From contig NZ_CP124750.1 in the NCBI RefSeq assembly GCF_029962605.1, positions 2,294,001-2,358,000 of the forward strand: a stretch of 64,000 bases of DNA, in the 5' to 3' direction. Below are positions 1 to 64,000 of this stretch, piece after piece. The stretch's first letter is position 1, and every line of letters begins with the position of its first letter. The position numbers and the translations under genes are program-made. The notes beneath the pieces are model-generated. The model was given only the letters and a program-made list of their open reading frames with translations. It searched no databases and had not been told where the DNA came from. The stretch comes from Serratia sarumanii. GTDB taxonomy: Bacteria; Pseudomonadota; Gammaproteobacteria; Enterobacterales; Enterobacteriaceae.

Positions 1-1208
1 ATGCCGGGCAGCAGCGCGTATTCGCCGGTCATTTCAAACACCATCAGCGCCGCCATGATTGGCGCATGGGTGGTGGCGGCCAGCAGGGTGGCCATGCCGG
101 TCAGCGCCAGCAGCAGCGGCACCGCCGCATCCATGCCCGGCCACAGGCCAAACAGCTGACCGATGATCGAACCGAGCGCGGCGCCGACGAACAGCGTCGG
201 GGTGAAGACCCCGCCCGGCGCGCCCGACCCGCTGCTGGCGAGGATCGCCAACAGTTTGCACACCAGGATCGCCCCCAGCAGCAATACCCCCGGCGGCGCG
301 ATCAGCAGCGCCTGTACCACGCTGTAACCGTTGCCCCACACCTGCGGGAACAGCAGCGAAAGCAGCCCGACGATCAGGCCGCCCAGCGCCAGCTGCAACG
401 GCGGCTTCAACCGCAGCGAGCGGAAGGCATGGCCGGTGGCGGTCATCAGCCATAAAAACAGCGGCCCACCGGCGCCGGCCACCACGCCGACCAGCGCCAT
501 CAGCAGGTATTGCGTCGGCAAGGGGGCGGCGAGCGGCGTCACCAGATAGAGCGGCGCCTGGCCGCCGTTGAGCAGGTTGGTCATCAGCAGGGCGCTGACC
601 GCGGCGATCACCACCGGGCCGAGCGAGGCCAGCATCAGGGTGCCGAACAGGATCTCGGCGATAAACAGGCTGCCCGCCAGCGGCGCATGATAGGCGCTGG
701 CCATCCCGGCGGCGGCGGCGCAGGCCACCCACAGTTTCCACTCTTTCTCGTGCGTAAAGCGCTGGGCGAACAACGAGCCCACCAGCGCCGCCAGCAGGAT
801 CATCGCGCCTTCGCGGCCGATGGCGCTGCCGCTCGACACCACCAGCAGCGACGCCAGGCACTTCACCAGGCTGGCGCCGGTGTCCAGCTTGCCGTTGCCG
901 GTCTCGATCGCTTCCATATAGTCGGTGGGCGCCGCCGGGCGCTGGTGGCGGTAGCGCTGATGCATATACAGCAGCAGGCCCGCCGCCAGCCCGCCCAGCG
1001 CCGGCGTGAGGGCGCGCCGCCAGCCGGGCAGCGCGGCGGCGGCGGCCACCAGGCTGCCGTCGGCATTGCCGAGCAGCAGCCACTCGAGGCCAATCATCGA
1101 ACGGTGGAACAGCCACACCGCCAGAGCGGCGGCGACGCCGATGAACACGGCGATAAACAGGCTGCGCAACAGGGCGCGATAGTGGTGCAGATGGACCAAT
1201 CTTTTCAT
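1..1208 (-). CDS. clcB: ClC-type voltage-gated chloride channel ClcB (3' end outside window)
   Basis: Reading the minus strand from ATG at 1208 gives an uninterrupted frame that runs off the left edge (about 402 codons; ClcB is usually about 418 aa, so only a few residues are missing). The protein is highly hydrophobic and carries both ClC selectivity signatures, GSAIGREG with the gating glutamate and [11 protein letters not shown]. It is an inner-membrane chloride channel or Cl-/H+ antiporter thought to help in acid stress. Its position beside the osm operon matches the Salmonella order clcB-osmV-osmW. No clear Shine-Dalgarno sequence is visible before the chosen start, so the exact start is less certain than the identity. 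Confidence 0.9.
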
Positions 1209-1333
1209 GCGTGGGCAGCGTCGTGAGAAAAATCAAAGGGTCATCAGCGCATTGTGCTTGGCGCTCCGGCCGATGACCAGTGAATCTTTAGCAAACTGCG
1301 GCGTGGGCGGGGCGGCGAGCGCCCCGGCGTGGG

Positions 1334-2473
1334 TTATTGCGGCGTCAGCACCCGGCGCGTGCGGCCGGAGCTGAGGTAGTCGGCGATATAATCCTGCGAG
1401 ATTTCGCCGCTGTAGCGGCCGTCTTCATCGACTATCGGCATCCAGGAGGTGTTGTGCTCGTACAGCTTCGACAGCACCACGCGCAGGTTCTCCTCCGCAC
1501 GGGCGGTGACGCGGAAATGGTGCAGGCTGTCGGCGCAGACGCCCGGCGCGCCGCGTGCCTCGCGGCGCTTGACGTATCCCAGCGGCTTGCCGTCGGCGTC
1601 CACCACCGTCACCGAGCGGGCGTCGATATCGTCCATCAGCCCGAACGCTTCCACTAGCGGCGTCTCCCGCCGCACCGTCACCGTTTCCTGTTGATCGGCC
1701 ACGTCGCCGGCCTGCACCAGCAGCAGGCGCTTCAGCGTGCGATCCTGGCCGACAAAGGAAGCGACGAAGTCGTTGGCCGGTCGCGCCAGCAGCTCATCGG
1801 CGCTGGCGTTTTGCACGATTTTGCCCTGGCGGAACACCGCGATGCGATCGCCGAGCTTCAGCGCTTCGTCGATGTCGTGGCTCACCAGCATCACGGTCTT
1901 TTTCAGCTGGCGCTGCATGTCGAGAAACTCGTTCTGGATGGTTTCGCGGTTGATCGGATCCACTGCGCCGAAGGGTTCATCCATCAGCAGCACCGGTGGA
2001 TCGGCCGCCAGCGCGCGGATCACGCCGATGCGCTGCTGCTGCCCGCCGGACATCTCTTTCGGGTAGCGGTGCAAAAAACGCTTGGGATCCAGCGCCACCA
2101 TGCTCATCAGCTCCTCGGCGCGATCGTGGCAGCGTTTTTTGTCCCAGCCCAGCATGCGCGGCACCACGGTGATGTTCTCCTCGATGGTCATGTTGGGAAA
2201 CAGGCCGATCTGCTGGATGACGTAGCCGATTTTGCGGCGCAGGCTGACGGTATCCAGCGCGCTGGTGTCTTCGCCGTTGACCAGAATGGTGCCGCCGGTG
2301 GGTTCGATCAGGCGGTTGATCATCTTCAGCGTGGTGGTTTTGCCGCAGCCGGAAGGGCCGAGCAGCACGCAGATTTCGCCTTCCGGCACGTCCAGATTGA
2401 TGTTGTCGACGGCGTTGAACGGCGTGCCGTTCTTTTGCATGAACTGTTTGGTCAGATTTTCCAATTTAATCAT
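1334..2473 (-). CDS. osmV: Osmoprotectant ABC transporter ATP-binding protein OsmV
   Basis: A 379-aa ATPase of the glycine betaine/carnitine/choline (OpuCA/YehX) family. Walker A GPSGCGKTT lies near residue 40, followed by a Q-loop, the signature MSGGQQQR and Walker B LLMDEPFGAVD. A C-terminal region of about 110 residues (from about 265) has the features of paired CBS domains, which in this family sense ionic strength. The start is ATG 2473; a longer reading through the upstream gene in the same frame is not real, because ATG 2473 overlaps the osmW stop by 4 nt (ATGA), indicating translational coupling. It is the last gene of the leftward osm operon and energises uptake of compatible solutes under osmotic stress. 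Confidence 0.93.
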   Translation of the reverse strand: MIKLENLTKQFMQKNGTPFNAVDNINLDVPEGEICVLLGPSGCGKTTTLKMINRLIEPTGGTILVNGEDTSALDTVSLRRKIGYVIQQIGLFPNMTIEENITVVPRMLGWDKKRCHDRAEELMSMVALDPKRFLHRYPKEMSGGQQQRIGVIRALAADPPVLLMDEPFGAVDPINRETIQNEFLDMQRQLKKTVMLVSHDIDEALKLGDRIAVFRQGKIVQNASADELLARPANDFVASFVGQDRTLKRLLLVQAGDVADQQETVTVRRETPLVEAFGLMDDIDARSVTVVDADGKPLGYVKRREARGAPGVCADSLHHFRVTARAEENLRVVLSKLYEHNTSWMPIVDEDGRYSGEISQDYIADYLSSGRTRRVLTPQ

Positions 2474-3120
2474 GAGCGGATCCCCTTGGGCGTTAGCGCA
2501 ATTTGCAAGCGGTGCAATAACCAATCGAGGACGATCGCCAGCAGGCTGATCATCACGGCGCCGGTAATCAACTGGCGAATGTCGCTGCTGCTGATGCCGT
2601 TGAGCAGCAGCAGGCCGAGGCCGCCGGCGCCGATCACCGCAGCGATCGCCATCACGCCGATATTCATCACCACGGCGGTGCGGATGCCGCCGAAGATCAC
2701 CGGCAGCGCCACCGGGATCTCCACCCAGCGCAGGCGTTGCCAGAACGTCATGCCGATGCCGCGGCCGGCTTCGCGCAGCCCGCCGGGCAGGTTGTCGAGC
2801 GCGGTGTGGGTGTTGCGCACGATTGGCAGCAGCGAGTAAAGGAACACCGCGGTGATCGCCGGCACGTAGCCGATGCCGTGGCCGATTAAGGAAAACAGCG
2901 GGATCATCAGCCCGAACAGGGCGATGGAGGGCACGGTAAGCACCAGCGTGGCTAGGCTCAGCACCGGCGTCGCCAGCCATTTGTGGCGGACGATCAGCAC
3001 GCCGAGCGGCACGCCGATCAGGATCGCCAGGCCGACGGCGACGCCGACCAGCAGCAGATGTTCCAGCGTCAATCCGGCGATATAGGCCCAGTTTTGCCAG
3101 GCGTAAAGTATGGTATTCAT
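2470..3120 (-). CDS. osmW: Osmoprotectant ABC transporter permease OsmW
   Basis: A 216-aa integral membrane permease of the OpuCB/OpuCD (BPD_transp_1) family with about five to six hydrophobic segments. The conserved cytoplasmic coupling loop is visible around residues 125-150 (EAGRGIGMTFWQRLRWVEIP). Two adjacent starts exist, GTG 3123 and ATG 3120. The GGAGG sits 6 nt from ATG but only 3 nt from GTG, so ATG 3120 is preferred. The gene lies 11 nt downstream of osmX and overlaps osmV by 4 nt. It forms the transmembrane channel together with the second permease encoded at the head of the operon. Confidence 0.92.
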   Translation of the reverse strand: MNTILYAWQNWAYIAGLTLEHLLLVGVAVGLAILIGVPLGVLIVRHKWLATPVLSLATLVLTVPSIALFGLMIPLFSLIGHGIGYVPAITAVFLYSLLPIVRNTHTALDNLPGGLREAGRGIGMTFWQRLRWVEIPVALPVIFGGIRTAVVMNIGVMAIAAVIGAGGLGLLLLNGISSSDIRQLITGAVMISLLAIVLDWLLHRLQIALTPKGIRS

Positions 3121-3131
3121 CACATGCCTCC

Positions 3132-4040
3132 CTAAATCAGGCCGCGCTGCTTGAGGAACGCGTCGGCGACCTGTTGCGGCGTCTGGTAGTCGATATCCAC
3201 CCTGGCGTTAAGCTCGGTGATCACCTGATTGTTGAACTGTTTCGACAGCGTGTTCAGCGCCTCTTCCAGCCCCGGCGTGTTTTGCAACACGTCGGCGCGC
3301 ACCACCGGCGTGACCGCATAGCTCGGGAAGTAACCCTTGTCGTCTTCGAGCACCTGCAGATCGAAGCCTTTCACCCGGCCGTCGGTGGTGTACACCAGCC
3401 CGGCGTCGACGAAACCGTCGCGGATGGCGTTGTAGACCAGGCCGGGATCCATCTGGCGGATTTGCGGACGATCGAGCGGCATGTCGTACAGCGCCTGCAT
3501 CGGCTTCAGGCCGTCCGAGCGGCCGGCAAACTCCAGATCCAGCCCCAGCAGCCAGTTGTGTTTCGGGTCGGTTTTACGCACTTGTTCCACTTTGGCCACC
3601 AGCTGCGACATGGTGCGAATCTGCTCTTTTTCCGCGCGCTGGCGCTGCATGGCGAAGGCGTAGGTGTTGTTCATGTCCGCCGGCTGCAGCCACACCAGGC
3701 CGAGTTTGGCGTCGAGCTTTTTCACCGTGTCGTAAGTTTCCTGCGGCGTCATGCGCTTATTGATGTGGTTAAAGATGATCAGCGAGGTGCCGGTGTATTC
3801 CCAGGTCATGTCGATCTGTTTGTTGATCATGGCGTTGCGGGTGATCACCGTGGCCAGATTGGTCTTGGGTTCGACCTGAAAACCTTTGGCCCGCAGGTAT
3901 TGCACGGTGATCGCCGACAGAATGCGCTGTTCGGTGAAGTTCTTGCTCGCCAGCGTCAGCGGGGCGCCCCAGGCGGCCGCGCCGGTCATCAGCAAGGAGA
4001 ACAGCAGCGCGTGGCGGAGGCGTTGTAACCATCGAGTCAT
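3132..4040 (-). CDS. osmX: Osmoprotectant ABC transporter substrate-binding protein OsmX
   Basis: A 302-aa periplasmic binding protein of the OpuAC/OsmX type. The N-terminus is a Sec signal (basic start [10 protein letters not shown], hydrophobic core, probable cleavage after AWGA at residues 23-26). The mature protein opens with [11 protein letters not shown], typical of the glycine betaine/choline-binding family, and includes the conserved [12 protein letters not shown] loop. It captures quaternary-amine osmoprotectants and delivers them to OsmW/OsmY. It lies 13 nt after the upstream permease gene and 11 nt before osmW, in the same leftward operon as the Salmonella osmU system. Confidence 0.92.
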
Positions 4041-4053
4041 CGCGTTTCTCCCA

Positions 4054-4770
4054 TCAGGATGCGGTGTGCGGGCTGAGCCGGCGGCCGAGACCGGCCAGCG
4101 CCAGATCGAGCAGCAGGGCGATCAGCGCGGTGGCGGCGGCGCCGAGGATCAGCGTCGGGAAGTCGTTCAGGTAGATGCCGGGGAAGATCAGTTCGCCGTA
4201 GCTGCTGGCGCCGATCAAAAACGCCAGCGGCGCGGTGCCGACGTTGATCGCCATCGCGATGCGTACCCCGGCGAAGATCACCGGCAGGGCGTTGGGCAGT
4301 TCGACCTGGCGCAGCCGCTGCCCGGCGGTCATGCCAATACCGTTGGCGGCCTCGACCAGCGCCGGCGGCACCGAACGCAGGCCGGCATAGGTATTGCGCA
4401 CGATGGGCAGCAGCGAGGCGAGGAACAGCGCCACCACCGCCGGCCGGTCGCCGATGCCGATGATCACCATCGCCAGCGCCAGCACCGCCAGCGGCGGCAG
4501 GGTGTTGCCGACGTTAAAGATCTGCATCACGTGCTCCGCCCAGCGGCGGGCGAAAGGGCGGCTCAGCAGGATGCCGCTGGGAATACCGACCAGCAGCGAC
4601 AGCAGCATGGAGCACGCCACCAGGAACATGTGCTGCTGGCCGAGGTAAATCAAATCTTCCCGGCGCGACTTGAGGGTTTCCCAGCCGATGCCGTAAACCA
4701 GCAGCGCGACGACGGCGATAAACAGCAGGCTCCCGAGGAGCAGGCGCCGGTATGGCGCTGACTTGTGCAT
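4054..4770 (-). CDS. osmY: Osmoprotectant ABC transporter permease OsmY (Salmonella naming)
   Basis: A 238-aa permease and the first gene of the osm operon. The open frame extends upstream to 4935, but ATG 4770 (protein start [13 protein letters not shown]) has a GGAGG about 10 nt upstream and gives the length usual for the family, so that start is chosen. It has about six hydrophobic segments and the [20 protein letters not shown] coupling motif, parallel to OsmW. Two different permeases plus ATPase plus binding protein is the normal OsmU/YehZYXW composition. The symbol follows Salmonella osmVWXY and should not be confused with the E. coli periplasmic protein OsmY. Confidence 0.88.
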
Positions 4771-5278
4771 GATGTTGCGTCCTCCGTTGCGCGGAGCGGC
4801 CGATAGGCGGCGCATTCCGCTCTGATTGTTACCCACTGCCCGGCGGGCGTGGCGGTACAAAACGGGCGTTTCGCATGAGGTTAGCGAGATTGAGCGAAGG
4901 GTGCGTTCGGCACAGCGTGCTGAACGTAGGCTCAATACGTGAGTTAATCAGCATAAGATACTGATATTTAAACCCGAGAAAGCACGAAGCCCAAAGGCGC
5001 CGGCTAGGGAAGGTATAGCACCCTGACGTTGAGCGTGCCAAGTTTTATGAACAAAATCAGCTGATTGAGTTTGCCCAGATTGGCGCCGCAGACCGCGTCA
5101 GCGCTGGGATGCGTGGAAAGTAAAAAAAATCCGCAGCAAAAAGTTACGCCGTAACAATCAGTCCAAATGGTGCGATTCGCCGCCGGCAAAGGCAGGATGT
5201 GAGGGCGGATAGACTCGGCGCAGACGCTTGCTGATATACTCAGGGAAAATAAAAACGCCAGGAAGCCTGCATAACGCC
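4771..5278. promoter_or_regulatory. Divergent intergenic region between osm operon and MFS gene
   Basis: About 500 bp without a convincing gene, so both divergent promoters must lie here. A TATACT hexamer at 5235-5240 is a plausible -10 for the rightward MFS gene, but no good -35 sits at 16-18 nt. No recognisable operator or terminator was found on the osm side. A 99-aa antisense frame at 5004-5303 has a leader-like N-terminus but overlaps the start of the MFS gene and is probably chance. Confidence 0.4.
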
Positions 5279-6766
5279 ATGACAAATAACGTTTCACCCG
5301 CACCCATCGCCCACCGCCCGCTGATCCTGATCGCCTGCATGCTGGCGATGTTCATGTCGGCGATCGAAGCCACCATCGTCGCCACCGCCATGCCGACCAT
5401 CATCGGCGATCTCGGCGGCTTTTCGCTGCTGGGCTGGGTGTTCGCGGTCTATTTGCTGGCGCAGGCGATCACCATTCCCATCTACGGCCGGCTGGCGGAT
5501 CTCTACGGCCGCAAGCGGGTGTTCTTCTTCGGCGCCACGCTGTTCCTGCTGGGATCGGTGCTGTGCGGCTTCGCCCCCGACATGTATTGGCTGATCGGCT
5601 TCCGTCTGCTGCAGGGGCTGGGCGCCGGCGCCATCATGCCGATCGCCTCCACCATCATCGGCGACATCTACAGCGCCACCGAGCGGCCGAAGGTGATGGG
5701 CTACCTGTCGAGCGTGTGGGGCGTGTCGGCGATCATCGGCCCGCTGCTGGGGGCGTTTATCGTGCAGCACCTGCCGTGGGCGCTGGTGTTCTGGGTCAAC
5801 CTGCCGATCGGCCTGCTGGCGATGTTCTTCCTCTGGCGCTATCTGCCTGCGCATCAGCAGCTGCGGCGGCACGCGCTGGATCTGGCGGGCACCGCCTGGC
5901 TGACGCTGTTTGTTTCGGCGCTGCTGCTCGCGCTGTTGCAGATGGAAAGCCTGGGATGGTGGGTGGCGCCGTTGCTCGCGCTGGCGGCGGCGTCGCTGGC
6001 GCTGCTTGTCCGCCAGGAGCGGCGCGCGGTCGAACCGCTGTTCCCGCTGGCGCTGTGGCAAAGCCGGGTGATCGTCGCCGGCAACATCGGCGGGCTGGTG
6101 ATCGGCGCGGCGATGATGGGCATCAGCGCCTTCCTGCCTACTTTCATTCAGGGCGTAATGGGCGGCTCGCCGCTGGAGGCGGGCACCACGCTGGCGCTGA
6201 TGTCGATCGGTTGGCCGCTGGCCAGCACGCTGAGCGGCCGTTTGATGCTGATGACCTCGTACCGCGCGACGGCGTTGCTGGGTGCGCTGCTGTTGGTGGC
6301 GGGCGGCCTGATCCTGCTGATGCTGCAGCCGACCGGCGGCCTGCTGTGGGGGCGGGTGGCGGCGTTTATGGTCGGCGCCGGCATGGGGTTGTGCAACACC
6401 ACGTTTTTAGTGTCGGTGCAGAATGCGGCGCATTACAGCATTCGCGGCATCGCCACCGCCTGTACGGTGTTTACCCGCATGGTGGGGTCGGCCATCGGCA
6501 CCGCGATTTTGGGTGCCACGCTGAACCTCAACCTGCAGTGGCGTTTGCCGGAGATTGACGATCCGGTGCAGCGGCTGATGGAGCCGGCGGTGCGGCAGAG
6601 CATGGGAAGCGAAGCGCTGGCGCAGCTGATCCAGCAGGTGGCGGCTTCGCTGCATTGGGTGTTTCTGGTGTCGGCGTTGGTGTCGTTGCTGGCGTTGGCG
6701 GCGGCGATGCTGATCCCGGCGCGTTGTCGACCGCAGGGCGAAGGGGAAGAGGCGGAGCAGGCGTAA
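5279..6766 (+). CDS. MFS multidrug efflux transporter, DHA2 (14-TM) type
   Basis: A 495-aa inner-membrane drug:H+ antiporter. Start ATG 5279 (MTNNVS) is preferred over the in-frame ATG at 5228, because it follows AGGAAG and gives a normal short cytoplasmic N-terminus before the first helix. Visible motifs are the DHA motif C region around residues 150-165 (VWGVSAIIGPLLGA), motif A (GRLADLYGRKRVFFFG, about residues 72-87) and an LNLPIGL-like segment (WVNLPIGLLA) typical of 14-helix exporters. The hydrophobic pattern fits 14 helices. The substrate cannot be deduced. It stands alone between the osm operon (divergent) and ynfD (convergent), with no adjacent regulator or membrane-fusion partner. 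Confidence 0.88.
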   Translation: MTNNVSPAPIAHRPLILIACMLAMFMSAIEATIVATAMPTIIGDLGGFSLLGWVFAVYLLAQAITIPIYGRLADLYGRKRVFFFGATLFLLGSVLCGFAPDMYWLIGFRLLQGLGAGAIMPIASTIIGDIYSATERPKVMGYLSSVWGVSAIIGPLLGAFIVQHLPWALVFWVNLPIGLLAMFFLWRYLPAHQQLRRHALDLAGTAWLTLFVSALLLALLQMESLGWWVAPLLALAAASLALLVRQERRAVEPLFPLALWQSRVIVAGNIGGLVIGAAMMGISAFLPTFIQGVMGGSPLEAGTTLALMSIGWPLASTLSGRLMLMTSYRATALLGALLLVAGGLILLMLQPTGGLLWGRVAAFMVGAGMGLCNTTFLVSVQNAAHYSIRGIATACTVFTRMVGSAIGTAILGATLNLNLQWRLPEIDDPVQRLMEPAVRQSMGSEALAQLIQQVAASLHWVFLVSALVSLLALAAAMLIPARCRPQGEGEEAEQA

Positions 6767-6777
6767 GGGAAAAGTAA

Positions 6778-6806
6778 AGGGCGCGGCTGTGAATGAACTG
6801 CGCCCT
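6778..6806. terminator. Hairpin between convergent MFS gene and ynfD
   Basis: Inverted repeat AGGGCGC (6778-6784) and GCGCCCT (6800-6806) with a 15-nt loop, located between two convergent stop codons. Read leftward it is followed by a T-rich stretch (TTTACTTTTC). It is plausibly a shared terminator, although the T-run is imperfect. Confidence 0.5.
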
Positions 6807-6822
6807 GGATAGCCGATGCGGC

Positions 6823-7122
6823 TTACTGCGTGTTGGAGGTATCCTGGCTGCTGCCGGTCTGCGCCGCGTCACCGCGATCGTCGCCATTGTTCAGGCGGGT
6901 ATAGACGATCTTCTGGGTGTCGTTTTCGCAGTGGCCGACCACTTGGCCGCCCGCTTGATCGGCCTGATCGTTAGGCACGATCTCCAGTTTGAAGCCGGAC
7001 TCCGGAACGCCGTTATTGATGATTTTCTGCGAAATGTCCGCTTTCACGCTTTCGCAGGAGGCCAGGGCCGCCAACGGCGCGCCGGCCAGCAAGACAGCGG
7101 TTAATATCAGCGTTTTCTTCAT
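6823..7122 (-). CDS. ynfD: YnfD-like DUF1161 periplasmic protein
   Basis: A 99-aa small exported protein. A Sec signal (MKKTLILTAVLLAGAPLAALA) precedes a mature part starting SCESVKADISQKIINNGVPE, very similar to E. coli YnfD (DUF1161), including the later VVGHCENDTQKIVYTR segment with the two conserved cysteines. GTG 7125 and ATG 7122 are adjacent; AGGA at the right distance favours ATG. The function is unknown. The C-terminal 20 residues are polar, low in complexity and probably disordered. Its neighbours ynfB and ynfA are the same as in E. coli. Confidence 0.88.
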   Translation of the reverse strand: MKKTLILTAVLLAGAPLAALASCESVKADISQKIINNGVPESGFKLEIVPNDQADQAGGQVVGHCENDTQKIVYTRLNNGDDRGDAAQTGSSQDTSNTQ

Positions 7123-7211
7123 CACGTCATCCTTTTAGACAATGGACTTCCTGTAACAGGATAGCAGTAATGGCGGCCGGGTTTCACGCTTGCCCGCCCG
7201 CCGCAGGCGGA

Positions 7212-7580
7212 TTAAGGATTAATCCGACGCCCGGTCTGACGATCCAGACATTTACGGGTGTCCGGCTCCCAGTACGCGTTGACGTTGTTGCTGTCGTTGC
7301 AGCGATCTTCGTCATCCGCCGCGCGATCGGCCTTGTCGAACTCTTTCTCGACGCGAGTGTTAACCTTGTGGCGCAGGGATTTGGTATCATTCCACTGCTC
7401 TTTGCTCTGGCGTGCTTCTTCGGTGCTCATCGCGCCGCTGCCTTTGCCATCGACGGTGACGCAGGTGCTGCCCTGCGTGCAGGTGGCGGCCAGCGCCGGC
7501 GCCTGCCAGGCGCCCATAACGGCCAGCATGGCGACCGGCAGCATCCCGCGCAGCAGTCGTTGGGTCGAAAATGTTTTCAT
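7212..7580 (-). CDS. ynfB: YnfB-like DUF1283 periplasmic protein
   Basis: A 122-aa protein with a signal peptide of about 31 residues (cleavage near APALA-ATC). The mature region contains [21 protein letters not shown] and [20 protein letters not shown], diagnostic of the DUF1283/YnfB family. The frame is open upstream to 7688, but ATG 7580 is the only start that gives a signal peptide at the N-terminus. The function is unknown. It is transcribed leftward, divergently from ynfA. Confidence 0.88.
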
Positions 7581-7728
7581 CGTTTCATCCTTATGAGTGA
7601 GCGCGCCTGATGATGGCGACACTGGCGTTACTTCGCCCGCAGGCGTGGTGACAAATATACCACCGCGCTTCTGAAATTCACCAGCCAAGCGCCGATTCGT
7701 TTACTTTATCGAGAGAAAACTGCGACCG

Positions 7729-8055
7729 ATGTTAAAAACCACGCTGTTGTTTTTCGCCACCGCCCTGGCTGAAATTATCGGCTGTTTCTTGCCTTATCTC
7801 TGGCTCAAAAAGCAGGGCAGCGCCTGGCTATTGCTGCCGGCGGCAGTGAGCCTGATGCTGTTTGTCTGGCTGTTGACGCTGCATCCGGCGGCCAGCGGGC
7901 GGGTCTATGCGGCCTACGGCGGCGTGTATGTGGCGACGGCGCTGCTGTGGCTGCGGGTGGTGGACGGGGTGAAGCTGTCTGCGCTGGACTGGGTGGGCGC
8001 GGGGGTGGCGCTGGCGGGCATGTTGATCATCGTTTCCGGCTGGCGCGCAGCCTGA
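7729..8055 (+). CDS. ynfA: YnfA family (UPF0060) small membrane protein
   Basis: A 108-aa inner-membrane protein with four hydrophobic helices. The [14 protein letters not shown] motif at residues 13-26 and [23 protein letters not shown] in the middle are characteristic of YnfA, a member of the drug/metabolite (SMR-like) superfamily that has been linked to multidrug efflux in some enterics. It begins 148 nt from divergent ynfB, as in the E. coli ynfA/ynfB arrangement. The length matches the family (108 aa), so the start at ATG 7729 is secure. Confidence 0.92.
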
Positions 8056-8091
8056 GCAAACACGGCGGGAGTCGCCTCCCGCCGCCGGAGA

Positions 8092-8841
8092 TCAGGCGCC
8101 GCGGTGGATGTTCAGCCCGGCGAAGGACTGGCTGACCGGCATCATTTCCAGCGTGTTGATGTTGACGCGCGCCGGCAACGTCGCGACCCAGAACACCGAC
8201 TCGGCGATGTCTTCCGGCGTCAGCGCATCGGCGCCTTCGTAGGTTTTGTTGACCTTGCCGTCATCGCCCTTGAAGCGCACGTTGGAGAATTCGGTGCCGC
8301 CCACCAGGCCCGGCTCGATATCGGTCACGCGGATGCGCGTGCCGTGCAGATCGGCGCGCAGCCCCAGGCTGAACTGTTTGACGAACGCCTTGGTGGCGCC
8401 GTACACGTTGCCGCCGGCGTAAGGCCAGTTGGCGGCGGTGGAGCCGATGTTGATCACATGGCCGACGTTGCGCTCGACCATGGCCGGCAGCAGCGCGCGC
8501 GTCATGTTCACCAGCCCCTTGGCGTTGGTGTCGATCATGGTTTCCCAGTCATCGGCGTTGGCCTTGTGCGCCGGCTCCAGCCCCAGCGCCAGGCCGGCGT
8601 TGTTCACCAGCACGTCGATCTGGCGCAGCTCGGCCGGCAGTGCTTCGATCGCCTGTTGAATGGCAGCGCGGTTGCGCACGTCGAGCCGCACGATGTGCAG
8701 CGCTTGCCCTAATTCGTCCTGCAGCTCTTCGAGACGCTCAAGGCGGCGCCCGGCGGCGATCACCTGATGGCCTTCACGGATAAAACGGCGTGCGATTGCC
8801 TCGCCGAAACCGGAGGTGGCGCCGGTAACAAAAATAATCAT
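8092..8841 (-). CDS. ydfG: NADP-dependent 3-hydroxy acid dehydrogenase YdfG
   Basis: A 249-aa classical short-chain dehydrogenase. TGATSGFGEAIARRF at residues 6-20 is the nucleotide-binding glycine motif, NNAGLALG lies near residue 80, and the catalytic Ser...YxxxK appears as GSTAANWPYAGGNVYGATKAF. The C-terminus (MMPVSQSFAGLNIHR) is typical of YdfG. The enzyme oxidises L-allo-threonine, L-serine and 3-hydroxypropionate, and reduces malonic semialdehyde. ATG 8841 is preferred over 8856 because GAGGAA lies upstream. In E. coli ydfG is divergent from dcp; here about 22 kb separates the two, marking an insertion point. Confidence 0.92.
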   Translation of the reverse strand: MIIFVTGATSGFGEAIARRFIREGHQVIAAGRRLERLEELQDELGQALHIVRLDVRNRAAIQQAIEALPAELRQIDVLVNNAGLALGLEPAHKANADDWETMIDTNAKGLVNMTRALLPAMVERNVGHVINIGSTAANWPYAGGNVYGATKAFVKQFSLGLRADLHGTRIRVTDIEPGLVGGTEFSNVRFKGDDGKVNKTYEGADALTPEDIAESVFWVATLPARVNINTLEMMPVSQSFAGLNIHRGA

Positions 8842-8966
8842 GTTGCTGTTCCTCAACTGTTTTTACCCTACATGCCTCTATCATTAGCACAAACCCGCTG
8901 GCAGTGGCAGCGGTTATCGTGGCGCAGAGAAAAAAAGGCCGCACCGGGCCGGCGGCCCGATGCTGA

Positions 8967-9488
8967 TTAGCGCTGAGGCGGCAGGTGGTAGACCACGGCG
9001 TCATACTTGATGTTTTCACGCTTGCCGGCCAGCACGCCGCCCAGCGACTCGGCGAGGCGGCGGCTGGCGGTATTTTGCTCGGCCACCGGGTAGATAAGGT
9101 GCTGAGGCTGAAAGCGCTCGCTGACCCAGTGCGCGATGCCCTGCACGATTTCGCGCCCGTAGCCCTGGCCGTGCAGGCTCTCTTTCACCCAGATGCCCAG
9201 CTCCGGGGTGCGGCTGCGCAGGTTGTGCGCGCCGCCGACGCCGACAAACTGCCGGTCTTCGCGCCGACGGGCGACGAAGATCACTTCTTCGCCTTCGCGC
9301 ATCAGCGGCAGCCAACCTTGCCAGACGTTGGCGAAATCTTCCGGCGACGCCTCCGGCTCAAAGGCCATAAAGCGCGTCAGAGTGGGGGTGATCGCCTGGT
9401 AAACATCGTCGGCGTCTGCTGCGGTAAAGGGGGCAATCAACAAACGGTCGGTGTCCACGCGGCACTGAGAAAGGTCATTATGATTCAT
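8967..9488 (-). CDS. GNAT family N-acetyltransferase
   Basis: A 173-aa protein of the RimJ/RimL-like acetyltransferase type. The N-terminal TDRLLIAPFTAADADDVYQAI is the usual first strand and helix. The acetyl-CoA binding region is ELGIWVKESLHGQGYGREIV (about residues 95-114), containing the Q/RxxGxG/A motif, and NTASRRLAESLGG near 140 is the conserved C-terminal helix. The substrate (ribosomal protein, small molecule or antibiotic) cannot be told from sequence. It is an isolated leftward gene between ydfG and fecA. Confidence 0.82.
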   Translation of the reverse strand: MNHNDLSQCRVDTDRLLIAPFTAADADDVYQAITPTLTRFMAFEPEASPEDFANVWQGWLPLMREGEEVIFVARRREDRQFVGVGGAHNLRSRTPELGIWVKESLHGQGYGREIVQGIAHWVSERFQPQHLIYPVAEQNTASRRLAESLGGVLAGKRENIKYDAVVYHLPPQR

Positions 9489-9688
9489 CTTATTTTCCCT
9501 CGCTTTTCAGGCCAGAACGGCAAAAAATCCGCGCCCATAAATCAGGGCGGATCGTCGATATTACGCGCATTGGCGGCAGAAGCGACTTATTTTTCGCCGC
9601 TTGGGCAAGATGGAAAGATCGGGATTGGTGACAATGTCACGTTGTGAATGAAGCGGCGAGCGCGCTGAGGTGCGCCCGCCGTAGGGGA

Positions 9689-12040
9689 TCAGAACTTCAC
9701 CGAGCCTTGCAGATAGATCGTGCGCGGCTGGCCGATGTACAGACCTTTGTTATTGTCGTCATAGGCGCGGGTGAAATACTCGTGGTTGAACAGGTTTTTC
9801 ACGCCGACGCCCAGATTCAGGCCGGCCATTTCCGGGCCGAAATCATAGGCGGCGCGCACGCCCCACAGCATATAGCCGGGAATGCGGCCGGTGCTGCCGT
9901 CGGCGCTTTCCGCCACGGTGTTGGCGTTATCGGCGAACTGGCTGGATTGGAACTCGCCGTTGAGGTTAAACGCCCAGTTGCCCGGCGTGTAGTCCAGCCC
10001 CAGCGTGCCTTTATGCTTCGGTGAGAACGGCACCTGGTTGCCCTTGTAGCCGCCGTCTTCGCGGATAGTGGCGTTGACGTAGGCGTAGCTGGCGTAGGCG
10101 GTCAGATCGTCCAGTTTCGGCGTCAGCTGCGACAGATCGTAACGCAGGCTGCCCTCCAGCCCGGCGTGGCGAGTTTTGCCGCGCGCGGTCACGCTGTCGG
10201 TCACCTGGTTGGAGTCGTACTGGTTGTTGAAGTTGATCAGGAACAGCCCGATCTCGCCGGTCAGCGCATCGCCGGCGTAGCGGGTGCCCAGCTCCCAGGT
10301 GCGCGCCTTCTCCGGTTCAATCTTGCCGCTGTCGACCGCTTTGCCCATCTGGCTGTATTGCACGGTGCCGAAGGAGCCTTCGGTGTTGGCGTACAGGTTC
10401 CAGTATTCGTTAAGGTGATACATCACGTTCAACGCCGGCAGCGGCGCGTTATAGCTGACGTCGAGGCGGTTGTTCTTGATGTAGTTGTTCTGATACGACT
10501 TGATGTACTCGTAGCGCATGCCTGGCGTGATGGTCCAGTCGCCGATGTCGATGCGATCGTCGATATAGAAGGCGTGCGCCTCGGTGCCGGACTGGGTATC
10601 GCGATCGTACGGGCTGGCGCTGGACGGCAGCCGGCCGGTGCTGGCCTTGCTGGTGTAGCGCAGCTCGTGGGTGGATTCGCTGACGTAGCGGTAGCCGACG
10701 CCGACCTCATGCGCCGAGTCTCCCCAGCGGAAGCTCTGGCTGTAGCGCGGTTCCACGCCGCGCACCCAGTATTCGCGCGGTGACAGCGTCAGATTTTTGC
10801 CCTGATCCAGATAGCCGCTGCGCAGGGTGTAGGTGTAGAAGCTCTGCACGTCGAACTTGTGCTGTTGATCCGGCTGATACTGATAGCCGAAGTTCGCCAG
10901 CTGGCGGCGGCCCCAGAACTTGTCGTACGGGCGCGTCGACTGGAACGGGTTGGCGTTGTAGTCCGCCCGGCTCAGGCCGCCCGGCATGTCCGCCTCGCCT
11001 TCGTAGTATTGCAGCAGGCTGTTGAAGGTGTGCACCTCGTTCGGGGCGTAACGGCTTTTCAGCATCACGTCGTCAATCTTGGTCGCGCTGTGTTCGCGCC
11101 AGTCGCTGCCGCGGGTGCCGGAGTAGAGCAGCGCCGCGCCGAAGCCGTTGTCGGCGGTGCCGCCGATCATCAGGTTGCCGGTGCCTTTCGGGTGATCCTG
11201 GCGCGAAGTCGGGCTGAGCTGCCCCTGCATACCGGCTTCCATGCCGAAGGTTTTCGGGATGGCGCGGGTGACGAAGTTGACGACGCCGCCGACGCTCTGC
11301 GGCCCGTAGCGCACCGCGCCGCCGCCGCGCACCACGTCGATCGCGTCCATATTGCCGAGCGAGGCCGGCGCCAGCGACAGCTGCGGCTGGCCGTAAGGCG
11401 CGAAGGGCACCGGGATGCCGTCCATCAGTACGGTGGAGCGGCTGGCGAGGCGCGGGTTGAGGCCGCGAATGCCGAAGTTCAGCGCCATGTCATGGCTGCC
11501 GGTGCCGTTGTTCTCCGGCGCCACCACGCCCGGCACGCGATTCAACGCTTCGCGCACGGTGGTGGTGCCGGTTTTGGCGAATTCTTCGCGGCGCACCACG
11601 TCGCGCGCGCCGGGATGTTCGAACACGTCTACCTGGCGGCCTTCCGCCAGCCAGTCACCGACCACGGTGATGTCTTCTTCCTTCTGCGGCTGAGGCAGTT
11701 TGGCCAGCGTGTAACCGTTGTTGCCGAGCGCTATAGCCTGCAGGCCGCTGCCCGCCAGCAAGGCGTTCAGGCCGTCATCGACGCCGTAGCTGCCGCTCAG
11801 GCCCGGCGAACGTTTACCGGCGGTCAGCGTGCCGTCCATCGAGAGCGCGATGCCGGCGCGCGCGGCGAAAGCGTTCAGCGCGCCGTCCAACTCACCGGCC
11901 GGAATATGATAGGCTGCGGCGGCGCTGGCGGCGCTCGCCGTCAGCGGTGCGGCGAATGCCAGGCCAATGGCCACGGCCAGCGGCGTGGCGCGTTTTCCCC
12001 AAAGCGAAGCCGGCGCTCCCTTTCCCCAAGCGTTGTTCAT
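9689..12040 (-). CDS. fecA: TonB-dependent ferric citrate receptor FecA
   Basis: A 783-aa outer-membrane receptor. The order is: signal peptide to about residue 38; an N-terminal signalling (STN) domain at about 42-112 that talks to FecR across the periplasm; a TonB-box-like segment EDITVVGDW; the plug domain with NNGTGSHDMALNFGIRGLNPRLASRSTVLMDG cut by loops (about 180-240); and the 22-strand barrel ending YLQGSVKF with a terminal Phe. The match to E. coli FecA is very close throughout, including VPFAPYGQPQLSLAP and IEPEKARTWELGTRY. It binds diferric dicitrate and starts the surface signal that activates FecI. No fecBCDE transport genes follow within the window; the gene is followed by the GNAT gene. 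Confidence 0.95.
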   Translation of the reverse strand: MNNAWGKGAPASLWGKRATPLAVAIGLAFAAPLTASAASAAAAYHIPAGELDGALNAFAARAGIALSMDGTLTAGKRSPGLSGSYGVDDGLNALLAGSGLQAIALGNNGYTLAKLPQPQKEEDITVVGDWLAEGRQVDVFEHPGARDVVRREEFAKTGTTTVREALNRVPGVVAPENNGTGSHDMALNFGIRGLNPRLASRSTVLMDGIPVPFAPYGQPQLSLAPASLGNMDAIDVVRGGGAVRYGPQSVGGVVNFVTRAIPKTFGMEAGMQGQLSPTSRQDHPKGTGNLMIGGTADNGFGAALLYSGTRGSDWREHSATKIDDVMLKSRYAPNEVHTFNSLLQYYEGEADMPGGLSRADYNANPFQSTRPYDKFWGRRQLANFGYQYQPDQQHKFDVQSFYTYTLRSGYLDQGKNLTLSPREYWVRGVEPRYSQSFRWGDSAHEVGVGYRYVSESTHELRYTSKASTGRLPSSASPYDRDTQSGTEAHAFYIDDRIDIGDWTITPGMRYEYIKSYQNNYIKNNRLDVSYNAPLPALNVMYHLNEYWNLYANTEGSFGTVQYSQMGKAVDSGKIEPEKARTWELGTRYAGDALTGEIGLFLINFNNQYDSNQVTDSVTARGKTRHAGLEGSLRYDLSQLTPKLDDLTAYASYAYVNATIREDGGYKGNQVPFSPKHKGTLGLDYTPGNWAFNLNGEFQSSQFADNANTVAESADGSTGRIPGYMLWGVRAAYDFGPEMAGLNLGVGVKNLFNHEYFTRAYDDNNKGLYIGQPRTIYLQGSVKF

Positions 12041-12154
12041 ACCTTCTCCTGAATCATTTTTTATTTATTGCTGCAGTGTTTTCCTGGGAGTCGGATGAGC
12101 GAAGCAAAAGGGACAATCAAGAATGCGATTTTTTATCATTTTCATTTAAAAAAT

Positions 12155-13111
12155 TCAGGCGGGAACGATTTGCAGCCAATAGCGGGTAAAGCTTTGCAGG
12201 CGCACCGGCAGCGTCTGGCTGAGCAGGGCGAGGGCGCGATCGGTATCGTTGAGCGGGAAACTGCCGCTGACGCGCAGGCCGGCGACGGCCGGATCGCAGC
12301 TCAGGTGGCCACGTCGGTAGCGCGCCAGTTCGGCGATCACCTGGTCCAGCCGCCATTGGCTGACGCTCAGCACGCCGCGCAGCCAGCCGTCCTCCGCCGC
12401 AGCCGGTTGCTTGTCGCTGAAGGCCGAGGCGCTGAAGCCGATCTGTTCCCCGGCGTCCACCCGGCGCGTTTGCTGCGGATCCTGCGCCAGCTGCGCTTCG
12501 ACCGCATGCTCCAGCACCGTCAGGCGCGTCTCGCCGCCGATCTCGCGCACCAAAAAGCGGGTGCCGAGCGCGCGCATCGCCCCCTGCGGGCTTTGCACCC
12601 ACAGCGGCCGGGGGTCGCGCCCGGTAATCAGGCTGATTTCTCCGGCGTGCAAACGGATCAACCGTTGACGATCGTCGTAATGCACGTCCACCGCACTGGC
12701 GGTGTTCAGCACCAGTTGGGTGCCGTCGCTTAACACAATGGGTTTGATTTCGCCGGTGGCGGTGCGGTAGTCGGCGCGCAGCTCCCGGCCGAACGGCGAT
12801 TGGTAAAGGAAACCGCCGCCACCTACGCCAAGCAACAGCAGCAGGCTCTTCAGCAGGGTGCGGCGATCGATTGCCGACTGGCGGCCGGCGCGATCGAGCG
12901 CGCGGTAGCTGAACTTGCCCGGCACGCCCTGCAGCTGGCTCTGCAGCGCTTCGACGCGCTGCCAGGCCCAGCGGTGATCGGCGTGCTGCTGGTGCCAGGC
13001 TTGCCACTGTAGGCGCTGGCGGTCGGTGACGTGCTCATCGCACAGCAGGGCATACCAGTGTGCGGCCATCTTCAGCGCCTGGCGCTGCTCGGGGGTAATG
13101 GCGTTGCTCAT
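12155..13111 (-). CDS. fecR: Ferric citrate signal transducer (anti-sigma) FecR
   Basis: A 318-aa FecR protein: a cytoplasmic N-terminal DUF4880-type region (residues about 10-75, with the Trp-rich QRLQWQAWHQQHADHRWAW), a single membrane helix around 85-105, and a periplasmic FecR domain (LHAGEISLITG, RALGTRFLVRE, GEQI) that contacts the FecA signalling domain. The start ATG 13111 overlaps the fecI stop by 4 nt (ATGA), so FecI and FecR are translationally coupled. The upstream frame to 13147 lies inside fecI. It relays ferric-citrate occupancy of FecA to the sigma factor. Confidence 0.93.
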   Translation of the reverse strand: MSNAITPEQRQALKMAAHWYALLCDEHVTDRQRLQWQAWHQQHADHRWAWQRVEALQSQLQGVPGKFSYRALDRAGRQSAIDRRTLLKSLLLLLGVGGGGFLYQSPFGRELRADYRTATGEIKPIVLSDGTQLVLNTASAVDVHYDDRQRLIRLHAGEISLITGRDPRPLWVQSPQGAMRALGTRFLVREIGGETRLTVLEHAVEAQLAQDPQQTRRVDAGEQIGFSASAFSDKQPAAAEDGWLRGVLSVSQWRLDQVIAELARYRRGHLSCDPAVAGLRVSGSFPLNDTDRALALLSQTLPVRLQSFTRYWLQIVPA

Positions 13112-13632
13112 GAGAAAACGTCGTTTTCCAGGCTGAACAGCAGGCAATGTTCGGTGGCCTTGGCCATGTATTTTTTAACCGAACTGACCGACACGCCGAG
13201 GCGCACGGCGATGTCCGCATAGCCCAGGCCTTCGAGCTGCGACAGCAGAAAGGCCTGTTTCGCTTTCGGCCCCAGGCCGTCGAGCATGGCGTCGATCTGC
13301 TGCAGGCTTTCCAACAGGCTCTGGCGCTGTTCCGGCGACGGGGCGTAGCCTTCCGGGATCAGCGTCAGCATCTCCAGATAGGCGCGCTCCAGCGTTCTGC
13401 GGCGGAACAGATCGACCATCACCCGCTTGGCGACGGTGACCAGAAAGTCTTTCGGCTCGCGCAGGGTCTCCGCGGCGTCGCTTTTCAGCAGGCGCATAAA
13501 GGTGTCCTGCGCCACATCGTCCGCGTCGAAAGCGCAGCCCAGCCGCCGGCGCAACCATCCCTGCAACCAGGCGTGATGGGTGGCGTAAAGGCGCGACAGC
13601 GCGGCGTGCGGGGCGGAAGCGGTGGCGGACAT
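13108..13632 (-). CDS. fecI: ECF RNA polymerase sigma factor FecI
   Basis: A 174-aa extracytoplasmic-function sigma factor. Region 2 includes AFDADDVAQDTFMRLL, and region 4 (AFLLSQLEGLGYADIAVRLGVS plus SSVKKYMAKATEHCLL) carries the helix-turn-helix. It is nearly collinear with E. coli FecI (173 aa). The frame can be opened seven codons further from a TTG, but ATG 13632 gives the family length and N-terminus. It directs transcription of fecA in iron-limited cells that sense ferric citrate. A Fur box lies immediately upstream. Confidence 0.94.
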   Translation of the reverse strand: MSATASAPHAALSRLYATHHAWLQGWLRRRLGCAFDADDVAQDTFMRLLKSDAAETLREPKDFLVTVAKRVMVDLFRRRTLERAYLEMLTLIPEGYAPSPEQRQSLLESLQQIDAMLDGLGPKAKQAFLLSQLEGLGYADIAVRLGVSVSSVKKYMAKATEHCLLFSLENDVFS

Positions 13633-13667
13633 GGTTTTCGCATTGCTGGTCAAAAAGATGCGCGGAT

Positions 13668-13687
13668 GATAATTGAGAATGGTTATC
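13668..13687 (-). promoter_or_regulatory. Fur box upstream of fecI
   Basis: The 20-bp sequence GATAATTGAGAATGGTTATC reads as three Fur-type hexamers (GATAAT, GAGAAT, GTTATC) and ends 35 bp upstream of the fecI start codon, the expected place for iron-dependent repression of fecIR. It was seen directly in the sequence; binding is inferred from the known Fur consensus and the known regulation of fecIR. Confidence 0.8.
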
Positions 13688-14057
13688 GTTTCAAGTTTGT
13701 CGGGTGGGTTCCTGAATGGTTCCGGCCTCTTTTTATCGCGTTGAAATAGGCTGACGGGCGCGAAAATATCCCTTTGCCCATTAAAGGTGCAGCAAAGGTG
13801 TTATTCCGGTAAGCAAACGGTTGCTATTAATCTGCCGTCGAAGATCGCCGCGTGTTTTATTCTTTTTCTTCGGTTGGTTTTCTTTGTTTAATTGGTATCA
13901 CTTTGTTTTAACGTGAAAATATATTTTTTGTCGGTCTGTTGGCACACGGCTTGCTATGCTTAACCTGGTCTTTAAGTTTGGGCAACAGAAGGCATTGTTT
14001 CATCGACGCAGGTTATTATGCGGGTGAGATTGGCCGGTCGTCACAAGGAAGAAAATA
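13688..14057. other. Intergenic region between fecI and guaD
   Basis: About 370 bp, AT-rich in its middle part, with no coding frame that looks real. It must hold the promoter of guaD, but no hexamer pair with good spacing stands out. I looked for a purine riboswitch fold and did not recognise one. Confidence 0.4.
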
Positions 14058-15380
14058 ATGGCACTGCAATTCACCACGGCTATTCGTGGCAATTTTTTTG
14101 ATATCGCGGCCTGCGTGGAGGAACCGCAACAGCTTGACGAACGCCTGCGGCACATTCCCGACGGTTTGTTGCTGCTGAATGGGGGCGTCATCGCCTGGTT
14201 CGGCAGCTGGCAGCAGGGTGAGGCGCTGTTGCCGCCGGGTTTCGCGGTCACGGAGTATCGCGACAAACCGATCGTACCGGGCTTTATCGACACCCATATC
14301 CACTATCCGCAAACCGAAATGATTGGCGCCTATGGCGACCAACTGCTGGACTGGTTAAATAATTACACCTTCCCGACCGAAAGCCGCTATGGCTGCGAGC
14401 GGCACGCCGACGCGATGTCGGCCTTCTTTCTGCGGGAGTTGCTGAGCAACGGCACCACCACCGCGCTGGTGTTCGGCAGCGTGCATCCGCAGTCGGTCGA
14501 TGCGCTGTTCAGCCAGGCGCAAACGCTGAACATGCGCCTGATCGCCGGTAAGGTGATGATGGATCGCCATGCGCCGCAGGCGCTGCTGGAAACGCCGGAG
14601 CAGAGTTACCGCGACACGCGCGAGTTGATTGAACGCTGGCACGGCAAAGGCCGCCTCGGTTACGCCATTACGCCGCGCTTTGCGCCAACCAGCACCCCGG
14701 CGCTGCTGGCGCAGGTGCAGCGGCTGCGCGAAGAATTCCCCGACGTGTGGCTGCAGACGCACCTGAGCGAGAATCCGCAGGAAGTGGCCTGGGTAAAATC
14801 GCTGTTCCCGCAAAGCCAAAGCTATCTGGACGTTTACCATCGCTACGGCATGACCGGCGGCAAAAGCGTGTTCGCCCACTGCCTGCACCTGGAGGAGCAG
14901 GAGTGGGACTGCCTGTGCGAGACCCGCTCGGCGATCGCCTTTTGCCCCACCTCCAACCTGTTCCTCGGTAGCGGGCTGTTCGACCTGCAGCAGGCCTGGC
15001 GCAAGCGGGTGAAGCTCGGCATCGGCACCGACGTGGGGGCAGGCACCTCCTTCAATATGCTGCGCACGCTGGGCGAGGCGTACAAGGTCGGCCAGCTGCA
15101 GCATTACCGGCTCTCCGCCGTAGAAGCGTTCTATCACGCCACCCTGGGCGGCGCCCGCGCGCTGTCGCTAGACGACAAAATCGGCAACTTCGACGTCGGC
15201 AAAGAGGCGGATTTCGTGGTGCTCGATCCGGCGGTGACGCCGCTGCAGCAGTTACGCTACGCCAACAGCGCCACGCCGGCGGAACAAGGCTTCGTGCTGA
15301 TGACGCTGGGGGACGATCGCAATATTTATCGCACCTATGTGGACGGCAAGGTGGTTTATCAGGCGGCGGTGTCAGACTGA
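14058..15380 (+). CDS. guaD: Guanine deaminase GuaD
   Basis: A 440-aa zinc amidohydrolase converting guanine to xanthine and ammonia. The metal-binding motif PGFIDTHIHYPQTEMIG lies at about residues 75-90. The later ligands are in QTHLSENPQEV (about 230), SVFAHCLHL (about 270) and LGIGTDVGAGTSFNML (about 325). The length equals the family norm. The start ATG 14058 follows AAGGAAG about 7 nt upstream. It is an isolated purine-salvage gene. A 13-bp inverted repeat directly follows the stop. The lower-GC microcin island starts just beyond it. Confidence 0.93.
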   Translation: MALQFTTAIRGNFFDIAACVEEPQQLDERLRHIPDGLLLLNGGVIAWFGSWQQGEALLPPGFAVTEYRDKPIVPGFIDTHIHYPQTEMIGAYGDQLLDWLNNYTFPTESRYGCERHADAMSAFFLRELLSNGTTTALVFGSVHPQSVDALFSQAQTLNMRLIAGKVMMDRHAPQALLETPEQSYRDTRELIERWHGKGRLGYAITPRFAPTSTPALLAQVQRLREEFPDVWLQTHLSENPQEVAWVKSLFPQSQSYLDVYHRYGMTGGKSVFAHCLHLEEQEWDCLCETRSAIAFCPTSNLFLGSGLFDLQQAWRKRVKLGIGTDVGAGTSFNMLRTLGEAYKVGQLQHYRLSAVEAFYHATLGGARALSLDDKIGNFDVGKEADFVVLDPAVTPLQQLRYANSATPAEQGFVLMTLGDDRNIYRTYVDGKVVYQAAVSD

Positions 15381-15387
15381 TTTCATT

Positions 15388-15431
15388 CGCGGTGTTGGCG
15401 CAAAGGCATATTGGAATACGCCGACACCGCG
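15388..15431 (+). repeat. Long inverted repeat after guaD
   Basis: CGCGGTGTTGGCG (15388-15400) pairs with CGCCGACACCGCG (15419-15431), with one G-U pair and an 18-nt loop. It begins 8 nt after the guaD stop. No T-run follows, so it is more likely an mRNA-end-stabilising hairpin or a Rho-type end than a classical intrinsic terminator. It sits at the edge of the island. Confidence 0.6.
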
Positions 15432-15652
15432 TGGCGACAATTTTAACATAAGGAAGTGAAAGCCTTGATAGCGTTATTGCTGCACACGTTGTGGATGAAA
15501 AACAGACAATGGAAGGGCGGCGCATGATTATTTATTGGACATGCCGAGATGTAGTCTGAATACGATTATTTGGTTAGGAGACTCTTTATTGGTTTTTTAT
15601 GAATATACCTAGTGATATACAGCCATGTTGCTGGATAAGTGCGTAAAAAGCA

Positions 15653-15681
15653 TTGCATTTCTTCGGGGGGCTCTATATCAT
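15653..15681 (+). promoter_or_regulatory. Promoter of microcin exporter operon 1
   Basis: TTGCAT (15653-15658), a 17-nt spacer and TATCAT (15676-15681) form a good sigma-70 promoter about 140 nt before the HlyD-type gene. Its -10 overlaps the Fur box, a repressing geometry. Confidence 0.65.
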
Positions 15682-15697
15682 AATGAGAATAATTATC
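15679..15697 (+). promoter_or_regulatory. Fur box over microcin exporter promoter
   Basis: The 19-mer CATAATGAGAATAATTATC agrees with the classic Fur consensus GATAATGATAATCATTATC at 16 of 19 positions by direct count. It covers the -10 and probable transcription start of the exporter operon, which predicts derepression in low iron, as known for siderophore-microcin systems. The rest of the interval 15432-15819 is AT-rich with no convincing gene. Confidence 0.8.
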
Positions 15698-15819
15698 TTT
15701 ACGATATCGCTGCTTAAAAAGCAACAGGCTTGTTTTAATCACTGTTGCTGTTTTTTCGGTGTACTTCTGCATTTTACGAGCCAGGATTGGCTTGAGCTTT
15801 ATTTCTGGAAAGGGATTTC

Positions 15820-17106
15820 ATGCGTGATTTGTTTCGACAGGAAGCCACGGATCATCAGCGGGCGAAATGGGCGGGTAAGGCCTTATTGATAAACGGCTTG
15901 CCCGCCTGGTGCTTTGGTCTTTTATCGTTTTTATTTATTCTTGTTTTCCTCTCTTTTCTTATATTCAGTCATTATACGCGCCGCATTAATGTTTATGGTG
16001 AAATCACCACCTTCCCCCGCTCAGTCAATGTGTTTGCACCCCAGCAGGGTTTTATCTCGGAACGCTTCGTCGAAGTGGGCGACGTGGTTAAAAAAGGCCA
16101 GCGTCTTTATCAGATTGATGTCAGCCGGGTGACGGATAACGGGAAAGTGAGCGCCAATACGCGCCTGGCGCTGGAAAACCAGTTAAAACACGTTGACAGC
16201 ATCATCCTTAAGTTGCAAGACAACAAGCGCATGACGCTGGAAAATCTACGCGCGCAAAAAAAACAGTATGAATTGGCGCACATGCAGTCCAAACAGCTGT
16301 TGGATAACGCACGAGAAGGGGTGGCATTTGCTCAGGACAACATGCGTTCCTATAAGGAATATCAGCAGCGCGGTCTGATTACCAAAGATCAGCTTAGCGG
16401 ACAAACCTATTCGTTTTATCAACAACAAAGTCTGTTCCAAAACCTGCATAGCCAACACATTCAGGAATCGTTGCAAATTACGAATTTGGAAAGCGACATC
16501 GTTACGCGCGCGGCAGATTTCGATAATCAAATTTCACAGTACCAGTTTCAGCGTAATGATTTGCAACGGCAGTTAGCGGAAGCCGATGCCAGCGGCGCAT
16601 TGATCGTGAACGCCCCGAGCGATGGCCGCATTGAATCTCTCAGCGTTACCCCGGGTCAGATGGTCAATAGCGGTGACAGTCTGGTACAGATTATTCCACG
16701 TAATGGCGCGATTTATCAGCTAGTTTTATGGTTGCCGAACGCCAGTGTGCCTTATGTTTCAGCGGGGGACGCCATCAACATTCGTTATGATGCTTTCCCC
16801 TATGAGAAGTTTGGCCAGTTTCCCGGCAGGATAGAAAGCATCGCTTATGTGCCGGCCTCCATGCAAGAAATGTCAACTTACAGCAGTTCTCCCGTGCATC
16901 AGCCCAACGCGCAAACGGCATCTTATTACAAGGTCACCGTTTCCCTGGATGAAACGCATATCAGTTACCAGGGCAAGGCGTTGCAGCTCACTAACGGCAT
17001 GCGGGCTCAATCCACGCTGTTTCTGGAAAAAAGGCCTTTATATCAATGGATGTTCTCGCCTTTCTACGATATGAAAAACAGCCTGATGGGGCCAATCAAT
17101 GACTGA
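15820..17106 (+). CDS. HlyD/CvaA-type microcin secretion adaptor (island 1)
   Basis: A 428-aa periplasmic adaptor (membrane-fusion protein) of the CvaA/MchE kind. It has a cytoplasmic N-terminus, one membrane helix at about residues 34-55, a lipoyl half-motif (FISERFVEVGDVVKKGQRLYQID), a long coiled-coil hairpin (about 110-240), the second lipoyl half (LIVNAPSDGRIESLSVTPGQMV) and a beta-barrel. With the C39 ABC exporter and TolC it should form the type I channel exporting the microcins encoded on the opposite strand. The start ATG 15820 follows GGAAAGGGA. It overlaps the next gene by 8 nt. A paralogue with the same N-terminus (FRQEA) is encoded at 49488. Confidence 0.9.
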   Translation: MRDLFRQEATDHQRAKWAGKALLINGLPAWCFGLLSFLFILVFLSFLIFSHYTRRINVYGEITTFPRSVNVFAPQQGFISERFVEVGDVVKKGQRLYQIDVSRVTDNGKVSANTRLALENQLKHVDSIILKLQDNKRMTLENLRAQKKQYELAHMQSKQLLDNAREGVAFAQDNMRSYKEYQQRGLITKDQLSGQTYSFYQQQSLFQNLHSQHIQESLQITNLESDIVTRAADFDNQISQYQFQRNDLQRQLAEADASGALIVNAPSDGRIESLSVTPGQMVNSGDSLVQIIPRNGAIYQLVLWLPNASVPYVSAGDAINIRYDAFPYEKFGQFPGRIESIAYVPASMQEMSTYSSSPVHQPNAQTASYYKVTVSLDETHISYQGKALQLTNGMRAQSTLFLEKRPLYQWMFSPFYDMKNSLMGPIND

Positions 17107-19198
17107 ATCTTATTTCGACACGCTAAAGGGCAAACTCAATTTGTCGCTGCGCCGCAAAGTGCCGCAGATCCTGCAAACTGAAGCCTCGGAATGTGGGCTG
17201 GCCAGTCTGGCGATGGTATGCCATTACCATGGCTTGCAAATCGATCTGTTTAATCTGCGCAGCCGCTACGGCTTTTCTTCACGCGGGGCGACGCTGTCCG
17301 CGCTGATTGACATCGCGAGCGCACTGAAACTGCAATCCAGAGCGTTATCGCTGAATATCGATGAACTTAAGGCATTGAAAATGCCTTGTATTCTGCATTG
17401 GGACATGAAGCATTTCGTGGTGCTTGTCAGTGTCAGCCGAGGGCGGGCGGTGATCCATGACCCTGCCTTTGGCCGTAAAGTGCTGGGGTTGCATGAACTG
17501 TCGCGGCATTTTACCGGCGTAGCGCTTGAGCTGTGGCCAGACAGTGAATTTCAGCCGATCAAACAGCAAAGCAGATTGCGTTTTCGCAAACTGATGAGCA
17601 ATGTGCGCGGCCTCAAGGGGGCCTTGCTAAAGATCTTCTGTCTGTCGATCGTGATTGAAACGGTTAATCTGCTGTTGCCCGTCGGTACGCAGTTGGTCAT
17701 GGACCATGTGATTCTGGCCGGCGATCATGATCTTTTAGCGCTGATATGCATAGGATTGCTGTTTTTTATTTTATTCCGTACCGGCGTATCCATGTTGCGC
17801 TCGTGGATCTCTATCGTCATGGGCGCGTTGATAGACGTGCAGTGGAAGGCGGGAGTGTTCGATCATCTGATGAAATTGCCGCTTTCCTTCTTTGAGAAGC
17901 GCAAGTTGGGTGATATTCAATCCCGTTTCGGCTCATTGGATACGATAAGAGCGACTTTCACTACCAGCATCGTCAGCAGTATTATTGATGGCATCATGTC
18001 CGTAGGCGTATTTATCATGATGCTGCTCTATGGCGGCTGGTTGGTTTGGGTGGTGCTCGGCTTTACGGCGATATACGTTATTCTCAGGTTGTCGACCTAT
18101 CAATATTATCGGCAGCTGTCGGAAGAGCAGTTGGTGAAAGGGGCACGAGCCGGGTCTCATTTCATGGAAACGTTGTATAGCGTCAGTACGTTAAAGGCGC
18201 TGGGGTTATCTGAAACCCGTTCGCAGTATTGGCTGAATCTAAACGTAGAAACGATCAATGCCGGTATCAAGCTGACCAAATTAAACATGATGTTTGGCGG
18301 CCTGGGGGCGTTTATCGCCACCTGCGATCAGGTGATCATCCTTTGGCTAGGCGCGGCATTGGTCATAGACAATCAAATGACGATCGGCATGTTTATCGCG
18401 TTTAACGCCTACCGCGGGCAGTTTTCGGAGCGTGCCAGCAGCCTGATCGACATGATGCTTCAGCTGCGAATGCTGAGTTTGCATAATGAAAGGGTGGCGG
18501 ACATTGTGCTTTCGTCACCGGAATCGCAAATGCCCGCGCGCCAGCTCTTCACAAAAGGCAAAGCCGCGGAGCTTCGGGTGCGGAATCTGCGCTACCAGTA
18601 TGATCGCTTGGCGAAACCCATTATCGCGGATTTGAATCTCAGCATTGCAGCGGGAGAAAGCGTGGCGATTGTCGGTCCCTCCGGCGCGGGTAAAACCACG
18701 TTGATGAAGTTAATGTGTGGGTTGCTGTCGCCGGATGAAGGGGCCGTGCTGGTCGACGGTATGGATATCAGCAACATTGGCGTTAATAATTATCGCCAAT
18801 GTATCGCTTGCGTGTTGCAGGATGACAAGCTGCTGGCGGGATCTATCGCTGAAAATATTTCAGGATTTGATGCCGAAATGGATCTGAAGCGTATTGAGGC
18901 GTGCGCACGACGTTGCAATATGCATGATGATATTCAAAACATGCCGATGGGCTATGAAACATTGATCGGCGAACTGGGGGGGAGCCTTTCTGGCGGGCAG
19001 AAACAGCGCTTATTGATAGCCCGTGCGCTCTATCGTCGCCCCAGCATTCTGTTTATGGACGAAGCGACTAGCCACCTGGATCTAGATAATGAAACACATA
19101 TTAACCGCGCTATTTCACAACTGAACATTACCCGCGTGATTATTGCGCACCGTCCGTCGACGATTGCCTCTGCGGATAGAGTCATTCGACTCGGGTAA
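17099..19198 (+). CDS. C39 peptidase-containing ABC exporter, CvaB/MchF type (island 1)
   Basis: A 699-aa peptidase-containing exporter. The N-terminal C39 domain has Gln26, catalytic Cys32 (QTEASECGLASLAMV), His105 (KHFVVL) and Asp121 (HDPAFG); it removes the double-glycine-type leader. A six-helix membrane domain (about 160-445) follows, then the ATPase with Walker [13 protein letters not shown], signature LSGGQKQR, Walker B ILFMDEATSHLD and an H-loop His. It overlaps the adaptor gene by 8 nt. It should process and export the three precursors at 19383, 19905 and 30457. All catalytic residues are present, so it looks functional. A paralogue lies at 50755. Confidence 0.93.
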   Translation: MTESYFDTLKGKLNLSLRRKVPQILQTEASECGLASLAMVCHYHGLQIDLFNLRSRYGFSSRGATLSALIDIASALKLQSRALSLNIDELKALKMPCILHWDMKHFVVLVSVSRGRAVIHDPAFGRKVLGLHELSRHFTGVALELWPDSEFQPIKQQSRLRFRKLMSNVRGLKGALLKIFCLSIVIETVNLLLPVGTQLVMDHVILAGDHDLLALICIGLLFFILFRTGVSMLRSWISIVMGALIDVQWKAGVFDHLMKLPLSFFEKRKLGDIQSRFGSLDTIRATFTTSIVSSIIDGIMSVGVFIMMLLYGGWLVWVVLGFTAIYVILRLSTYQYYRQLSEEQLVKGARAGSHFMETLYSVSTLKALGLSETRSQYWLNLNVETINAGIKLTKLNMMFGGLGAFIATCDQVIILWLGAALVIDNQMTIGMFIAFNAYRGQFSERASSLIDMMLQLRMLSLHNERVADIVLSSPESQMPARQLFTKGKAAELRVRNLRYQYDRLAKPIIADLNLSIAAGESVAIVGPSGAGKTTLMKLMCGLLSPDEGAVLVDGMDISNIGVNNYRQCIACVLQDDKLLAGSIAENISGFDAEMDLKRIEACARRCNMHDDIQNMPMGYETLIGELGGSLSGGQKQRLLIARALYRRPSILFMDEATSHLDLDNETHINRAISQLNITRVIIAHRPSTIASADRVIRLG

Positions 19199-19279
19199 TG
19201 TCAGCTTCGCTTTACCTGGCCTCTTCACCCCGATATTTCCGCTACTTCAACCGCGCACTCATCCTGCGGTGAACCCATG

Positions 19280-19306
19280 AAAAAAGGGTTATCACAATGA
19301 TAACCC
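19280..19306 (-). terminator. Intrinsic terminator of leftward microcin operon
   Basis: Read on the minus strand: GGGTTATC, loop ATTGT, GATAACCC, then TTTTTT (arms 19299-19306 and 19286-19293, T-run 19285-19280). It has a perfect 8-bp stem and lies about 75 nt after the last precursor stop, so it ends the NRPS-microcin transcript where it converges on the exporter operon. Confidence 0.85.
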
Positions 19307-19382
19307 TGGCATGATGTGACGCTTTAGGCGCTGAAGCCAATGTTAACCGCTGAGGTCAACCGCGAGGCTTGCAGGGCCCCGA

Positions 19383-19670
19383 TCAGTTCGAATCGGTATT
19401 GTTGTTGTTCCCCCACATGGTACCGCCGCCGTTGCTCCCGCCCCAGGGAATGCCTGATGGGCCAACTGAGCCGGGGGCACGATCGCCGGTGACATAGTTA
19501 CCGACAGCACCGCCGACAATAGTGCCGACAACGCCGCCCGCCACGCCACCGATAGAGCCGATGCCGCCGCCGATCGCTGCGCCGACAGTTTCTGCGGAAA
19601 CCGTCAATGTACCGCTGCGATCTCCTGCACCGGAAATGATTGAACATTCTTCAGAGGTAAGATTGCGCAT
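19383..19670 (-). CDS. Microcin precursor with GA-type leader (island 1, peptide C)
   Basis: A 95-aa peptide. The leader MRNLTSEECSIISGA (15 aa) resembles the ColV/MccL/MccH47 leaders, with expected C39 cleavage before GDRSG and a predicted mature part of 80 aa. The mature part is dominated by small residues in GxxxG-like runs (about residues 30-58), suited to membrane insertion, and then a Gly/Asn-rich tail containing GPSGIPWGGSNGGG and ending NTDSN. The DSN end is shared with the other two precursors of this island. A strong AAGGAG lies 6 nt before ATG 19670. It is the last gene of the leftward operon, 42 nt after a 55-aa membrane protein that may be its immunity factor. There is no close match in memory. 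Confidence 0.82.
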   Translation of the reverse strand: MRNLTSEECSIISGAGDRSGTLTVSAETVGAAIGGGIGSIGGVAGGVVGTIVGGAVGNYVTGDRAPGSVGPSGIPWGGSNGGGTMWGNNNNTDSN

Positions 19671-19712
19671 ACTTGCTCCTTAGTAATTAAATTTTAAAAT
19701 AAGCCACGTTGA

Positions 19713-19880
19713 TCATGCTGAGCGTCGCCCGCGATCGCTATTGAGCAATTTATGCGTGGCGATAACGGCAAAGGCGATAAGGGCGTATTTCAAGAAACGA
19801 TTGAGGCTGAAATAATCCGCAATCGCGCCAACAACAAGCCCGATTAAAATGGCGAACAATATAATGAATAATCTTTTCAT
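19713..19880 (-). CDS. Small two-helix membrane protein, candidate immunity protein
   Basis: A 55-aa frame found by reading the minus strand from ATG 19880 to TGA 19713. It starts MKRLFIILFAILIGLVVGAI and continues with a second hydrophobic stretch (YALIAFAVIAT), ending in a basic tail (SDRGRRSA). Two short helices with positive ends are typical of microcin immunity proteins. It sits 24 nt after one precursor gene and 42 nt before the next, repeating the immunity-then-precursor order seen twice more in this island. The Shine-Dalgarno sequence is weak (GGAAG about 15 nt away). The function is inferred from context only. Confidence 0.65.
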   Translation of the reverse strand: MKRLFIILFAILIGLVVGAIADYFSLNRFLKYALIAFAVIATHKLLNSDRGRRSA

Positions 19881-19904
19881 ATGATGGATACGAATCTTCC
19901 TGCA

Positions 19905-20165
19905 TTAGTTACTGTCGGCAGGATTGTTCGTCGATGTTTGTTTATTGCCACCCAACATGGACTCCACCATTTTGCCAGCGGTATAGGCGGCACCACCGAT
20001 AACGGCACCGGCAACAGCGCCTGGGCCAGCACCGACGCCGCCAGCCATGGCGCCGGTCATCGCTCCACCAACCGCGCCGGCAGCGACTGCACCGCCCAAC
20101 TCTGCATAGCTGAAATCCCCAGCTGCCGCGATAAAGTTCACTTCATTAAGTGTAAGCTCTCTCAT
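19905..20165 (-). CDS. Microcin precursor, GxxxG-rich (island 1, peptide B)
   Basis: An 86-aa peptide with leader MRELTLNEVNFIAAA, very like microcin L/ColV leaders (MREITLNEMNNVSGA in MccL), followed by GDFSY. The processing site would be Ala-Ala rather than Gly-Gly or Gly-Ala, an unusual variant. The mature 71 aa are almost all Gly, Ala and hydrophobic residues (about residues 22-60), followed by a polar tail ending NNPADSN. There is no cysteine. AAGGAAG lies 7 nt before ATG 20165, and the gene is 15 nt after a two-helix membrane protein gene, the likely immunity partner. Confidence 0.85.
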   Translation of the reverse strand: MRELTLNEVNFIAAAGDFSYAELGGAVAAGAVGGAMTGAMAGGVGAGPGAVAGAVIGGAAYTAGKMVESMLGGNKQTSTNNPADSN

Positions 20166-20180
20166 AATGACTTCCTTATA

Positions 20181-20366
20181 TTATTGGTTTTTGGTTTTTG
20201 CAGTTTTCCGATACCAGAAAAATGCCACTAGCAAGGTTGAAAAGATAAAGGATTGAATGATTGTGCTGGTAAACCTCCTGTCTTCGGAAAAAAATAAAGA
20301 ATAAAAAATATCCATAAATGTGTAGTAAAAGCAGAACAAAAAAATCCAACTGCTTGGTAATTTCAT
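20181..20366 (-). CDS. Small membrane protein, candidate immunity protein
   Basis: A 61-aa protein with two hydrophobic segments (about residues 5-25 and 36-52), a central charged turn (SEDRRFTST) and a basic C-terminus (YRKTAKTKNQ). GAGG stands 6 nt before ATG 20366. It follows the second NRPS gene by 43 nt and precedes a microcin precursor by 15 nt in the same direction, the order seen in mceB-mceA. No sequence family is recognised, so immunity is inferred from size, topology and position. Confidence 0.7.
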   Translation of the reverse strand: MKLPSSWIFLFCFYYTFMDIFYSLFFSEDRRFTSTIIQSFIFSTLLVAFFWYRKTAKTKNQ

Positions 20367-20409
20367 CAGTGCCTCGATAGGTTTGATTGATAGGGGGTAT
20401 CTTCTCGCG

Positions 20410-23400
20410 TTATTCCAATGATGTTGACAACGCGTGCAGCAATTGCGTCAGCGCTCGAAGAAGTTGAGCGTTGTTTAAAATGCTGTAATGCGTTTCTGCA
20501 CAATAACTGAGTTGAACGCTATGCGAGGATTGCATCTCCCAGCGTTGTGCAAGATGGGGGTGTTTACGCTGACGTTGCTGGCTGAGCCAAAGCGTTAGCG
20601 GTATCGCTATCTGCGGCAGGGGGCCGGCGTTATTCGTTAGTTCGAACGATTTTTTCAGCGCCCAACAGAAGGTTTCGGCATGTTCCAGCGTGATCTTCTC
20701 CGCAAGCACGCTCTGATTCAGCGCATAGTGCATTTTTATCTCGTTGGCGAAGCTGTCTATCGCATTCGTTTCTTGACGCCGACACAAATGGCGCGCAATA
20801 CCGAGGGAGTCGAACAGACTGAGGTAACTTTGGGCCACGCTGAAACGTCGCTTCACTGCGGGCTGCTGGGCGGGAAAACCGCTGTCGACAACCACCGCAT
20901 GCGCAAAGGGCGCGCCTTGTTCCGTGGCCAGCGCCGCCATATGGACAGCTAATTGGCCACCCAATGACCAGCCGGCGATAACGGCCGTGTCGCGTTTGGC
21001 ACGCGGTATGGCCGCCAAGTGGGAGGCGGCCAATCGCTGCAGGGTGAGTGTGTCGTCTGCGCCTGGCGCGGCCAACCCCGGGCTGGCGATGGTAATGATG
21101 TTGGCGCAGGCGCAAAGCTGTTTTGTCCACTTTGCATATTGATGTACCTGGCCGCCGGCGCCATGCACCAAATACAAGGTGGGCAGAGAGGGGCGATCGG
21201 CTGAGCCGGACAGCATCGATAACGGCAGGGGCGCATTCGCGCGCAGACGCTCGACAAGTTTATCGAGCTGTGAGTAGCCAAGGATTTCCGCCAGGGTTAA
21301 TTCCACATTAAGGGCGCGCTTGATGTTGCCCAAAAACGTGATGCCGGAAAGCGAGCTGCCGCCATTGCTGAAGAAGCTGGCATGGGGGTCGATCTTGTCT
21401 GGGGTACAGCCTAACGTATTCGCCAACAGCTCTCGTAGCAGCATGAGTTCCGCGGACGCCGCGGGTGCAACATCGCTGGCCTGACTCCGTTCGGTGCCTG
21501 GCGATAGCAAGGTGCGATCCAATTTGCCGTTGCGTGAAAGTGGGAAACGTTCAATGAGATGATAGCGGGATGGCGCCATATACGTGGGCAATGCGGCCGT
21601 AACCAGCTCGCGTATTCTTTGCTCTGCTTGAATGCAGGTTTTCCCCGCCTCGGTCAATGTGATGTAAGCCTCCAGATGCGGTGTGCCGTTCCCGGTTTCA
21701 TCGCGACAGACGACACACGCTTCAGCGACCAGCTCGCTGCTTTTGAGCGCGAATTCGACGTCACCTAATTCGACGCGAAAACCCTGCAGTTTCACCTGTT
21801 GGTCTTCGCGGCCGAGAAACTCGATGTAACCGCTGCGATGCCAACGGCCGCGATCGCCGGTGCGGTACACGCGTTCTCCGGTGGTTGGGAAAAGCACAAA
21901 GCTGCCGACGGTGGTTTGGCTATCGCGCCAATACTCGCGGGCAACCCCAACGCCACCGATATAAATGTCGCCGGTAACGCCGAAACCGCACGGCTCGAGT
22001 TTTTCATCCAACACCCACATGCTCTGATTTGGCAATGCGGTTCCATAGGGGATGGCGTTTCTGTAGTGCGTATCTCGTGTAACCGGATGATAAATTGACC
22101 ATATTGCCCCTTCGGTTGCACCGCCAAGGCTGGTGATGGTGGCGTTGGGGCAAAGCCGATGTGCCTCGGCGATCAGCCGCGAAGAGATGCGATCGCCGCT
22201 CAGCCAAATATGCCGCAGTTGAGGCAGCGACAGGATGTTTTCTTGTGCGCAATATTGCACCAGCATTTGCAAGATGGCGGGAACCGAGTTCCAGATGCTG
22301 ATTTGCCGCTGGCGTATCGCATTTAGCCATGCTGACGGCTCTTTCGCTTCATGCGGCGATAGCACCGTTACCGATGCGCCGGCTAGCCAGCTGCCGAACA
22401 GGTCATAGACCGATAAATCGAAGGCCAGATCGGCGAGCGCCAATACGTTGTCACGATGAGAAACGTTAAACTGTCGGTTCATGGTCAGCAAGGTATTGGT
22501 GACGGCACCCTGTTCCATAGCCACACCTTTTGGCGTGCCGGTCGTCCCCGACGTATAAATGACATAGGCGAGCGCTTCCGCTTCGCCTGGCGGGAAGGTC
22601 GCTGTGTCTGTGACATGAGGGGAAAACAGCGCCTCCAGATCTTGAATGCGGGTAGTCTGCGGATAGCGGGCGCGATGGTGAGCCTGGTTGCTCAAAACCC
22701 AGGCGCAACCTGATATCCGCATAATGGCCGCTGCGCGGGCATCCGGCAATCCTTCGGCCAACGGCAAGTAGGCGCGTCCGGCGAGGATCACGCCGAGCGC
22801 CGCAATAGCTTGATGAGCGCCGCGTGGAAGATCGATGGCGATGAGCGCGCCTGGGGCGGTATGGGCGATCAGCCAATGCGCCACGAGGCCGGCGTGCCGC
22901 AACAGTCGATCGTAATGCCATACGCTATCGCCCTCGTACAACGCCGGGCGATCCGCATGCTGGTGGGCAGTGCGTAACAGCCGATCGGAAAGAGGTTGCC
23001 GCAAGAATGCCGGCATTGCCTGTCCGATGGAGAGCTGACGCAATTGCCGGTTATCGGCCATTGACGCCAGCGAATAGTGGCCGACGGCCCGCGAGGGATC
23101 GCAGGCAATTTGCTGCAGCAGCAATGCGTAAGCTTGCGCCAATCCATCAATGCGCTCCGGCGTAAACAGCTTGGCGTTGTATTGCCATTCCAACTGAATG
23201 CCCTCTGCGCTGGAAATCACTTCCAGAACCAGATCAAACTTGGGCGGCGCATAGCCTCTCGGCAGGGTGTTAACCTGCGCACCGCCAACATTTAGCTCAT
23301 TGCTTTTGCGATGTTGGCAGACGAACATGATTTGAAAAATGGGGTGAAACTTGCCGCGCGTGGGCTTGAGTTGTTCAACCAGGTAAGAGAATGGCAAACC

Positions 23401-24555
23401 CTGATGTTTGAAAGCGCGCGCAAATTTATTCGCGTTCTTTTGCAGCAGCGCGGTGAAACTGTCGTCGCCAGTGATGATAAATTGGTGAGCGATCGTGTTG
23501 ACGAAGCTGCCCACGGCATCGTTTAACGTTGGCTCGTTCCTGTTGGCGATCGGGCTACCGATGACCACGCGATCCGTCGCAGATTCTCTGGCAATCAGTA
23601 ACGCGAAGGCGGAGTGCAACAGCGTAAACAGCGTCGTACCGTTATGTTTGGCTAACTGGGCCAGAGCCGACTGCAGTTCGTTCGTCAGCGATGTTCTGAC
23701 GATATTCTGTGTTTTTCCTGCCGCGGTGATGGCGATATCGTATTCAAGCGCGTGTTTTTCCGGCGCACCATCCAGTTCATCGCGCCAAAACGCCATGCTG
23801 TCATCGACATTGGCGACGGCGAGGAAAGGGTCTTCAAGGTAGCGGAAAAACGCCTGGCCGTTGTCATAATGGCAATGCTCTTCGTGCGCGTGATAGCCAC
23901 GGCTCAGTTCATCCACCAGCAAATTGGCCGTCCAGCCGTCGACCACGCAATGGTGAAAAGTCAAGAACAGATAGTGGTGCTGCGCGCTCTTTCTCAAGAT
24001 CCGGCAGCGCAGGGGATACTCGGCACCGAGATCAAACGGAATCGTGCACTGGGCGTTAAGCGCCGCTAGCATACTTTTTTGCTGCTCCTCACTATTCTGC
24101 CCGCTGATGTCCTCGAGACTGTGTTCGAAAATGGTTTCATCAGGATGCACGATGTCAACGGTGATGGCTTCCCCGTCTAGCCGATAGCGGCCGCAAAGCG
24201 CACCGTGCCGCTTGAGTAGTTTTTTCAGCGCGGCGAGCAAACGCGTGGGGTCAAAGGGTCCCAGGATCTCTTTGGCGATCGGAATGTTATACAGCGGGCT
24301 GTTCTTGGTGAAGTTTTCATACAGCCACAGGTATTGCCCCGCGTAGTGATTGACGGTGTAACAAGGCTTCTCCCCGGTGTCTCGCACTGCATTATCTGGC
24401 GTACAGACAGATAAAAATGCGGTGATGTCTTCCTGCACCGCACTGAGGGCGGCGGCGTCGACATGCTCAATGGTTTGGCGTCGAGGCGACAGCTCGCCGA
24501 ATGTTGCTCCCTGTTTCGCCATTTCCATCAGATTGATCAGGCCGATGACGCTCAT
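20410..24555 (-). CDS. NRPS module: docking-C-A-PCP-TE (Cys-like A domain)
   Basis: A 1381-aa non-ribosomal peptide synthetase. Residues 1-52 resemble a TubC-type docking domain. A condensation domain follows (about 70-500) with active site HHCVVDG at 201-207. The adenylation domain (about 540-1035) has YVIYTSGTTGTPKG, the core FDLSVYDLFG and LSRNGKLDR. The carrier domain has GGSS with the phosphopantetheine Ser near 1068. A type I thioesterase has GWSLGG (nucleophile Ser near 1197) and a late His (AETHYS, near 1356). My manual eight-residue code is D-L-Y-N-W-S-L-I, one change from the cysteine code DLYNLSLI. The condensation domain is the ordinary type, not a cyclisation domain. Its ATG overlaps the upstream NRPS stop by one base. 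It sits inside a microcin operon, which is unusual. Confidence 0.9.
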   Translation of the reverse strand: MSVIGLINLMEMAKQGATFGELSPRRQTIEHVDAAALSAVQEDITAFLSVCTPDNAVRDTGEKPCYTVNHYAGQYLWLYENFTKNSPLYNIPIAKEILGPFDPTRLLAALKKLLKRHGALCGRYRLDGEAITVDIVHPDETIFEHSLEDISGQNSEEQQKSMLAALNAQCTIPFDLGAEYPLRCRILRKSAQHHYLFLTFHHCVVDGWTANLLVDELSRGYHAHEEHCHYDNGQAFFRYLEDPFLAVANVDDSMAFWRDELDGAPEKHALEYDIAITAAGKTQNIVRTSLTNELQSALAQLAKHNGTTLFTLLHSAFALLIARESATDRVVIGSPIANRNEPTLNDAVGSFVNTIAHQFIITGDDSFTALLQKNANKFARAFKHQGLPFSYLVEQLKPTRGKFHPIFQIMFVCQHRKSNELNVGGAQVNTLPRGYAPPKFDLVLEVISSAEGIQLEWQYNAKLFTPERIDGLAQAYALLLQQIACDPSRAVGHYSLASMADNRQLRQLSIGQAMPAFLRQPLSDRLLRTAHQHADRPALYEGDSVWHYDRLLRHAGLVAHWLIAHTAPGALIAIDLPRGAHQAIAALGVILAGRAYLPLAEGLPDARAAAIMRISGCAWVLSNQAHHRARYPQTTRIQDLEALFSPHVTDTATFPPGEAEALAYVIYTSGTTGTPKGVAMEQGAVTNTLLTMNRQFNVSHRDNVLALADLAFDLSVYDLFGSWLAGASVTVLSPHEAKEPSAWLNAIRQRQISIWNSVPAILQMLVQYCAQENILSLPQLRHIWLSGDRISSRLIAEAHRLCPNATITSLGGATEGAIWSIYHPVTRDTHYRNAIPYGTALPNQSMWVLDEKLEPCGFGVTGDIYIGGVGVAREYWRDSQTTVGSFVLFPTTGERVYRTGDRGRWHRSGYIEFLGREDQQVKLQGFRVELGDVEFALKSSELVAEACVVCRDETGNGTPHLEAYITLTEAGKTCIQAEQRIRELVTAALPTYMAPSRYHLIERFPLSRNGKLDRTLLSPGTERSQASDVAPAASAELMLLRELLANTLGCTPDKIDPHASFFSNGGSSLSGITFLGNIKRALNVELTLAEILGYSQLDKLVERLRANAPLPLSMLSGSADRPSLPTLYLVHGAGGQVHQYAKWTKQLCACANIITIASPGLAAPGADDTLTLQRLAASHLAAIPRAKRDTAVIAGWSLGGQLAVHMAALATEQGAPFAHAVVVDSGFPAQQPAVKRRFSVAQSYLSLFDSLGIARHLCRRQETNAIDSFANEIKMHYALNQSVLAEKITLEHAETFCWALKKSFELTNNAGPLPQIAIPLTLWLSQQRQRKHPHLAQRWEMQSSHSVQLSYCAETHYSILNNAQLLRALTQLLHALSTSLE

Positions 24556-27500
24556 CAGTGCACTCCTTCTATGTTGACGTCGATAGCTTTCCCTGTTCGA
24601 CCGCTTTTATTCGGGCGTTTGTCGCTGTGGGCGGAAATCAAATTCAGCCAATGCGACAAGCTACACAACTGCACTCCCGGGTTTCTCCGCTGTGCCATTG
24701 TGAAGGCGGCGCGATGATCGATATTCTCGCCATCATCGAAGCCGAAGATCCTCAGTACGCAGCCGTTCAATCGCTCATTGGCCGTATCGAACCGGATGTG
24801 CGGGAAATAGCCAAGCCGCGCGGAAAAGGCTATCAACTCAGTAACGCCGGCGTCGATGGCTTGGCGGCGCGAATCGGTTTTATGCAGCAACAGCAGCCGC
24901 TCATGCCGAAAATCGCGCAGCAGGCTTTGCGTGAGTCTGGCGCCGCCGGCTGTATCATGCATAAAGATCATGTAGTTAACTCGGCCGGGCAGGACGAGCA
25001 GCAGGGCCGAAAGCGCATCAAGCCAGCTGGCATATTGCGTGGCTTCGTTCGGTACGTTGAATATGGCCGCGTTCAGCGGCCATTCAGCATGCAACGGCAG
25101 CGCCTGCGGTGACAGAATGTCCACACCGTGTTTGTCGGCGAGGGCGGCCAACAAAAGTCGTTCATCTGCGCCTTCGGGGGATTGAATAAACAGCCGGCTG
25201 CTGGCCGGCGCCTCGGTTGATAGGCGGCGGCCGATAGCGCAACGGATGTCCAGATGCTGCGGATCCAGGCCATAGCGTGCATGGGCCAGCTGCGTTAGGT
25301 GTCGGCAGAAATCGGCGAGTCTCGGATGTTCAAAAATGTCGCTCAGGTTCAGATCCAACCGACAGTGGGCGTTAAGCGCGTTAATGATTTTTATGGCCTG
25401 CAGCGACTCGCCGCCGAGCGTGAAGAAGTCGCCATCGTCACTGCCCAGCGTCGCGAGCCAAACCTCATTCACCAGGGTGTTGAATGTCGTCGAACGCAAT
25501 TCCCGTGTGGGTTCAGGCAGCCGGGATTGTCTTTCCAGGGTGCGATAATCAATCTTGCCGTTAGCCAGTTTGGCCAGCGGCGTTGGGTGATGCACGAAGC
25601 GCTGAGGAATATGTGCATTGGGCAGTTCGCCATACAGCGTGCGGCGCATTGCCTCGCTGAGCGGCTGCCGGCTGTGATAATGCGCGTACAGTTCCGTTCC
25701 CGCGTCGCCGCTTTTGGCCAGCACGGCAATTTCGACAATTGCGGGCAACCGGGCCAGACAGCTTTCTATCTCACCCATATTGACGCGCTGCCCGGCGATT
25801 TTCGCTTCACGAATTTTGCGGCCAAGGAACACCAACTGCCCATCCTGGCGCTGGCAGGCGATATCGCCGGTACGAAAGGCGGGCATGGGATGGCCGTTAA
25901 CCTCAAGGGTGACGAACTTTTCCGCGCTCAGCGTTGGCTGATGCAAATATCCCAGGCTGACGGTCGCTCCGGCTATCAGTAATTCGCCGCTGCAGCCGAG
26001 CGGCAACAGCCTGAGATCCTCGCCGACGATCGCCGTGTATATACCGTCCAACGGTGCGCCTATCGTCACGGCGGCGCCATCGTTTTTGATTTCGGCGACC
26101 GTCGCCACCACGGTTGTCTCGGTTGGGCCGTAGGAGTTGAATAACTTTCTGCCTTTGGGATAGTGCGCGAACCAGCTTTCTTTGGCTCGCGGTGAAAGGC
26201 TTTCGCCGCCGATGATAACGGTCGTGACGGCCGGCGGCAGCGTCTGTTCGCCGCCGGAGGCGAACAGCATCTCATTAAAGTAGGCGGTCGGCAGATCCAG
26301 CAGGCTGATTTGATGATCGGCGCAGAATGTGAAGAAAGCGGCAAAACTGTGCTTGACGGCCTCAGGGGCGATACACAGGTGGGCGCCGGCACCCAGCGTC
26401 ATGAAAATTTCTTCAATGCACGCATCGAAATGCAAGGGCGCAAATTGCAACACGCGTTCATGCGGTTGAATGCCATAGCATTTTATCGCCGCATCGACAA
26501 AAACGTTGAGAGCATGTCGGGCGCCTATCACGCCTTTAGGCATTCCCGTCGAGCCGGAGGTAAACATGATATAGCCGGTTCCGGCCGGGAATGGCGGCAC
26601 CTCTGCCGCTATTTGCCGGCGAAACACGGTGAAGTGCGCGAAATCCGCCGGCATATCGAGTGTCGATGCGCGCCAATGCGCCAATGCGTCAGGTTCGGAA
26701 TGAAAGGAGGGAAGTGTGCGATCGGTAATCAGGATAGCGTCGCTAAACTGTTCAAGCAGTTGACGATGAGCCGCTCCATCCCCTTTGGCATTCAGGTTGA
26801 CGAACGGCATTTTCAACTGCAGCGCAGCAAGCATGCAGATGATGGCTTCCGGCCCTTGCGGCAAGTCGAGCAACAGCACGGTGTATGCAGCACGGGCGGG
26901 GGCCAGGGTATCGGCCAGCGCACGCCACTGTTGCTGCAAAACGGCATAAGACAGCGCTCTTAGCGACAACGAAGCGTGTGCGGGCGTGAGGATCGCCGTG
27001 CGTTGCGGCGCTTGAACGACGGCACGATCGATACGTTGCATTATATCGACCACGTTCTCGTTGGCTGCTTTACCCTGCAGCGAGAGCGGGAAACGTTGTC
27101 GCAATGCCGCGACGGAAAGATTTTCCGGGTCGTGATACAGCAAGTCGCACAAGGTCTGTATCCCCTGGCTGTGCCGCACCAGGCTGGCCGCATCGTAAAG
27201 CCCTGAGTCGGCATCGATCTCCAGCCGAAGCGTTTGGTTATCGAGATCGGGACGCATGTTGAACACCAGATCCTGCGCGCCTCCTGAGCGTAAATTACGG
27301 ATTTCGCTGCGCTGCGCGGAAGAAAATGAGGCTGCCGCTTCAAAGGGAATGATATTGACCACGATGTTGAACAGCGGCGAGCGGCTGGTGACGCTCCTCA
27401 GACTTTTTATCTCTTCGTAACGGAACGCTTGATGTTTTTTGAGTTGCCTGAGCATGCGTTCAATGGTTTGCGCCAACTGTCGGCATGAGGCTGTGTCCTC

Positions 27501-28361
27501 AATATCGAGCGTCAAAGGAACAACGTTGGTTTTGCAAGTCAGCGCCTGCCTCGTCAGGGAGTCTGTTCGCGCCATCATTGGGACGCCGATCGTTTGCTGT
27601 TTCTCGCCGGTACACAAGTACAAATATGCCATCACTGCCACGAAAGTGCGCGCCAGCCAAGAAGGGTGCTCGGTTTGCAGCGCAAGGCGCTCGGCAGGAT
27701 AGGGCAACGACGTCACATGGCGGATCGTTTGTCCCGAGGGAATATTGGCGCAGGCTAATGTCATCGGGTCTGGCAGTGAGGCGCTGGCTGCTTGCCAAAA
27801 ATGTCGGTCCGCTTGATAGGCGGCTGACTGTTTATACTCAGATTCAGCCCTGAGCAAGGCATCGATCGCAGGTACGTCTTGCGGTTGCTGCGTTTGGCCT
27901 CGGTAGGCCTGTGCCACTTGGTGGATCAGCAAATAAGTGCCGTAACCATCAAGCAGCAGATGGTGGCTGCAGAAATACCACAGAAAGCGTTGCTCACCCA
28001 GTCTAATGATTTTTTGTCTGAATAACGGCGCAGCGTTCAACGAGAACGGGCGCTTGGTATCCGCTTCCATTAATTCGATAGCGGTGGCCATATTGTTGGC
28101 GCGCTGCGAAAGATCTACCCATTCCACTGAGATGTTGGCGGTGACGGGATATTGATAAGGCGTACCGTTATCTTCATCAAACAGAACGTGCAGCGTCGGC
28201 GTTTGGCTGATGACGCGATGAATGGCACGTTTCATTCTTGCGATATCGAGAGTGTGATTTATTTCGACATATTCCGCGATATTATAGCTCGATTTGTCAT
28301 CGCCGATCTTGGTGCCGTAGTAAAATCCCGCCTGTGAATCCAATAGTTGATGCTTGCTCAT
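24555..28361 (-). CDS. NRPS module: C-A-PCP plus degenerate thioesterase (Lys-like A domain)
   Basis: A 1268-aa synthetase. The N-terminal condensation domain begins at residue 1 and resembles that of EntF, with HHLLLDG at 133-139, so it could accept an acyl group from a separate carrier protein. The A domain (about 440-930) has YIMFTSGSTGMPKG, HFDACIEEIF, NSYGPTETT and LANGKIDYRTL. The carrier site is GGESL with Ser near 986. My manual specificity code is D-A-E-D-I-G-S-V, one change from the bacitracin Lys code DAESIGSV. The last 210 residues align in pattern with the thioesterase of the next gene but have MHDTAGG (1134-1140) where GWSLGG should be, so the nucleophile Ser is missing. The gene starts 27 nt after the acyltransferase gene. 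Confidence 0.9.
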   Translation of the reverse strand: MSKHQLLDSQAGFYYGTKIGDDKSSYNIAEYVEINHTLDIARMKRAIHRVISQTPTLHVLFDEDNGTPYQYPVTANISVEWVDLSQRANNMATAIELMEADTKRPFSLNAAPLFRQKIIRLGEQRFLWYFCSHHLLLDGYGTYLLIHQVAQAYRGQTQQPQDVPAIDALLRAESEYKQSAAYQADRHFWQAASASLPDPMTLACANIPSGQTIRHVTSLPYPAERLALQTEHPSWLARTFVAVMAYLYLCTGEKQQTIGVPMMARTDSLTRQALTCKTNVVPLTLDIEDTASCRQLAQTIERMLRQLKKHQAFRYEEIKSLRSVTSRSPLFNIVVNIIPFEAAASFSSAQRSEIRNLRSGGAQDLVFNMRPDLDNQTLRLEIDADSGLYDAASLVRHSQGIQTLCDLLYHDPENLSVAALRQRFPLSLQGKAANENVVDIMQRIDRAVVQAPQRTAILTPAHASLSLRALSYAVLQQQWRALADTLAPARAAYTVLLLDLPQGPEAIICMLAALQLKMPFVNLNAKGDGAAHRQLLEQFSDAILITDRTLPSFHSEPDALAHWRASTLDMPADFAHFTVFRRQIAAEVPPFPAGTGYIMFTSGSTGMPKGVIGARHALNVFVDAAIKCYGIQPHERVLQFAPLHFDACIEEIFMTLGAGAHLCIAPEAVKHSFAAFFTFCADHQISLLDLPTAYFNEMLFASGGEQTLPPAVTTVIIGGESLSPRAKESWFAHYPKGRKLFNSYGPTETTVVATVAEIKNDGAAVTIGAPLDGIYTAIVGEDLRLLPLGCSGELLIAGATVSLGYLHQPTLSAEKFVTLEVNGHPMPAFRTGDIACQRQDGQLVFLGRKIREAKIAGQRVNMGEIESCLARLPAIVEIAVLAKSGDAGTELYAHYHSRQPLSEAMRRTLYGELPNAHIPQRFVHHPTPLAKLANGKIDYRTLERQSRLPEPTRELRSTTFNTLVNEVWLATLGSDDGDFFTLGGESLQAIKIINALNAHCRLDLNLSDIFEHPRLADFCRHLTQLAHARYGLDPQHLDIRCAIGRRLSTEAPASSRLFIQSPEGADERLLLAALADKHGVDILSPQALPLHAEWPLNAAIFNVPNEATQYASWLDALSALLLVLPGRVNYMIFMHDTAGGARLTQSLLRDFRHERLLLLHKTDSRRQAIDAGVTELIAFSARLGYFPHIRFDTANERLNGCVLRIFGFDDGENIDHRAAFTMAQRRNPGVQLCSLSHWLNLISAHSDKRPNKSGRTGKAIDVNIEGVH

Positions 28362-28388
28362 CGGCTCATCCCTGATGTTTATTTTTCT

Positions 28389-28829
28389 TTATTTTTTTAC
28401 CGTCATCAGTTTGCCCGTTCGGCGGGAACGCCATACAACCGTGCGACGTTCTGCGATTGGGTGAACTGTTTTAAGGTGTTCCAAACATAAATGCGCGCTG
28501 CCTGGCTTGCAGCAAAAATCTAAAATACACAGCGTGCCGCCCTCATCCCATTCTGAGGTATGGAGAAGAAACTGCGGATCGTTAATAAATCGACCCAGCG
28601 TCTCATCTCTCAGGTAGGCCCAGGTTATATATCCTAACGGATTATCCAAATGGTCGAATAATATTTTGAATTGGTTTTGATTAATCGCTTCCTGAGTCCA
28701 TAGCTGCAACGTTTTTATATGGTACAAACTGTAATTTTTATTCATCAGCATACAGTTAACGGCGAAGCCCAGGCTCTCGTATTGACTGAACTTACTTTTA
28801 CCCTGCTGGTTTTCTTTGATAAAACTCAC
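28389..28829 (-). CDS. HlyC/MceI-like acyltransferase (microcin maturation)
   Basis: A 146-aa member of the RTX toxin-activating acyltransferase family. Compared with HlyC, the catalytic histidine is present (SLYHIKT, His37), as are the N-Q-[YF] strand (NQNQF), the GYITWAYL counterpart of AYCSWANL, and the catalytic Asp (ILDF, Asp104). In class IIb microcins the homologues MceI and MchD attach the siderophore group to the C-terminal serine of the precursor. It starts with GTG 28829 after GAGG, 18 nt downstream of the 508-aa gene, and just before the NRPS genes, so it probably transfers the NRPS product or a siderophore to a precursor. Confidence 0.82.
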   Translation of the reverse strand: MSFIKENQQGKSKFSQYESLGFAVNCMLMNKNYSLYHIKTLQLWTQEAINQNQFKILFDHLDNPLGYITWAYLRDETLGRFINDPQFLLHTSEWDEGGTLCILDFCCKPGSAHLCLEHLKTVHPIAERRTVVWRSRRTGKLMTVKK

Positions 28830-28847
28830 GAAATATCCTCAGCGTTA

Positions 28848-30374
28848 TTATTGTAATACGTTGATCGCCTGGCGCTCGAAACGATCCAGATAGGTTTGCA
28901 ACTGTTCGCTGATCTCGCTGACTTCACCGCGCCAGCCGGCAATTTCTTGAAAAATCACTTCACGGCGCATGAACGCGCGGGAGCCCAACCTTCGGGTGAC
29001 GGTCTGCTTCATCACCTGTTGTAATCCGGCGGCGGTTTGATCCGCTGATGTTTCCTGAAGGTACTTCGCGTATAACCGCTGGAATGCCAGAGAAAATTTC
29101 TCCTCCGCTGTCGTACCCTGTTGTTCGGCGGAAACCCTTACGGGCGAGTCGATGAGCCGATGCAACAGGGCAATCGCCGGATGAGCATTCCCCTGGCCCA
29201 GACCTTGTCGACGGCTAAAGACGCCGGGAGCCAAATCGAACATTTTTTGCAAGCGTTCGCCTAAGGCGAACCATTCGGCGGTGAGAGGCAGGCGTTGTAA
29301 AAATGCAGGGGCAAAACCCGCCATACCGAGATTATCCAGCAGGCAGGCTCGCTTGTAGGCCATACTAAAGGCCGCGCCGATGCCTTGGTGCGCTGCCGCG
29401 AGAAATGCCGGGCCAAATTGATGCTTGGCTAAATAAAAAGCGAGATCTTGCATGCCTCTCAGCAACAAAGGGGCGTCTTCGTTGAGTTTGTTGTGCTGAA
29501 TGTAGCTGCGGCCGGGATCTCGACGTTCTGCGGGAAAAACGCTGCGAACACCATGAAAGTCCAGCAGCCTGCCGGCCATATCGCAATTGGAGGGTGAGGT
29601 CATCATCACCAAATGGCGGGTACGGCAGTAAGCTATCTGCGTCGCAAGGCGCCGGGCAAGCTCGCAGAGCCCGTAGAATGCTCGTTCTTCCTGCGGCAAT
29701 GCCAACCAGCGCACAGCGTCAAACTCAGAGGGACGAGGCAGAAAGGACGGTGCGGCGACAATGAGTTTTTCGGTCCGCTCAATATCCGAAGGCTGCCTTT
29801 GCATCGCATCATGAGGATGATAGTAGGGCGCGCGGCAAAAATGTGCAGGGCGCACGACGGGTTCGCGCACCAGCAACGCCTTGCGGTTATGGACATCTCC
29901 CGCCGATGCAGGAGAGAGGGTGGCGATGGGGTTGTCGGTCAGCAAGATCGCCTTATTGGGCACGGCGCCATAAGGCAGCAGTTTGGCCATGACGTTTCCC
30001 CACAATGCCTCCAATACTGCGCCGGTCATTGTCAACTCGCCATCGACATGCTTTGCCCCTTGACCGACTAACGCATTGGCTCCGATGCCTTTAACCTGCC
30101 ATAGCCCATCAAAGCCACAGCGTGCGCCACCGCCGTTGCGCGAAATAGCCCCGCCGCCATAACGTTCGGCGAAAAAGACTTTTTCATCGTTTAAGAGCGG
30201 CGTGCCGTCATCAAAAATAGCATGACGATTATTTTCTTCGATGAGATAGCTGGCCTCATTTTTCAGTTCGTCCTGCTCGGCAGGGCTTAATTCGTTGTGC
30301 CAGAGTAATTGAGAACCTGTCTTTTTTGCGACAAAAGGAATCAAGCTTTCGTGAAGCATGGCGAGGTTTTTCAT
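28848..30374 (-). CDS. MceJ/MchC-like microcin maturation protein (candidate)
   Basis: A 508-aa soluble protein with no signal peptide or membrane helix. It contains a glycine-rich stretch at about residues 70-105 (RYGGGAISRNGGG followed by FDGLWQVKGIGANALVG), reminiscent of the nucleotide-binding core of SelO-like pseudokinase folds. Its length and its place directly before an MceI-like gene match mchC-mchD and mceJ-mceI, where MceJ forms a complex with MceI. I do not recall MceJ well enough to align it, so the assignment rests on context, length and the companion gene. The Shine-Dalgarno sequence is weak. A hairpin separates it from the precursor gene upstream. Confidence 0.6.
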   Translation of the reverse strand: MKNLAMLHESLIPFVAKKTGSQLLWHNELSPAEQDELKNEASYLIEENNRHAIFDDGTPLLNDEKVFFAERYGGGAISRNGGGARCGFDGLWQVKGIGANALVGQGAKHVDGELTMTGAVLEALWGNVMAKLLPYGAVPNKAILLTDNPIATLSPASAGDVHNRKALLVREPVVRPAHFCRAPYYHPHDAMQRQPSDIERTEKLIVAAPSFLPRPSEFDAVRWLALPQEERAFYGLCELARRLATQIAYCRTRHLVMMTSPSNCDMAGRLLDFHGVRSVFPAERRDPGRSYIQHNKLNEDAPLLLRGMQDLAFYLAKHQFGPAFLAAAHQGIGAAFSMAYKRACLLDNLGMAGFAPAFLQRLPLTAEWFALGERLQKMFDLAPGVFSRRQGLGQGNAHPAIALLHRLIDSPVRVSAEQQGTTAEEKFSLAFQRLYAKYLQETSADQTAAGLQQVMKQTVTRRLGSRAFMRREVIFQEIAGWRGEVSEISEQLQTYLDRFERQAINVLQ

Positions 30375-30418
30375 TTTTTTAATCGTTATTTTTATGGGCG
30401 CAGGGCAAGTTAAGTATC

Positions 30419-30447
30419 GGCCTTATTTTTCAAGGGATAATAAGGCC
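30419..30447 (-). repeat. Hairpin between E492-like precursor and maturation genes
   Basis: Perfect 9-bp inverted repeat GGCCTTATT (30419-30427) and AATAAGGCC (30439-30447), 9 nt beyond the precursor stop on the minus strand. No T-run follows leftward, so it may stabilise the short precursor mRNA or cause partial termination. Read rightward it is followed by T7 and could stop antisense transcription. Confidence 0.6.
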
Positions 30448-30456
30448 CACGTTTTT

Positions 30457-30744
30457 TTAATTTGAAGAATCCGGTGTTGAAAGTGACGACGACGGTGAAG
30501 GGCGACCACCGCCACTGCCATTCCATGTTGGGCCCATGGGAACCTGTGGAATAGCAACGTTAACCGGCATGTGCGGTGCGGCCTGAATAGCGATTTCCGT
30601 GCCCACGCCCACGGCTAATGATACGGGGGTGGGCAATTTCGCTATTGTGCTCAGGCTACCGACAATAAGTGAAGTCGGATTATAAGAATCATTGCCGTCA
30701 GAACCGTTAATACATGACAACTCAACTTCCGTTAAGGCTCTCAT
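30457..30744 (-). CDS. Microcin E492-like class IIb precursor (island 1, peptide A)
   Basis: A 95-aa precursor with leader MRALTEVELSCINGS (Gly-Ser processing site) and a mature part of about 80 aa starting DGND. The C-terminal half carries PVNVAIPQVPMGPTWNGSGGG broken by no gaps against microcin E492 (PVNVPIPVLIGPSWNGSGSG as I remember it), so it clearly belongs to the siderophore-microcin class. E492 ends in a Ser-rich tail whose last Ser receives the siderophore; here the tail is SPSSSLSTPDSSN, ending in Asn. ATG 30744 overlaps the upstream immunity-type gene by 4 nt (ATGA), with AAGGAG 6 nt before it. It probably acts on the inner membrane of related bacteria after siderophore-receptor uptake. 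Confidence 0.9.
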   Translation of the reverse strand: MRALTEVELSCINGSDGNDSYNPTSLIVGSLSTIAKLPTPVSLAVGVGTEIAIQAAPHMPVNVAIPQVPMGPTWNGSGGGRPSPSSSLSTPDSSN

Positions 30745-31031
30745 TTAAGCTCCTTCTTGCGAGAGGTAATAGATAACACAAGCGAAAAAATAACTGCCAT
30801 CGACAAACCATACATTGCCGTGATTTTAAGGGCGGCCGTATCCAAAAGGATCGCTTGGCGCTGCCGGCAGTAGTCTAAAAATACGGCAAGGGGGAATATC
30901 AAGAACAGCATGACGATATGGTACGTGCGCAAGCCTTTTTTCTTCGCGTTTTTATAAGTTGCACTGATAATGAGGATGAAAATGACAATAAGAACTATTT
31001 CCGTTATAAGCTGCAATTTGATTAGCTCCAT
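30741..31031 (-). CDS. Three-helix membrane protein, candidate immunity protein (MceB-like position)
   Basis: A 96-aa protein with three hydrophobic segments (about residues 7-25, 38-54 and 68-88) separated by basic loops (KNAKKKGLRTYH; CRQRQ) and a basic tail (SRKKELK). Size, topology and a 4-nt overlap with an E492-like precursor match mceB, the immunity gene of microcin E492, which also lies directly upstream of its precursor. It is the first gene of the leftward NRPS-microcin operon. The start ATG 31031 lacks a clear Shine-Dalgarno sequence. Immunity is inferred. Confidence 0.78.
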   Translation of the reverse strand: MELIKLQLITEIVLIVIFILIISATYKNAKKKGLRTYHIVMLFLIFPLAVFLDYCRQRQAILLDTAALKITAMYGLSMAVIFSLVLSITSRKKELK

Positions 31032-31048
31032 TAATCAAAATTTACATC

Positions 31049-31077
31049 AAGTTACATTGAGTAACCTGATAAGTCAA
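31049..31077 (-). promoter_or_regulatory. Promoter of leftward NRPS-microcin operon
   Basis: On the minus strand, TTGACT (31077-31072), a 17-nt spacer and TAACTT (31054-31049) lie just before the first gene. A dyad GTTAC-N5-GTAAC (31051-31065) overlaps the -10 and could be an operator. The remaining AT-rich sequence to the dcp start at 31333 shows no gene. I found no good Fur box in this interval, in contrast to the exporter operon. Confidence 0.5.
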
Positions 31078-31332
31078 CAGGGTATTTTATGATTCTTCTT
31101 TATTTATCAATGGCATTGAATTAATTTCCTATAAACTAATTACATTATGTGACTATATATTGGTGATAAAAAACAAAGATGTCACTGGAGCTTGTGGCAG
31201 CGGCCGGCGAGGCGGCTAACTTCTAATCACTTGTTTTTGCTCAAACTGCCAACTGCACCTAAGCTAGGAGGTGACTCAGAGGGAGCGATACCCCGAGACC
31301 TTATTCCGTGAACATGGAGGAGTTTCGATTTG

Positions 31333-33534
31333 ATGCGTTTATCCACATTGGTGCTGGCGATCGGCATGGCGCTGGGCTCGCAGGCACAGGCAGCAGAAAC
31401 CCAACCTCATGCCGACCATAGCGCACTGCCCAGCGGCCAGGCGAAGGAGGCTAACGTGACCGGTGAAGCCAATCAGCACGACAAGCAAAAGACTCAAAAT
31501 CCGTTCTTCTATCAAAGCCGTCTGCCGTTCCAGGCGCCGCCGTTCAACCTGATCAAGGAGAGCGACTACGCGCCGGCGATCGCAGCGGGCATCAAGCAAA
31601 AGCGGGAAGAGGTGGAGAAGATCGCCAACAACCCGGCCAAGCCCAACTTCAAAAATACCTTCGTGGCGCTGGAGCAGGCTGGTTCGCTGCTGACGCGGGT
31701 GATGAACGTGTTCGGCGCCATGACCTCGGCCAACACCAGTGACGCGCTGCAAAAGCTGGATGAAGAAACCTCGCCGAAGCTGGCGGCGCTGAACGACGAC
31801 ATCATGCTCAACGGCAAGCTGTTCGCGCGCATCAAGGCCATCTATCAGGATCGCGACGCGCTGAAGTTGGATCCGGAGTCGCGCCGGCTGGTGGAAGTGA
31901 CCTACAAGAACTTCGAGCTGGCGGGCGCCAACCTATCGGACGCCGACAAGGCCAAGCTGAAGGCGCTGAACCAGGAAGCGGCGACGCTGAGCACCCAGTT
32001 CACCAACAAGCTGCTGGCGGCGAGCAAAAACGGCGCGCTGGCGATAACCGACCAGGCGAAGCTGGACGGCCTGTCGGAAGGCGAGCTGGCTGCGGCGGCC
32101 CAGGCGGCCGCCGAACGCAAGCTGGAGAAACAGTGGCTGCTGGTGCTGCAAAACACCACGCAACAGCCGTTGCTGCAGAGCCTGAAAGATCGCGACACCC
32201 GCCAGGCGCTGTTCGACGCCTCCTGGACTCGTGCGGAGAAGGGCGATGGCAACGATACCCGCCAGACCATTTCCCGTCTGGCCAAGGTGCGCGCCGAGCA
32301 GGCCAAGCTGCTGGGCTACCCGAACTACGCCGCCTGGAAATTGCAAAACCAGATGGCCAAGACGCCGGATGCCGCGCTGAGCTTTATGCGCAACATCGTG
32401 CCGGCGGCCACCGCGCGCGCCGAGCGTGAAGCCAAAGACATTCAGGCGGTGATCGACCAGCAGAAAGGCGACTTCAAGGTGCAGGCCTGGGACTGGCAGT
32501 TCTATGCCGAACAGGTGCGCAAGGCCAAGTACGATCTGGACGAGTCGCAGATCAAGCCTTACTTCGAGCTGAACAACGTGCTGAACAACGGCGTGTTCTA
32601 CGCCGCCAACCTGCTGTACGGCATCAGTTTCAAGGAGCGCAAGGACATCCCGGTCTATCAGCCGGACGTCAAGGTGTACGAAGTGTTCGACAAGGACGGC
32701 AAGTCGCTGGCGCTGTTCTACACCGACTACTTCAAGCGCGACAACAAGGGCGGCGGCGCCTGGATGAGCAACTTCGTCGATCAGTCGAAGCTCAACGGCA
32801 CCAAGCCGGTGATTTACAACGTCGCCAACTTCACCAAACCGGCGCCGGGCCAGCCGGCGCTGCTGTCGTATGACGACGTAATCACCATGTTCCACGAGTT
32901 CGGCCATGCGCTGCACGGCATGTTTGCCGATCAGGAATACCCGAGCCTGTCGGGCACCAACACCGCGCGCGACTTCGTCGAGTTCCCGTCGCAGTTCAAC
33001 GAGCACTGGGTCAGCGATCCGAAAGTGTTCAGCCACTTCGCCAAGCACTACCAGACCGGCGAGGCGATGCCGCAGGAACTGGTCGACAAGATCAAGAAGG
33101 CCGACAAGTTCAACAAGGGCTACAGCATGACCGAGCTGCTGTCCGCCGCGCTGCTGGACATGCACTGGCACATGCTGACCGCCGATCAGCCGCAGCAGGA
33201 CGTGGACAAGTTCGAGGCCGAGTCGCTGCAAAAAGACAAGGTCGATCTCAGCTACGTGCCGCCGCGCTACCGCTCCAGCTACTTCCAGCACATCTGGGGT
33301 AACGGCTATGCCGCGGGCTACTATGCCTATCTGTGGACGGAAATGCTGGCGGACGACGCCTTCCAGTGGTTCACCGAACACGGCGGCCTGACCGCCGAAA
33401 ACGGCCAGCGCTTCCGCGACATGATCCTGTCGCGCGGCAACAGCCAGGATCTGGAGAAGCTGTACATCGACTGGCGCGGCAAAGAGCCGAGCATCGAACC
33501 GATGCTGATCAACCGCGGGCTGAAGGACGAGTAA
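31333..33534 (+). CDS. dcp: Dipeptidyl carboxypeptidase Dcp, M3 family
   Basis: A 733-aa zinc metallopeptidase that releases dipeptides from peptide C-termini. The zinc motif is MFHEFGHALHG (about residue 520), with the third ligand Glu in the downstream SGTNTARDFVEFPSQFNEHW segment. Tyr and His of the closing region appear in RYRSSYFQHIWGNGYAAGYY. Unlike E. coli Dcp (about 680 aa) it starts with an evident signal peptide (MRLSTLVLAIGMALGSQAQA), so it is probably periplasmic. TTG 31330 and ATG 31333 are in frame; ATG is preferred, although GGAGG is 12 nt away. In E. coli dcp is the divergent neighbour of ydfG. Confidence 0.93.
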   Translation: MRLSTLVLAIGMALGSQAQAAETQPHADHSALPSGQAKEANVTGEANQHDKQKTQNPFFYQSRLPFQAPPFNLIKESDYAPAIAAGIKQKREEVEKIANNPAKPNFKNTFVALEQAGSLLTRVMNVFGAMTSANTSDALQKLDEETSPKLAALNDDIMLNGKLFARIKAIYQDRDALKLDPESRRLVEVTYKNFELAGANLSDADKAKLKALNQEAATLSTQFTNKLLAASKNGALAITDQAKLDGLSEGELAAAAQAAAERKLEKQWLLVLQNTTQQPLLQSLKDRDTRQALFDASWTRAEKGDGNDTRQTISRLAKVRAEQAKLLGYPNYAAWKLQNQMAKTPDAALSFMRNIVPAATARAEREAKDIQAVIDQQKGDFKVQAWDWQFYAEQVRKAKYDLDESQIKPYFELNNVLNNGVFYAANLLYGISFKERKDIPVYQPDVKVYEVFDKDGKSLALFYTDYFKRDNKGGGAWMSNFVDQSKLNGTKPVIYNVANFTKPAPGQPALLSYDDVITMFHEFGHALHGMFADQEYPSLSGTNTARDFVEFPSQFNEHWVSDPKVFSHFAKHYQTGEAMPQELVDKIKKADKFNKGYSMTELLSAALLDMHWHMLTADQPQQDVDKFEAESLQKDKVDLSYVPPRYRSSYFQHIWGNGYAAGYYAYLWTEMLADDAFQWFTEHGGLTAENGQRFRDMILSRGNSQDLEKLYIDWRGKEPSIEPMLINRGLKDE

Positions 33535-33561
33535 GTTCGGCCACTCCCGGTAAGCAAACAA

Positions 33562-33590
33562 AAGGGCGCGTTATGCGCCCTTGGTCTTTT
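33562..33590. terminator. Bidirectional terminator between dcp and nicT
   Basis: Stem GGGCGC (33564-33569) and GCGCCC (33575-33580) with a 5-nt loop and A/T extensions. TTGGTCTTTTT follows rightward and TTTTGTTTG leftward. It is located between the convergent stops of dcp and the nic permease. Confidence 0.75.
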
Positions 33591-33605
33591 TGGCTTGGTC
33601 GACAT

Positions 33606-34916
33606 TCAGCGGTTCACCACCTTGGCCGGCAGGGCCACTACCAGCAGCGAGCTGAGCAGCAGGCAGCCGGCGAAGGCCCAGAGCGCGCCGCCGCTCTTGC
33701 CGGTCAGATCCAGCGCCAGCCCCATCAGCGAATTACTCACCAGCCCGGCGATGTTGGCCAGCGAACAGGCCAGCGCGAAGCCGGTCGCCGCCGCCGTGCC
33801 GCGCAGGAAGGTGGCCGGCAGGCTGAAGAATACCGGCACCGCGCCGATGATCGCCGCCTGGGCGATGGAGAACAGCAGCACCGTGGCCAGCGCGTTGTGG
33901 GTAAAGAAGGTGCTGCCGGCCATCGCCAGCGCGCCGACGATAAACGGCACGATGATATGCCAGCGCCGTTCGCGCAGCCGGTCGGAACTGCTGCCGATCA
34001 GCAACATGCCGAGCAGGGCGGCGACGCTGGGGATCGCCGTCAGGTAACCGATGGTGGTGATGTCGGTGACGCCGGCGGTTTTGATGAAGGTCGGCATCCA
34101 AAAGCCCATGGCGTAGGCGCTGAGCAGAATGGCGAAGTCGATGCCGCCGAGCATCCAGACTTTCAGGTTGAAGAAGCCGTCGCGGAAGCTGTGCTTGCCG
34201 TGATCGGCCTCGGCGTCGTCGCGCGCCAGATCGTCGGCGATGCGCTGTTTCTCCTCGGGCGTCAGCCACTTGGCCTGCTGGTAGGTGTTAGGCAACAGCC
34301 AAAAGGTCAGCACGCCCAACAGCACGCTGGGAATGCCCTCCAGCAAAAACAGCCATTGCCAGCCGTGCAGCCCGTGAAGCATGTCGAAATGGCCCATGAT
34401 CCAGCCGGACAGCGGCCCGCCGATCACGCTGGACAGCGGCAGGCCGATCATGAACAGCGCGATGATACGGCCGCGGCGATAGGTCGGGAACCACAGCGTC
34501 AGGTAAAAGAGCACGCCGGGCAGGAAACCGGCCTCCGCCACGCCGAGCAGGAAACGAATGACGTAGAACTGGGTCGGCGTGGTGACGAACATGGTGGCGG
34601 TGGACAACAGTCCCCAGGTGATCATGATGCGGGCGATCCACATTTTGGCGCCGACGCGCTGCAGGATCAGGTTGCTCGGCACTTCGAACAGAATATAGCC
34701 GACGAAGAACAGCCCGGCGCCGAGGCCGAAGGCCGCTTCGCTCAGCTGCAGCGCGTCGGCCATCTGCAGCTTGGCCAGCCCGACGTTGATGCGATCGAGG
34801 TAGGCCGCCAGGTAACACAGGCAAAGAAACGGGATCAGTTTCCAGGTGATTTTGCGGTACAGCAGCAGCGATTCTGCGTCCGCTTTCCCCGCCAGCGGGG
34901 TGTCGACAATGGCCAT
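33606..34916 (-). CDS. nicT: MFS permease for nicotinate-pathway substrate, NicT type
   Basis: A 436-aa transporter of the anion:cation symporter (ACS) family, with 12 hydrophobic segments, the N-terminal signature CYLAAYLDRINVGLAKLQM and the GVAEAGFLPGVLFYLTLWFP motif typical of the phthalate/nicotinate permease group. It is placed at the end of the nicCDEF run, as nicT is in Pseudomonas. It probably imports nicotinate or 6-hydroxynicotinate. The start ATG 34916 is preceded by GGAGAC. The 142-nt gap to nicF is the largest in this run, so it may have its own promoter. Confidence 0.82.
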   Translation of the reverse strand: MAIVDTPLAGKADAESLLLYRKITWKLIPFLCLCYLAAYLDRINVGLAKLQMADALQLSEAAFGLGAGLFFVGYILFEVPSNLILQRVGAKMWIARIMITWGLLSTATMFVTTPTQFYVIRFLLGVAEAGFLPGVLFYLTLWFPTYRRGRIIALFMIGLPLSSVIGGPLSGWIMGHFDMLHGLHGWQWLFLLEGIPSVLLGVLTFWLLPNTYQQAKWLTPEEKQRIADDLARDDAEADHGKHSFRDGFFNLKVWMLGGIDFAILLSAYAMGFWMPTFIKTAGVTDITTIGYLTAIPSVAALLGMLLIGSSSDRLRERRWHIIVPFIVGALAMAGSTFFTHNALATVLLFSIAQAAIIGAVPVFFSLPATFLRGTAAATGFALACSLANIAGLVSNSLMGLALDLTGKSGGALWAFAGCLLLSSLLVVALPAKVVNR

Positions 34917-35058
34917 GATGTTGTCTCCAGGTGGTGCGTGTTGGCCTCCGCAGGAGGCGCCTGTTGTGTTTGCGTTGCATGGGCGCCGCCCTGTTTCGGG
35001 CGGTCGCGTGAGGCGCTGTCTGCGCCTTCGTTATTGTCGTTGCAGGTGAATCCTTGAC

Positions 35059-35688
35059 TCATAACCGGTTCAGGTAGTCGAGCGCCTCCCGTTTGTGCAC
35101 CACGTCGCCGTATTTGCTGTCGATATCGAACAGGTTGGCTTCGTGCGGGCCGGGGTGACGATCGCCGACGCACTCGCGCACCACCATGGCGCGAAAGCCG
35201 TGCTGCACCGCGTCCACCGCGCTGGCGCGGATGCAGCCGCTGGTGGAGCAGCCGATCATCAGCAGCGTGTCGATCCCTTGCGCCACCAGCAGCGGCGCCA
35301 GCGCGGTGCCGAAGAAGGCGCTGGCGTATTGCTTGCTCAGCACTACCTCATCGGCCAGCGGCGCCACCGGCGGGCAGAACGCCGCCAGCGGGTTGCCCGC
35401 CACCATGTCCTTCATCACCGGCGCTTTTTTGACCCACAGACCGCCATCGGCAAAATGGCCTGAATGATAACGGATATGGGTGTGGATCACAGGAATTCCC
35501 GTGCGGCGCGCGCAGGCCAGCAGCTCGCGGCTCTCCTCGACCGCGCTCACCACGCCCGGCGCGAACAGCGGCGCGCCTTCGGTGGTGTAGGCCTGCATAA
35601 AGTCGATCGCCAGCAGCGCCGGGCGCCGGCCGAAGCCGATGCGCTGGCCCCAGACGCCGCGGTAGTTGTCGCTGAGGGTGTCGTTCAT
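35059..35688 (-). CDS. nicF: Maleamate amidohydrolase NicF
   Basis: A 209-aa cysteine hydrolase of the isochorismatase-like (N-carbamoylsarcosine amidase) family. It has the catalytic triad Asp in LLAIDFMQAY (about residue 29), Lys in VLSKQYASAF (about 119) and the nucleophile Cys in LMIGCSTSGCIRASA (about 148-152). NicF hydrolyses maleamate to maleate and ammonia, the penultimate step of aerobic nicotinate breakdown. An excellent GAGGAGG lies before ATG 35688, and the gene starts 9 nt after nicE. Family and order both support the call. Confidence 0.88.
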   Translation of the reverse strand: MNDTLSDNYRGVWGQRIGFGRRPALLAIDFMQAYTTEGAPLFAPGVVSAVEESRELLACARRTGIPVIHTHIRYHSGHFADGGLWVKKAPVMKDMVAGNPLAAFCPPVAPLADEVVLSKQYASAFFGTALAPLLVAQGIDTLLMIGCSTSGCIRASAVDAVQHGFRAMVVRECVGDRHPGPHEANLFDIDSKYGDVVHKREALDYLNRL

Positions 35689-35697
35689 TCTGCCTCC

Positions 35698-36450
35698 TCA
35701 ATAGGCGCCGGACAGCAGGGCGCCGGCGCCGGGGACGATCGGTTCCAGCTCCAGCGCGGTCAGCATCGCGTAAGTGGTGGCGATGGCGGCGGTGATCACC
35801 GGCTTGCCGGTTTGGGCCTCCACCGTCGGAACCGCCGGCAGCGAAGGCATCTGCACGCAGGCGGACAGCACGATAGCATCGACCTCGCGTAAATCCATCT
35901 CGGCGACGATCCCCGGCAGCCTGGCCGGATCGTGCCGGCCGACTTCGAGGTTGTCCGGGATCTCCAGCGCGCGCCACACCTTGACCTCAATGCCTTCGTG
36001 CTGGATGTAGTCCACCACCAGCTGGGTCAGCGGTTTCATGTAGGGCGCCACCAGCGCGATGCGTTTGGCGCCGATCACCTTCAGGCCGTTGACCAGCGCG
36101 CCGGCGCTGCTGATAACCGGCGCGGCGGCCTGATTGTCTTTCGTCACCTGCGCCAGCCGGGCCTGCGATTCGCGGTGGTAGCCCAGCCCCATCGCCATGA
36201 TGGCCACCAGGCAGGCGTAGCCGAGCACGTCGACCCGCGCGTCGGACAGCTCCAGCGCGCAGCGATCGGACTCGGCGTCCATCGCCGCCAGCTCTTCTTT
36301 ATTGACGTGTTTCATGCGCATGCGGCTGGAGTGAAAGGTGAAGCGCTCCGGGCGTATCAGCTGGCGCGCGCCCAGCATCGCCGGGATCTCGGTTTCCATC
36401 GTGGTGTTGGAGCTGGGCACGATCTGGCCGATGCGGTAGTGGTTGCTCAT
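35698..36450 (-). CDS. nicE: Maleate cis-trans isomerase NicE
   Basis: A 250-aa enzyme of the Asp/Glu racemase superfamily that converts maleate to fumarate without a cofactor. The two catalytic cysteines are visible as Cys80 (GYACLVAIM) and Cys198 (LSACVQMPSLP), and the substrate-binding VPSSNTTMETEIP lies at 11-23. Serratia marcescens maleate isomerase is a classic member of this family. The gene lies between nicD (15 nt) and nicF (9 nt) in one leftward operon and completes the route from nicotinate to the TCA cycle. Confidence 0.92.
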   Translation of the reverse strand: MSNHYRIGQIVPSSNTTMETEIPAMLGARQLIRPERFTFHSSRMRMKHVNKEELAAMDAESDRCALELSDARVDVLGYACLVAIMAMGLGYHRESQARLAQVTKDNQAAAPVISSAGALVNGLKVIGAKRIALVAPYMKPLTQLVVDYIQHEGIEVKVWRALEIPDNLEVGRHDPARLPGIVAEMDLREVDAIVLSACVQMPSLPAVPTVEAQTGKPVITAAIATTYAMLTALELEPIVPGAGALLSGAY

Positions 36451-36465
36451 GTCGGTGTTCCTCAG

Positions 36466-38734
<2,269 letters not shown>

Positions 38735-39793
38735 ATGGCGGTCAATGAAACCCAGTTGGTACAGCTGTTCGAGCAGGTGCTTACGCTGTCGAAGGTCGAT
38801 GCTTCGCAGAGCGTGGCGATTTTGAAAAGCCATTATTCCGATGCGCGCACGGTGCGCGCCGCGACCGACGCGGCGCTGCGGCTGGGCGCCAGGGTGTATG
38901 CCGTCGAGCTGCCGGCGTTCAACCATCCGCGGGCGATGGGCAACGACATGACCGCCTATTGCGGCGATACCGCGCTGACCGGCAACCTGGCGGCGCAGCG
39001 TGCGCTGGAAGCCGCCGACCTGATCGTCGATACCATGATGCTGCTGCATTCGCCGGAGCAGGAGCAGATCCTGAAAACCGGCACCCGCATCCTGCTGGCG
39101 GTGGAGCCGCCGGAGGTGCTGGCGCGCATGTTGCCTAACGCGGAAGACAAGGCGCGGGTGCTGGCCGCCGCCGCCGTGCTGGAGCATGCGAAGCTGATGC
39201 AGGTGACCTCCGCCGCCGGCAGCGATTTCCGCGCGCCGCTCGGGCAATACCCGACGGTGACCGAGTACGGCTATGCCGATGAACCGGGGCGCTGGGATCA
39301 CTGGCCGAGCGGTTTCCTGTTCACCTGGCCGAATGAGGAGCAGGCGGAAGGGGTGCTGGTGCTGGAGGTCGGCGATATCTTGCTGCCGTTTAAAAGCTAC
39401 GCGCGCGAACGCATCACGCTGGAGATCGAACAAGGCTTCGTCACCCGCATTCACGGCGGCTTCGAGGCGGAATACCTGCGCGAATACATGAAATACTTCG
39501 ACGATCCGGAGGTGTACGGCATCTCGCATATCGGCTGGGGCCTGCAGCCGCGCGCCCAGTGGACGGCGATGGGCCTGCACGACAAGAACGACGGCATGTG
39601 CATGGACGCGCGCGCGTTCTACGGCAACTTCCTGTTCTCCACCGGGCCGAATACCGAAGTGGGCGGCACGCGCAAAACGCCTTGCCATATGGACATCGCG
39701 CTGCGCCGCTGCGACATCCGCCTCGACGGGCAAACGGTGGTGGCGGATGGGGAAGTGGTGGCGCCGGAGGCCTCGCGCGCGCGTCGGGCTTAA
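38735..39793 (+). CDS. nicX: 2,5-dihydroxypyridine 5,6-dioxygenase NicX
   Basis: A 352-aa Fe(II) ring-cleavage dioxygenase structurally related to M29 peptidases. Probable metal ligands lie in VGDILLPF (Glu/Asp region near 215), in HIGWGLQPRAQWTAMG (His near 265) and in GNFLFSTGPNTEVGG / PCHMDIALR near 290-320. It opens 2,5-dihydroxypyridine to N-formylmaleamate. ATG 38735 is preceded by AGGAG. It heads a rightward set nicX-nicR-nicA-nicB. Length and neighbours fit the Pseudomonas enzyme. Confidence 0.9.
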   Translation: MAVNETQLVQLFEQVLTLSKVDASQSVAILKSHYSDARTVRAATDAALRLGARVYAVELPAFNHPRAMGNDMTAYCGDTALTGNLAAQRALEAADLIVDTMMLLHSPEQEQILKTGTRILLAVEPPEVLARMLPNAEDKARVLAAAAVLEHAKLMQVTSAAGSDFRAPLGQYPTVTEYGYADEPGRWDHWPSGFLFTWPNEEQAEGVLVLEVGDILLPFKSYARERITLEIEQGFVTRIHGGFEAEYLREYMKYFDDPEVYGISHIGWGLQPRAQWTAMGLHDKNDGMCMDARAFYGNFLFSTGPNTEVGGTRKTPCHMDIALRRCDIRLDGQTVVADGEVVAPEASRARRA

Positions 39794-39859
39794 TCGTTGC
39801 TGCCAACGGCGGGGGTTTGTACTATTCTCGTGAATTCCATAGATGGTGAGAGTAACGCA

Positions 39860-40333
39860 ATGACGCCCCCCGAATACCCGTCAGCCGTGAGCGGCCAACC
39901 CGAAAATTATCATTTTACCGAGCAAGTCGGGCACCTGTTGCGCAAGGTTTATCAGCGCCACCTGGCGATTTTTCAGCAAAACGTCGGCGATTCGCAGCTG
40001 ACGGCGGTGCAGTTCATCACCCTGTGCGCGGTGCGCGATATGGGGCCGAGCTCGCTGACCGAGCTGGTGCAGGTGACGGCGGTGGATCAGGCCACCATAC
40101 GCGGCATCGTCGAGCGGCTAAAGGCGCGCGATCTGATCACGGTGACGCCGGATCCGGTGGATCGGCGCAAGGTGGTGGTCGGCCTGACCGACGCCGGCGC
40201 CGTGCTGCTGACGGAAACGGTGCCGCAGGCGGCGAAAATCACAGAGCTGACGTTCGGCACGCTCAACCCGGCCGAACGGATAGCGCTGATATTCCTGCTG
40301 AATAAAATGCTGGAAGATCCGCCCACCGGCTGA
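39860..40333 (+). CDS. nicR: MarR family regulator NicR
   Basis: A 157-aa winged-helix regulator. The helix-turn-helix and wing are visible as LTELVQVTAVDQATIRGIVERL and the DPVDRRKVVVGLTDAG wing (about residues 65-115). In Pseudomonas NicR represses the nicCDEFTP and nicX promoters and is released by 6-hydroxynicotinate. ATG 39860 is preferred over the longer frame from 39797. It is placed between nicX and nicA; the TetR-type regulator NicS that controls nicAB in Pseudomonas is not present in the window. Confidence 0.85.
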   Translation: MTPPEYPSAVSGQPENYHFTEQVGHLLRKVYQRHLAIFQQNVGDSQLTAVQFITLCAVRDMGPSSLTELVQVTAVDQATIRGIVERLKARDLITVTPDPVDRRKVVVGLTDAGAVLLTETVPQAAKITELTFGTLNPAERIALIFLLNKMLEDPPTG

Positions 40334-40418
40334 TTCGCCCGCGCAACGTCGGTTGCCTGGTGGTCGGTGGCGAGAGGCCAGCCCATAAGACCATCAAGTG
40401 CAGGCGGAGACGCGAACA

Positions 40419-40961
40419 ATGGCGATATCTGAAGTGCAGTCGCCCAGGGAAGGCGCGAAAACCACGCTGACGGAGCATCCGCTGATGCTGTCGGTGAACG
40501 GCGAACAGCTTCATGCGCAGGTGATGGCGGATACGCCGCTCTTGCTGGTACTGCGCAACGATCTGGCGCTCAACGGCCCGAAATACGGCTGCGGCCTGGG
40601 CGAATGCGGCGCCTGTACCGTGTTGATCGACGGCGTGGCGGCGCGCTCCTGCGTGATCCCGGCGCTCGGCGTGTCCGGCCGGGCGATCGTGACTCTGGAA
40701 GGCCTTGGCGATCGCCAGCGCCTGCATCCGGTGCAGCGCGCCTTTATCGAAGAGCAGGCGGCGCAATGCGGCTACTGCCTCAACGGCATGATCATGACCA
40801 CCAAAGCCCTGTTGGATCGCAATCCCGCCCCGAGCGAGGCGGAGATCCGTCAGGCGCTGTCCGGCAACCTGTGCCGCTGCGGCACCCATCTCGAAATCCT
40901 GCGTGCGGTTCAGCGCGCCATCATTCTCTGCCGCGATGAGGGCGCCCACGCTTATGACTGA
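40419..40961 (+). CDS. nicA: Nicotinate dehydrogenase small [2Fe-2S] subunit NicA
   Basis: A 180-aa protein with two [2Fe-2S] clusters. The plant-ferredoxin-like set is YGCGLGECGACTVL with its fourth Cys in ARSC (residues about 62-90), and the C-terminal set is QCGYCLNGM and CRCGTH (about 125-165). It passes electrons from the molybdenum centre of NicB. ATG 40419 gives an N-terminal extension of about 28 residues before the ferredoxin fold; a GTG at 40398 is less likely. It overlaps nicB by 8 nt. NicAB hydroxylates nicotinate to 6-hydroxynicotinate. Confidence 0.92.
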   Translation: MAISEVQSPREGAKTTLTEHPLMLSVNGEQLHAQVMADTPLLLVLRNDLALNGPKYGCGLGECGACTVLIDGVAARSCVIPALGVSGRAIVTLEGLGDRQRLHPVQRAFIEEQAAQCGYCLNGMIMTTKALLDRNPAPSEAEIRQALSGNLCRCGTHLEILRAVQRAIILCRDEGAHAYD

Positions 40962-43900
40962 TTCCCGTCCCTCATCGCCGAGCCAGGCCGAATTGCTGCA
41001 GCGCGACGGCGTGCTGCTGATCGTCGACAGCGTGCAACCGCCTTCGGGGCCGGTGCCCAAAGGGCAAACGCCGGTGCTGAAGCCCAGGGAGCAAGGGCTG
41101 TTTATCGCCCTGTGCGACAGCGGCGAAATCTATGCCTTTAACGGCCATGTCGATCTCGGCACCGGCGTGCGCACCGCGCTCGGCCAGATCGTCGCCGAAG
41201 AGCTGTACCTGCGCATGGATCAGGTGCGCATGGTGTTGGGCGATACCGAGCGCGCGCCGAATCAGGGCGCCACCATCGCCAGCGCCACGCTGCAGATCTC
41301 CGCCGTGCCGCTGCGCAACGCCGCCGCCGAAGCGCGCCGTTGGCTGTTGCGCCAGGCGGCGCAGCGCTTCGATGCGCCGGTGGAACAGCTGACGCTGGAG
41401 GAGGGCGTGATCCGCAGCCCGCAGGGGCAGGCGCTGAGCTACGCCGAGCTGGTGGCCGGCGGTCATGTCGAGCTGTCGATTTCCGGCGACGCGCCGCTCA
41501 AACCGCAGGCGGAGTATCGCCTGGTGGGCACCAGCGCCGCGCGCGTCGATATTCCGGCCAAGGCGACCGGCGAAACCACCTATGTACACGATATGCGCCT
41601 GCCGAATATGCTGCACGGCCGGGTGGTGCGGCCGCCCTATGCCGGGTATGACAGCGGCGAATTTGTCGGCACCAGCCTGCTGGCGGTGGATGAAACCTCG
41701 ATCGCGCATATTCCCGGCATCGTCAAACTGGTGGTGATCGGCGATTTCATCGGCATTGTCGCCGAGCGCGAAGAGCAGGCGATCAAGGCGGCGCAGGCAC
41801 TGCAGGTCAGCTGGAAAGACTGGCGGCGCAATTTGCCGCAGATGACCGACGTGGCGCAGGCGCTGCGCGACAACCCGCACTCGACCCGGGTGGTGCACGA
41901 TACCGGCGATGTGGACGCGGCGCTGGCGACGGCTGACAGGCGTTTCACCCGCAGCTACCTGTGGCCGTATCAGCTGCATGCCTCGATTGGCCCTTCCTGC
42001 GCGCTGGCGGACTACCGGCCGGAGCGCCTGCAGGTCTGGTCGGGCAGCCAGAACCCGCACCTGCTGCGCGCCGATCTGGCCTGGCTGCTGGAATACCCGG
42101 AAGCGCAGATCGAGATCGTTCGCATGGAGGCGGCTGGTTGCTATGGCCGCAATTGCGCCGATGACGTCTGCGCCGACGCGGCGCTGCTGTCGCGCGCGGT
42201 GGGCAGGCCGGTGCGGGTGCAGCTGACCCGCGAGCAAGAGCATGTGTGGGAACCGAAGGGTACCGCGCAGCTGATGGAGGTGGACGGCGGGCTGGACGCC
42301 GCCGGGCATCCGGTCGCCTATGATTTTCGCACCTATTATCCTTCAAACGGCGCGCCGACGCTGGCGCTGCTGCTGACCGGCCGGGTTGAACCGCTGCCGG
42401 TGGCCTATGAAATGGGCGACCGCACCTCGGTACCGCCTTACGAATATCCGGCGCTGCGCGTCAGCATCGAGGACATGGCGCCGATCGTGCGCGCCTCCTG
42501 GATGCGCGGTGTTTCCGCCTTGCCGAACACCTTCGCCCACGAATCTTATATCGATGAGCTGGCCCACGCCGCCGGCGTCGATCCGCTGGAATATCGGCTG
42601 CGCTATATCGATGATGAACGCGCCAGTGAACTGATGCGCAGCACGGCAGAACGCGCCGGCTGGACGCCGCATACCGAACCGATGCAGACCCCGGCGGAAG
42701 ACGGCGTGCTGCGCGGGCGCGGCTTTGCCTACGCCCGTTACATCCACAGCAAGTTTCCCGGCTTTGGCGCGGCCTGGGCCGCCTGGGTGGCCGACGTGGC
42801 GATCGACAAAGCCAGCGGCGAAGTGGCGGTGACGCGTATCGTGGTCGGCCACGACGCGGGCATGATGGTCAACCCGGACGGCGTGCGCCACCAAATTCAC
42901 GGCAACGTGTTGCAATCGACCAGCCGGGTATTGAAAGAGCGCGTGACCTTTGAGGAATCGACGGTCTCCGCCAAAGAATGGGGAGCTTACCCGATCCTGA
43001 CCTTCCCGGAGGTGCCGGAAGTGGACGTGGTGATGATGCCGCGCCCTTACGATCCGCCGCTGGGCGCCGGGGAATCGGCGTCGGTGCCCAGCGCGGCGGC
43101 CATCGCCAACGCGGTATTCGACGCTACCGGCATTCGTTTTCGCGAGCTGCCGATCACCTCGGACAAACTGCGCGAGGCGCTGAACGGGCCGGACGCCGAG
43201 CGGCAGACCGCCCCGCCCAAGAAAAAGAAGCGCGGCAAATGGTGGTTCGGCGGCGCGGCGGGGCTGTTCGGCGCGGTGCTGGGCATCGCCGGCAGCGCCT
43301 TGCCGTGGCGGGCGGAGATCGCGCCGGTGGCGACGCCCGGCGCCGGCACCTGGTCGGCGGCCACGCTGGAGCGCGGCCGCCAGTTGGCCGCCGCCGGAGA
43401 CTGCGCGGTTTGCCATACCGCGTCGGAAGGGGCGACCAACGCCGGCGGGCTGGCGATGGCGACGCCGTTCGGCACGCTCTACAGCACCAACATTACCCCG
43501 GACGTGGTAACCGGCATCGGCAACTGGTCGTTTACCGCGTTCGATCGGGCGATGCGCCAGGGCATCGCCCGCGACGGCCGCCATCTGTATCCGGCATTTC
43601 CTTACACCGCCTTCAGCAAAATGACCGACGGCGACATGCAGGCGCTGTACGCTTATCTGATGTCGCAACCGGCGGTGCGCCAGAGCAATCCGGCCAATCA
43701 GATGCGCTTCCCGTTTAACCTGCGGCCGCTGATGGCCGGATGGAACGCGCTGTTCCTGCGCCAGGGGGAATATCAACCCGATCCGCAACAAAGCGCGCAG
43801 TGGAACCGCGGCGCCTATCTGGTCAACGGGCTCGGCCACTGCGCCGCCTGCCATTCGCCGCGCAATCTGCTGGGGGCGGAAAAGGGCGGCGCGGCTTTCC

Positions 43901-44526
43901 TGGCGGGGGGAATGGTGGACGGGTGGGAAGCGCCGGCGCTGAATCAATTGGCCAATGCGGACAAGCCCTGGACCGAGGAACAGCTGTTTCAGTACTTCCG
44001 CAGCGGGCATTCCGCCGAGCACGGCGTGGCGGCCGGGCCGATGGGGCCGGTGGTCAGCGAACTGGCGACGTTGCCGCAGAGCGATCTGCGGGCGATGGCC
44101 AACTATGTGATGTCGCTGAGCACCAAGGCGACGCTGAATGTGGAACCGCAGGCGCAGTTGGCGGCCCGCGCCTTGCCGGCGGTAGGGCAACTGGCCGGCG
44201 AGCGGTTATTTCAGGGCGCTTGCCAGGCCTGCCACAGCGCCGCCGCCGGCGGGCCGCAGCTGTTCGGCGTCAGTCCCGATCTGGCCAATAACACCAATAT
44301 CTTCAGCGATCGCCCCGATAACCTGATCAAGGTGATCCTGCAAGGGATCCCCAAACCGGCTACCGCCGAATTGGGCTTTATGCCGGGCTTTAAGGACAGC
44401 TTTTCCGATCGGCAGGTGACGGCGCTGGTGAATTATCTGCGTCAACGCTATGCCGGCGACAAACCGGCCTGGCGCGACGTGGAGGCGCAGGTGGCGCGGC
44501 TGCGCGCGGAGCCGGGGAATCATTAA
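40954..44526 (+). CDS. nicB: Nicotinate dehydrogenase large subunit NicB (Mo domain fused to three-heme cytochrome c)
   Basis: A 1190-aa fusion. Residues about 1-740 are a molybdenum hydroxylase domain of the xanthine dehydrogenase large-subunit type (GHVDLGTGVRTALGQI, AKATGETTYVHDMRLP, LGAGESASVPSAAAIANA). One membrane helix lies near 765-785 after a lysine-rich stretch (PPKKKKRGK). Then come three c-type hemes: CAVCH at 817, CAACH at 963 and CQACH at 1090. It oxidises nicotinate at C6 and passes electrons through NicA and the cytochromes to the respiratory chain, so the heme part faces the periplasm. ATG 40954 lies inside the end of nicA. This fusion is the known NicB architecture. Confidence 0.93.
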   Translation: MTDSRPSSPSQAELLQRDGVLLIVDSVQPPSGPVPKGQTPVLKPREQGLFIALCDSGEIYAFNGHVDLGTGVRTALGQIVAEELYLRMDQVRMVLGDTERAPNQGATIASATLQISAVPLRNAAAEARRWLLRQAAQRFDAPVEQLTLEEGVIRSPQGQALSYAELVAGGHVELSISGDAPLKPQAEYRLVGTSAARVDIPAKATGETTYVHDMRLPNMLHGRVVRPPYAGYDSGEFVGTSLLAVDETSIAHIPGIVKLVVIGDFIGIVAEREEQAIKAAQALQVSWKDWRRNLPQMTDVAQALRDNPHSTRVVHDTGDVDAALATADRRFTRSYLWPYQLHASIGPSCALADYRPERLQVWSGSQNPHLLRADLAWLLEYPEAQIEIVRMEAAGCYGRNCADDVCADAALLSRAVGRPVRVQLTREQEHVWEPKGTAQLMEVDGGLDAAGHPVAYDFRTYYPSNGAPTLALLLTGRVEPLPVAYEMGDRTSVPPYEYPALRVSIEDMAPIVRASWMRGVSALPNTFAHESYIDELAHAAGVDPLEYRLRYIDDERASELMRSTAERAGWTPHTEPMQTPAEDGVLRGRGFAYARYIHSKFPGFGAAWAAWVADVAIDKASGEVAVTRIVVGHDAGMMVNPDGVRHQIHGNVLQSTSRVLKERVTFEESTVSAKEWGAYPILTFPEVPEVDVVMMPRPYDPPLGAGESASVPSAAAIANAVFDATGIRFRELPITSDKLREALNGPDAERQTAPPKKKKRGKWWFGGAAGLFGAVLGIAGSALPWRAEIAPVATPGAGTWSAATLERGRQLAAAGDCAVCHTASEGATNAGGLAMATPFGTLYSTNITPDVVTGIGNWSFTAFDRAMRQGIARDGRHLYPAFPYTAFSKMTDGDMQALYAYLMSQPAVRQSNPANQMRFPFNLRPLMAGWNALFLRQGEYQPDPQQSAQWNRGAYLVNGLGHCAACHSPRNLLGAEKGGAAFLAGGMVDGWEAPALNQLANADKPWTEEQLFQYFRSGHSAEHGVAAGPMGPVVSELATLPQSDLRAMANYVMSLSTKATLNVEPQAQLAARALPAVGQLAGERLFQGACQACHSAAAGGPQLFGVSPDLANNTNIFSDRPDNLIKVILQGIPKPATAELGFMPGFKDSFSDRQVTALVNYLRQRYAGDKPAWRDVEAQVARLRAEPGNH

Positions 44527-44625
44527 CATTGTAAATTGTTACATTGGGTTATTGACTGGCGGCGCTCATTTGGTGATTAATGTTAGCCTGATTTTTACCT
44601 TACCTATAAAAAACAGGAAGTTAAC

Positions 44626-45486
44626 ATGGCATTAACCACGCATAAAATGGAAAGCGGCCTGGCCGTAACAGTTCGTTTACCTGAGAATCAGGCCAAGGTT
44701 CCGGCGATTATTCTGTGTCACGGCTTCTGCGGCATTCAGGAGCTGTTGCTGCCGGCCTTTGCCGAGGCCTTCGTCAACGCCGGTTTTGCGGCGGTGACGT
44801 TTGACTATCGCGGCTTCGGCGCCAGCGAGGGTGAACGCGGGCGGCTGGTGCCGGCGCTGCAGATTGAGGACATTCTGGCGGTGAGCCGTTGGGTGCAAAC
44901 GCAGCCGCAGATCGACAGTGAGCGCATCGGCCTGTGGGGCACATCGTTTGGCGGTTGCCACGTGTTCGGCGCTGCCGCGGCCGATCCGGCCATCAAGTGC
45001 ATCGTTAGCCAGCTGGCCTTCGCCGACGGGGAAACCATCGTGACGGGGAAAATGGCCGCCGACGAAAAACAGGCGTTCATCGCCACGCTGGACAAAATGG
45101 CGGAGAAGAAACAGGCCACCGGCAAAGAGATGTTTGTCGCCGTCACCCGGGTGTTGAGCGATGACGAGTCGAAAGCGTTCTTCGAGGAGAACAAGGCGCG
45201 CTACCCGGCGATGGACATCAAGATCCCGTTCCTGACCGTGCGCGAAACGCTGCGCTATCAGCCGCGCGACAATGCGGCGCGCGTCACATGCCCGGTGCTG
45301 GTGGTGGTGGCGGGCAACGATACCGTCAACCCGCCGGAGCAGGGCATCGCGCTGTATGAGGCGGTAGGCAGCGCGAAAAAGGCGCTGCACGTCGAGCAGA
45401 ATGCGAAGCACTACGACATGTACACCGGCCCGCATTTCGCCGGCATCATCGGCCGTCAGATCGCCTGGTTCAACGAGCACCTGTAA
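44626..45486 (+). CDS. Alpha/beta hydrolase, dienelactone-hydrolase-like
   Basis: A 286-aa cytoplasmic hydrolase with the oxyanion segment ILCHGFCGIQELLLP (about residues 30-44), FDYRGFGASEGERG, nucleophile elbow GLWGTSFGG (Ser near 107), acid VVVAGNDTVNPPEQ (near 230) and a His in AKHYDMYTGPHF near 265. This pattern fits the YcjY/FrsA-like or cocaine-esterase-like hydrolases. The substrate is unknown. AGGAAG precedes ATG 44626. It overlaps the end of the convergent LysR gene by 17 nt. Confidence 0.82.
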   Translation: MALTTHKMESGLAVTVRLPENQAKVPAIILCHGFCGIQELLLPAFAEAFVNAGFAAVTFDYRGFGASEGERGRLVPALQIEDILAVSRWVQTQPQIDSERIGLWGTSFGGCHVFGAAAADPAIKCIVSQLAFADGETIVTGKMAADEKQAFIATLDKMAEKKQATGKEMFVAVTRVLSDDESKAFFEENKARYPAMDIKIPFLTVRETLRYQPRDNAARVTCPVLVVVAGNDTVNPPEQGIALYEAVGSAKKALHVEQNAKHYDMYTGPHFAGIIGRQIAWFNEHL

Positions 45487-46375
45487 TACCGTCCTCCTCC
45501 TGGCGCAGAAATGCCACCAGCCGCTGCGCCGGCAATGGCAGCTGCGCCCGTTCGCGCACCACGATCGACAGACGGCGGATCGCCCAGTCGTCCGTCAGCG
45601 GCAGGGCGTTGCGCAGGATCTCGGGCAGCCGCCGGGCGCTCTCTTCCGGCACCACCGCCAGCCCGGCGCCGCGCAGCACCATGCGGCAGATGGCGTCGAA
45701 ATTGGCGGCGCGCGCCCGCAGCCGCATCGGGCCGCCGCTGCGTATCGCCAACTGCTCCAAATGCTGTTGCAGCGCGCTCTGTTCCGGCAGGCCGATAAAG
45801 TCGAAAGGCAGGGCGTCCGCAAAGCTGAGCTGGCGGCGGCCGCTGAGCGCATGCCCCGGCGGCAGCGCCAGCACCAGACGATCCTGCCGGAAGGGGTAGC
45901 TTGCCAGCCCGCGCAGATCGGCATGATCCGCCACGATGCCGATATCCGCCGCCCGTTCGGCGATCGCCTGCGCGATGGCTGGGCTGGGCAGCTCCTCCAG
46001 CGCGATGTCGGTGTACGGGTGCAGCACCAGAAAATCGGCCAGCAGTTCCGGCAGAAAAGCGTCGGCGGCGACGGTATTGGCGACGATGCGCAGCTGGCTG
46101 CGCTGGCCCGGTGCGAACTCGGCCATGTCGCCGCGCAGCCGGTCGCGCTGCTGCAGCAGCACGCGCGCGTGTTGCAACAGGCGTTCACCGGCGGGCGTCG
46201 CCTGGACGCCGCGCGGATTGCGCGTCAGCAGCGCCACGCCAGCCTGTTGCTCCAGCCCGCGCATGCGTGCGCTGGCGGCGGCCAGCGACAGCCCGACGCG
46301 CTCGGCGCCGGCGGTGATGCTGCCGGTCTCGAGCACCGCCGCCAACAGCCGCAGATCGATAAAGTCAAAATGCAT
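45470..46375 (-). CDS. LysR family transcriptional regulator
   Basis: A 301-aa LTTR. The N-terminal helix-turn-helix region MHFDFIDLRLLAAVLETGSITAGAERVGLSLAAAS is split across residues 1-35, and the effector domain begins near 90 (LRIVANTVAADAFLPELLADF). It is divergent from the TauE/SafE permease gene (108 nt apart), and LysR regulators commonly control the divergent neighbour, so that permease is the likely target. ATG 46375 is chosen to give a normal HTH position, although the frame opens further upstream. Confidence 0.85.
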   Translation of the reverse strand: MHFDFIDLRLLAAVLETGSITAGAERVGLSLAAASARMRGLEQQAGVALLTRNPRGVQATPAGERLLQHARVLLQQRDRLRGDMAEFAPGQRSQLRIVANTVAADAFLPELLADFLVLHPYTDIALEELPSPAIAQAIAERAADIGIVADHADLRGLASYPFRQDRLVLALPPGHALSGRRQLSFADALPFDFIGLPEQSALQQHLEQLAIRSGGPMRLRARAANFDAICRMVLRGAGLAVVPEESARRLPEILRNALPLTDDWAIRRLSIVVRERAQLPLPAQRLVAFLRQEEDGITGAR

Positions 46376-46482
46376 GCATTCTTCCTCTGTCTTTGCCGCA
46401 GGCAGGCTCTGCCATTGCCGCATTGTGCCGCGGCGCGGCGCCGGCCACAATCGGGCCGTTGATTCGCCATAAGGATAGACGC

Positions 46483-47229
46483 ATGTCGCTGACGTTACTC
46501 GAAATTGTCGCCCTGACGGGCATTTTTACGCTGGCCGGCACGGTCAAAGGGGCGATCGGTTTGGGATTACCGACGGTGTCGATGGGGCTGCTCAGCCTGA
46601 TGATGCCGCCGGGGCAGGCCGCCGCGCTGCTGCTGTTGCCCTCATTGATCACCAACCTGTGGCAACTGCTGTGCGGGCCGCGGTTGGGGGCGCTGTGCCG
46701 TCGGCTCTGGCCGATGATGCTGTGCGTCACGCTGGGCACCTTGCTGAGCGCCGGCACGCTCACCGCCATCGACGGCCGCCTGGCGCCGCTGGCGCTGGGC
46801 ATTTGCCTGACCGGCTATGCGCTGTTGGGTTTTACCCGTTTCGACTGGCGCGTTTCCGCTGCGGCGGAGCCTTGGCTGGGGCCGCTGTGCGGCCTGTTGA
46901 CCGGCGTGCTGACCGGCGCCACCGGCGTGTTCGTCATACCGGCGGTGCCCTATCTGAACGCATTGGGCCTGGCGCGTGACGATCTGGTGCAGGCGCTGGG
47001 GCTGTCGTTCACCGTCTCGACGCTGGCGCTGGCCGCCGGATTAGCCTGGCATCAGGCGCTGCCCGGCGCGCTGCTCGGCGTTTCGCTGTTGGCGCTGCTG
47101 CCGGCGTTGGCCGGCATGTGGCTGGGCGGGATCGCGCGTCGTCACAGCAGCCCGCTGATTTTTCGTCGCCTTTTCTTTATTGGCTTATTCATCTTGGGCG
47201 TTGAGATTATTTGGCGTTCAATTAATTGA
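46483..47229 (+). CDS. TauE/SafE family anion permease
   Basis: A 248-aa membrane protein with about eight hydrophobic segments and the internal repeat typical of TauE/SafE (GTVKGAIGLGLPTVSMGLLSLMM in the first half broken by GLLTGVLTGATGVFVIPAVPYL in the second). Members export sulfite, sulfonate or organic acids. ATG 46483 follows AAGGA. It is probably controlled by the divergent LysR gene. It is the last GC-rich gene before the second microcin island; the 200 bp that follow are strongly AT-rich. Confidence 0.85.
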   Translation: MSLTLLEIVALTGIFTLAGTVKGAIGLGLPTVSMGLLSLMMPPGQAAALLLLPSLITNLWQLLCGPRLGALCRRLWPMMLCVTLGTLLSAGTLTAIDGRLAPLALGICLTGYALLGFTRFDWRVSAAAEPWLGPLCGLLTGVLTGATGVFVIPAVPYLNALGLARDDLVQALGLSFTVSTLALAAGLAWHQALPGALLGVSLLALLPALAGMWLGGIARRHSSPLIFRRLFFIGLFILGVEIIWRSIN

Positions 47230-47436
47230 ATCGATAGCATCTACGTGTAATCAGGTTCGGTATATTATTCTGGGTTTTATTCTAATATGATGGTTTTCGA
47301 TATTTAAAATACACTTTGCTTATTGGTTTGTTTATGAAATACAGAGTAGTTATGGATTGTTATTAGTGTATTTTACTTTTGCAACTACAACCCGTTTTAA
47401 ACAGGGTAACCCCAGTGAATCCATAGGAGAATATTG

Positions 47437-47721
47437 ATGAAGGAAATTTTAAGCAGCCAACTCGATGCGGTGTCGGGTGGATGGCAGGATCGAGATGGGA
47501 GTGGAAAAAGATCGTCTGATAACGGAGGCTCCGGTTCTTCAAGTCGCGGCGGAAATAACGGCGGTGACCGCGGGCTTCAGTCATTCCTGTCAAAAAATAG
47601 CCCGTATGGCAGTGGTTCCGGCGCCAGTGGTTTCTGGGGGAATGGCGGTTCTGCAAGAAATGGGTATGGCGGCAATGGCACTGGGCCGAGAGAAGCCAGA
47701 GAATTCGGAACCAAACGCTAA
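47437..47721 (+). CDS. Gly/Ser-rich microcin precursor with GG leader (island 2)
   Basis: A 94-aa peptide. Leader MKEILSSQLDAVSGG is a textbook double-glycine leader for a C39 exporter, and the predicted mature part is 79 aa starting WQDRDG. That part has about 23 Gly and 14 Ser plus many Asn, and no Cys, so it is hydrophilic and unlike the membrane-active colicin V type. Ser/Thr clusters (GSGSSSR; SGASG) are candidate glycosylation sites given the glycosyltransferase two genes downstream. ATG 47437 has AGGAG 7 nt upstream; an in-frame TTG just before is not needed. The 200-bp AT-rich sequence upstream (47230-47436) should hold the promoter, but no clear Fur box is seen. Confidence 0.85.
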   Translation: MKEILSSQLDAVSGGWQDRDGSGKRSSDNGGSGSSSRGGNNGGDRGLQSFLSKNSPYGSGSGASGFWGNGGSARNGYGGNGTGPREAREFGTKR

Positions 47722-47738
47722 TTAACTGATGCAATCCC

Positions 47739-47765
47739 AGCACAGAAGTAAAATTCTGTGCTTTT
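47739..47765 (+). terminator. Hairpin with short T-run between precursor and downstream genes
   Basis: AGCACAGAA (47739-47747), loop GTAAAA, TTCTGTGCT (47754-47762), then TTT: a perfect 9-bp stem 17 nt after the precursor stop. It is probably a leaky terminator giving excess precursor mRNA over downstream enzyme mRNA. Confidence 0.7.
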
Positions 47766-48041
47766 ATGGGGTATATGATGAATAGATATGTTGTTTTTAT
47801 AAAGAGTGATGAATCAAGAGTGCTAAGGAAGGACGTGGTTACACGCGAAATCATTAAGGATATGAAGCTGAAGGGCTTCAGAAAGCATCATGTCGAAGTA
47901 GAGGCTGATAACGAAAGCGATGCCATTAACAAATTAAATAAGAACAGCAATGACTATTTGGATTCATTGAAAAATTTTTCCGGTGATTTATTGCTCTGTT
48001 CTATTTGTGTTATTGTGATGGCGATCGTCTATTTTTTTTAG
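47766..48041 (+). CDS. Small protein with C-terminal membrane anchor, candidate immunity protein
   Basis: A 91-aa protein. The first 70 residues are charged and soluble-looking (RYVVFIKSDESRVLRKDVVTR...), and residues about 74-91 form one strong hydrophobic helix (LLLCSICVIVMAIVYFF), giving a tail-anchored topology. Start candidates are ATG 47766, 47775 and 47778; the last has a GGGGT at a better distance. Its place directly after the precursor gene suggests self-protection. No family is recognised, so a role in modification or export cannot be excluded. Confidence 0.6.
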   Translation: MGYMMNRYVVFIKSDESRVLRKDVVTREIIKDMKLKGFRKHHVEVEADNESDAINKLNKNSNDYLDSLKNFSGDLLLCSICVIVMAIVYFF

Positions 48042-48105
48042 CTAAGCCATAATCCAGCATTGAATCATTCAAGTTTTCCATACTATAGTTTTCGTGGTGA
48101 TTTAA

Positions 48106-49383
48106 ATGAGCCATCAGGCATTGGGTATTGATTTATCAAAGGTAGAAAGGTCATCCGTTCCAAATATCCTGCATTTTGTATGGATTGGTGACTTAAATGA
48201 AGTAAATACGCATTATATCGACATATGGAAAAAAACAAACAAAGATAAGCAGATATTCTTTTGGTATGACCAAGACTCTTCACTGTGCCATTTGCTAAAC
48301 AATGCCATACGCGATTTCGTCAGCGTCAAAAAAATTAAAAATAAAGTTAAGGCTGAATTAAAAATAAAAAATCAAGCCTTCAAATATATATATCCAAAAA
48401 TAAAGGCAGGTTTTTCTTTTGATGAGCTCGTTATTGAATTCTTAACCAAGCATAAAATCCCTTATCAGAGACCGCCAAAAGCGATTGAAGACGCATGGTT
48501 TGGCAACAGAGGTTTTATAAAAAAGTCTATAACGGAGCTTTTTTGCAATGATTTCGATGATTTTATGAGGTATTATCACTATGAGATTATACTAAGGCAT
48601 AACATTGCCAGTGCAAGTGACATTGTCAGGCTTTTAATTATCTATCAGTATGGCGGTACTTATATAGATGTTGATACGCTCCCATACATTGACAATATAT
48701 ATCATAAATTAAATGAATATATAAGAAAAGAGGGCATTGTCGAGAGTGACTCGTTTCTATTGTTTAAAACCGTATGTTTTTTAAAAAAGATAAATTCAGA
48801 AGGGGGGCTGCCTGAAGCCGTGATCGGCTGCGATGAAAATGAGTTAGGGCTAGATGCTGTTGGATTTGAAGAAATAAAAAGGCTTATCGAACTGGACCTC
48901 ACTGATTTTTCTCTGGATATGATATTGCCATTGGGGGAGACATACGTTCATAAAAATTTATTGGCGCTAGGATCACTCAGAAGATTTAAAGGTGTTTATT
49001 TTAATAACTTCATATCCTCTCACCAAAAATCCAAGGCGGTAAGGATCATTCTTAGAGTAATGAAAAAAAGATACCGCTTTTTAGAAAGAAACAATTGCAT
49101 ATTTGACTGTTATATTGATGATGGGTCAAGGTGTTATCTGACCAGGATATTACCATGGAGGAGCGAGTTAACAACAAGGAACTATTGCGTTACCTCGGTC
49201 TTAACGGGGCCGGGTTTAATTGTTGAGGTTTTATTGGGGTTGGCTTATAAGGCCTTTAATATTGGGTGTCTGATAGAGCCCTCCAGCATTGCGGAATATA
49301 TGCAAAATCCTGATTTTGGAATTGCATTGTTTCAACACACCATAGATACCCCTGATGGCGCCTATTCCACGTGGCGCAAATAA
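48106..49383 (+). CDS. TcdA/TcdB-type (DXD) glycosyltransferase
   Basis: A 425-aa protein of the GT32/GT44 'sugar-binding region containing DXD' group. PNILHFVWIGD at 19-29 is the first strand of the nucleotide-sugar fold. SDIVRLLIIYQYGG...YIDVDTLP at 171-193 matches the large clostridial toxin core (SDILR..IGG.YLDVDMLP), with the metal-binding DVD at 188-190. There is no signal, leader or membrane helix, so it acts in the cytoplasm. It is very AT-rich compared with all neighbours, indicating recent acquisition. Lying between a Gly/Ser-rich precursor and an exporter, it most likely glycosylates that precursor; a secreted or host-directed toxin role is less likely. Confidence 0.82.
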   Translation: MSHQALGIDLSKVERSSVPNILHFVWIGDLNEVNTHYIDIWKKTNKDKQIFFWYDQDSSLCHLLNNAIRDFVSVKKIKNKVKAELKIKNQAFKYIYPKIKAGFSFDELVIEFLTKHKIPYQRPPKAIEDAWFGNRGFIKKSITELFCNDFDDFMRYYHYEIILRHNIASASDIVRLLIIYQYGGTYIDVDTLPYIDNIYHKLNEYIRKEGIVESDSFLLFKTVCFLKKINSEGGLPEAVIGCDENELGLDAVGFEEIKRLIELDLTDFSLDMILPLGETYVHKNLLALGSLRRFKGVYFNNFISSHQKSKAVRIILRVMKKRYRFLERNNCIFDCYIDDGSRCYLTRILPWRSELTTRNYCVTSVLTGPGLIVEVLLGLAYKAFNIGCLIEPSSIAEYMQNPDFGIALFQHTIDTPDGAYSTWRK

Positions 49384-49487
49384 AAAGGGATGGTTTGTAA
49401 TGCAGATTAACTGACGTTCCGCTTGTTTGATTACCAATGCAATAGCCTGTGAATTTGAATATTAGCTTTCAATAAGGGACGCTGATC

Positions 49488-50762
49488 ATGTTTCGCCAGG
49501 AAGCGATCGATAATCAGAAAATGAAATGGCGTGGTCGGGCCATCCTGCTACCCGGTATTCCCTTTTGGCTCACGGCAGGGCTCTGCCTGTTTTTTCTCAT
49601 TGCTTTTCTCACCTTCGCAATCGCCGGCACCTATACCCGGCGGGTCAACGTGACCGGCGAAATCAGCACCTATCCCCGGGCCGCCAACGTCTATTCCGCC
49701 GTCCAGGGGGTGGTGGTCAAACAATTCGTCACTGAAGGGCAGGTGATCGCCGCCGGCGCGCCCATTTACCAGATTGACGTCAGCAAAAGCACCCGCAGCG
49801 GTGTAGTCAGCGATAACCAGCAGCGGGATATCGACGGCCAGCTGGCGCGCATTGCGCAAATCATCAGCCGGCTGGAAAGCAGCAAGCAGGCCACGCTTAC
49901 CATGCTGGAACAGCAGAAGGCGCAGTATACCGCCGCGTTCACCCGTTCAACCGACATCCTCAAACGCGCCCAGGAAGGGATACGCATCATGAAGGAAAAT
50001 ATGGAGAATTACCGGCACTATCAAACCAAGGGATTGATCACTAAGGATCAGCTCACCAACCAGGTGGCGCTGTATTACCAGCAGCAGAACAACCTGCTGG
50101 GCCTGTCCGGCCAGAACGAACAGAATGCGCTGCAGATCACCGCGCTGGAAAGCCAGATCCATATCCAGGCCGCCAACTTCGACAACCAGATTTACCAGAT
50201 GGAGCTGCAGCGCCACGAGCTGCAGAAGGAGCGGCTCAACATTGATGCCGGCGGGGCGATCATCGTTCGCGCGCTGGCCGACGGCCGCATCGATTCGCTG
50301 AGCGTCACGGTTGGCCAGATGGTCAACGTCGGTGACAGTCTGCTGCAAGTGATCCCTCACAATATCGCTCACTACGCCCTGGTGCTATGGGTGCCCAACG
50401 ACGCCATCCCCTACATCGCCGCCGGTGACAAAGTCAATGTGCGTTATGACGCCTTTCCGGCGGAGAAATTCGGCCAGTTTGCCGCTACGGTATCCGTCAT
50501 CTCCAAAGCCCCGGCCTCACCGCAGGAAATGCTGACCTACCAGGGAGCGCCCAAAGCGGCGCTGACCGCCGCCGTGCCGTACTACAAGACGATCGTCATT
50601 CCGGAAAAACAGGTCATTGCCTATGACGGTAAACGTCTGAGCCTGGAAAACGGCATGAAAGCGCAAAGCACCCTGTTTTTGGAAAAAAGGCAGATTTATC
50701 AGTGGATGTTGTCACCGTTCTACGACATGAAACACAGCGCGACGGGGCCGATCAATGAGTAA
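49488..50762 (+). CDS. HlyD/CvaA-type microcin secretion adaptor (island 2)
   Basis: A 424-aa periplasmic adaptor paralogous along its whole length to the one at 15820. It has the N-terminal [13 protein letters not shown], membrane helix at about 25-50, lipoyl halves ([36 protein letters not shown]) and coiled coil (about 110-240), and a C-terminus ending ATGPINE where the other ends LMGPIND. It should bridge the ABC exporter to TolC. ATG 49488 follows AAGGGA and it overlaps the next gene by 8 nt. Codon use is GC-rich and Serratia-like, unlike the AT-rich glycosyltransferase before it. Confidence 0.9.
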
Positions 50763-52854
50763 GCCCACGTTCAAACAGCGGATCAGCCAGCTGGATCTGC
50801 GGCTGCGCCACCGGGTTCCGATGGTGCACCAGACCGAGTCGTCAGAATGCGGGCTGGCCTGCCTGGCGATGATCTGCGGTTACTATGGTAAAAACGTCGA
50901 CCTGATCGCGCTGCGTCGGCAGTTCAGCCTGTCGACCCGCGGCGCCACGCTGGCCGGGTTAACCGGTATAGCCGAACAGCTGGGCCTGGCCACTCGCCCT
51001 CTATCACTTGATATTGACGAGCTCAGCGCGCTGAAACTCCCCTGTATTTTGCACTGGGAGTTCAACCATTTCGTGGTGCTGGTCAGTATCAAGGGGCACC
51101 GCGCGGTGCTGCATGATCCGGCGCGCGGGCGCCGGGCCGTCAGCCTGACGGAACTGTCGCACAGTTTTACCGGCGTGGCGCTGGAGGCCTGGCCCGGCAG
51201 CGCCTTCACCGCCGACAGCGTCCGCCACCGCATTCACCTGCGCACGCTGATTGGCAGCGTACACGGTCTTAAGGGGGCCCTCGGCAAAATCTTTTGCCTG
51301 TCTCTGGTGTTCGAAACCATCAACCTGGTGATGCCCATCGGCACGCAGCTGGTGATGGATCATGCTATTCCCGCCGGCGATCGCGGGTTACTGACGCTCA
51401 TCTGCGTTGGTCTGATGCTGTTCATCCTGCTGCGGGCAGCTGTCGGCATGGTGCGCGCCTGGTCCGGGCTGGTCATGTCGACGCTCATCAACGTGCAGTG
51501 GCAATCCGGGTTGTTTACCTACCTGTTGCGCCTGCCGCTGGGCTACTTTGAACGACGCAAGCTGGGTGACATTCAGTCGCGTTTCGGCTCGCTGGATACG
51601 CTGCGCAGCACCTTCACCACGAGCATTGTCGGGGCCATCATGGACGGCATCATGGTGATCGGCGTGCTGGTGATGATGGTGCTGTATGGCGGCTGGTTGA
51701 CCTGGGTGGTGATTGCGTTCACCGCGCTCTACGTGCTGATGCGGCTGCTGACCTACGGCTATTATCGCCAGCTGTCCGAAGAAGCGCTGGTCAGGGAGGC
51801 CCGCGCCGGCTCGTATTTTATGGAGACGCTGTACGGTATCGCCACCGTCAAGATGCAGGGCATGGCGGAACGTCGCATTGCCCATTGGCTCAACCTTGAA
51901 ATCGACACCATCAATACCGGTATCCGGGTCACCCGCATGGACATGCTGTTTGGCGGGATCAACACCTTCATTGCCGCCTGCGATCAGGTCGTTATTCTTT
52001 GGCTGGGAGCCAGCCTGGTGATCGATAACCAGATGACACTCGGCATGTTTGTGGCGTTCGGCGCCTTTCGCGGGCAGTTTTCCGACCGCATCGGGTCGCT
52101 GACGGAATTTCTGTTGCAGCTGCGTATGATGAGCCTGCATAACGAGCGCATCGCCGATATCGCCTTGCACCCACGAGAAAACCGTAAACCGGACCTTCCT
52201 TACGCGGCGGGCCTGCAACCTTTGGGATTGTCGACCCATGCCCTGAGCTATCGTTACGACAGCCAGTCACCGGCGGTCTTCGATGCCTTGGACATCAGTG
52301 TTGCGCCGGGCGAGAGCGTGGCCATCGTGGGCCCGTCGGGCGCCGGCAAGACCACGCTGATGAAGGTGCTGTGCGGGTTGTTTCCCCCGGACTCAGGGCG
52401 GGTTGAGGTGAACGGCGTCGATATCCGGCAGCTTGGCATCAACAACTACCACAAGATGATCGCCTGTGTGATGCAGGACGACAAACTGTTCTCCGGCTCG
52501 ATCCGGGAAAATATCTGCGGGTTCGCGGACGAGGTGGACGACGCCTGGATGGAAGCCTGTGCCCGTGCCAGCTATCTGCACGACGTGCTCATGCGTATGC
52601 CGATGGGATATGAAACTCCGATCGGCGAGCTGGGGGAAGGATTGTCCGGCGGGCAGAAGCAACGCCTGTTCATTGCCCGGGCGATTTACAAGAAGCCGGC
52701 GATTTTGTTCCTGGATGAGGCCACCAGTGCGCTGGATAAGGAGAGCGAAGCTGTGGTGAATCAGGCCATCAAGAGACTCAATATCACGAAGGTGATCATT
52801 GCCCACCGTGAAACGACCATTGCGTCGGCAGATCGGGTCATCCATTTTGGATAA
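50755..52854 (+). CDS. C39 peptidase-containing ABC exporter (island 2)
   Basis: A 699-aa peptidase-ATPase exporter, exactly the same length as the paralogue at 17099. The catalytic set is complete: Gln26, Cys32 ([12 protein letters not shown]), His105 (NHFVVL) and Asp121 (HDPARG). Walker [13 protein letters not shown], signature LSGGQKQR, Walker [14 protein letters not shown] and the H-loop His are intact. It should cleave the GG leader of the island 2 precursor and export the mature peptide. The stop at 52854 is followed by about 230 bp without a clear gene before the P1 peptidase. Confidence 0.93.
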
Positions 52855-53082
52855 GGGGGGATATCACCCGCGGCACCGGCCGTTAACCCTGTTTTGCCCC
52901 CTAAAAACCCAATATGCTCAGGCCTGCGGGCCGCCCAAAATGGTCCCCCACATGCCGGCGAGTTGGTCCGAACGGCGATGGGGCAAGGCTATTTTTTCTG
53001 CCCGCTCCGGTTTTCAATTTACTGGGCGCTTACATTGCGCGATATTCTGGTTTTCTGATGGGCTAAGGCGGATGAGGGAACC

Positions 53083-54138
53083 ATGACGGACAGCCAGGCG
53101 TTTGAACAACAAAGCCTCGACAATCTGCTGAGCTATTGGCGGCGCCATCGCCGCCTGCCGGGCGCGCGCTATCCGGCCGGCCCGACCGACACCCTGTGCG
53201 ACGTGCCGGGCGTCAGCGTCGGGCATCACACCTTGGCCGACGGCGAATGCCAGACCGGCGTTACCGCCATCGTGCCGCCGGGCGATCTGTTCAACCAGCC
53301 GTTGCCGTGCGGCAGCGCGGTGCTCAACGGCTTCGCCAAACCGCTGGGGCTGGTGCAGCTGAACGAGCTGGGGGTGCTGCAAACGCCGATCCTGCTGAGC
53401 AACACTTTCGCCGTCGGCACGCTGTTCAATGCCATGGTGCGGCGCAGCTGTCTGCGCTACCCGCAGATCGGCCGCGGCAGCGCCACCATCAACCCGCTGG
53501 TGCTGGAGTGCAACGACGGCTACCTCAACGATATTCAGGCGATGGCGGTGCGTGAGGAGCACGTCTTCAGCGCGCTGGATAACCATTCCACCCGCTTTGC
53601 GCGCGGCAGCGTCGGCGCCGGGCGCGGCATGAGCAGCTTCGGCCTGAAAGGCGGCATCGGCACCGCCTCGCGCTATTGCCCGGGGCTTGGCACCACGCTC
53701 GGCGTGCTGGTGCTGGCCAACTTCGGCACCCTCGACTCGTTGACGCTGAGCGGCGTGCGCGTTGGCCAGGCGCTGGGCAGGCTGCTGGCGGATCCGCCGC
53801 CGCAGGTGGACGCCGGTTCGGTCATTATCATCATCGCCTGCGATCGGGCGCTGGACAGCCGCCAGTTGAACCGCATCGCCCGCCGAGCGGGCGCGGGCCT
53901 GGGGCGAGTGGGCAGCCATTGGGGGCACGGCTCCGGCGATATCGCGCTGGCGTTTTCCACCCGGTTGCTGGGGGCGACGCTGCCGGACGAACGGCTGGAG
54001 CCGCTGTTTGCGGCGGCGGCGGACGCCACCGAATACGCGGTGTTGGATGCGTTGCTGAGCGCCGAGGGCGTCAGCGGTTTCCAGCGGCACGATCGCATGG
54101 CGCTGGGGCCGCTGCTCGATCGGCTGGCGGAAAATTAA
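53083..54138 (+). CDS. P1 family (S58) aminopeptidase, DmpA-like
   Basis: A 351-aa N-terminal-nucleophile peptidase related to DmpA of Ochrobactrum, which releases N-terminal D- or L-amino acids. It is made as a proenzyme and self-cleaves at Gly-Ser; the expected site is in FARGSVGAGRGMSSFG near residue 180, with the new N-terminal Ser as nucleophile. ITVGH/SVGHHT-type N-terminal motifs (DVPGVSVGHHTL) are present. No signal peptide is evident. It is 16 nt upstream of the M55 D-aminopeptidase gene, so the two are probably co-transcribed and work on D-amino-acid-containing peptides. Confidence 0.88.
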   Translation: MTDSQAFEQQSLDNLLSYWRRHRRLPGARYPAGPTDTLCDVPGVSVGHHTLADGECQTGVTAIVPPGDLFNQPLPCGSAVLNGFAKPLGLVQLNELGVLQTPILLSNTFAVGTLFNAMVRRSCLRYPQIGRGSATINPLVLECNDGYLNDIQAMAVREEHVFSALDNHSTRFARGSVGAGRGMSSFGLKGGIGTASRYCPGLGTTLGVLVLANFGTLDSLTLSGVRVGQALGRLLADPPPQVDAGSVIIIIACDRALDSRQLNRIARRAGAGLGRVGSHWGHGSGDIALAFSTRLLGATLPDERLEPLFAAAADATEYAVLDALLSAEGVSGFQRHDRMALGPLLDRLAEN

Positions 54139-54154
54139 ATAACGGGAGCGTGAC

Positions 54155-54979
54155 GTGAAAGTCTTTATCTCTGCGGATATCGAAGGTATCGCCGGCGTAA
54201 TGCGGCCGGAGCAATGCAACCCGGCCCATGCCGACTATGCGGCGGCGCGCGAGCTGATGGAGCAGGAGGTCAACGCGGCCATCGACGGCGCTTTCGCCGG
54301 CGGGGCCACCGCGGTGACGGTGGCCGACAGCCACGCCATGATGCAGAATCTGCGCGCCGATCGCCTCGATGGGCGCGCGCGCCTGGTGCAGGGTAAACCG
54401 CGTGGGCTGTCGATGGTGGAAGGGCTGCAACACCAACGTTACGACGGCCTGATGTTCATCGGCTACCACAGCGCCGCCGGCGAGCATGGCGTGCTGGCGC
54501 ATACCATCAACGGCCGGGCCTTTTACCGCGTCAGCCTGAACGGCGAAGCGGTGGGCGAAAGCGATCTGTACGCGGCGGCGGCGGCCGAGTTGAACGTGCC
54601 GCTGTGGCTGGTGAGCGGCGACGACGAGCTGCAACGCTGGGTAGCGGAACGTTACCCGCACGTCGGCTATGCCTGCGTCAAGCGTGCGATCTCGCAAACC
54701 GCCGCCGAATCGCTCAGCCCGCAGCGGGCGCGCGCCGAGATCCGCGAACGGGCAATGCAGCAGGTGCGCCAGGGCGGGAAGCTGCCGGTGGAGCGCCGCT
54801 TCATGCCGCCTTACCGGCTGACGCTGATGGCGGCCAAACCGGTATTGGCGGATCTGTTCAGCCTGGTGCCCGGCGTGGAGCGCCAGGACGCGCTCACCGT
54901 GGCCTTCGACAGCGACAACATGGCGGCGCCAATCCGCCTGCTCAGCGTCTTTTCGTATCTGGCGACGACGCAGAATTGA
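54155..54979 (+). CDS. M55 family D-aminopeptidase, DppA-like
   Basis: A 274-aa zinc aminopeptidase similar to Bacillus DppA. Zinc ligands are visible in SADIEGIAGV (Asp and Glu, residues 6-15), VADSHAMMQNL (His near 61) and GYHSAAG...HT (near 105-118). The start is GTG 54155 with GGGAG 6 nt before it. The typical dpp peptide ABC transporter genes are absent; instead it is paired with the P1 peptidase. It is likely to degrade D-Ala-D-Ala-type peptides as a nutrient or in wall recycling. Confidence 0.88.
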   Translation: MKVFISADIEGIAGVMRPEQCNPAHADYAAARELMEQEVNAAIDGAFAGGATAVTVADSHAMMQNLRADRLDGRARLVQGKPRGLSMVEGLQHQRYDGLMFIGYHSAAGEHGVLAHTINGRAFYRVSLNGEAVGESDLYAAAAAELNVPLWLVSGDDELQRWVAERYPHVGYACVKRAISQTAAESLSPQRARAEIRERAMQQVRQGGKLPVERRFMPPYRLTLMAAKPVLADLFSLVPGVERQDALTVAFDSDNMAAPIRLLSVFSYLATTQN

Positions 54980-55141
54980 TGCACGATGTGCGGGCTACCC
55001 GCCCGCAGCGCACGATTCCTCAACGAAAAAATCCCTTATCAAGATTAGGCCTGCTGGATAATAGGCTACGCTAATTATTGCTCTGTTGCGCTATGTCACC
55101 CGACGGGCGCAACAACCCATTCCCATAACAAGATTTGTTTC

Positions 55142-55171
55142 GCCGAAGGCAGTGACGCCTTCGGCTTTTTT
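55142..55171 (+). terminator. Strong hairpin and T6 immediately before oxidoreductase operon
   Basis: GCCGAAGGC (55142-55150), loop AGTGAC, GCCTTCGGC (55157-55165), then TTTTTT (55166-55171): a perfect 9-bp GC-rich intrinsic terminator. The GGAG ribosome site starts at the next base and the start codon is 13 nt away. It either ends the peptidase transcript very close to the next gene or acts as an attenuator. The remaining leader (54980-55141) holds a second possible hairpin (TTGCGC...GCGCAA, about 55086-55111) and no gene. Confidence 0.8.
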
Positions 55172-55184
55172 GGAGTCATGAGCA

Positions 55185-57407
55185 ATGAGCATATCCCAAG
55201 TTCCGCTTTCGCGGCGGCGGTTTATCGTCGGTGCCGGGGCGTTGGTGATCGGCGCCTATCTGCCGTCCACCGGCGCGCTGGCGCGGTCGAATGCCCCGGC
55301 CGCCTCCGGCGCGGCGGCGTTTGACGCCAACGCCTTCGTTCAGATCGGCGCCGACGGCGTCGTCACCGTCATCAGTAAACACACCGAAGTGGGCCAGGGG
55401 GTCTATACCGGCATGGCGACGCTGGTTGCCGAAGAGCTCGATGCCGACTGGGCGCAGGTGCGGGTCGTCGCCGCGCCGGTGGACACCAATATCTACAAAA
55501 ACCTGGCCTTCGGATTCCAGGGCACCGGCGGTTCCAGCTCGGTGGCCAATGCCTATGAGCAAATGCGCCGCATGGGCGCCATGGCGCGTGCGCTGCTGGT
55601 GCAGGCCGCCGCGCAGAGCTGGAAAACCTCGGCGCAGGAAATTACCGTGCAGGCGGGCAAGATTCGCCATGCCGCCAGCGGACGCGAAGCGGGCTTCGGC
55701 GAATTCGCCGCGCTGGCCGCCACGCTGCCGCCGCCCGATCCCGCCAGCCTGACGCTGAAGGAACCGGCTAATTTCACCCTGATCGGCAAAACGCGCGGCC
55801 TGCATCGCGTCGATTCGCTGGCGAAAACCAACGGCAGCGCGCAGTTCTCGCAGGATATCCATGAGCCGGACATGCTGACCGTCACCATCAAGAAACCGCC
55901 GCGTTTCGGCGGCAAGGTGGCGGCCTTCGACGCCGAACGGGCGCTGGCGGTGCCGGGGGTGGTAGCGGTGAAGCAAATCGCCACCGGCGTGGCGGTTTAC
56001 GCCAAAAATACCTGGGCGGCGATCCAGGGGCGGGAGCGGCTGAAGGTGACGTGGGACGATGCGCAGGCCGAACGGCGCAACACCGAGGAGATCTACGCCG
56101 AATTCCGCCAGGTGGCGCAGAAAACCGGCGTGGTGGCGAAGAGCCACGGCAAGCCGGACGAGGTGTTCGACAAGGCCGACAAGGTGATCGAGGCCGAATA
56201 CACCTTCCCGTACGTCGCCCACGCGCCGATGGAGCCGCTGGACGGCTATCTGTTCTGGGACGGCGAGAGCGTCAAGGCGCGCTACGGTTGCCAAATTCAA
56301 ACGCTCGATCACAAGCAGCTGTGCGATCTGTTCGAGTTGCCGCCGGACAAGGTGCAGATTGAAACCATTCTGGCGGGCGGCAGCTTCGGCCGGCGCATCG
56401 ATTTAGGCAACCCGACGCTGGGGCCGGATCTGGCGGCCGACATGGCGGCGGCGGCCAAGGGCATCGGCCCCGGCCACGGTGTGAAGGTGGTATGGACGCG
56501 CGAGGACGACATCCGCAACGGCTGGTATCGCCCGATGATCCTGCACCGCCTGCGCGGCGCCATCCGCGGCGGCAAGGTGGTGGGCTGGACCGATACCGTG
56601 GTCGGCCACTCCTGGACGCGGCACAGCGCGATGGATGCGCTGGTGGTCAACGGCCTCGATCAGATGATGGTCGAGGGCGCCAGCGAGGTGTCATACAGCT
56701 TTGAAGCCTTCCGCTGCGATGCGCACATCGTGCCGGGCAAGGTGCCGACCACCTCGCTGCGGTCGGTCGCCAGCACCCACACCGGCCACGCGGTGGAGAG
56801 CTTTATCGATCAACTGCTGCAGGAAACCGGCCAGGATCCGATCGAAGGGCGGCTGGCGCTGATGGGCGACGCGCCGCGCGCGGCGGGCGCGCTGCGGGCG
56901 GTAGCGAAAGCCGCTGACTGGCAGGGCGCCAAGGTGGTGGACGGGCGCGCGCGCGGCGTGGGCGTCGCCAAGGCGTTCGATACCTATGTGGCGCAGGTGG
57001 CCGAGGTGTCGATCGGCGAAGGCGGCATCCCGAAAGTGCACAAGGTGTGGTGCGCGGTGGACTGCGGCGTGGCGGTGAACCCCGATGTGATCCGCGCGCA
57101 GATCGAGGGCGGCATCGGCTACGGCCTCAGCATGGCGCTGTACGGCAATATCACGCTGAAAGACGGCGTGGTCGAACAGTCCAACTTCAATAACTTCCGC
57201 CCGCTGCGCATCGATGAGATGCCGGAGATCGAAGTGATCATCGTGCCCTCGAGCGAGAAACCGACCGGCGTGGGCGAGCTGGGGGTGCCGACCATCGCCC
57301 CGGCGGTCGGCAATGCGCTGGCGCTGCTCGGGCGGCCGCGCACCTCGCTGAGCCTGCCGCTGCATAATCCCACCGCGAACCCGGCGTCTGACAAGGAGAG
57401 AACCTGA
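55185..57407 (+). CDS. Molybdenum-binding subunit of periplasmic aldehyde/N-heterocycle oxidoreductase (IorB-like)
   Basis: A 740-aa molybdenum hydroxylase large subunit. It opens with a Tat signal ([19 protein letters not shown], residues 9-27), so it is folded with cofactor and exported. Mo-domain motifs include [46 protein letters not shown] and [18 protein letters not shown]. The family includes isoquinoline 1-oxidoreductase and membrane-bound aldehyde dehydrogenases; the substrate cannot be fixed from sequence. Its TGA overlaps the ATG of the Fe-S subunit gene by one base. It is a distant relative of the NicB molybdenum domain in this same window. Confidence 0.9.
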
Positions 57408-57865
57408 TGATTCAATTAACCGTAAACGAGCAGCCGCTGACCTTCGAGGGCGATCCGCACATGCCGCTGCTGTGGTTCTTGCGTGACGAAGCCGGCCTGA
57501 CCGGCACCAAGTTCGGCTGCGGCATCGCCATGTGCGGCGCCTGCACCGTGCATCTGGACGGGGTGCCGGTGCGGTCGTGCATGACGCCGATTTCGGCCGC
57601 CGTCGGCAAAAAAATCACCACCATCGAAGCCGTGGGCGCCACGCCGGAAGGCAAGGCGGTGCAGGAGGCCTGGCTTGATCTGGACGTGGTGCAGTGCGGC
57701 TACTGCCAGTCCGGCCAGATCATGAGCGCCAGCGCGCTGCTGGCGCAAAGTAAAAATCCGAGCGATGCGGACATCGACGCGGCGATGGGCGGCAACGTCT
57801 GCCGCTGCGCCACCTATGTGCGCATTCGCGCCGCCATCCACCAGGCCGCCAAGGCGTTGGGTTAG
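57407..57865 (+). CDS. [2Fe-2S] subunit of the same oxidoreductase (IorA-like)
   Basis: A 152-aa iron-sulfur protein with the two-cluster pattern of this family: [17 protein letters not shown] (residues 38-54) with VRSC, then QCGYCQSGQ and [10 protein letters not shown] (about 100-143). It has no signal peptide and is probably exported with the Tat-signal partner by hitch-hiking. Electrons pass from the Mo centre through it to the cytochrome encoded next. It begins at ATG 57407 inside the upstream stop, and the next gene starts 11 nt after its stop. Confidence 0.92.
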
Positions 57866-57876
57866 GGAGAGATGCG

Positions 57877-59181
57877 ATGAGCAACGCCTTGAAAGGGCTG
57901 TTATGGCTGATTATCGTCGTGGTGGTGTTGGCGGGAGGATACGCGCTGTACACGCTGCTGCGGCCCACCGGCGCGGAGCCTGCGGCGCCGATCGCCGGAG
58001 CGCCGGCCGGCATCACCGATAAACTGGCGCGCGGCGAGTACCTGGCACGCGCCGCCGACTGTGTGGCGTGCCACACCGCGCCGGGCGGCACGCCTTATGC
58101 GGGTGGCTTCGCCTTCAAGCTGCCGTTCGGCACCATTTACGGCACCAACATCACCGCCGACAAGGAGACCGGCATCGGCAACTGGAGCGACGATCAGTTC
58201 GTGCGCGCGGTGCGTGAGGGCATCGGCCCGCAGGGCAACCTGTATCCGGCGATGCCGTACACCTCCTACACCGGGCTGAGCCGCGACGACGTGCTGGCGA
58301 TAAAAGCCTATCTGTTCAGCCTGCCGCCGGTGAAGCAGGCCAACCCGCAAAACGATCTGTCGTTCCCGTTCAATCAGCGTTGGGGCATGAAATTCTGGAA
58401 CCTGGTGTTCTTCCATGAGCAACGCTTTACGCCGGATCTCAACAAGGACGAGCAGTGGAACCGCGGCGCCTATCTGGCGACCGCGCTGGGCCACTGCGGC
58501 GAGTGCCACACACCGCGCAATCTGGGGTTCGGCCTCAACCAGAGCAAGCACCTGAGCGGTGAAGTGGTGCAGGGCTGGTTCGCCGCCAACATCACGCCGG
58601 ACAAACAGACCGGCATCGGCGGCTGGAGCGACCAACAGCTGTCGCAATATCTGGCCACCGGCCATGCGCCGGGGCGCAGCAGCGCCGCCGGCCCGATGGC
58701 GGAAGCGGTGGAAAACAGCCTGCAGTTCCTGACGCCGGAAGATAATCTGGCGCTGGTGAAATACCTGCGCGATATCGAACCGATCGCCGGCGACGCCGCT
58801 GCGGCGGTGAATCTGCAGCCGAAGGGCGCGGGGGCTTCCACCCCGATCCTGCCGGGCGGGCAAGAGCAGTCGCTCGGGCGGCGGGTGTTCGCCAACGACT
58901 GCAGCGGCTGCCACCAGTGGAACGGGCCGGGCCGCCAGAGTGAGTACGCCTCGCTGGTGGGCAGCACGGCGGTGAACGATCCGCAGGGGCGCAGCGTGGT
59001 GCAGGCCATCCTGAAGGGGACGAGCATCAGCATCGGCGATCGGCATGAAATGATGCCGGCGTTCGGCAGCGCCTATTCCGACGAGGAAGTGGCGGCGGTC
59101 GCCAACTTCGTGGTCGGCCATTTCGGCGATAAGCAGGGCAAAGTCACCGCCAAACAGGTGGCGGAGCAGCGCAAGCAGTAG
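57877..59181 (+). CDS. Membrane-anchored three-heme cytochrome c subunit
   Basis: A 434-aa cytochrome with an N-terminal membrane anchor/signal (LLWLIIVVVVLAGGYALYTLL, about residues 8-28 read in two parts) and three CXXCH motifs: CVACH at 62, CGECH at 207 and CSGCH at 342, with axial Met candidates such as AMPYTSYTG and MMPAFGSAY. It matches the cytochrome subunit of acetic-acid-bacteria-type aldehyde/alcohol dehydrogenases. It accepts electrons from the Mo/Fe-S subunits and passes them to quinone. It is the last gene of the operon and a terminator follows. Confidence 0.92.
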   Translation: MSNALKGLLWLIIVVVVLAGGYALYTLLRPTGAEPAAPIAGAPAGITDKLARGEYLARAADCVACHTAPGGTPYAGGFAFKLPFGTIYGTNITADKETGIGNWSDDQFVRAVREGIGPQGNLYPAMPYTSYTGLSRDDVLAIKAYLFSLPPVKQANPQNDLSFPFNQRWGMKFWNLVFFHEQRFTPDLNKDEQWNRGAYLATALGHCGECHTPRNLGFGLNQSKHLSGEVVQGWFAANITPDKQTGIGGWSDQQLSQYLATGHAPGRSSAAGPMAEAVENSLQFLTPEDNLALVKYLRDIEPIAGDAAAAVNLQPKGAGASTPILPGGQEQSLGRRVFANDCSGCHQWNGPGRQSEYASLVGSTAVNDPQGRSVVQAILKGTSISIGDRHEMMPAFGSAYSDEEVAAVANFVVGHFGDKQGKVTAKQVAEQRKQ

Positions 59182-59216
59182 CGCATCGCGGCCGCCACGG
59201 TGGCGTGCAGGGTAAA

Positions 59217-59249
59217 GGCGGCGATATCGGTGATGTCGCCGCTTTTTTT
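59217..59249 (+). terminator. Intrinsic terminator of the oxidoreductase operon
   Basis: GCGGCGA (59218-59224) pairs with TCGCCGC (59236-59242), followed by seven T. It is located 36 nt after the cytochrome stop and fits a rho-independent terminator. Confidence 0.85.
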
Positions 59250-59425
59250 ATAAAACAGGACAGAGCAGTTTATTCCTTCTGCATAGAAGGATCGACGTCA
59301 TACGCGAAGGCGCAATTTCATTCTATCTCTCCCTCTCGCTTTCTGTTTTTCTCATCATGAACGTTGTGCGCATTTATGCACGTGCGATTGCGATAAAGAC
59401 AATAACCGAACGCAAAGAGGCGGGT

Positions 59426-60010
59426 ATGACAGGGAATATGATTGATTTGGTTTCATACACTTTTGCAACTGCCTTCACGCCTGGCCCCAACAATATCGTT
59501 GCGTTGGCATCGGTCATGGCGCTCGGCCTTAGGCGCAGTGTCCCCTTTTTATTGGGAATAGGCGCCGGAATGGGCGTGACCATGTTGGTCACGGGTACAT
59601 TGACCTCTTGGATCTTGCTCACCTTTCCGGCGGCTGTCGTTTATTTAAGAGGGCTGGGTTTTATTTATCTGGTCTGGCTTGCGTATAAAATTGCCACCAG
59701 CCGCCGTTTTGACGAGGAACAACGTGAAGGCGGTTATGGTTTCCTCAGCGGTTTTGTTCTTCAGGTTATCAATGCAAAAATCATACTGTTCACCATAACG
59801 GCCATTTCCGCTTTTATCATTCCGGTCGGTAGCGGCCTGTTGTTCATTTTAGGGGCATGCCTGGTCACTGCATTGATAGCGTGTTTGGGCACGCTGACCT
59901 GGGCGGTCGCAGGGGCGTTTCTCAAAAAAGCTTATCTGAGGCACTTTAGAGCGGTAAATATCACCATGGCCGCCGTACTGATCTATTTCGCCTGCAAAAT
60001 GATTATTTAA
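59426..60010 (+). CDS. LysE/RhtB family amino acid exporter
   Basis: A 194-aa membrane protein with six hydrophobic segments. The N-terminal FATAFTPGPNNIVALASVMALG is the LysE/RhtB signature, and a GFLSGFVLQVINAKIILF motif in the middle matches the RhtB GxxxxNPK-type region. It exports an amino acid or derivative. The frame opens at 59357, but ATG 59426 with GAGG upstream gives the standard N-terminus. It is convergent with the following LysR gene, with 29 nt between the stops. The 59250-59425 stretch before it is AT-rich and presumably contains its promoter. Confidence 0.87.
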   Translation: MTGNMIDLVSYTFATAFTPGPNNIVALASVMALGLRRSVPFLLGIGAGMGVTMLVTGTLTSWILLTFPAAVVYLRGLGFIYLVWLAYKIATSRRFDEEQREGGYGFLSGFVLQVINAKIILFTITAISAFIIPVGSGLLFILGACLVTALIACLGTLTWAVAGAFLKKAYLRHFRAVNITMAAVLIYFACKMII

Positions 60011-60039
60011 GCCGCTTGGGGCCTGTAGGTGAGCCGCGG

Positions 60040-60933
60040 TTAATCGCCCTGGCTTAATTGATTGAAAAGATAGTCAAAGACTACGCGCACGCGCGCCGGG
60101 CAGGCATGCTGATGCGTATGATAGAGGTTGACCGGCCAGGGCGGCGGAGCGTCGCCCGGCAGAACGGCCACCAGCTCACCCGCGGCGAGGTGTTTTTCAA
60201 CCAAATACCCGGCCAGTTGGCCAAAGCCTAAACCGGCGAGCACCGCTTTACGCTCTATATCGGGCGTATCGGTGACGAAGGCGGCGGACTTCGGGTAGAA
60301 ATAACGTTTTTGGCTAAACTCCCAGGGCCAGTAGCGCCCGGTTTTGCGGTTCACCAGCGCGACAATCGGCAGATGGGCAAGCTGGTCTACCTGCTCCGGC
60401 GGCGGCAGGCGATCAAGCAACGCCGGCGAAGCAACCAGATGGAAAGGCATGGTTCTGGGTTGGCGAACGATGCAGGTTTGGTCGTGCAGAAAACCGATGC
60501 GAATGCCGATATCAATTCTTTCTTCGACGAGATCGCTGTGGATATTCGACAGGTGGAACTCGATCGTGATCGCGGGATACTGGCGCGCGAATTCCGCCAG
60601 TATCGGCATGACGACCTCGCTGCCATAGGTATGCGGCGCCGTAATGCGCACCACGCCGCCGAGATCTTCCGCCGCTTTCCCCTGCGGCTGAAACAGCCTG
60701 TTCAACTGATCCATCGCCGCTTTAGCCTGCTCAAGAAAGCCGAGGCCGAAATCCGTGATTCTCACGCTGCGGGTATTGCGGTGGAACAGCTGCTCACCGA
60801 GCACCGACTCGAGCTCTTTGATGGCTCGGGTGACTTTTTGCGGGGAAATGCCGAGCCTGGTCGCCGTGTGTTTAAAGTTCATCTCCTCGGCGGCGGCGCA
60901 GAAAATGCGCAAGGCTTCTTGTCTGTTTTGCAC
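60040..60933 (-). CDS. LysR family transcriptional regulator
   Basis: A 297-aa LTTR. The HTH is EALRIFCAAAEEMNFKHTATRLG (split near residues 5-27) followed by ISPQKVTRAIKELESVLGEQLFHRNTRSV. The effector domain (VVRITAPHTYGSEVVMP onward) belongs to the common LysR clade that acts on SDR or oxidoreductase genes. The best start is GTG 60933 with AGAGG 6 nt before it; the open frame continues to 60984 without a better site. It is divergent from the SDR gene 110 bp away, which is the probable target. Confidence 0.86.
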   Translation of the reverse strand: MQNRQEALRIFCAAAEEMNFKHTATRLGISPQKVTRAIKELESVLGEQLFHRNTRSVRITDFGLGFLEQAKAAMDQLNRLFQPQGKAAEDLGGVVRITAPHTYGSEVVMPILAEFARQYPAITIEFHLSNIHSDLVEERIDIGIRIGFLHDQTCIVRQPRTMPFHLVASPALLDRLPPPEQVDQLAHLPIVALVNRKTGRYWPWEFSQKRYFYPKSAAFVTDTPDIERKAVLAGLGFGQLAGYLVEKHLAAGELVAVLPGDAPPPWPVNLYHTHQHACPARVRVVFDYLFNQLSQGD

Positions 60934-61043
60934 GTTGACCTCTTTGTTCCAAAAGATGGAATTCTCAAAGCATAACACTTCCATTTACCGGGCGAAAACG
61001 GTGGGTAAAGTATTCGCACTGACCCTAACAAAAGGAACGAGAG

Positions 61044-61787
61044 ATGAACCGTATTTCAGGCAAAGTGGTGGTGATTACCGGCGCCAGCAGCGGGCTGGGC
61101 GAGGCGACCGCAATACATCTGGCCGCGCAGGGGGCAACGATGGTGGTGGCGGCGCGCAGGAAAGATCGTCTTGACGCACTGGTTCGGAAAATCGTTGGCG
61201 ACGGCGGCACCGCGTTGGCGCTGCAGGCGGATGTGACGAAGCGTCAGGAGGTCGAAGCGATGATCGCCCAGGCCGTCAGGCAGTTTGGCAAGATTGATGT
61301 CTTGGTCAACAACGCGGGGCTGATGGCGATCGCACCGCTGAGTGCCGTGAAGGTCGATGAATGGGAACGGATGATCGATATCAATGTGAAAGGCGTACTG
61401 TACGGCATCGCGGCAACCTTGCCGCTGTTCGAAAAGCAGCAATTCGGTCATTACATCACCATTTCCTCCATTGCCGGCAAGAAGGTGTTCAGCCCCGGCG
61501 GCACGGTCTATAGCGGCACGAAATTCGCGGTCAGCGCGATCGCCGAAGGTTTGCGTCACGAAGTCGGCGGGAAGATCCGAACCACGACGATCGCCCCCGG
61601 CCTGATCGACACCGAACTGAAACAAGGCAGTTCGCACGCGGAAAGTTTGCAGGCCGTCGGCGAACTCTACCAGAGCCAGGCAATTTCCGCCGATGCCATC
61701 GCGCGCGCTATCGCCTATGCGATCGAGCAGCCTTCGGACGTGGACGTGAGTGAGATTGTCATCAGGCCGACCGTGCAGGAGTTTTAA
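61044..61787 (+). CDS. Short-chain dehydrogenase/reductase
   Basis: A 247-aa classical SDR. TGASSGLGEATAIHL near residue 12 is the cofactor motif, VNNAGLMAIAPL is near 88, the catalytic Ser is in ISSIAGKKVF and YSGTKFA is the YxxxK motif near 155. The Arg-rich AARRKDRLD after strand 2 suggests NADP(H). The substrate is unknown. AAGGAA is 7 nt before ATG 61044. It is probably co-transcribed with the metallo-beta-lactamase-fold gene 59 nt downstream and controlled by the divergent LysR. Confidence 0.88.
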   Translation: MNRISGKVVVITGASSGLGEATAIHLAAQGATMVVAARRKDRLDALVRKIVGDGGTALALQADVTKRQEVEAMIAQAVRQFGKIDVLVNNAGLMAIAPLSAVKVDEWERMIDINVKGVLYGIAATLPLFEKQQFGHYITISSIAGKKVFSPGGTVYSGTKFAVSAIAEGLRHEVGGKIRTTTIAPGLIDTELKQGSSHAESLQAVGELYQSQAISADAIARAIAYAIEQPSDVDVSEIVIRPTVQEF

Positions 61788-61846
61788 ATCGCCAGGGGCA
61801 TTCCCGGAATTTTTAGCCGTATTTTCTTACCGTTACGAGGTTTTCT

Positions 61847-62803
61847 ATGCGTATGCGTCGCAATCTGCTTATTGGCGCCTTTTTCGCCGCTTTTTCTGCC
61901 GCTGCAATGGCCGCGGCGCCTTTTTCTGCAATAGACAATCCCGGGTTCTACCGGATCATGCTGGGCGATGTGGAAGTGACGGCCCTGTCTGACGGCATCA
62001 GCCCGATGCCCGCCGATAAAATCTTGATCAACACCCGGCCGCAGCAGCTTGAAAAGGCGATGGCGGCCAACAACCTGTCGCTGCCGTTGCCGACCTCGGT
62101 GAACGCCTACCTGATCAATACCGGAAACAAGCTGGTTCTGGTCGATGCCGGCACCGGCGCGCTGCATGGCGAAACGCTGGGCAAAATGATGAAAAACCTG
62201 AACGCTTCCGGCTATCAGGCGGAGCAGGTGGATGAGATTTATTTGACGCACCTGCATCCCGATCATGTGGGCGGGTTGATGGCGGACAAGCGTCTCGCCT
62301 TCCCGAACGCCACCGTCTGGGTGGAAAAAGACGAAGTCGCCTTTTGGCTGAGCGAAGAGAAAAAACGGCAGGCGGAAGAGAAAGATAAACGTTTCTTCGA
62401 TGCCGCCATCGCCTCACTGCAGCCTTACGTCACGGCGGGGAAACTGAAAACGTTCGAAGGCAATCAGGCGCTCACCCCGGGGATTTCGGCTATCGATACG
62501 CGTGGGCACACGCCAGGGCACAGCGTGTTCGCCGTCGAAAGCAAAGGGAAAAAGATGGTGATTCTGGGGGATATAATCCACGTCGCCTCCGTGCAGTTTC
62601 CCGATCCGAATGTCGCCATCGCCTATGATATCGACGTCCCCGCCGCCGTTGTGCAGCGCAAGCGGCTGTTCGATGACCTCGCGCAGCAAAGGGCGCTAGT
62701 CGCAGGGGCGCATTTGTCCTTCCCGGGCCTTGGCTACATCAATAAACAGAGGAAAGGTTACGACTGGCAGCCGTTGAACTATGGCGCGATGAGTCCTCAT
62801 TAA
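61847..62803 (+). CDS. Exported metallo-beta-lactamase-fold hydrolase
   Basis: A 318-aa protein with a Sec signal (MRMRRNLLIGAFFAAFSAAAMAA, split at about 10/23). The dinuclear zinc motif is YLTHLHPDHVGG (HxHxDH near residue 140); the further ligands are the His in RGHTPGHSVF (near 225), the Asp in VILGDIIH and the His in VAGAHLSFPG (near 290). It matches the methyl parathion hydrolase/AidC-like quorum-quenching lactonase group in layout. The substrate may be a lactone or ester and is not determinable here. A strong terminator follows. Confidence 0.85.
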   Translation: MRMRRNLLIGAFFAAFSAAAMAAAPFSAIDNPGFYRIMLGDVEVTALSDGISPMPADKILINTRPQQLEKAMAANNLSLPLPTSVNAYLINTGNKLVLVDAGTGALHGETLGKMMKNLNASGYQAEQVDEIYLTHLHPDHVGGLMADKRLAFPNATVWVEKDEVAFWLSEEKKRQAEEKDKRFFDAAIASLQPYVTAGKLKTFEGNQALTPGISAIDTRGHTPGHSVFAVESKGKKMVILGDIIHVASVQFPDPNVAIAYDIDVPAAVVQRKRLFDDLAQQRALVAGAHLSFPGLGYINKQRKGYDWQPLNYGAMSPH

Positions 62804-62843
62804 TCGGCATGAGAGCAAGGCAAGAAGGCAAATAAACAATGTG

Positions 62844-62867
62844 AAGGGGCCAGGCGGCCCCTTTTTT
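62844..62867 (+). terminator. Intrinsic terminator after the metallo-beta-lactamase-fold gene
   Basis: GGGGCC (62846-62851), loop AGGC, GGCCCC (62856-62861), then TTTTTT. It has a very stable stem with an A/T extension and lies 40 nt after the stop. Confidence 0.88.
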
Positions 62868-62970
62868 CTGACGTTCAGAAAGCCGCTTCCGTGCAGAGCG
62901 CAGGGCTTTCACGCCGTACGTTGTGTGTTATTTTGGCCGCTGTGGATAACCGGCAATCGGGTAAAAGAGG

Positions 62971-63786
62971 ATGGGCAATTCGGCATTTATGCATCGTTTT
63001 GACGCATTGGGCGGGCTTGAACTGCTCGTCGCGGACTTTTCAGACCATCGGTTTGACGTGCATTGGCATGATACCTGGTCGATTGGCGTTGTCCTGCGCG
63101 GCGCCAATAACAACAGCGCTAAAGGCGATGCCGACGGTATCGTCAGCCGTGGGCAAGTCAGCCTCATCGCGCCGGGGCAGATGCATGCCGGGACGGTGCT
63201 GGGTGAAGAAGGATGCCATTATTTCATGTTTTATCCCAGCCACGAGATGCTGCTGGACGCGGCGGAAAACATGGAGATGCCTCTGCCGCCGGCAGTGAAG
63301 GGGAAGCGCATCGACCATGCGCCTTTCGCCACCCGGTTGTGTGAGGCCGCGACGGTATTGACCGCGGCGCAATCCAGCCGTTTCGACCGGGAGGTGGTCT
63401 GGAGCCACTGTGTGGCGGATCTGCTGGCGGTGTGCTCCCCGCGGCGCGCGTCATTGGCAGGCCCCGGCATCGCGCCGGGCTTGCGCAGGGCGAAAGAGTA
63501 TCTGCACGATAACCCGGCGCGGGAAGTGCGTCTGGAGAGGCTGGCGCAGGCCGCCGGTCTGTCCAGGTTTCACCTTTGCCGCCAGTTCTCGGCAACATTC
63601 GGCTTGTCGCCGAGCCGCTATCAGCGGCAGCTTAGGCTGCAGCAGGCGAAGGCCTTGCTATCCCGGGGCGGCGACATCGCGGAAATTGCCGTCGCCTGCG
63701 GGTTCGCCGATCAGTCGCACCTGGGCAGGGCGTTCAAGTCGAGTTACGGCGTGACGCCGCGCGGCTATCGCGATCGTTGCCTGTGA
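62971..63786 (+). CDS. AraC family transcriptional regulator
   Basis: A 271-aa regulator. The N-terminal cupin-like sensor domain (HRFDVHWHDTWSIGVV... near 27-45; VSLIAPGQMHAG near 66) is followed by a C-terminal AraC DNA-binding domain with two HTHs (RLERLAQAAGLSRFHLCRQF near 190; DIAEIAVACGFADQSHLGRAFKSSYG near 235). Such AraC regulators commonly control the neighbouring exporter, and the next gene is a LysE-type exporter 67 nt downstream. AGAGG abuts ATG 62971 without spacing, so ATG 62989 (MHRFDALGG) is a serious alternative start. Confidence 0.87.
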   Translation: MGNSAFMHRFDALGGLELLVADFSDHRFDVHWHDTWSIGVVLRGANNNSAKGDADGIVSRGQVSLIAPGQMHAGTVLGEEGCHYFMFYPSHEMLLDAAENMEMPLPPAVKGKRIDHAPFATRLCEAATVLTAAQSSRFDREVVWSHCVADLLAVCSPRRASLAGPGIAPGLRRAKEYLHDNPAREVRLERLAQAAGLSRFHLCRQFSATFGLSPSRYQRQLRLQQAKALLSRGGDIAEIAVACGFADQSHLGRAFKSSYGVTPRGYRDRCL

Positions 63787-63853
63787 GCAATATCGTTCTA
63801 TCTCGCCGACTTACGGGGGCCGACAATACGCCTATTTACGACGCGAGAAAATC

Positions 63854-64000
63854 ATGGTCATCGAATTATCCACGCTGGGTTTATTTGCCCTTTCGGCCGC
63901 CGTCTTAACGCTTATTCCCGGCGCCGATATGCTTTGCGCACTGTCCAACGCCGTCAGCCAGGGAACGAAAGCGGGGCTGATTACCGTATTGGGGGCGGTG
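63854..64000 (+). CDS. LysE family exporter (cut by window end)
   Basis: 49 codons are visible from ATG 63854. The N-terminus MVIELSTLGLFALSAAVL is followed by TLIPGADMLCALSNAVSQG, the LysE/RhtB signature TPGPDxxxxxxxAxxxG in variant form (here IPGAD). The gene continues beyond the window. It is next to an AraC regulator that probably controls it. Confidence 0.8.
   Translation, partial: MVIELSTLGLFALSAAVLTLIPGADMLCALSNAVSQGTKAGLITVLGAV

Follow-up and report, generated by a model that had tools for sequence, protein, structure and literature searches.

What do two nonribosomal peptide synthetase (NRPS) genes do in an operon that encodes microcin precursors? The question is raised by a locus of Serratia sarumanii within the stretch of 64,000 nucleotides analysed here (referred to as the window), and the answer which we consider probable is that it encodes a siderophore-microcin-like system whose cap is made by the cluster's own genes. 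A sequence-only reading had listed three precursors, immunity-type proteins, a HlyC-type protein, a 508-aa protein, two NRPS genes and an exporter, all of which are indeed present there. It had also supposed that no such system was described, which does not hold, because Gerc 2014 (PMC4117218) already proposed that these NRPSs make a microcin-modifying group in S. marcescens Db10. The locus was described again by Parker 2026, the available text of which lists its genes (PMC13101503).

To all appearance, the window carries the same locus as S. marcescens Db10/Db11 and SM39 (SMA1568-1575; SM051, SM017, SM027), sharing with SMA1568-1575 the microcins, the NRPS genes, the HlyC-type and MchC genes and a divergent exporter, and SM027, SM051 and SM017 appear to be the three microcins of the window. 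The accessible parts of the 2014 and 2026 papers on this locus give no new tag, code or mechanism. Added here are the tag swap, the reading of the A-domain codes, the lack of a close MceC-type enzyme in NRPS-type genomes, the SelO-fold model and the Fur-box site, while the idea of a modification by the NRPSs itself is not new.

Organization of the cluster

The features of the locus are the following.

30741..31031, minus strand: immunity-like membrane protein A, 96 aa (ORF with three hydrophobic windows; role suggested by position)
30457..30744, minus strand: precursor A, 95 aa, E492-type scaffold, tag ...STPDSSN (NCBIfam E492_microcin NF051486, 63.5 bits, cut-off 50)
28848..30374, minus strand: MchC/MceJ-family protein, 508 aa, predicted SelO-type fold, proposed C-terminal activating enzyme (homology, fold model)
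28389..28829, minus strand: MchD/MceI-type HlyC-family acyltransferase, 146 aa, GTG start (PF02794, 40.5 bits, cut-off 25)
24555..28361, minus strand: NRPS1, C-A-T plus a tail of ~240 aa, code DAEDIGSVVK, predicted basic residue (domains, A-domain code)
20410..24555, minus strand: NRPS2, C-A-T-TE, code DLYNWSLIWK, predicted Cys (domains, A-domain code)
20181..20366, minus strand: immunity-like membrane protein B, 61 aa (ORF with two hydrophobic windows)
19905..20165, minus strand: precursor B, 86 aa, tag ...NPADSN (ORF; scaffold relative L035:3889-4146)
19713..19880, minus strand: immunity-like membrane protein C, 55 aa (ORF with one hydrophobic window)
19383..19670, minus strand: precursor C, 95 aa, tag ...NNTDSN, no lysine (ORF; scaffold relative L038:11348-11638)
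15820..17106, plus strand: HlyD-family membrane fusion protein (PF13437, 66.3 bits)
17099..19198, plus strand: C39 peptidase ABC exporter (PF03412, 113.7 bits; PF00664, PF00005)
15679..15697, no strand assigned: Fur-box-like site, 16/19 to a presumed consensus, 141 bp upstream of HlyD (consensus scan)

The leftward operon extends from 31031 to 19383 with gaps of at most 82 bp, and the ORF coordinates agree with the earlier placement of the precursors and both NRPS genes in one transcription unit. Its order is the immunity-like protein of 96 aa, precursor A, the 508-aa and 146-aa proteins, NRPS1, NRPS2, the immunity-like protein of 61 aa, precursor B, the immunity-like protein of 55 aa and precursor C, i.e. 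three precursor/immunity-like pairs in one operon with the two NRPS genes and the genes for the 508-aa and 146-aa proteins. The HlyD and C39-ABC genes (15820-19198) are divergent from this operon and lie outside of it. The precursors have a leader of the double-glycine type, alongside the HlyD/C39 exporter; only precursor A scores above the NF051486 cut-off, and precursors B and C stay below all profile cut-offs.

Many of these features are shared with the class IIb microcins (MccE492, MccH47, MccM, MccI47), namely similar leader-bearing scaffolds, a pair of MchC/MceJ- and MchD/MceI-type proteins encoded beside the precursors, a HlyD plus C39 exporter and small membrane proteins next to the precursors. 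In contrast to class IIb, the window contains an in-operon two-module NRPS and neither an MceC-type glucosyltransferase nor an MceD-type esterase. The earlier statement that both enzymes are missing stands for these types, as no relative of MceC/IroB or MceD/IroD was found in the window (best E value 0.6), but not in its general form, since a PF12919 glycosyltransferase is encoded at 48106-49383; this protein belongs to another family and sits in a separate exporter locus. The best MceC-type match in the whole genome shows 30% identity over part of the sequence (E 3.6e-8). A close MceC-type glucosyltransferase is absent from 6/6 genomes with NRPS-type loci and present in 3/4 canonical ones, one of these three being the query's own genome and another containing a match with two internal stops; a close relative is also missing in 3/4 EntF-type genomes and in one canonical genome. 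A 2,3-dihydroxybenzoate (DHB)-AMP ligase is present in the host genome, but was rejected as discriminating evidence because it occurs in 15/15 genomes, including the canonical ones.

The C-terminal tag and the proposed ligase pair

The class IIb tag is of a Ser/Gly type ending in Ser, whereas none of the three window precursors carries a Ser/Gly-rich tag ending in Ser; all three end in Asn, with precursor A being Ser-rich just before its end. Terminal Asn is found in 16/16 precursors of six NRPS-type loci, five of which are near-copies of each other, and terminal Ser in 10/12 precursors found in canonical and EntF-type loci. Asn-ended precursors also occur in records of Raoultella terrigena, Serratia plymuthica and Pectobacterium. 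Each of the four distinct NRPS-type scaffolds has a relative in loci without the NRPS, with a change of the tag from a Ser-ended form to D-S-(x)-N: the scaffold identities amount to 42/74, 51/80, 29/76 and 27/55, versus 1/11, 3/12, 4/11 and 3/12 over the 12 C-terminal residues, and the core scores of the four pairs were reached by 0/1000 shuffles. The weakest scaffold match of the set is that of precursor A with its partner from L039, which scores 78 with precursor C versus 61 with precursor A. The tag count excludes L009, because it shares a contig with L032, as well as the remnant L033 and the leader-like peptides encoded next to MchC relatives of greater distance (L010, L043, L044), which end in ...SGQ, ...WCS, ...FCN, ...ALF and ...NGY. 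The pattern search yielded no precursors in L040, L041, L058 and L060. Judged from these sequences, the Asn-ended tail resembles another address label, the second one for caps.

The proteins proposed to read this label are related to those of known microcin loci, as had been suspected. The 508-aa protein shows 35% identity over its full length to MchC of E. coli O6:H1, which leaves the expected kinship with MceJ/MchC in place, and its clade in the MchC tree, the NRPS clade, has a support of 0.97. Its structural model (pLDDT 86.6) matches the SelO/YdiU fold (Foldseek E 1.6e-10), although the seven SelO/YdiU matches are distant at 15-18% identity, and sequence profiles alone give this relation a probability of 33%, or 12% without bridging rows. 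The protein thus models as a SelO fold with a Lys, Glu, Asn, Asp set: K95, E122, N263 and D272 are invariant across 27 sequences and align to K, E, N and D of the host genome's own SelO, positions that include residues used by SelO. SelO/YdiU protein adenylyltransferases share the predicted fold and these positions, but act on side chains, while the proposed substrate of the 508-aa protein is a peptide C-terminus. The SelO kinship of MchC was discarded as a new observation, being already contained in the available text of a 2012 publication (PMC3281104).

The 146-aa protein likewise turned out to be related to the MceI/MchD type, with 51% identity over 137 aa to the protein encoded directly after MchC in an E. 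coli mch locus. The latter is annotated as toxin-activating lysine-acyltransferase, and we read it as MchD from its gene position. In an alignment by eye, the His at what we take to be the catalytic place of HlyC is missing in the E. coli protein and in 2/15 relatives.

A comparable arrangement is seen in the EntF-type MchC clusters (L037, L040, L041, and L036 with the NRPS split in two ORFs), in which an NRPS gene lies directly upstream of the MchC and HlyC-type genes. These NRPSs consist of a single module, with the Ser code DVWHFSLIDK in the three readable cases; the MchC proteins of L036, L037 and L040 fall outside the NRPS clade, and Ser is the last residue of both tags observed (L037, L036).

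The predicted cap and its proposed attachment

The A-domain codes, with positions mapped by eye on an alignment, suggest a basic residue followed by Cys. The code of NRPS1 contains the Glu239/Asp278 pair that is typical of codes for Arg and Lys, and it fits the Arg pattern in 8/10 and the Lys code DGEDHGTVVK in 7/10 positions, as both are given in the available part of PMC12283262. The same text contains the NRPS2 code in its Cys paragraph and ties it to 'Ox modified' moieties, whereas the condensation motif of NRPS2 is an ordinary HHCVVDG. The C domain of NRPS1 groups with EntF- and chrysobactin-type C domains (support of the joining node 0.86), to which it is only ~24% identical; 18/19 motif hits were included in this tree, and one hit (L052_13887), on the other strand, is probably due to chance. 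The predicted cap is DHB-(Arg/Lys)-Cys, against which counts that siderophores of the enterobactin type do not have Cys at the position of release. The tail of NRPS1 (~240 aa, window's copy) has no Pfam match, and its model from two sequences reaches a pLDDT of 44. Both NRPS genes are open and under constraint (dN/dS 0.11-0.20), and a search at blastn sensitivity with 3,991 bases of NRPS2 gave no match in an E. coli collection of 5,426 genomes.

In the proposed mechanism, NRPS1 would take DHB from the host carrier protein in an EntF-like manner and couple it to Arg or Lys, and NRPS2 would add Cys, with its thioesterase freeing the product. As judged from their families, the SelO-fold MchC protein may adenylate every precursor at its C-terminal carboxylate, with the HlyC-family partner possibly completing the transfer onto a nucleophilic group of the cap. 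The corresponding attachment in microcin E492 is performed jointly by MceJ and MceI, whose exact role in joining peptide and siderophore is called unknown in the available text of PMC7472721. The precursors of NRPS systems would carry their own tag, D-S-(S/T)-N or a terminal-Asn variant, in place of the Ser-ended Ser/Gly tag. The C39 exporter would cut off the leader and export the product, and the cap may direct the microcin towards a receptor by which competitors take up catecholates or related metallophores. The earlier proposal that an NRPS-made group would be put on the precursor C-termini by the MceI/MceJ-like pair is partly supported, by the protein families, the tag swap and the missing glucosyltransferase.

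A different division of labour, in which the NRPS product is a metallophore or signal that stays free and the precursors receive from the MchC/MchD-type pair the ordinary, unglucosylated catecholate of the host (enterobactin- or chrysobactin-like), seems unlikely to us. The genome does contain other NRPS loci, one of them EntF-like near a DHB-AMP ligase and another of chrysobactin-type look by its domain order and Ser code (a label based on PMC4117218 and our own reading), and the terminal thioesterase of NRPS2 would permit a free product; however, within the operon the NRPS genes are flanked by the MchC/MchD-type pair on one side and by precursors B and C on the other, and a change of the NRPS is accompanied by a change of the tag.

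We give still less credit to the view of the peptides as class IIa-like microcins that stay unmodified, their Asn-ended tails binding receptors and the enzyme genes serving something else. Class IIa is offered as one option in the available sections of PMC13101503, since 0/93 S. marcescens microcins carry a canonical tag, and 17 heterologously secreted microcins were active there, apparently without modification enzymes. This is opposed by a tail type common to four distinct scaffolds and by dN/dS values of about 0.2 or less. To our knowledge, relatives of MchC and MchD have no other use, which also counts against unmodified peptides.

That the 146-aa protein acylates lysines inside the precursors with a group bound to the NRPS, in the manner of HlyC on RTX toxins, would be in keeping with its HlyC family, but is very improbable, as precursor C and the L034 precursor lack any lysine after the leader. 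Moreover, we know of no HlyC system with an MchC partner.

Returning to a cap made by the cluster itself, it is conceivable, and we propose it tentatively, that a second orthogonal conjugation code exists, in which the MchC/MchD-type pair of this clade would recognise the terminal-Asn tag and ligate to the peptide a dedicated NRPS product with a thiol (DHB-Arg/Lys-Cys or its oligomer), scaffolds changing their cap type through an exchange confined to the final 8-12 residues. In that case the pair would act in general as a ligase of peptides and small molecules whose caps can be exchanged, namely glucosylated enterobactin, the EntF-type product, the product of the two-module NRPS and perhaps that of a radical SAM/methyltransferase system (Klebsiella plasmid locus L060). 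Similar scaffolds and related ligases with different tags and apparently different caps make tag specificity and cap chemistry comparable side by side, and a new thiol catecholate as cap would point to another entry route for peptide antibacterials.

Distribution and genomic context

According to the available part of PMC13101503, SM027, SM051 and SM017 occur in 56%, 55% and 43% of those S. marcescens assemblies that carry microcins, and given these frequencies the proposed system would be a widespread means of competing in this species. A neighbourhood search, as suggested earlier, found the cluster intact and constrained in five Serratia genomes (including that of the window) and in one genome of another genus, which leaves hardly any room for a decaying remnant with disused NRPSs, even though one Serratia genome (G411, locus L033) retains only pieces of it. 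Immunity-like protein A also occurs in five further Serratia loci (L029-L033) with 76-97% identity (partial in L033). Among 72,556 plasmid records, 21 contain an MchC relative, with identities of 31-42%, i.e. below those of the NRPS clade (47% or more).

The Fur-box-like site upstream of HlyD is the only one scoring at least 16/19 in the 64 kb, using what we take to be the Fur-box consensus, and this score was reached in 1/2000 shuffles. A 16/19 site is present at a similar place in L029-L033; the best match before HlyD in L034 is 12/19, and that upstream of the NRPS operon 11/19. The exporter genes may be iron-repressed via Fur.

The dcp gene is counted among possible modification genes in the available text of PMC13101503, but was rejected as such because a close dcp occurs in 26/30 Serratia genomes, whether or not these carry the cluster. 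It lies near the same amidohydrolase gene across Serratia genomes. The two genes are 16.0-18.1 kb apart where the cluster is present (five genomes), 8.7 kb apart in G411 with its remnant, 0.3 kb in the cluster-free genome G403 and 1.1-16.3 kb in other cluster-free genomes; these distances indicate that other DNA also occupies the place of the cluster.

Cluster layout and precursor tags

The arrangement described by the sequence-only reading was recovered when the region was re-read: a leftward operon from 31031 to 19383 contains three pairs of immunity-like and precursor genes, the genes for the 508-aa protein and a 146-aa HlyC-family protein, and the two NRPS genes, while HlyD and C39-ABC exporter genes run rightward, opposite to the operon, starting at 15820. 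Three precursors, one of them E492-like, had been claimed, and precursor A is indeed the sole one of the three passing the curated E492-group model (63.5 bits, cut-off 50), precursors B and C giving weak sub-cut-off matches to microcin models or none. No relative of MceC or MceD is found in the 64-kb window, in line with the claimed absence of a glucosyltransferase and an esterase. The claim that no such system had been described must be given up, since the parts of PMC4117218 (2014) considered here propose that the NRPSs of cluster one (SMA1575-1568) in S. marcescens Db10 produce a group modifying the microcin, and those of PMC13101503 (2026) describe SM027, SM017 and SM051 alongside genes of the same types, place these microcins in 56%, 43% and 55% of microcin-bearing assemblies, respectively, and report the canonical tag in 0 of 93 S. 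marcescens microcins. The window is equated with these loci via gene content and protein families rather than via the Db11 sequence. Among the papers listed by searches of open-licence PMC main texts, none was found to describe the Asn tag, the A-domain codes or the cap.

As judged from the compared sequences, the main new result is an apparent swap of the C-terminal tag on related precursor scaffolds. In a tree of MchC proteins, the close relatives of the 508-aa protein form one clade (support 0.97), called the NRPS clade here; an NRPS itself is observed in the Serratia loci and locus L034, and members from Raoultella terrigena, Photorhabdus and others are known from database protein records alone. 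Canonical loci are those with an MchC outside this clade and free of NRPS genes, E. coli locus L057 being assigned via E. coli MchC P0049.

Precursors of NRPS-type loci and their canonical partners (scaffold identities; identities in the last 12 residues; score)
Precursor B, L035:3889-4146; 42/74; 1/11; 188
Precursor C, L038:11348-11638; 51/80; 3/12; 200
Precursor A, L039:15070-15378; 29/76; 4/11; 61
L034 precursor, L042:3130-3339; 27/55; 3/12; 96

For each NRPS-type precursor, the highest score among the four canonical peptides belongs to its own partner, and 0 of 1000 shuffles attain any of the four scaffold scores. The reverse best match holds in three of four cases, the exception being the L039 peptide (78 with precursor C vs 61 with A). 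As judged from the curated model and 37/78 identities to L059:4549-4818, precursor A is more firmly linked to the E492 group by these than by its L039 match.

Asn is the last residue in all 16 precursors from the six NRPS-type loci (...DSSN, ...DSN or ...DSTN); five of these loci are close copies, leaving four independent scaffolds from two genera. In the canonical and EntF-type loci, 10 of the 12 precursors found are Ser-ended, and the other two, from one Salmonella plasmid, end in ...AGD and ...SKG. This count excludes the peptides next to less closely related MchC proteins (L010, L043, L044), which carry neither tag, one ending in ...FCN. As database queries, the four NRPS-type precursors retrieved 52 proteins at E <=10, several resembling fragments or frame-shifted reads and many weak ones being untagged bacteriocin-like peptides. 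Seventeen are Asn-ended, including proteins from Raoultella terrigena (...STPDSSN), Intestinirhabdus alba (...DDSTN) and Serratia plymuthica (...GPDYSN), further variants (...PDLTN, ...PLYGN, ...SIYGN, ...GGSN) and P0146 from Thalassotalea, an untagged relative. Given these variant ends, the terminal Asn is the constant element, with D-S-(x)-N as its common form. From equal contig sizes, P0168 (...SIYGN) is taken to share a contig with the clade MchC P0012 and the HlyC-type P0098 (3357545), as are P0131 and P0134 with the HlyC-type P0101 (22064). In database proteins P0139, P0141 and P0150 the E492-like scaffold carries yet another C-terminus (...RPMSC or ...RPQSC), which apparently brings the tail types of this scaffold to at least three.

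With the MceC/IroB protein of L039 (genome G451) as query, close relatives are present in three of four canonical genomes (the source genome G451, 100%; G552, 75%; G709, 72%, with two internal stops) and in the EntF-type genome G493 (76%, one internal stop). None is found in any of the six NRPS-type genomes, where matches are partial at up to 31% with E no better than 8.7e-9 or missing altogether, nor, with the same query and limits, in G411, which carries a cluster remnant, in the EntF-type genomes G421, G408 and G561, or in the canonical but fragmented genome G642. The cluster resembles class IIb siderophore-microcin systems in its proposed way of working, but differs from them in lacking a Ser-ended tag and an MceC-type glucosyltransferase; because these two defining features are absent, it is called a variant rather than filed as a class IIb member.

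The MchC-type and HlyC-type pair

The sequence-only assignment of the 508-aa protein as an MceJ/MchC partner and of the 146-aa protein as HlyC/MceI-like proved sound. The former is a full-length MchC with 92 database relatives among 7998 candidates scored, many of them named MchC by NCBI, and is 35% identical to MchC of E. coli O6:H1; the latter shares 51% identity with the HlyC-type protein directly after MchC in an E. coli mch locus.

SelO transfers AMP to proteins. The seven best structure matches to a model of the 508-aa protein (24-sequence alignment, pLDDT 86.6) all belong to YdiU/SelO (E 1.6e-10 to 2.3e-8, TM 0.51-0.55 on the query, 15-18% identity). The profile comparison with the SelO of the same genome is weak: the probability is 33% if bridging rows are included and 12% otherwise. 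Its alignment nevertheless pairs K95, E122, N263 and D272, which are invariant across 27 sequences, with K, E, N and D. The MchC protein may adenylate the C-terminus of the peptide and would thereby activate it. That MchC is a distant relative of SelO was already published in 2012, according to the part of PMC3281104 considered. The database protein P0092, labelled SelO by Pfam, also matches MchC (E 2.9e-11) and bridges both families.

An EntF-type NRPS gene immediately precedes MchC in four loci of other genomes:
L037 5011-15135, EntF-like NRPS and MchC, Ser code, canonical tag
L040 5232-11226, EntF-like NRPS and MchC, Ser code, MacA/LolD-type exporter upstream
L041 8115-14100, EntF-like NRPS and MchC, Ser code, contig ending soon after
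L036 8139-14163, EntF-like NRPS in two ORFs and MchC, Ser-ended precursor

Neither a precursor nor a full C39 exporter was found nearby in L040 and L041. On plasmid pmk4 of Klebsiella sp. PL-2018 (L060 6833-14626), MchC-like and HlyC-type genes are accompanied by genes for radical SAM, methyltransferase, HlyD and C39 proteins. These differing partner genes suggest that the pair is a putative ligase module with exchangeable cap genes.

NRPS modules and the predicted cap

NRPS2 has the domains C-A-T-TE, and NRPS1 consists of C-A-T plus a tail with zero matches in Pfam:
24558-25283, minus strand, NRPS1 tail of ~240 aa, poor structure model, similar-length stretch in L034

The NRPS2 specificity code, read by eye from the alignment, is DLYNWSLIWK, which the part of PMC12283262 considered lists in its Cys paragraph among codes for 'Ox modified' moieties; a ring is not predicted for the cap because the condensation motif of NRPS2 is of the ordinary type. 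In the tree, the NRPS2 C domain is placed among ordinary C domains. The NRPS1 code DAEDIGSVVK is of a basic type, Arg or Lys, by comparison with that source. The L034 relatives show the same Cys code together with DAEDVGSVVK, and the same alignment gives the Ser code DVWHFSLVDK for the EntF-like module (L052) and the second chrysobactin-type module (L053). The C domain of NRPS1 clusters with the C domains of the genome's EntF-like and chrysobactin-type synthetases and of the EntF-type loci (about 24-25% identity, joining node support 0.86). Taken together, this grouping and the A-domain codes point to DHB-(Arg/Lys)-Cys as the predicted cap, with DHB presumably provided in trans. A DHB-AMP ligase is encoded in the genome of the window (862.7 bits), but equally in 15 of 15 genomes checked, and does not discriminate between locus types.

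Genomic site, regulation and a second exporter locus

The G+C content of the cluster is 46-59% per kilobase, that of the flanks mostly >60%, and the host contig is a 5.1-Mb Serratia contig. The MchC of the window is 92% identical to database records named S. marcescens. Among 30 Serratia genomes, an intact relative at >=92% occurs in five (the window's own included), a piece in G411 and another MchC type (42-43% identity) in G421 and G408. A family-wide draw of 392 genomes contained any MchC relative in 10, three with an intact protein of the same clade (G000, G404, G450) and G411 with the piece; an order-wide draw of 394 gave eight matches, one in the genome of the window and seven to distant relatives (32-38% identity). 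In the five cluster-bearing Serratia genomes, the same amidohydrolase and dcp genes flank the cluster, 16.0-18.1 kb apart by their coordinates, vs 0.3 kb in the cluster-free G403 and 1.1-16.3 kb in other cluster-free genomes, so the site is variable. The remnant in G411 (L033 14155-17391) retains pieces of the immunity-like, precursor, MchC, HlyD and C39 genes, and no NRPS was found in it. The dN/dS values of NRPS1, NRPS2 and MchC are 0.18-0.20 against the Serratia locus L030 and 0.11-0.14 against L034, the latter being rough because dS is ~2.

Scored against a Fur consensus, the best match in the 64 kb (16/19) lies 141 bp upstream of HlyD and represents a candidate Fur-like site; it recurs with 16/19 at a like position in five further Serratia loci, L033 counted, and 1 of 2000 shuffles of this intergenic stretch attained 16. 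Matches reach at most 12/19 upstream of HlyD in L034 and 11/19 upstream of the NRPS operon, and sites of 14/19 fall within the genes for precursor A and NRPS1.

A second exporter locus with HlyD and C39-ABC genes (47434-52854, plus strand), in which the local G+C content falls to 34.5%, possibly encodes a glycosylated microcin:
47434-47721, plus strand, Gly/Asn/Ser-rich leader-like peptide, TTG start
48106-49383, plus strand, PF12919 glycosyltransferase-domain protein, 100.5 bits
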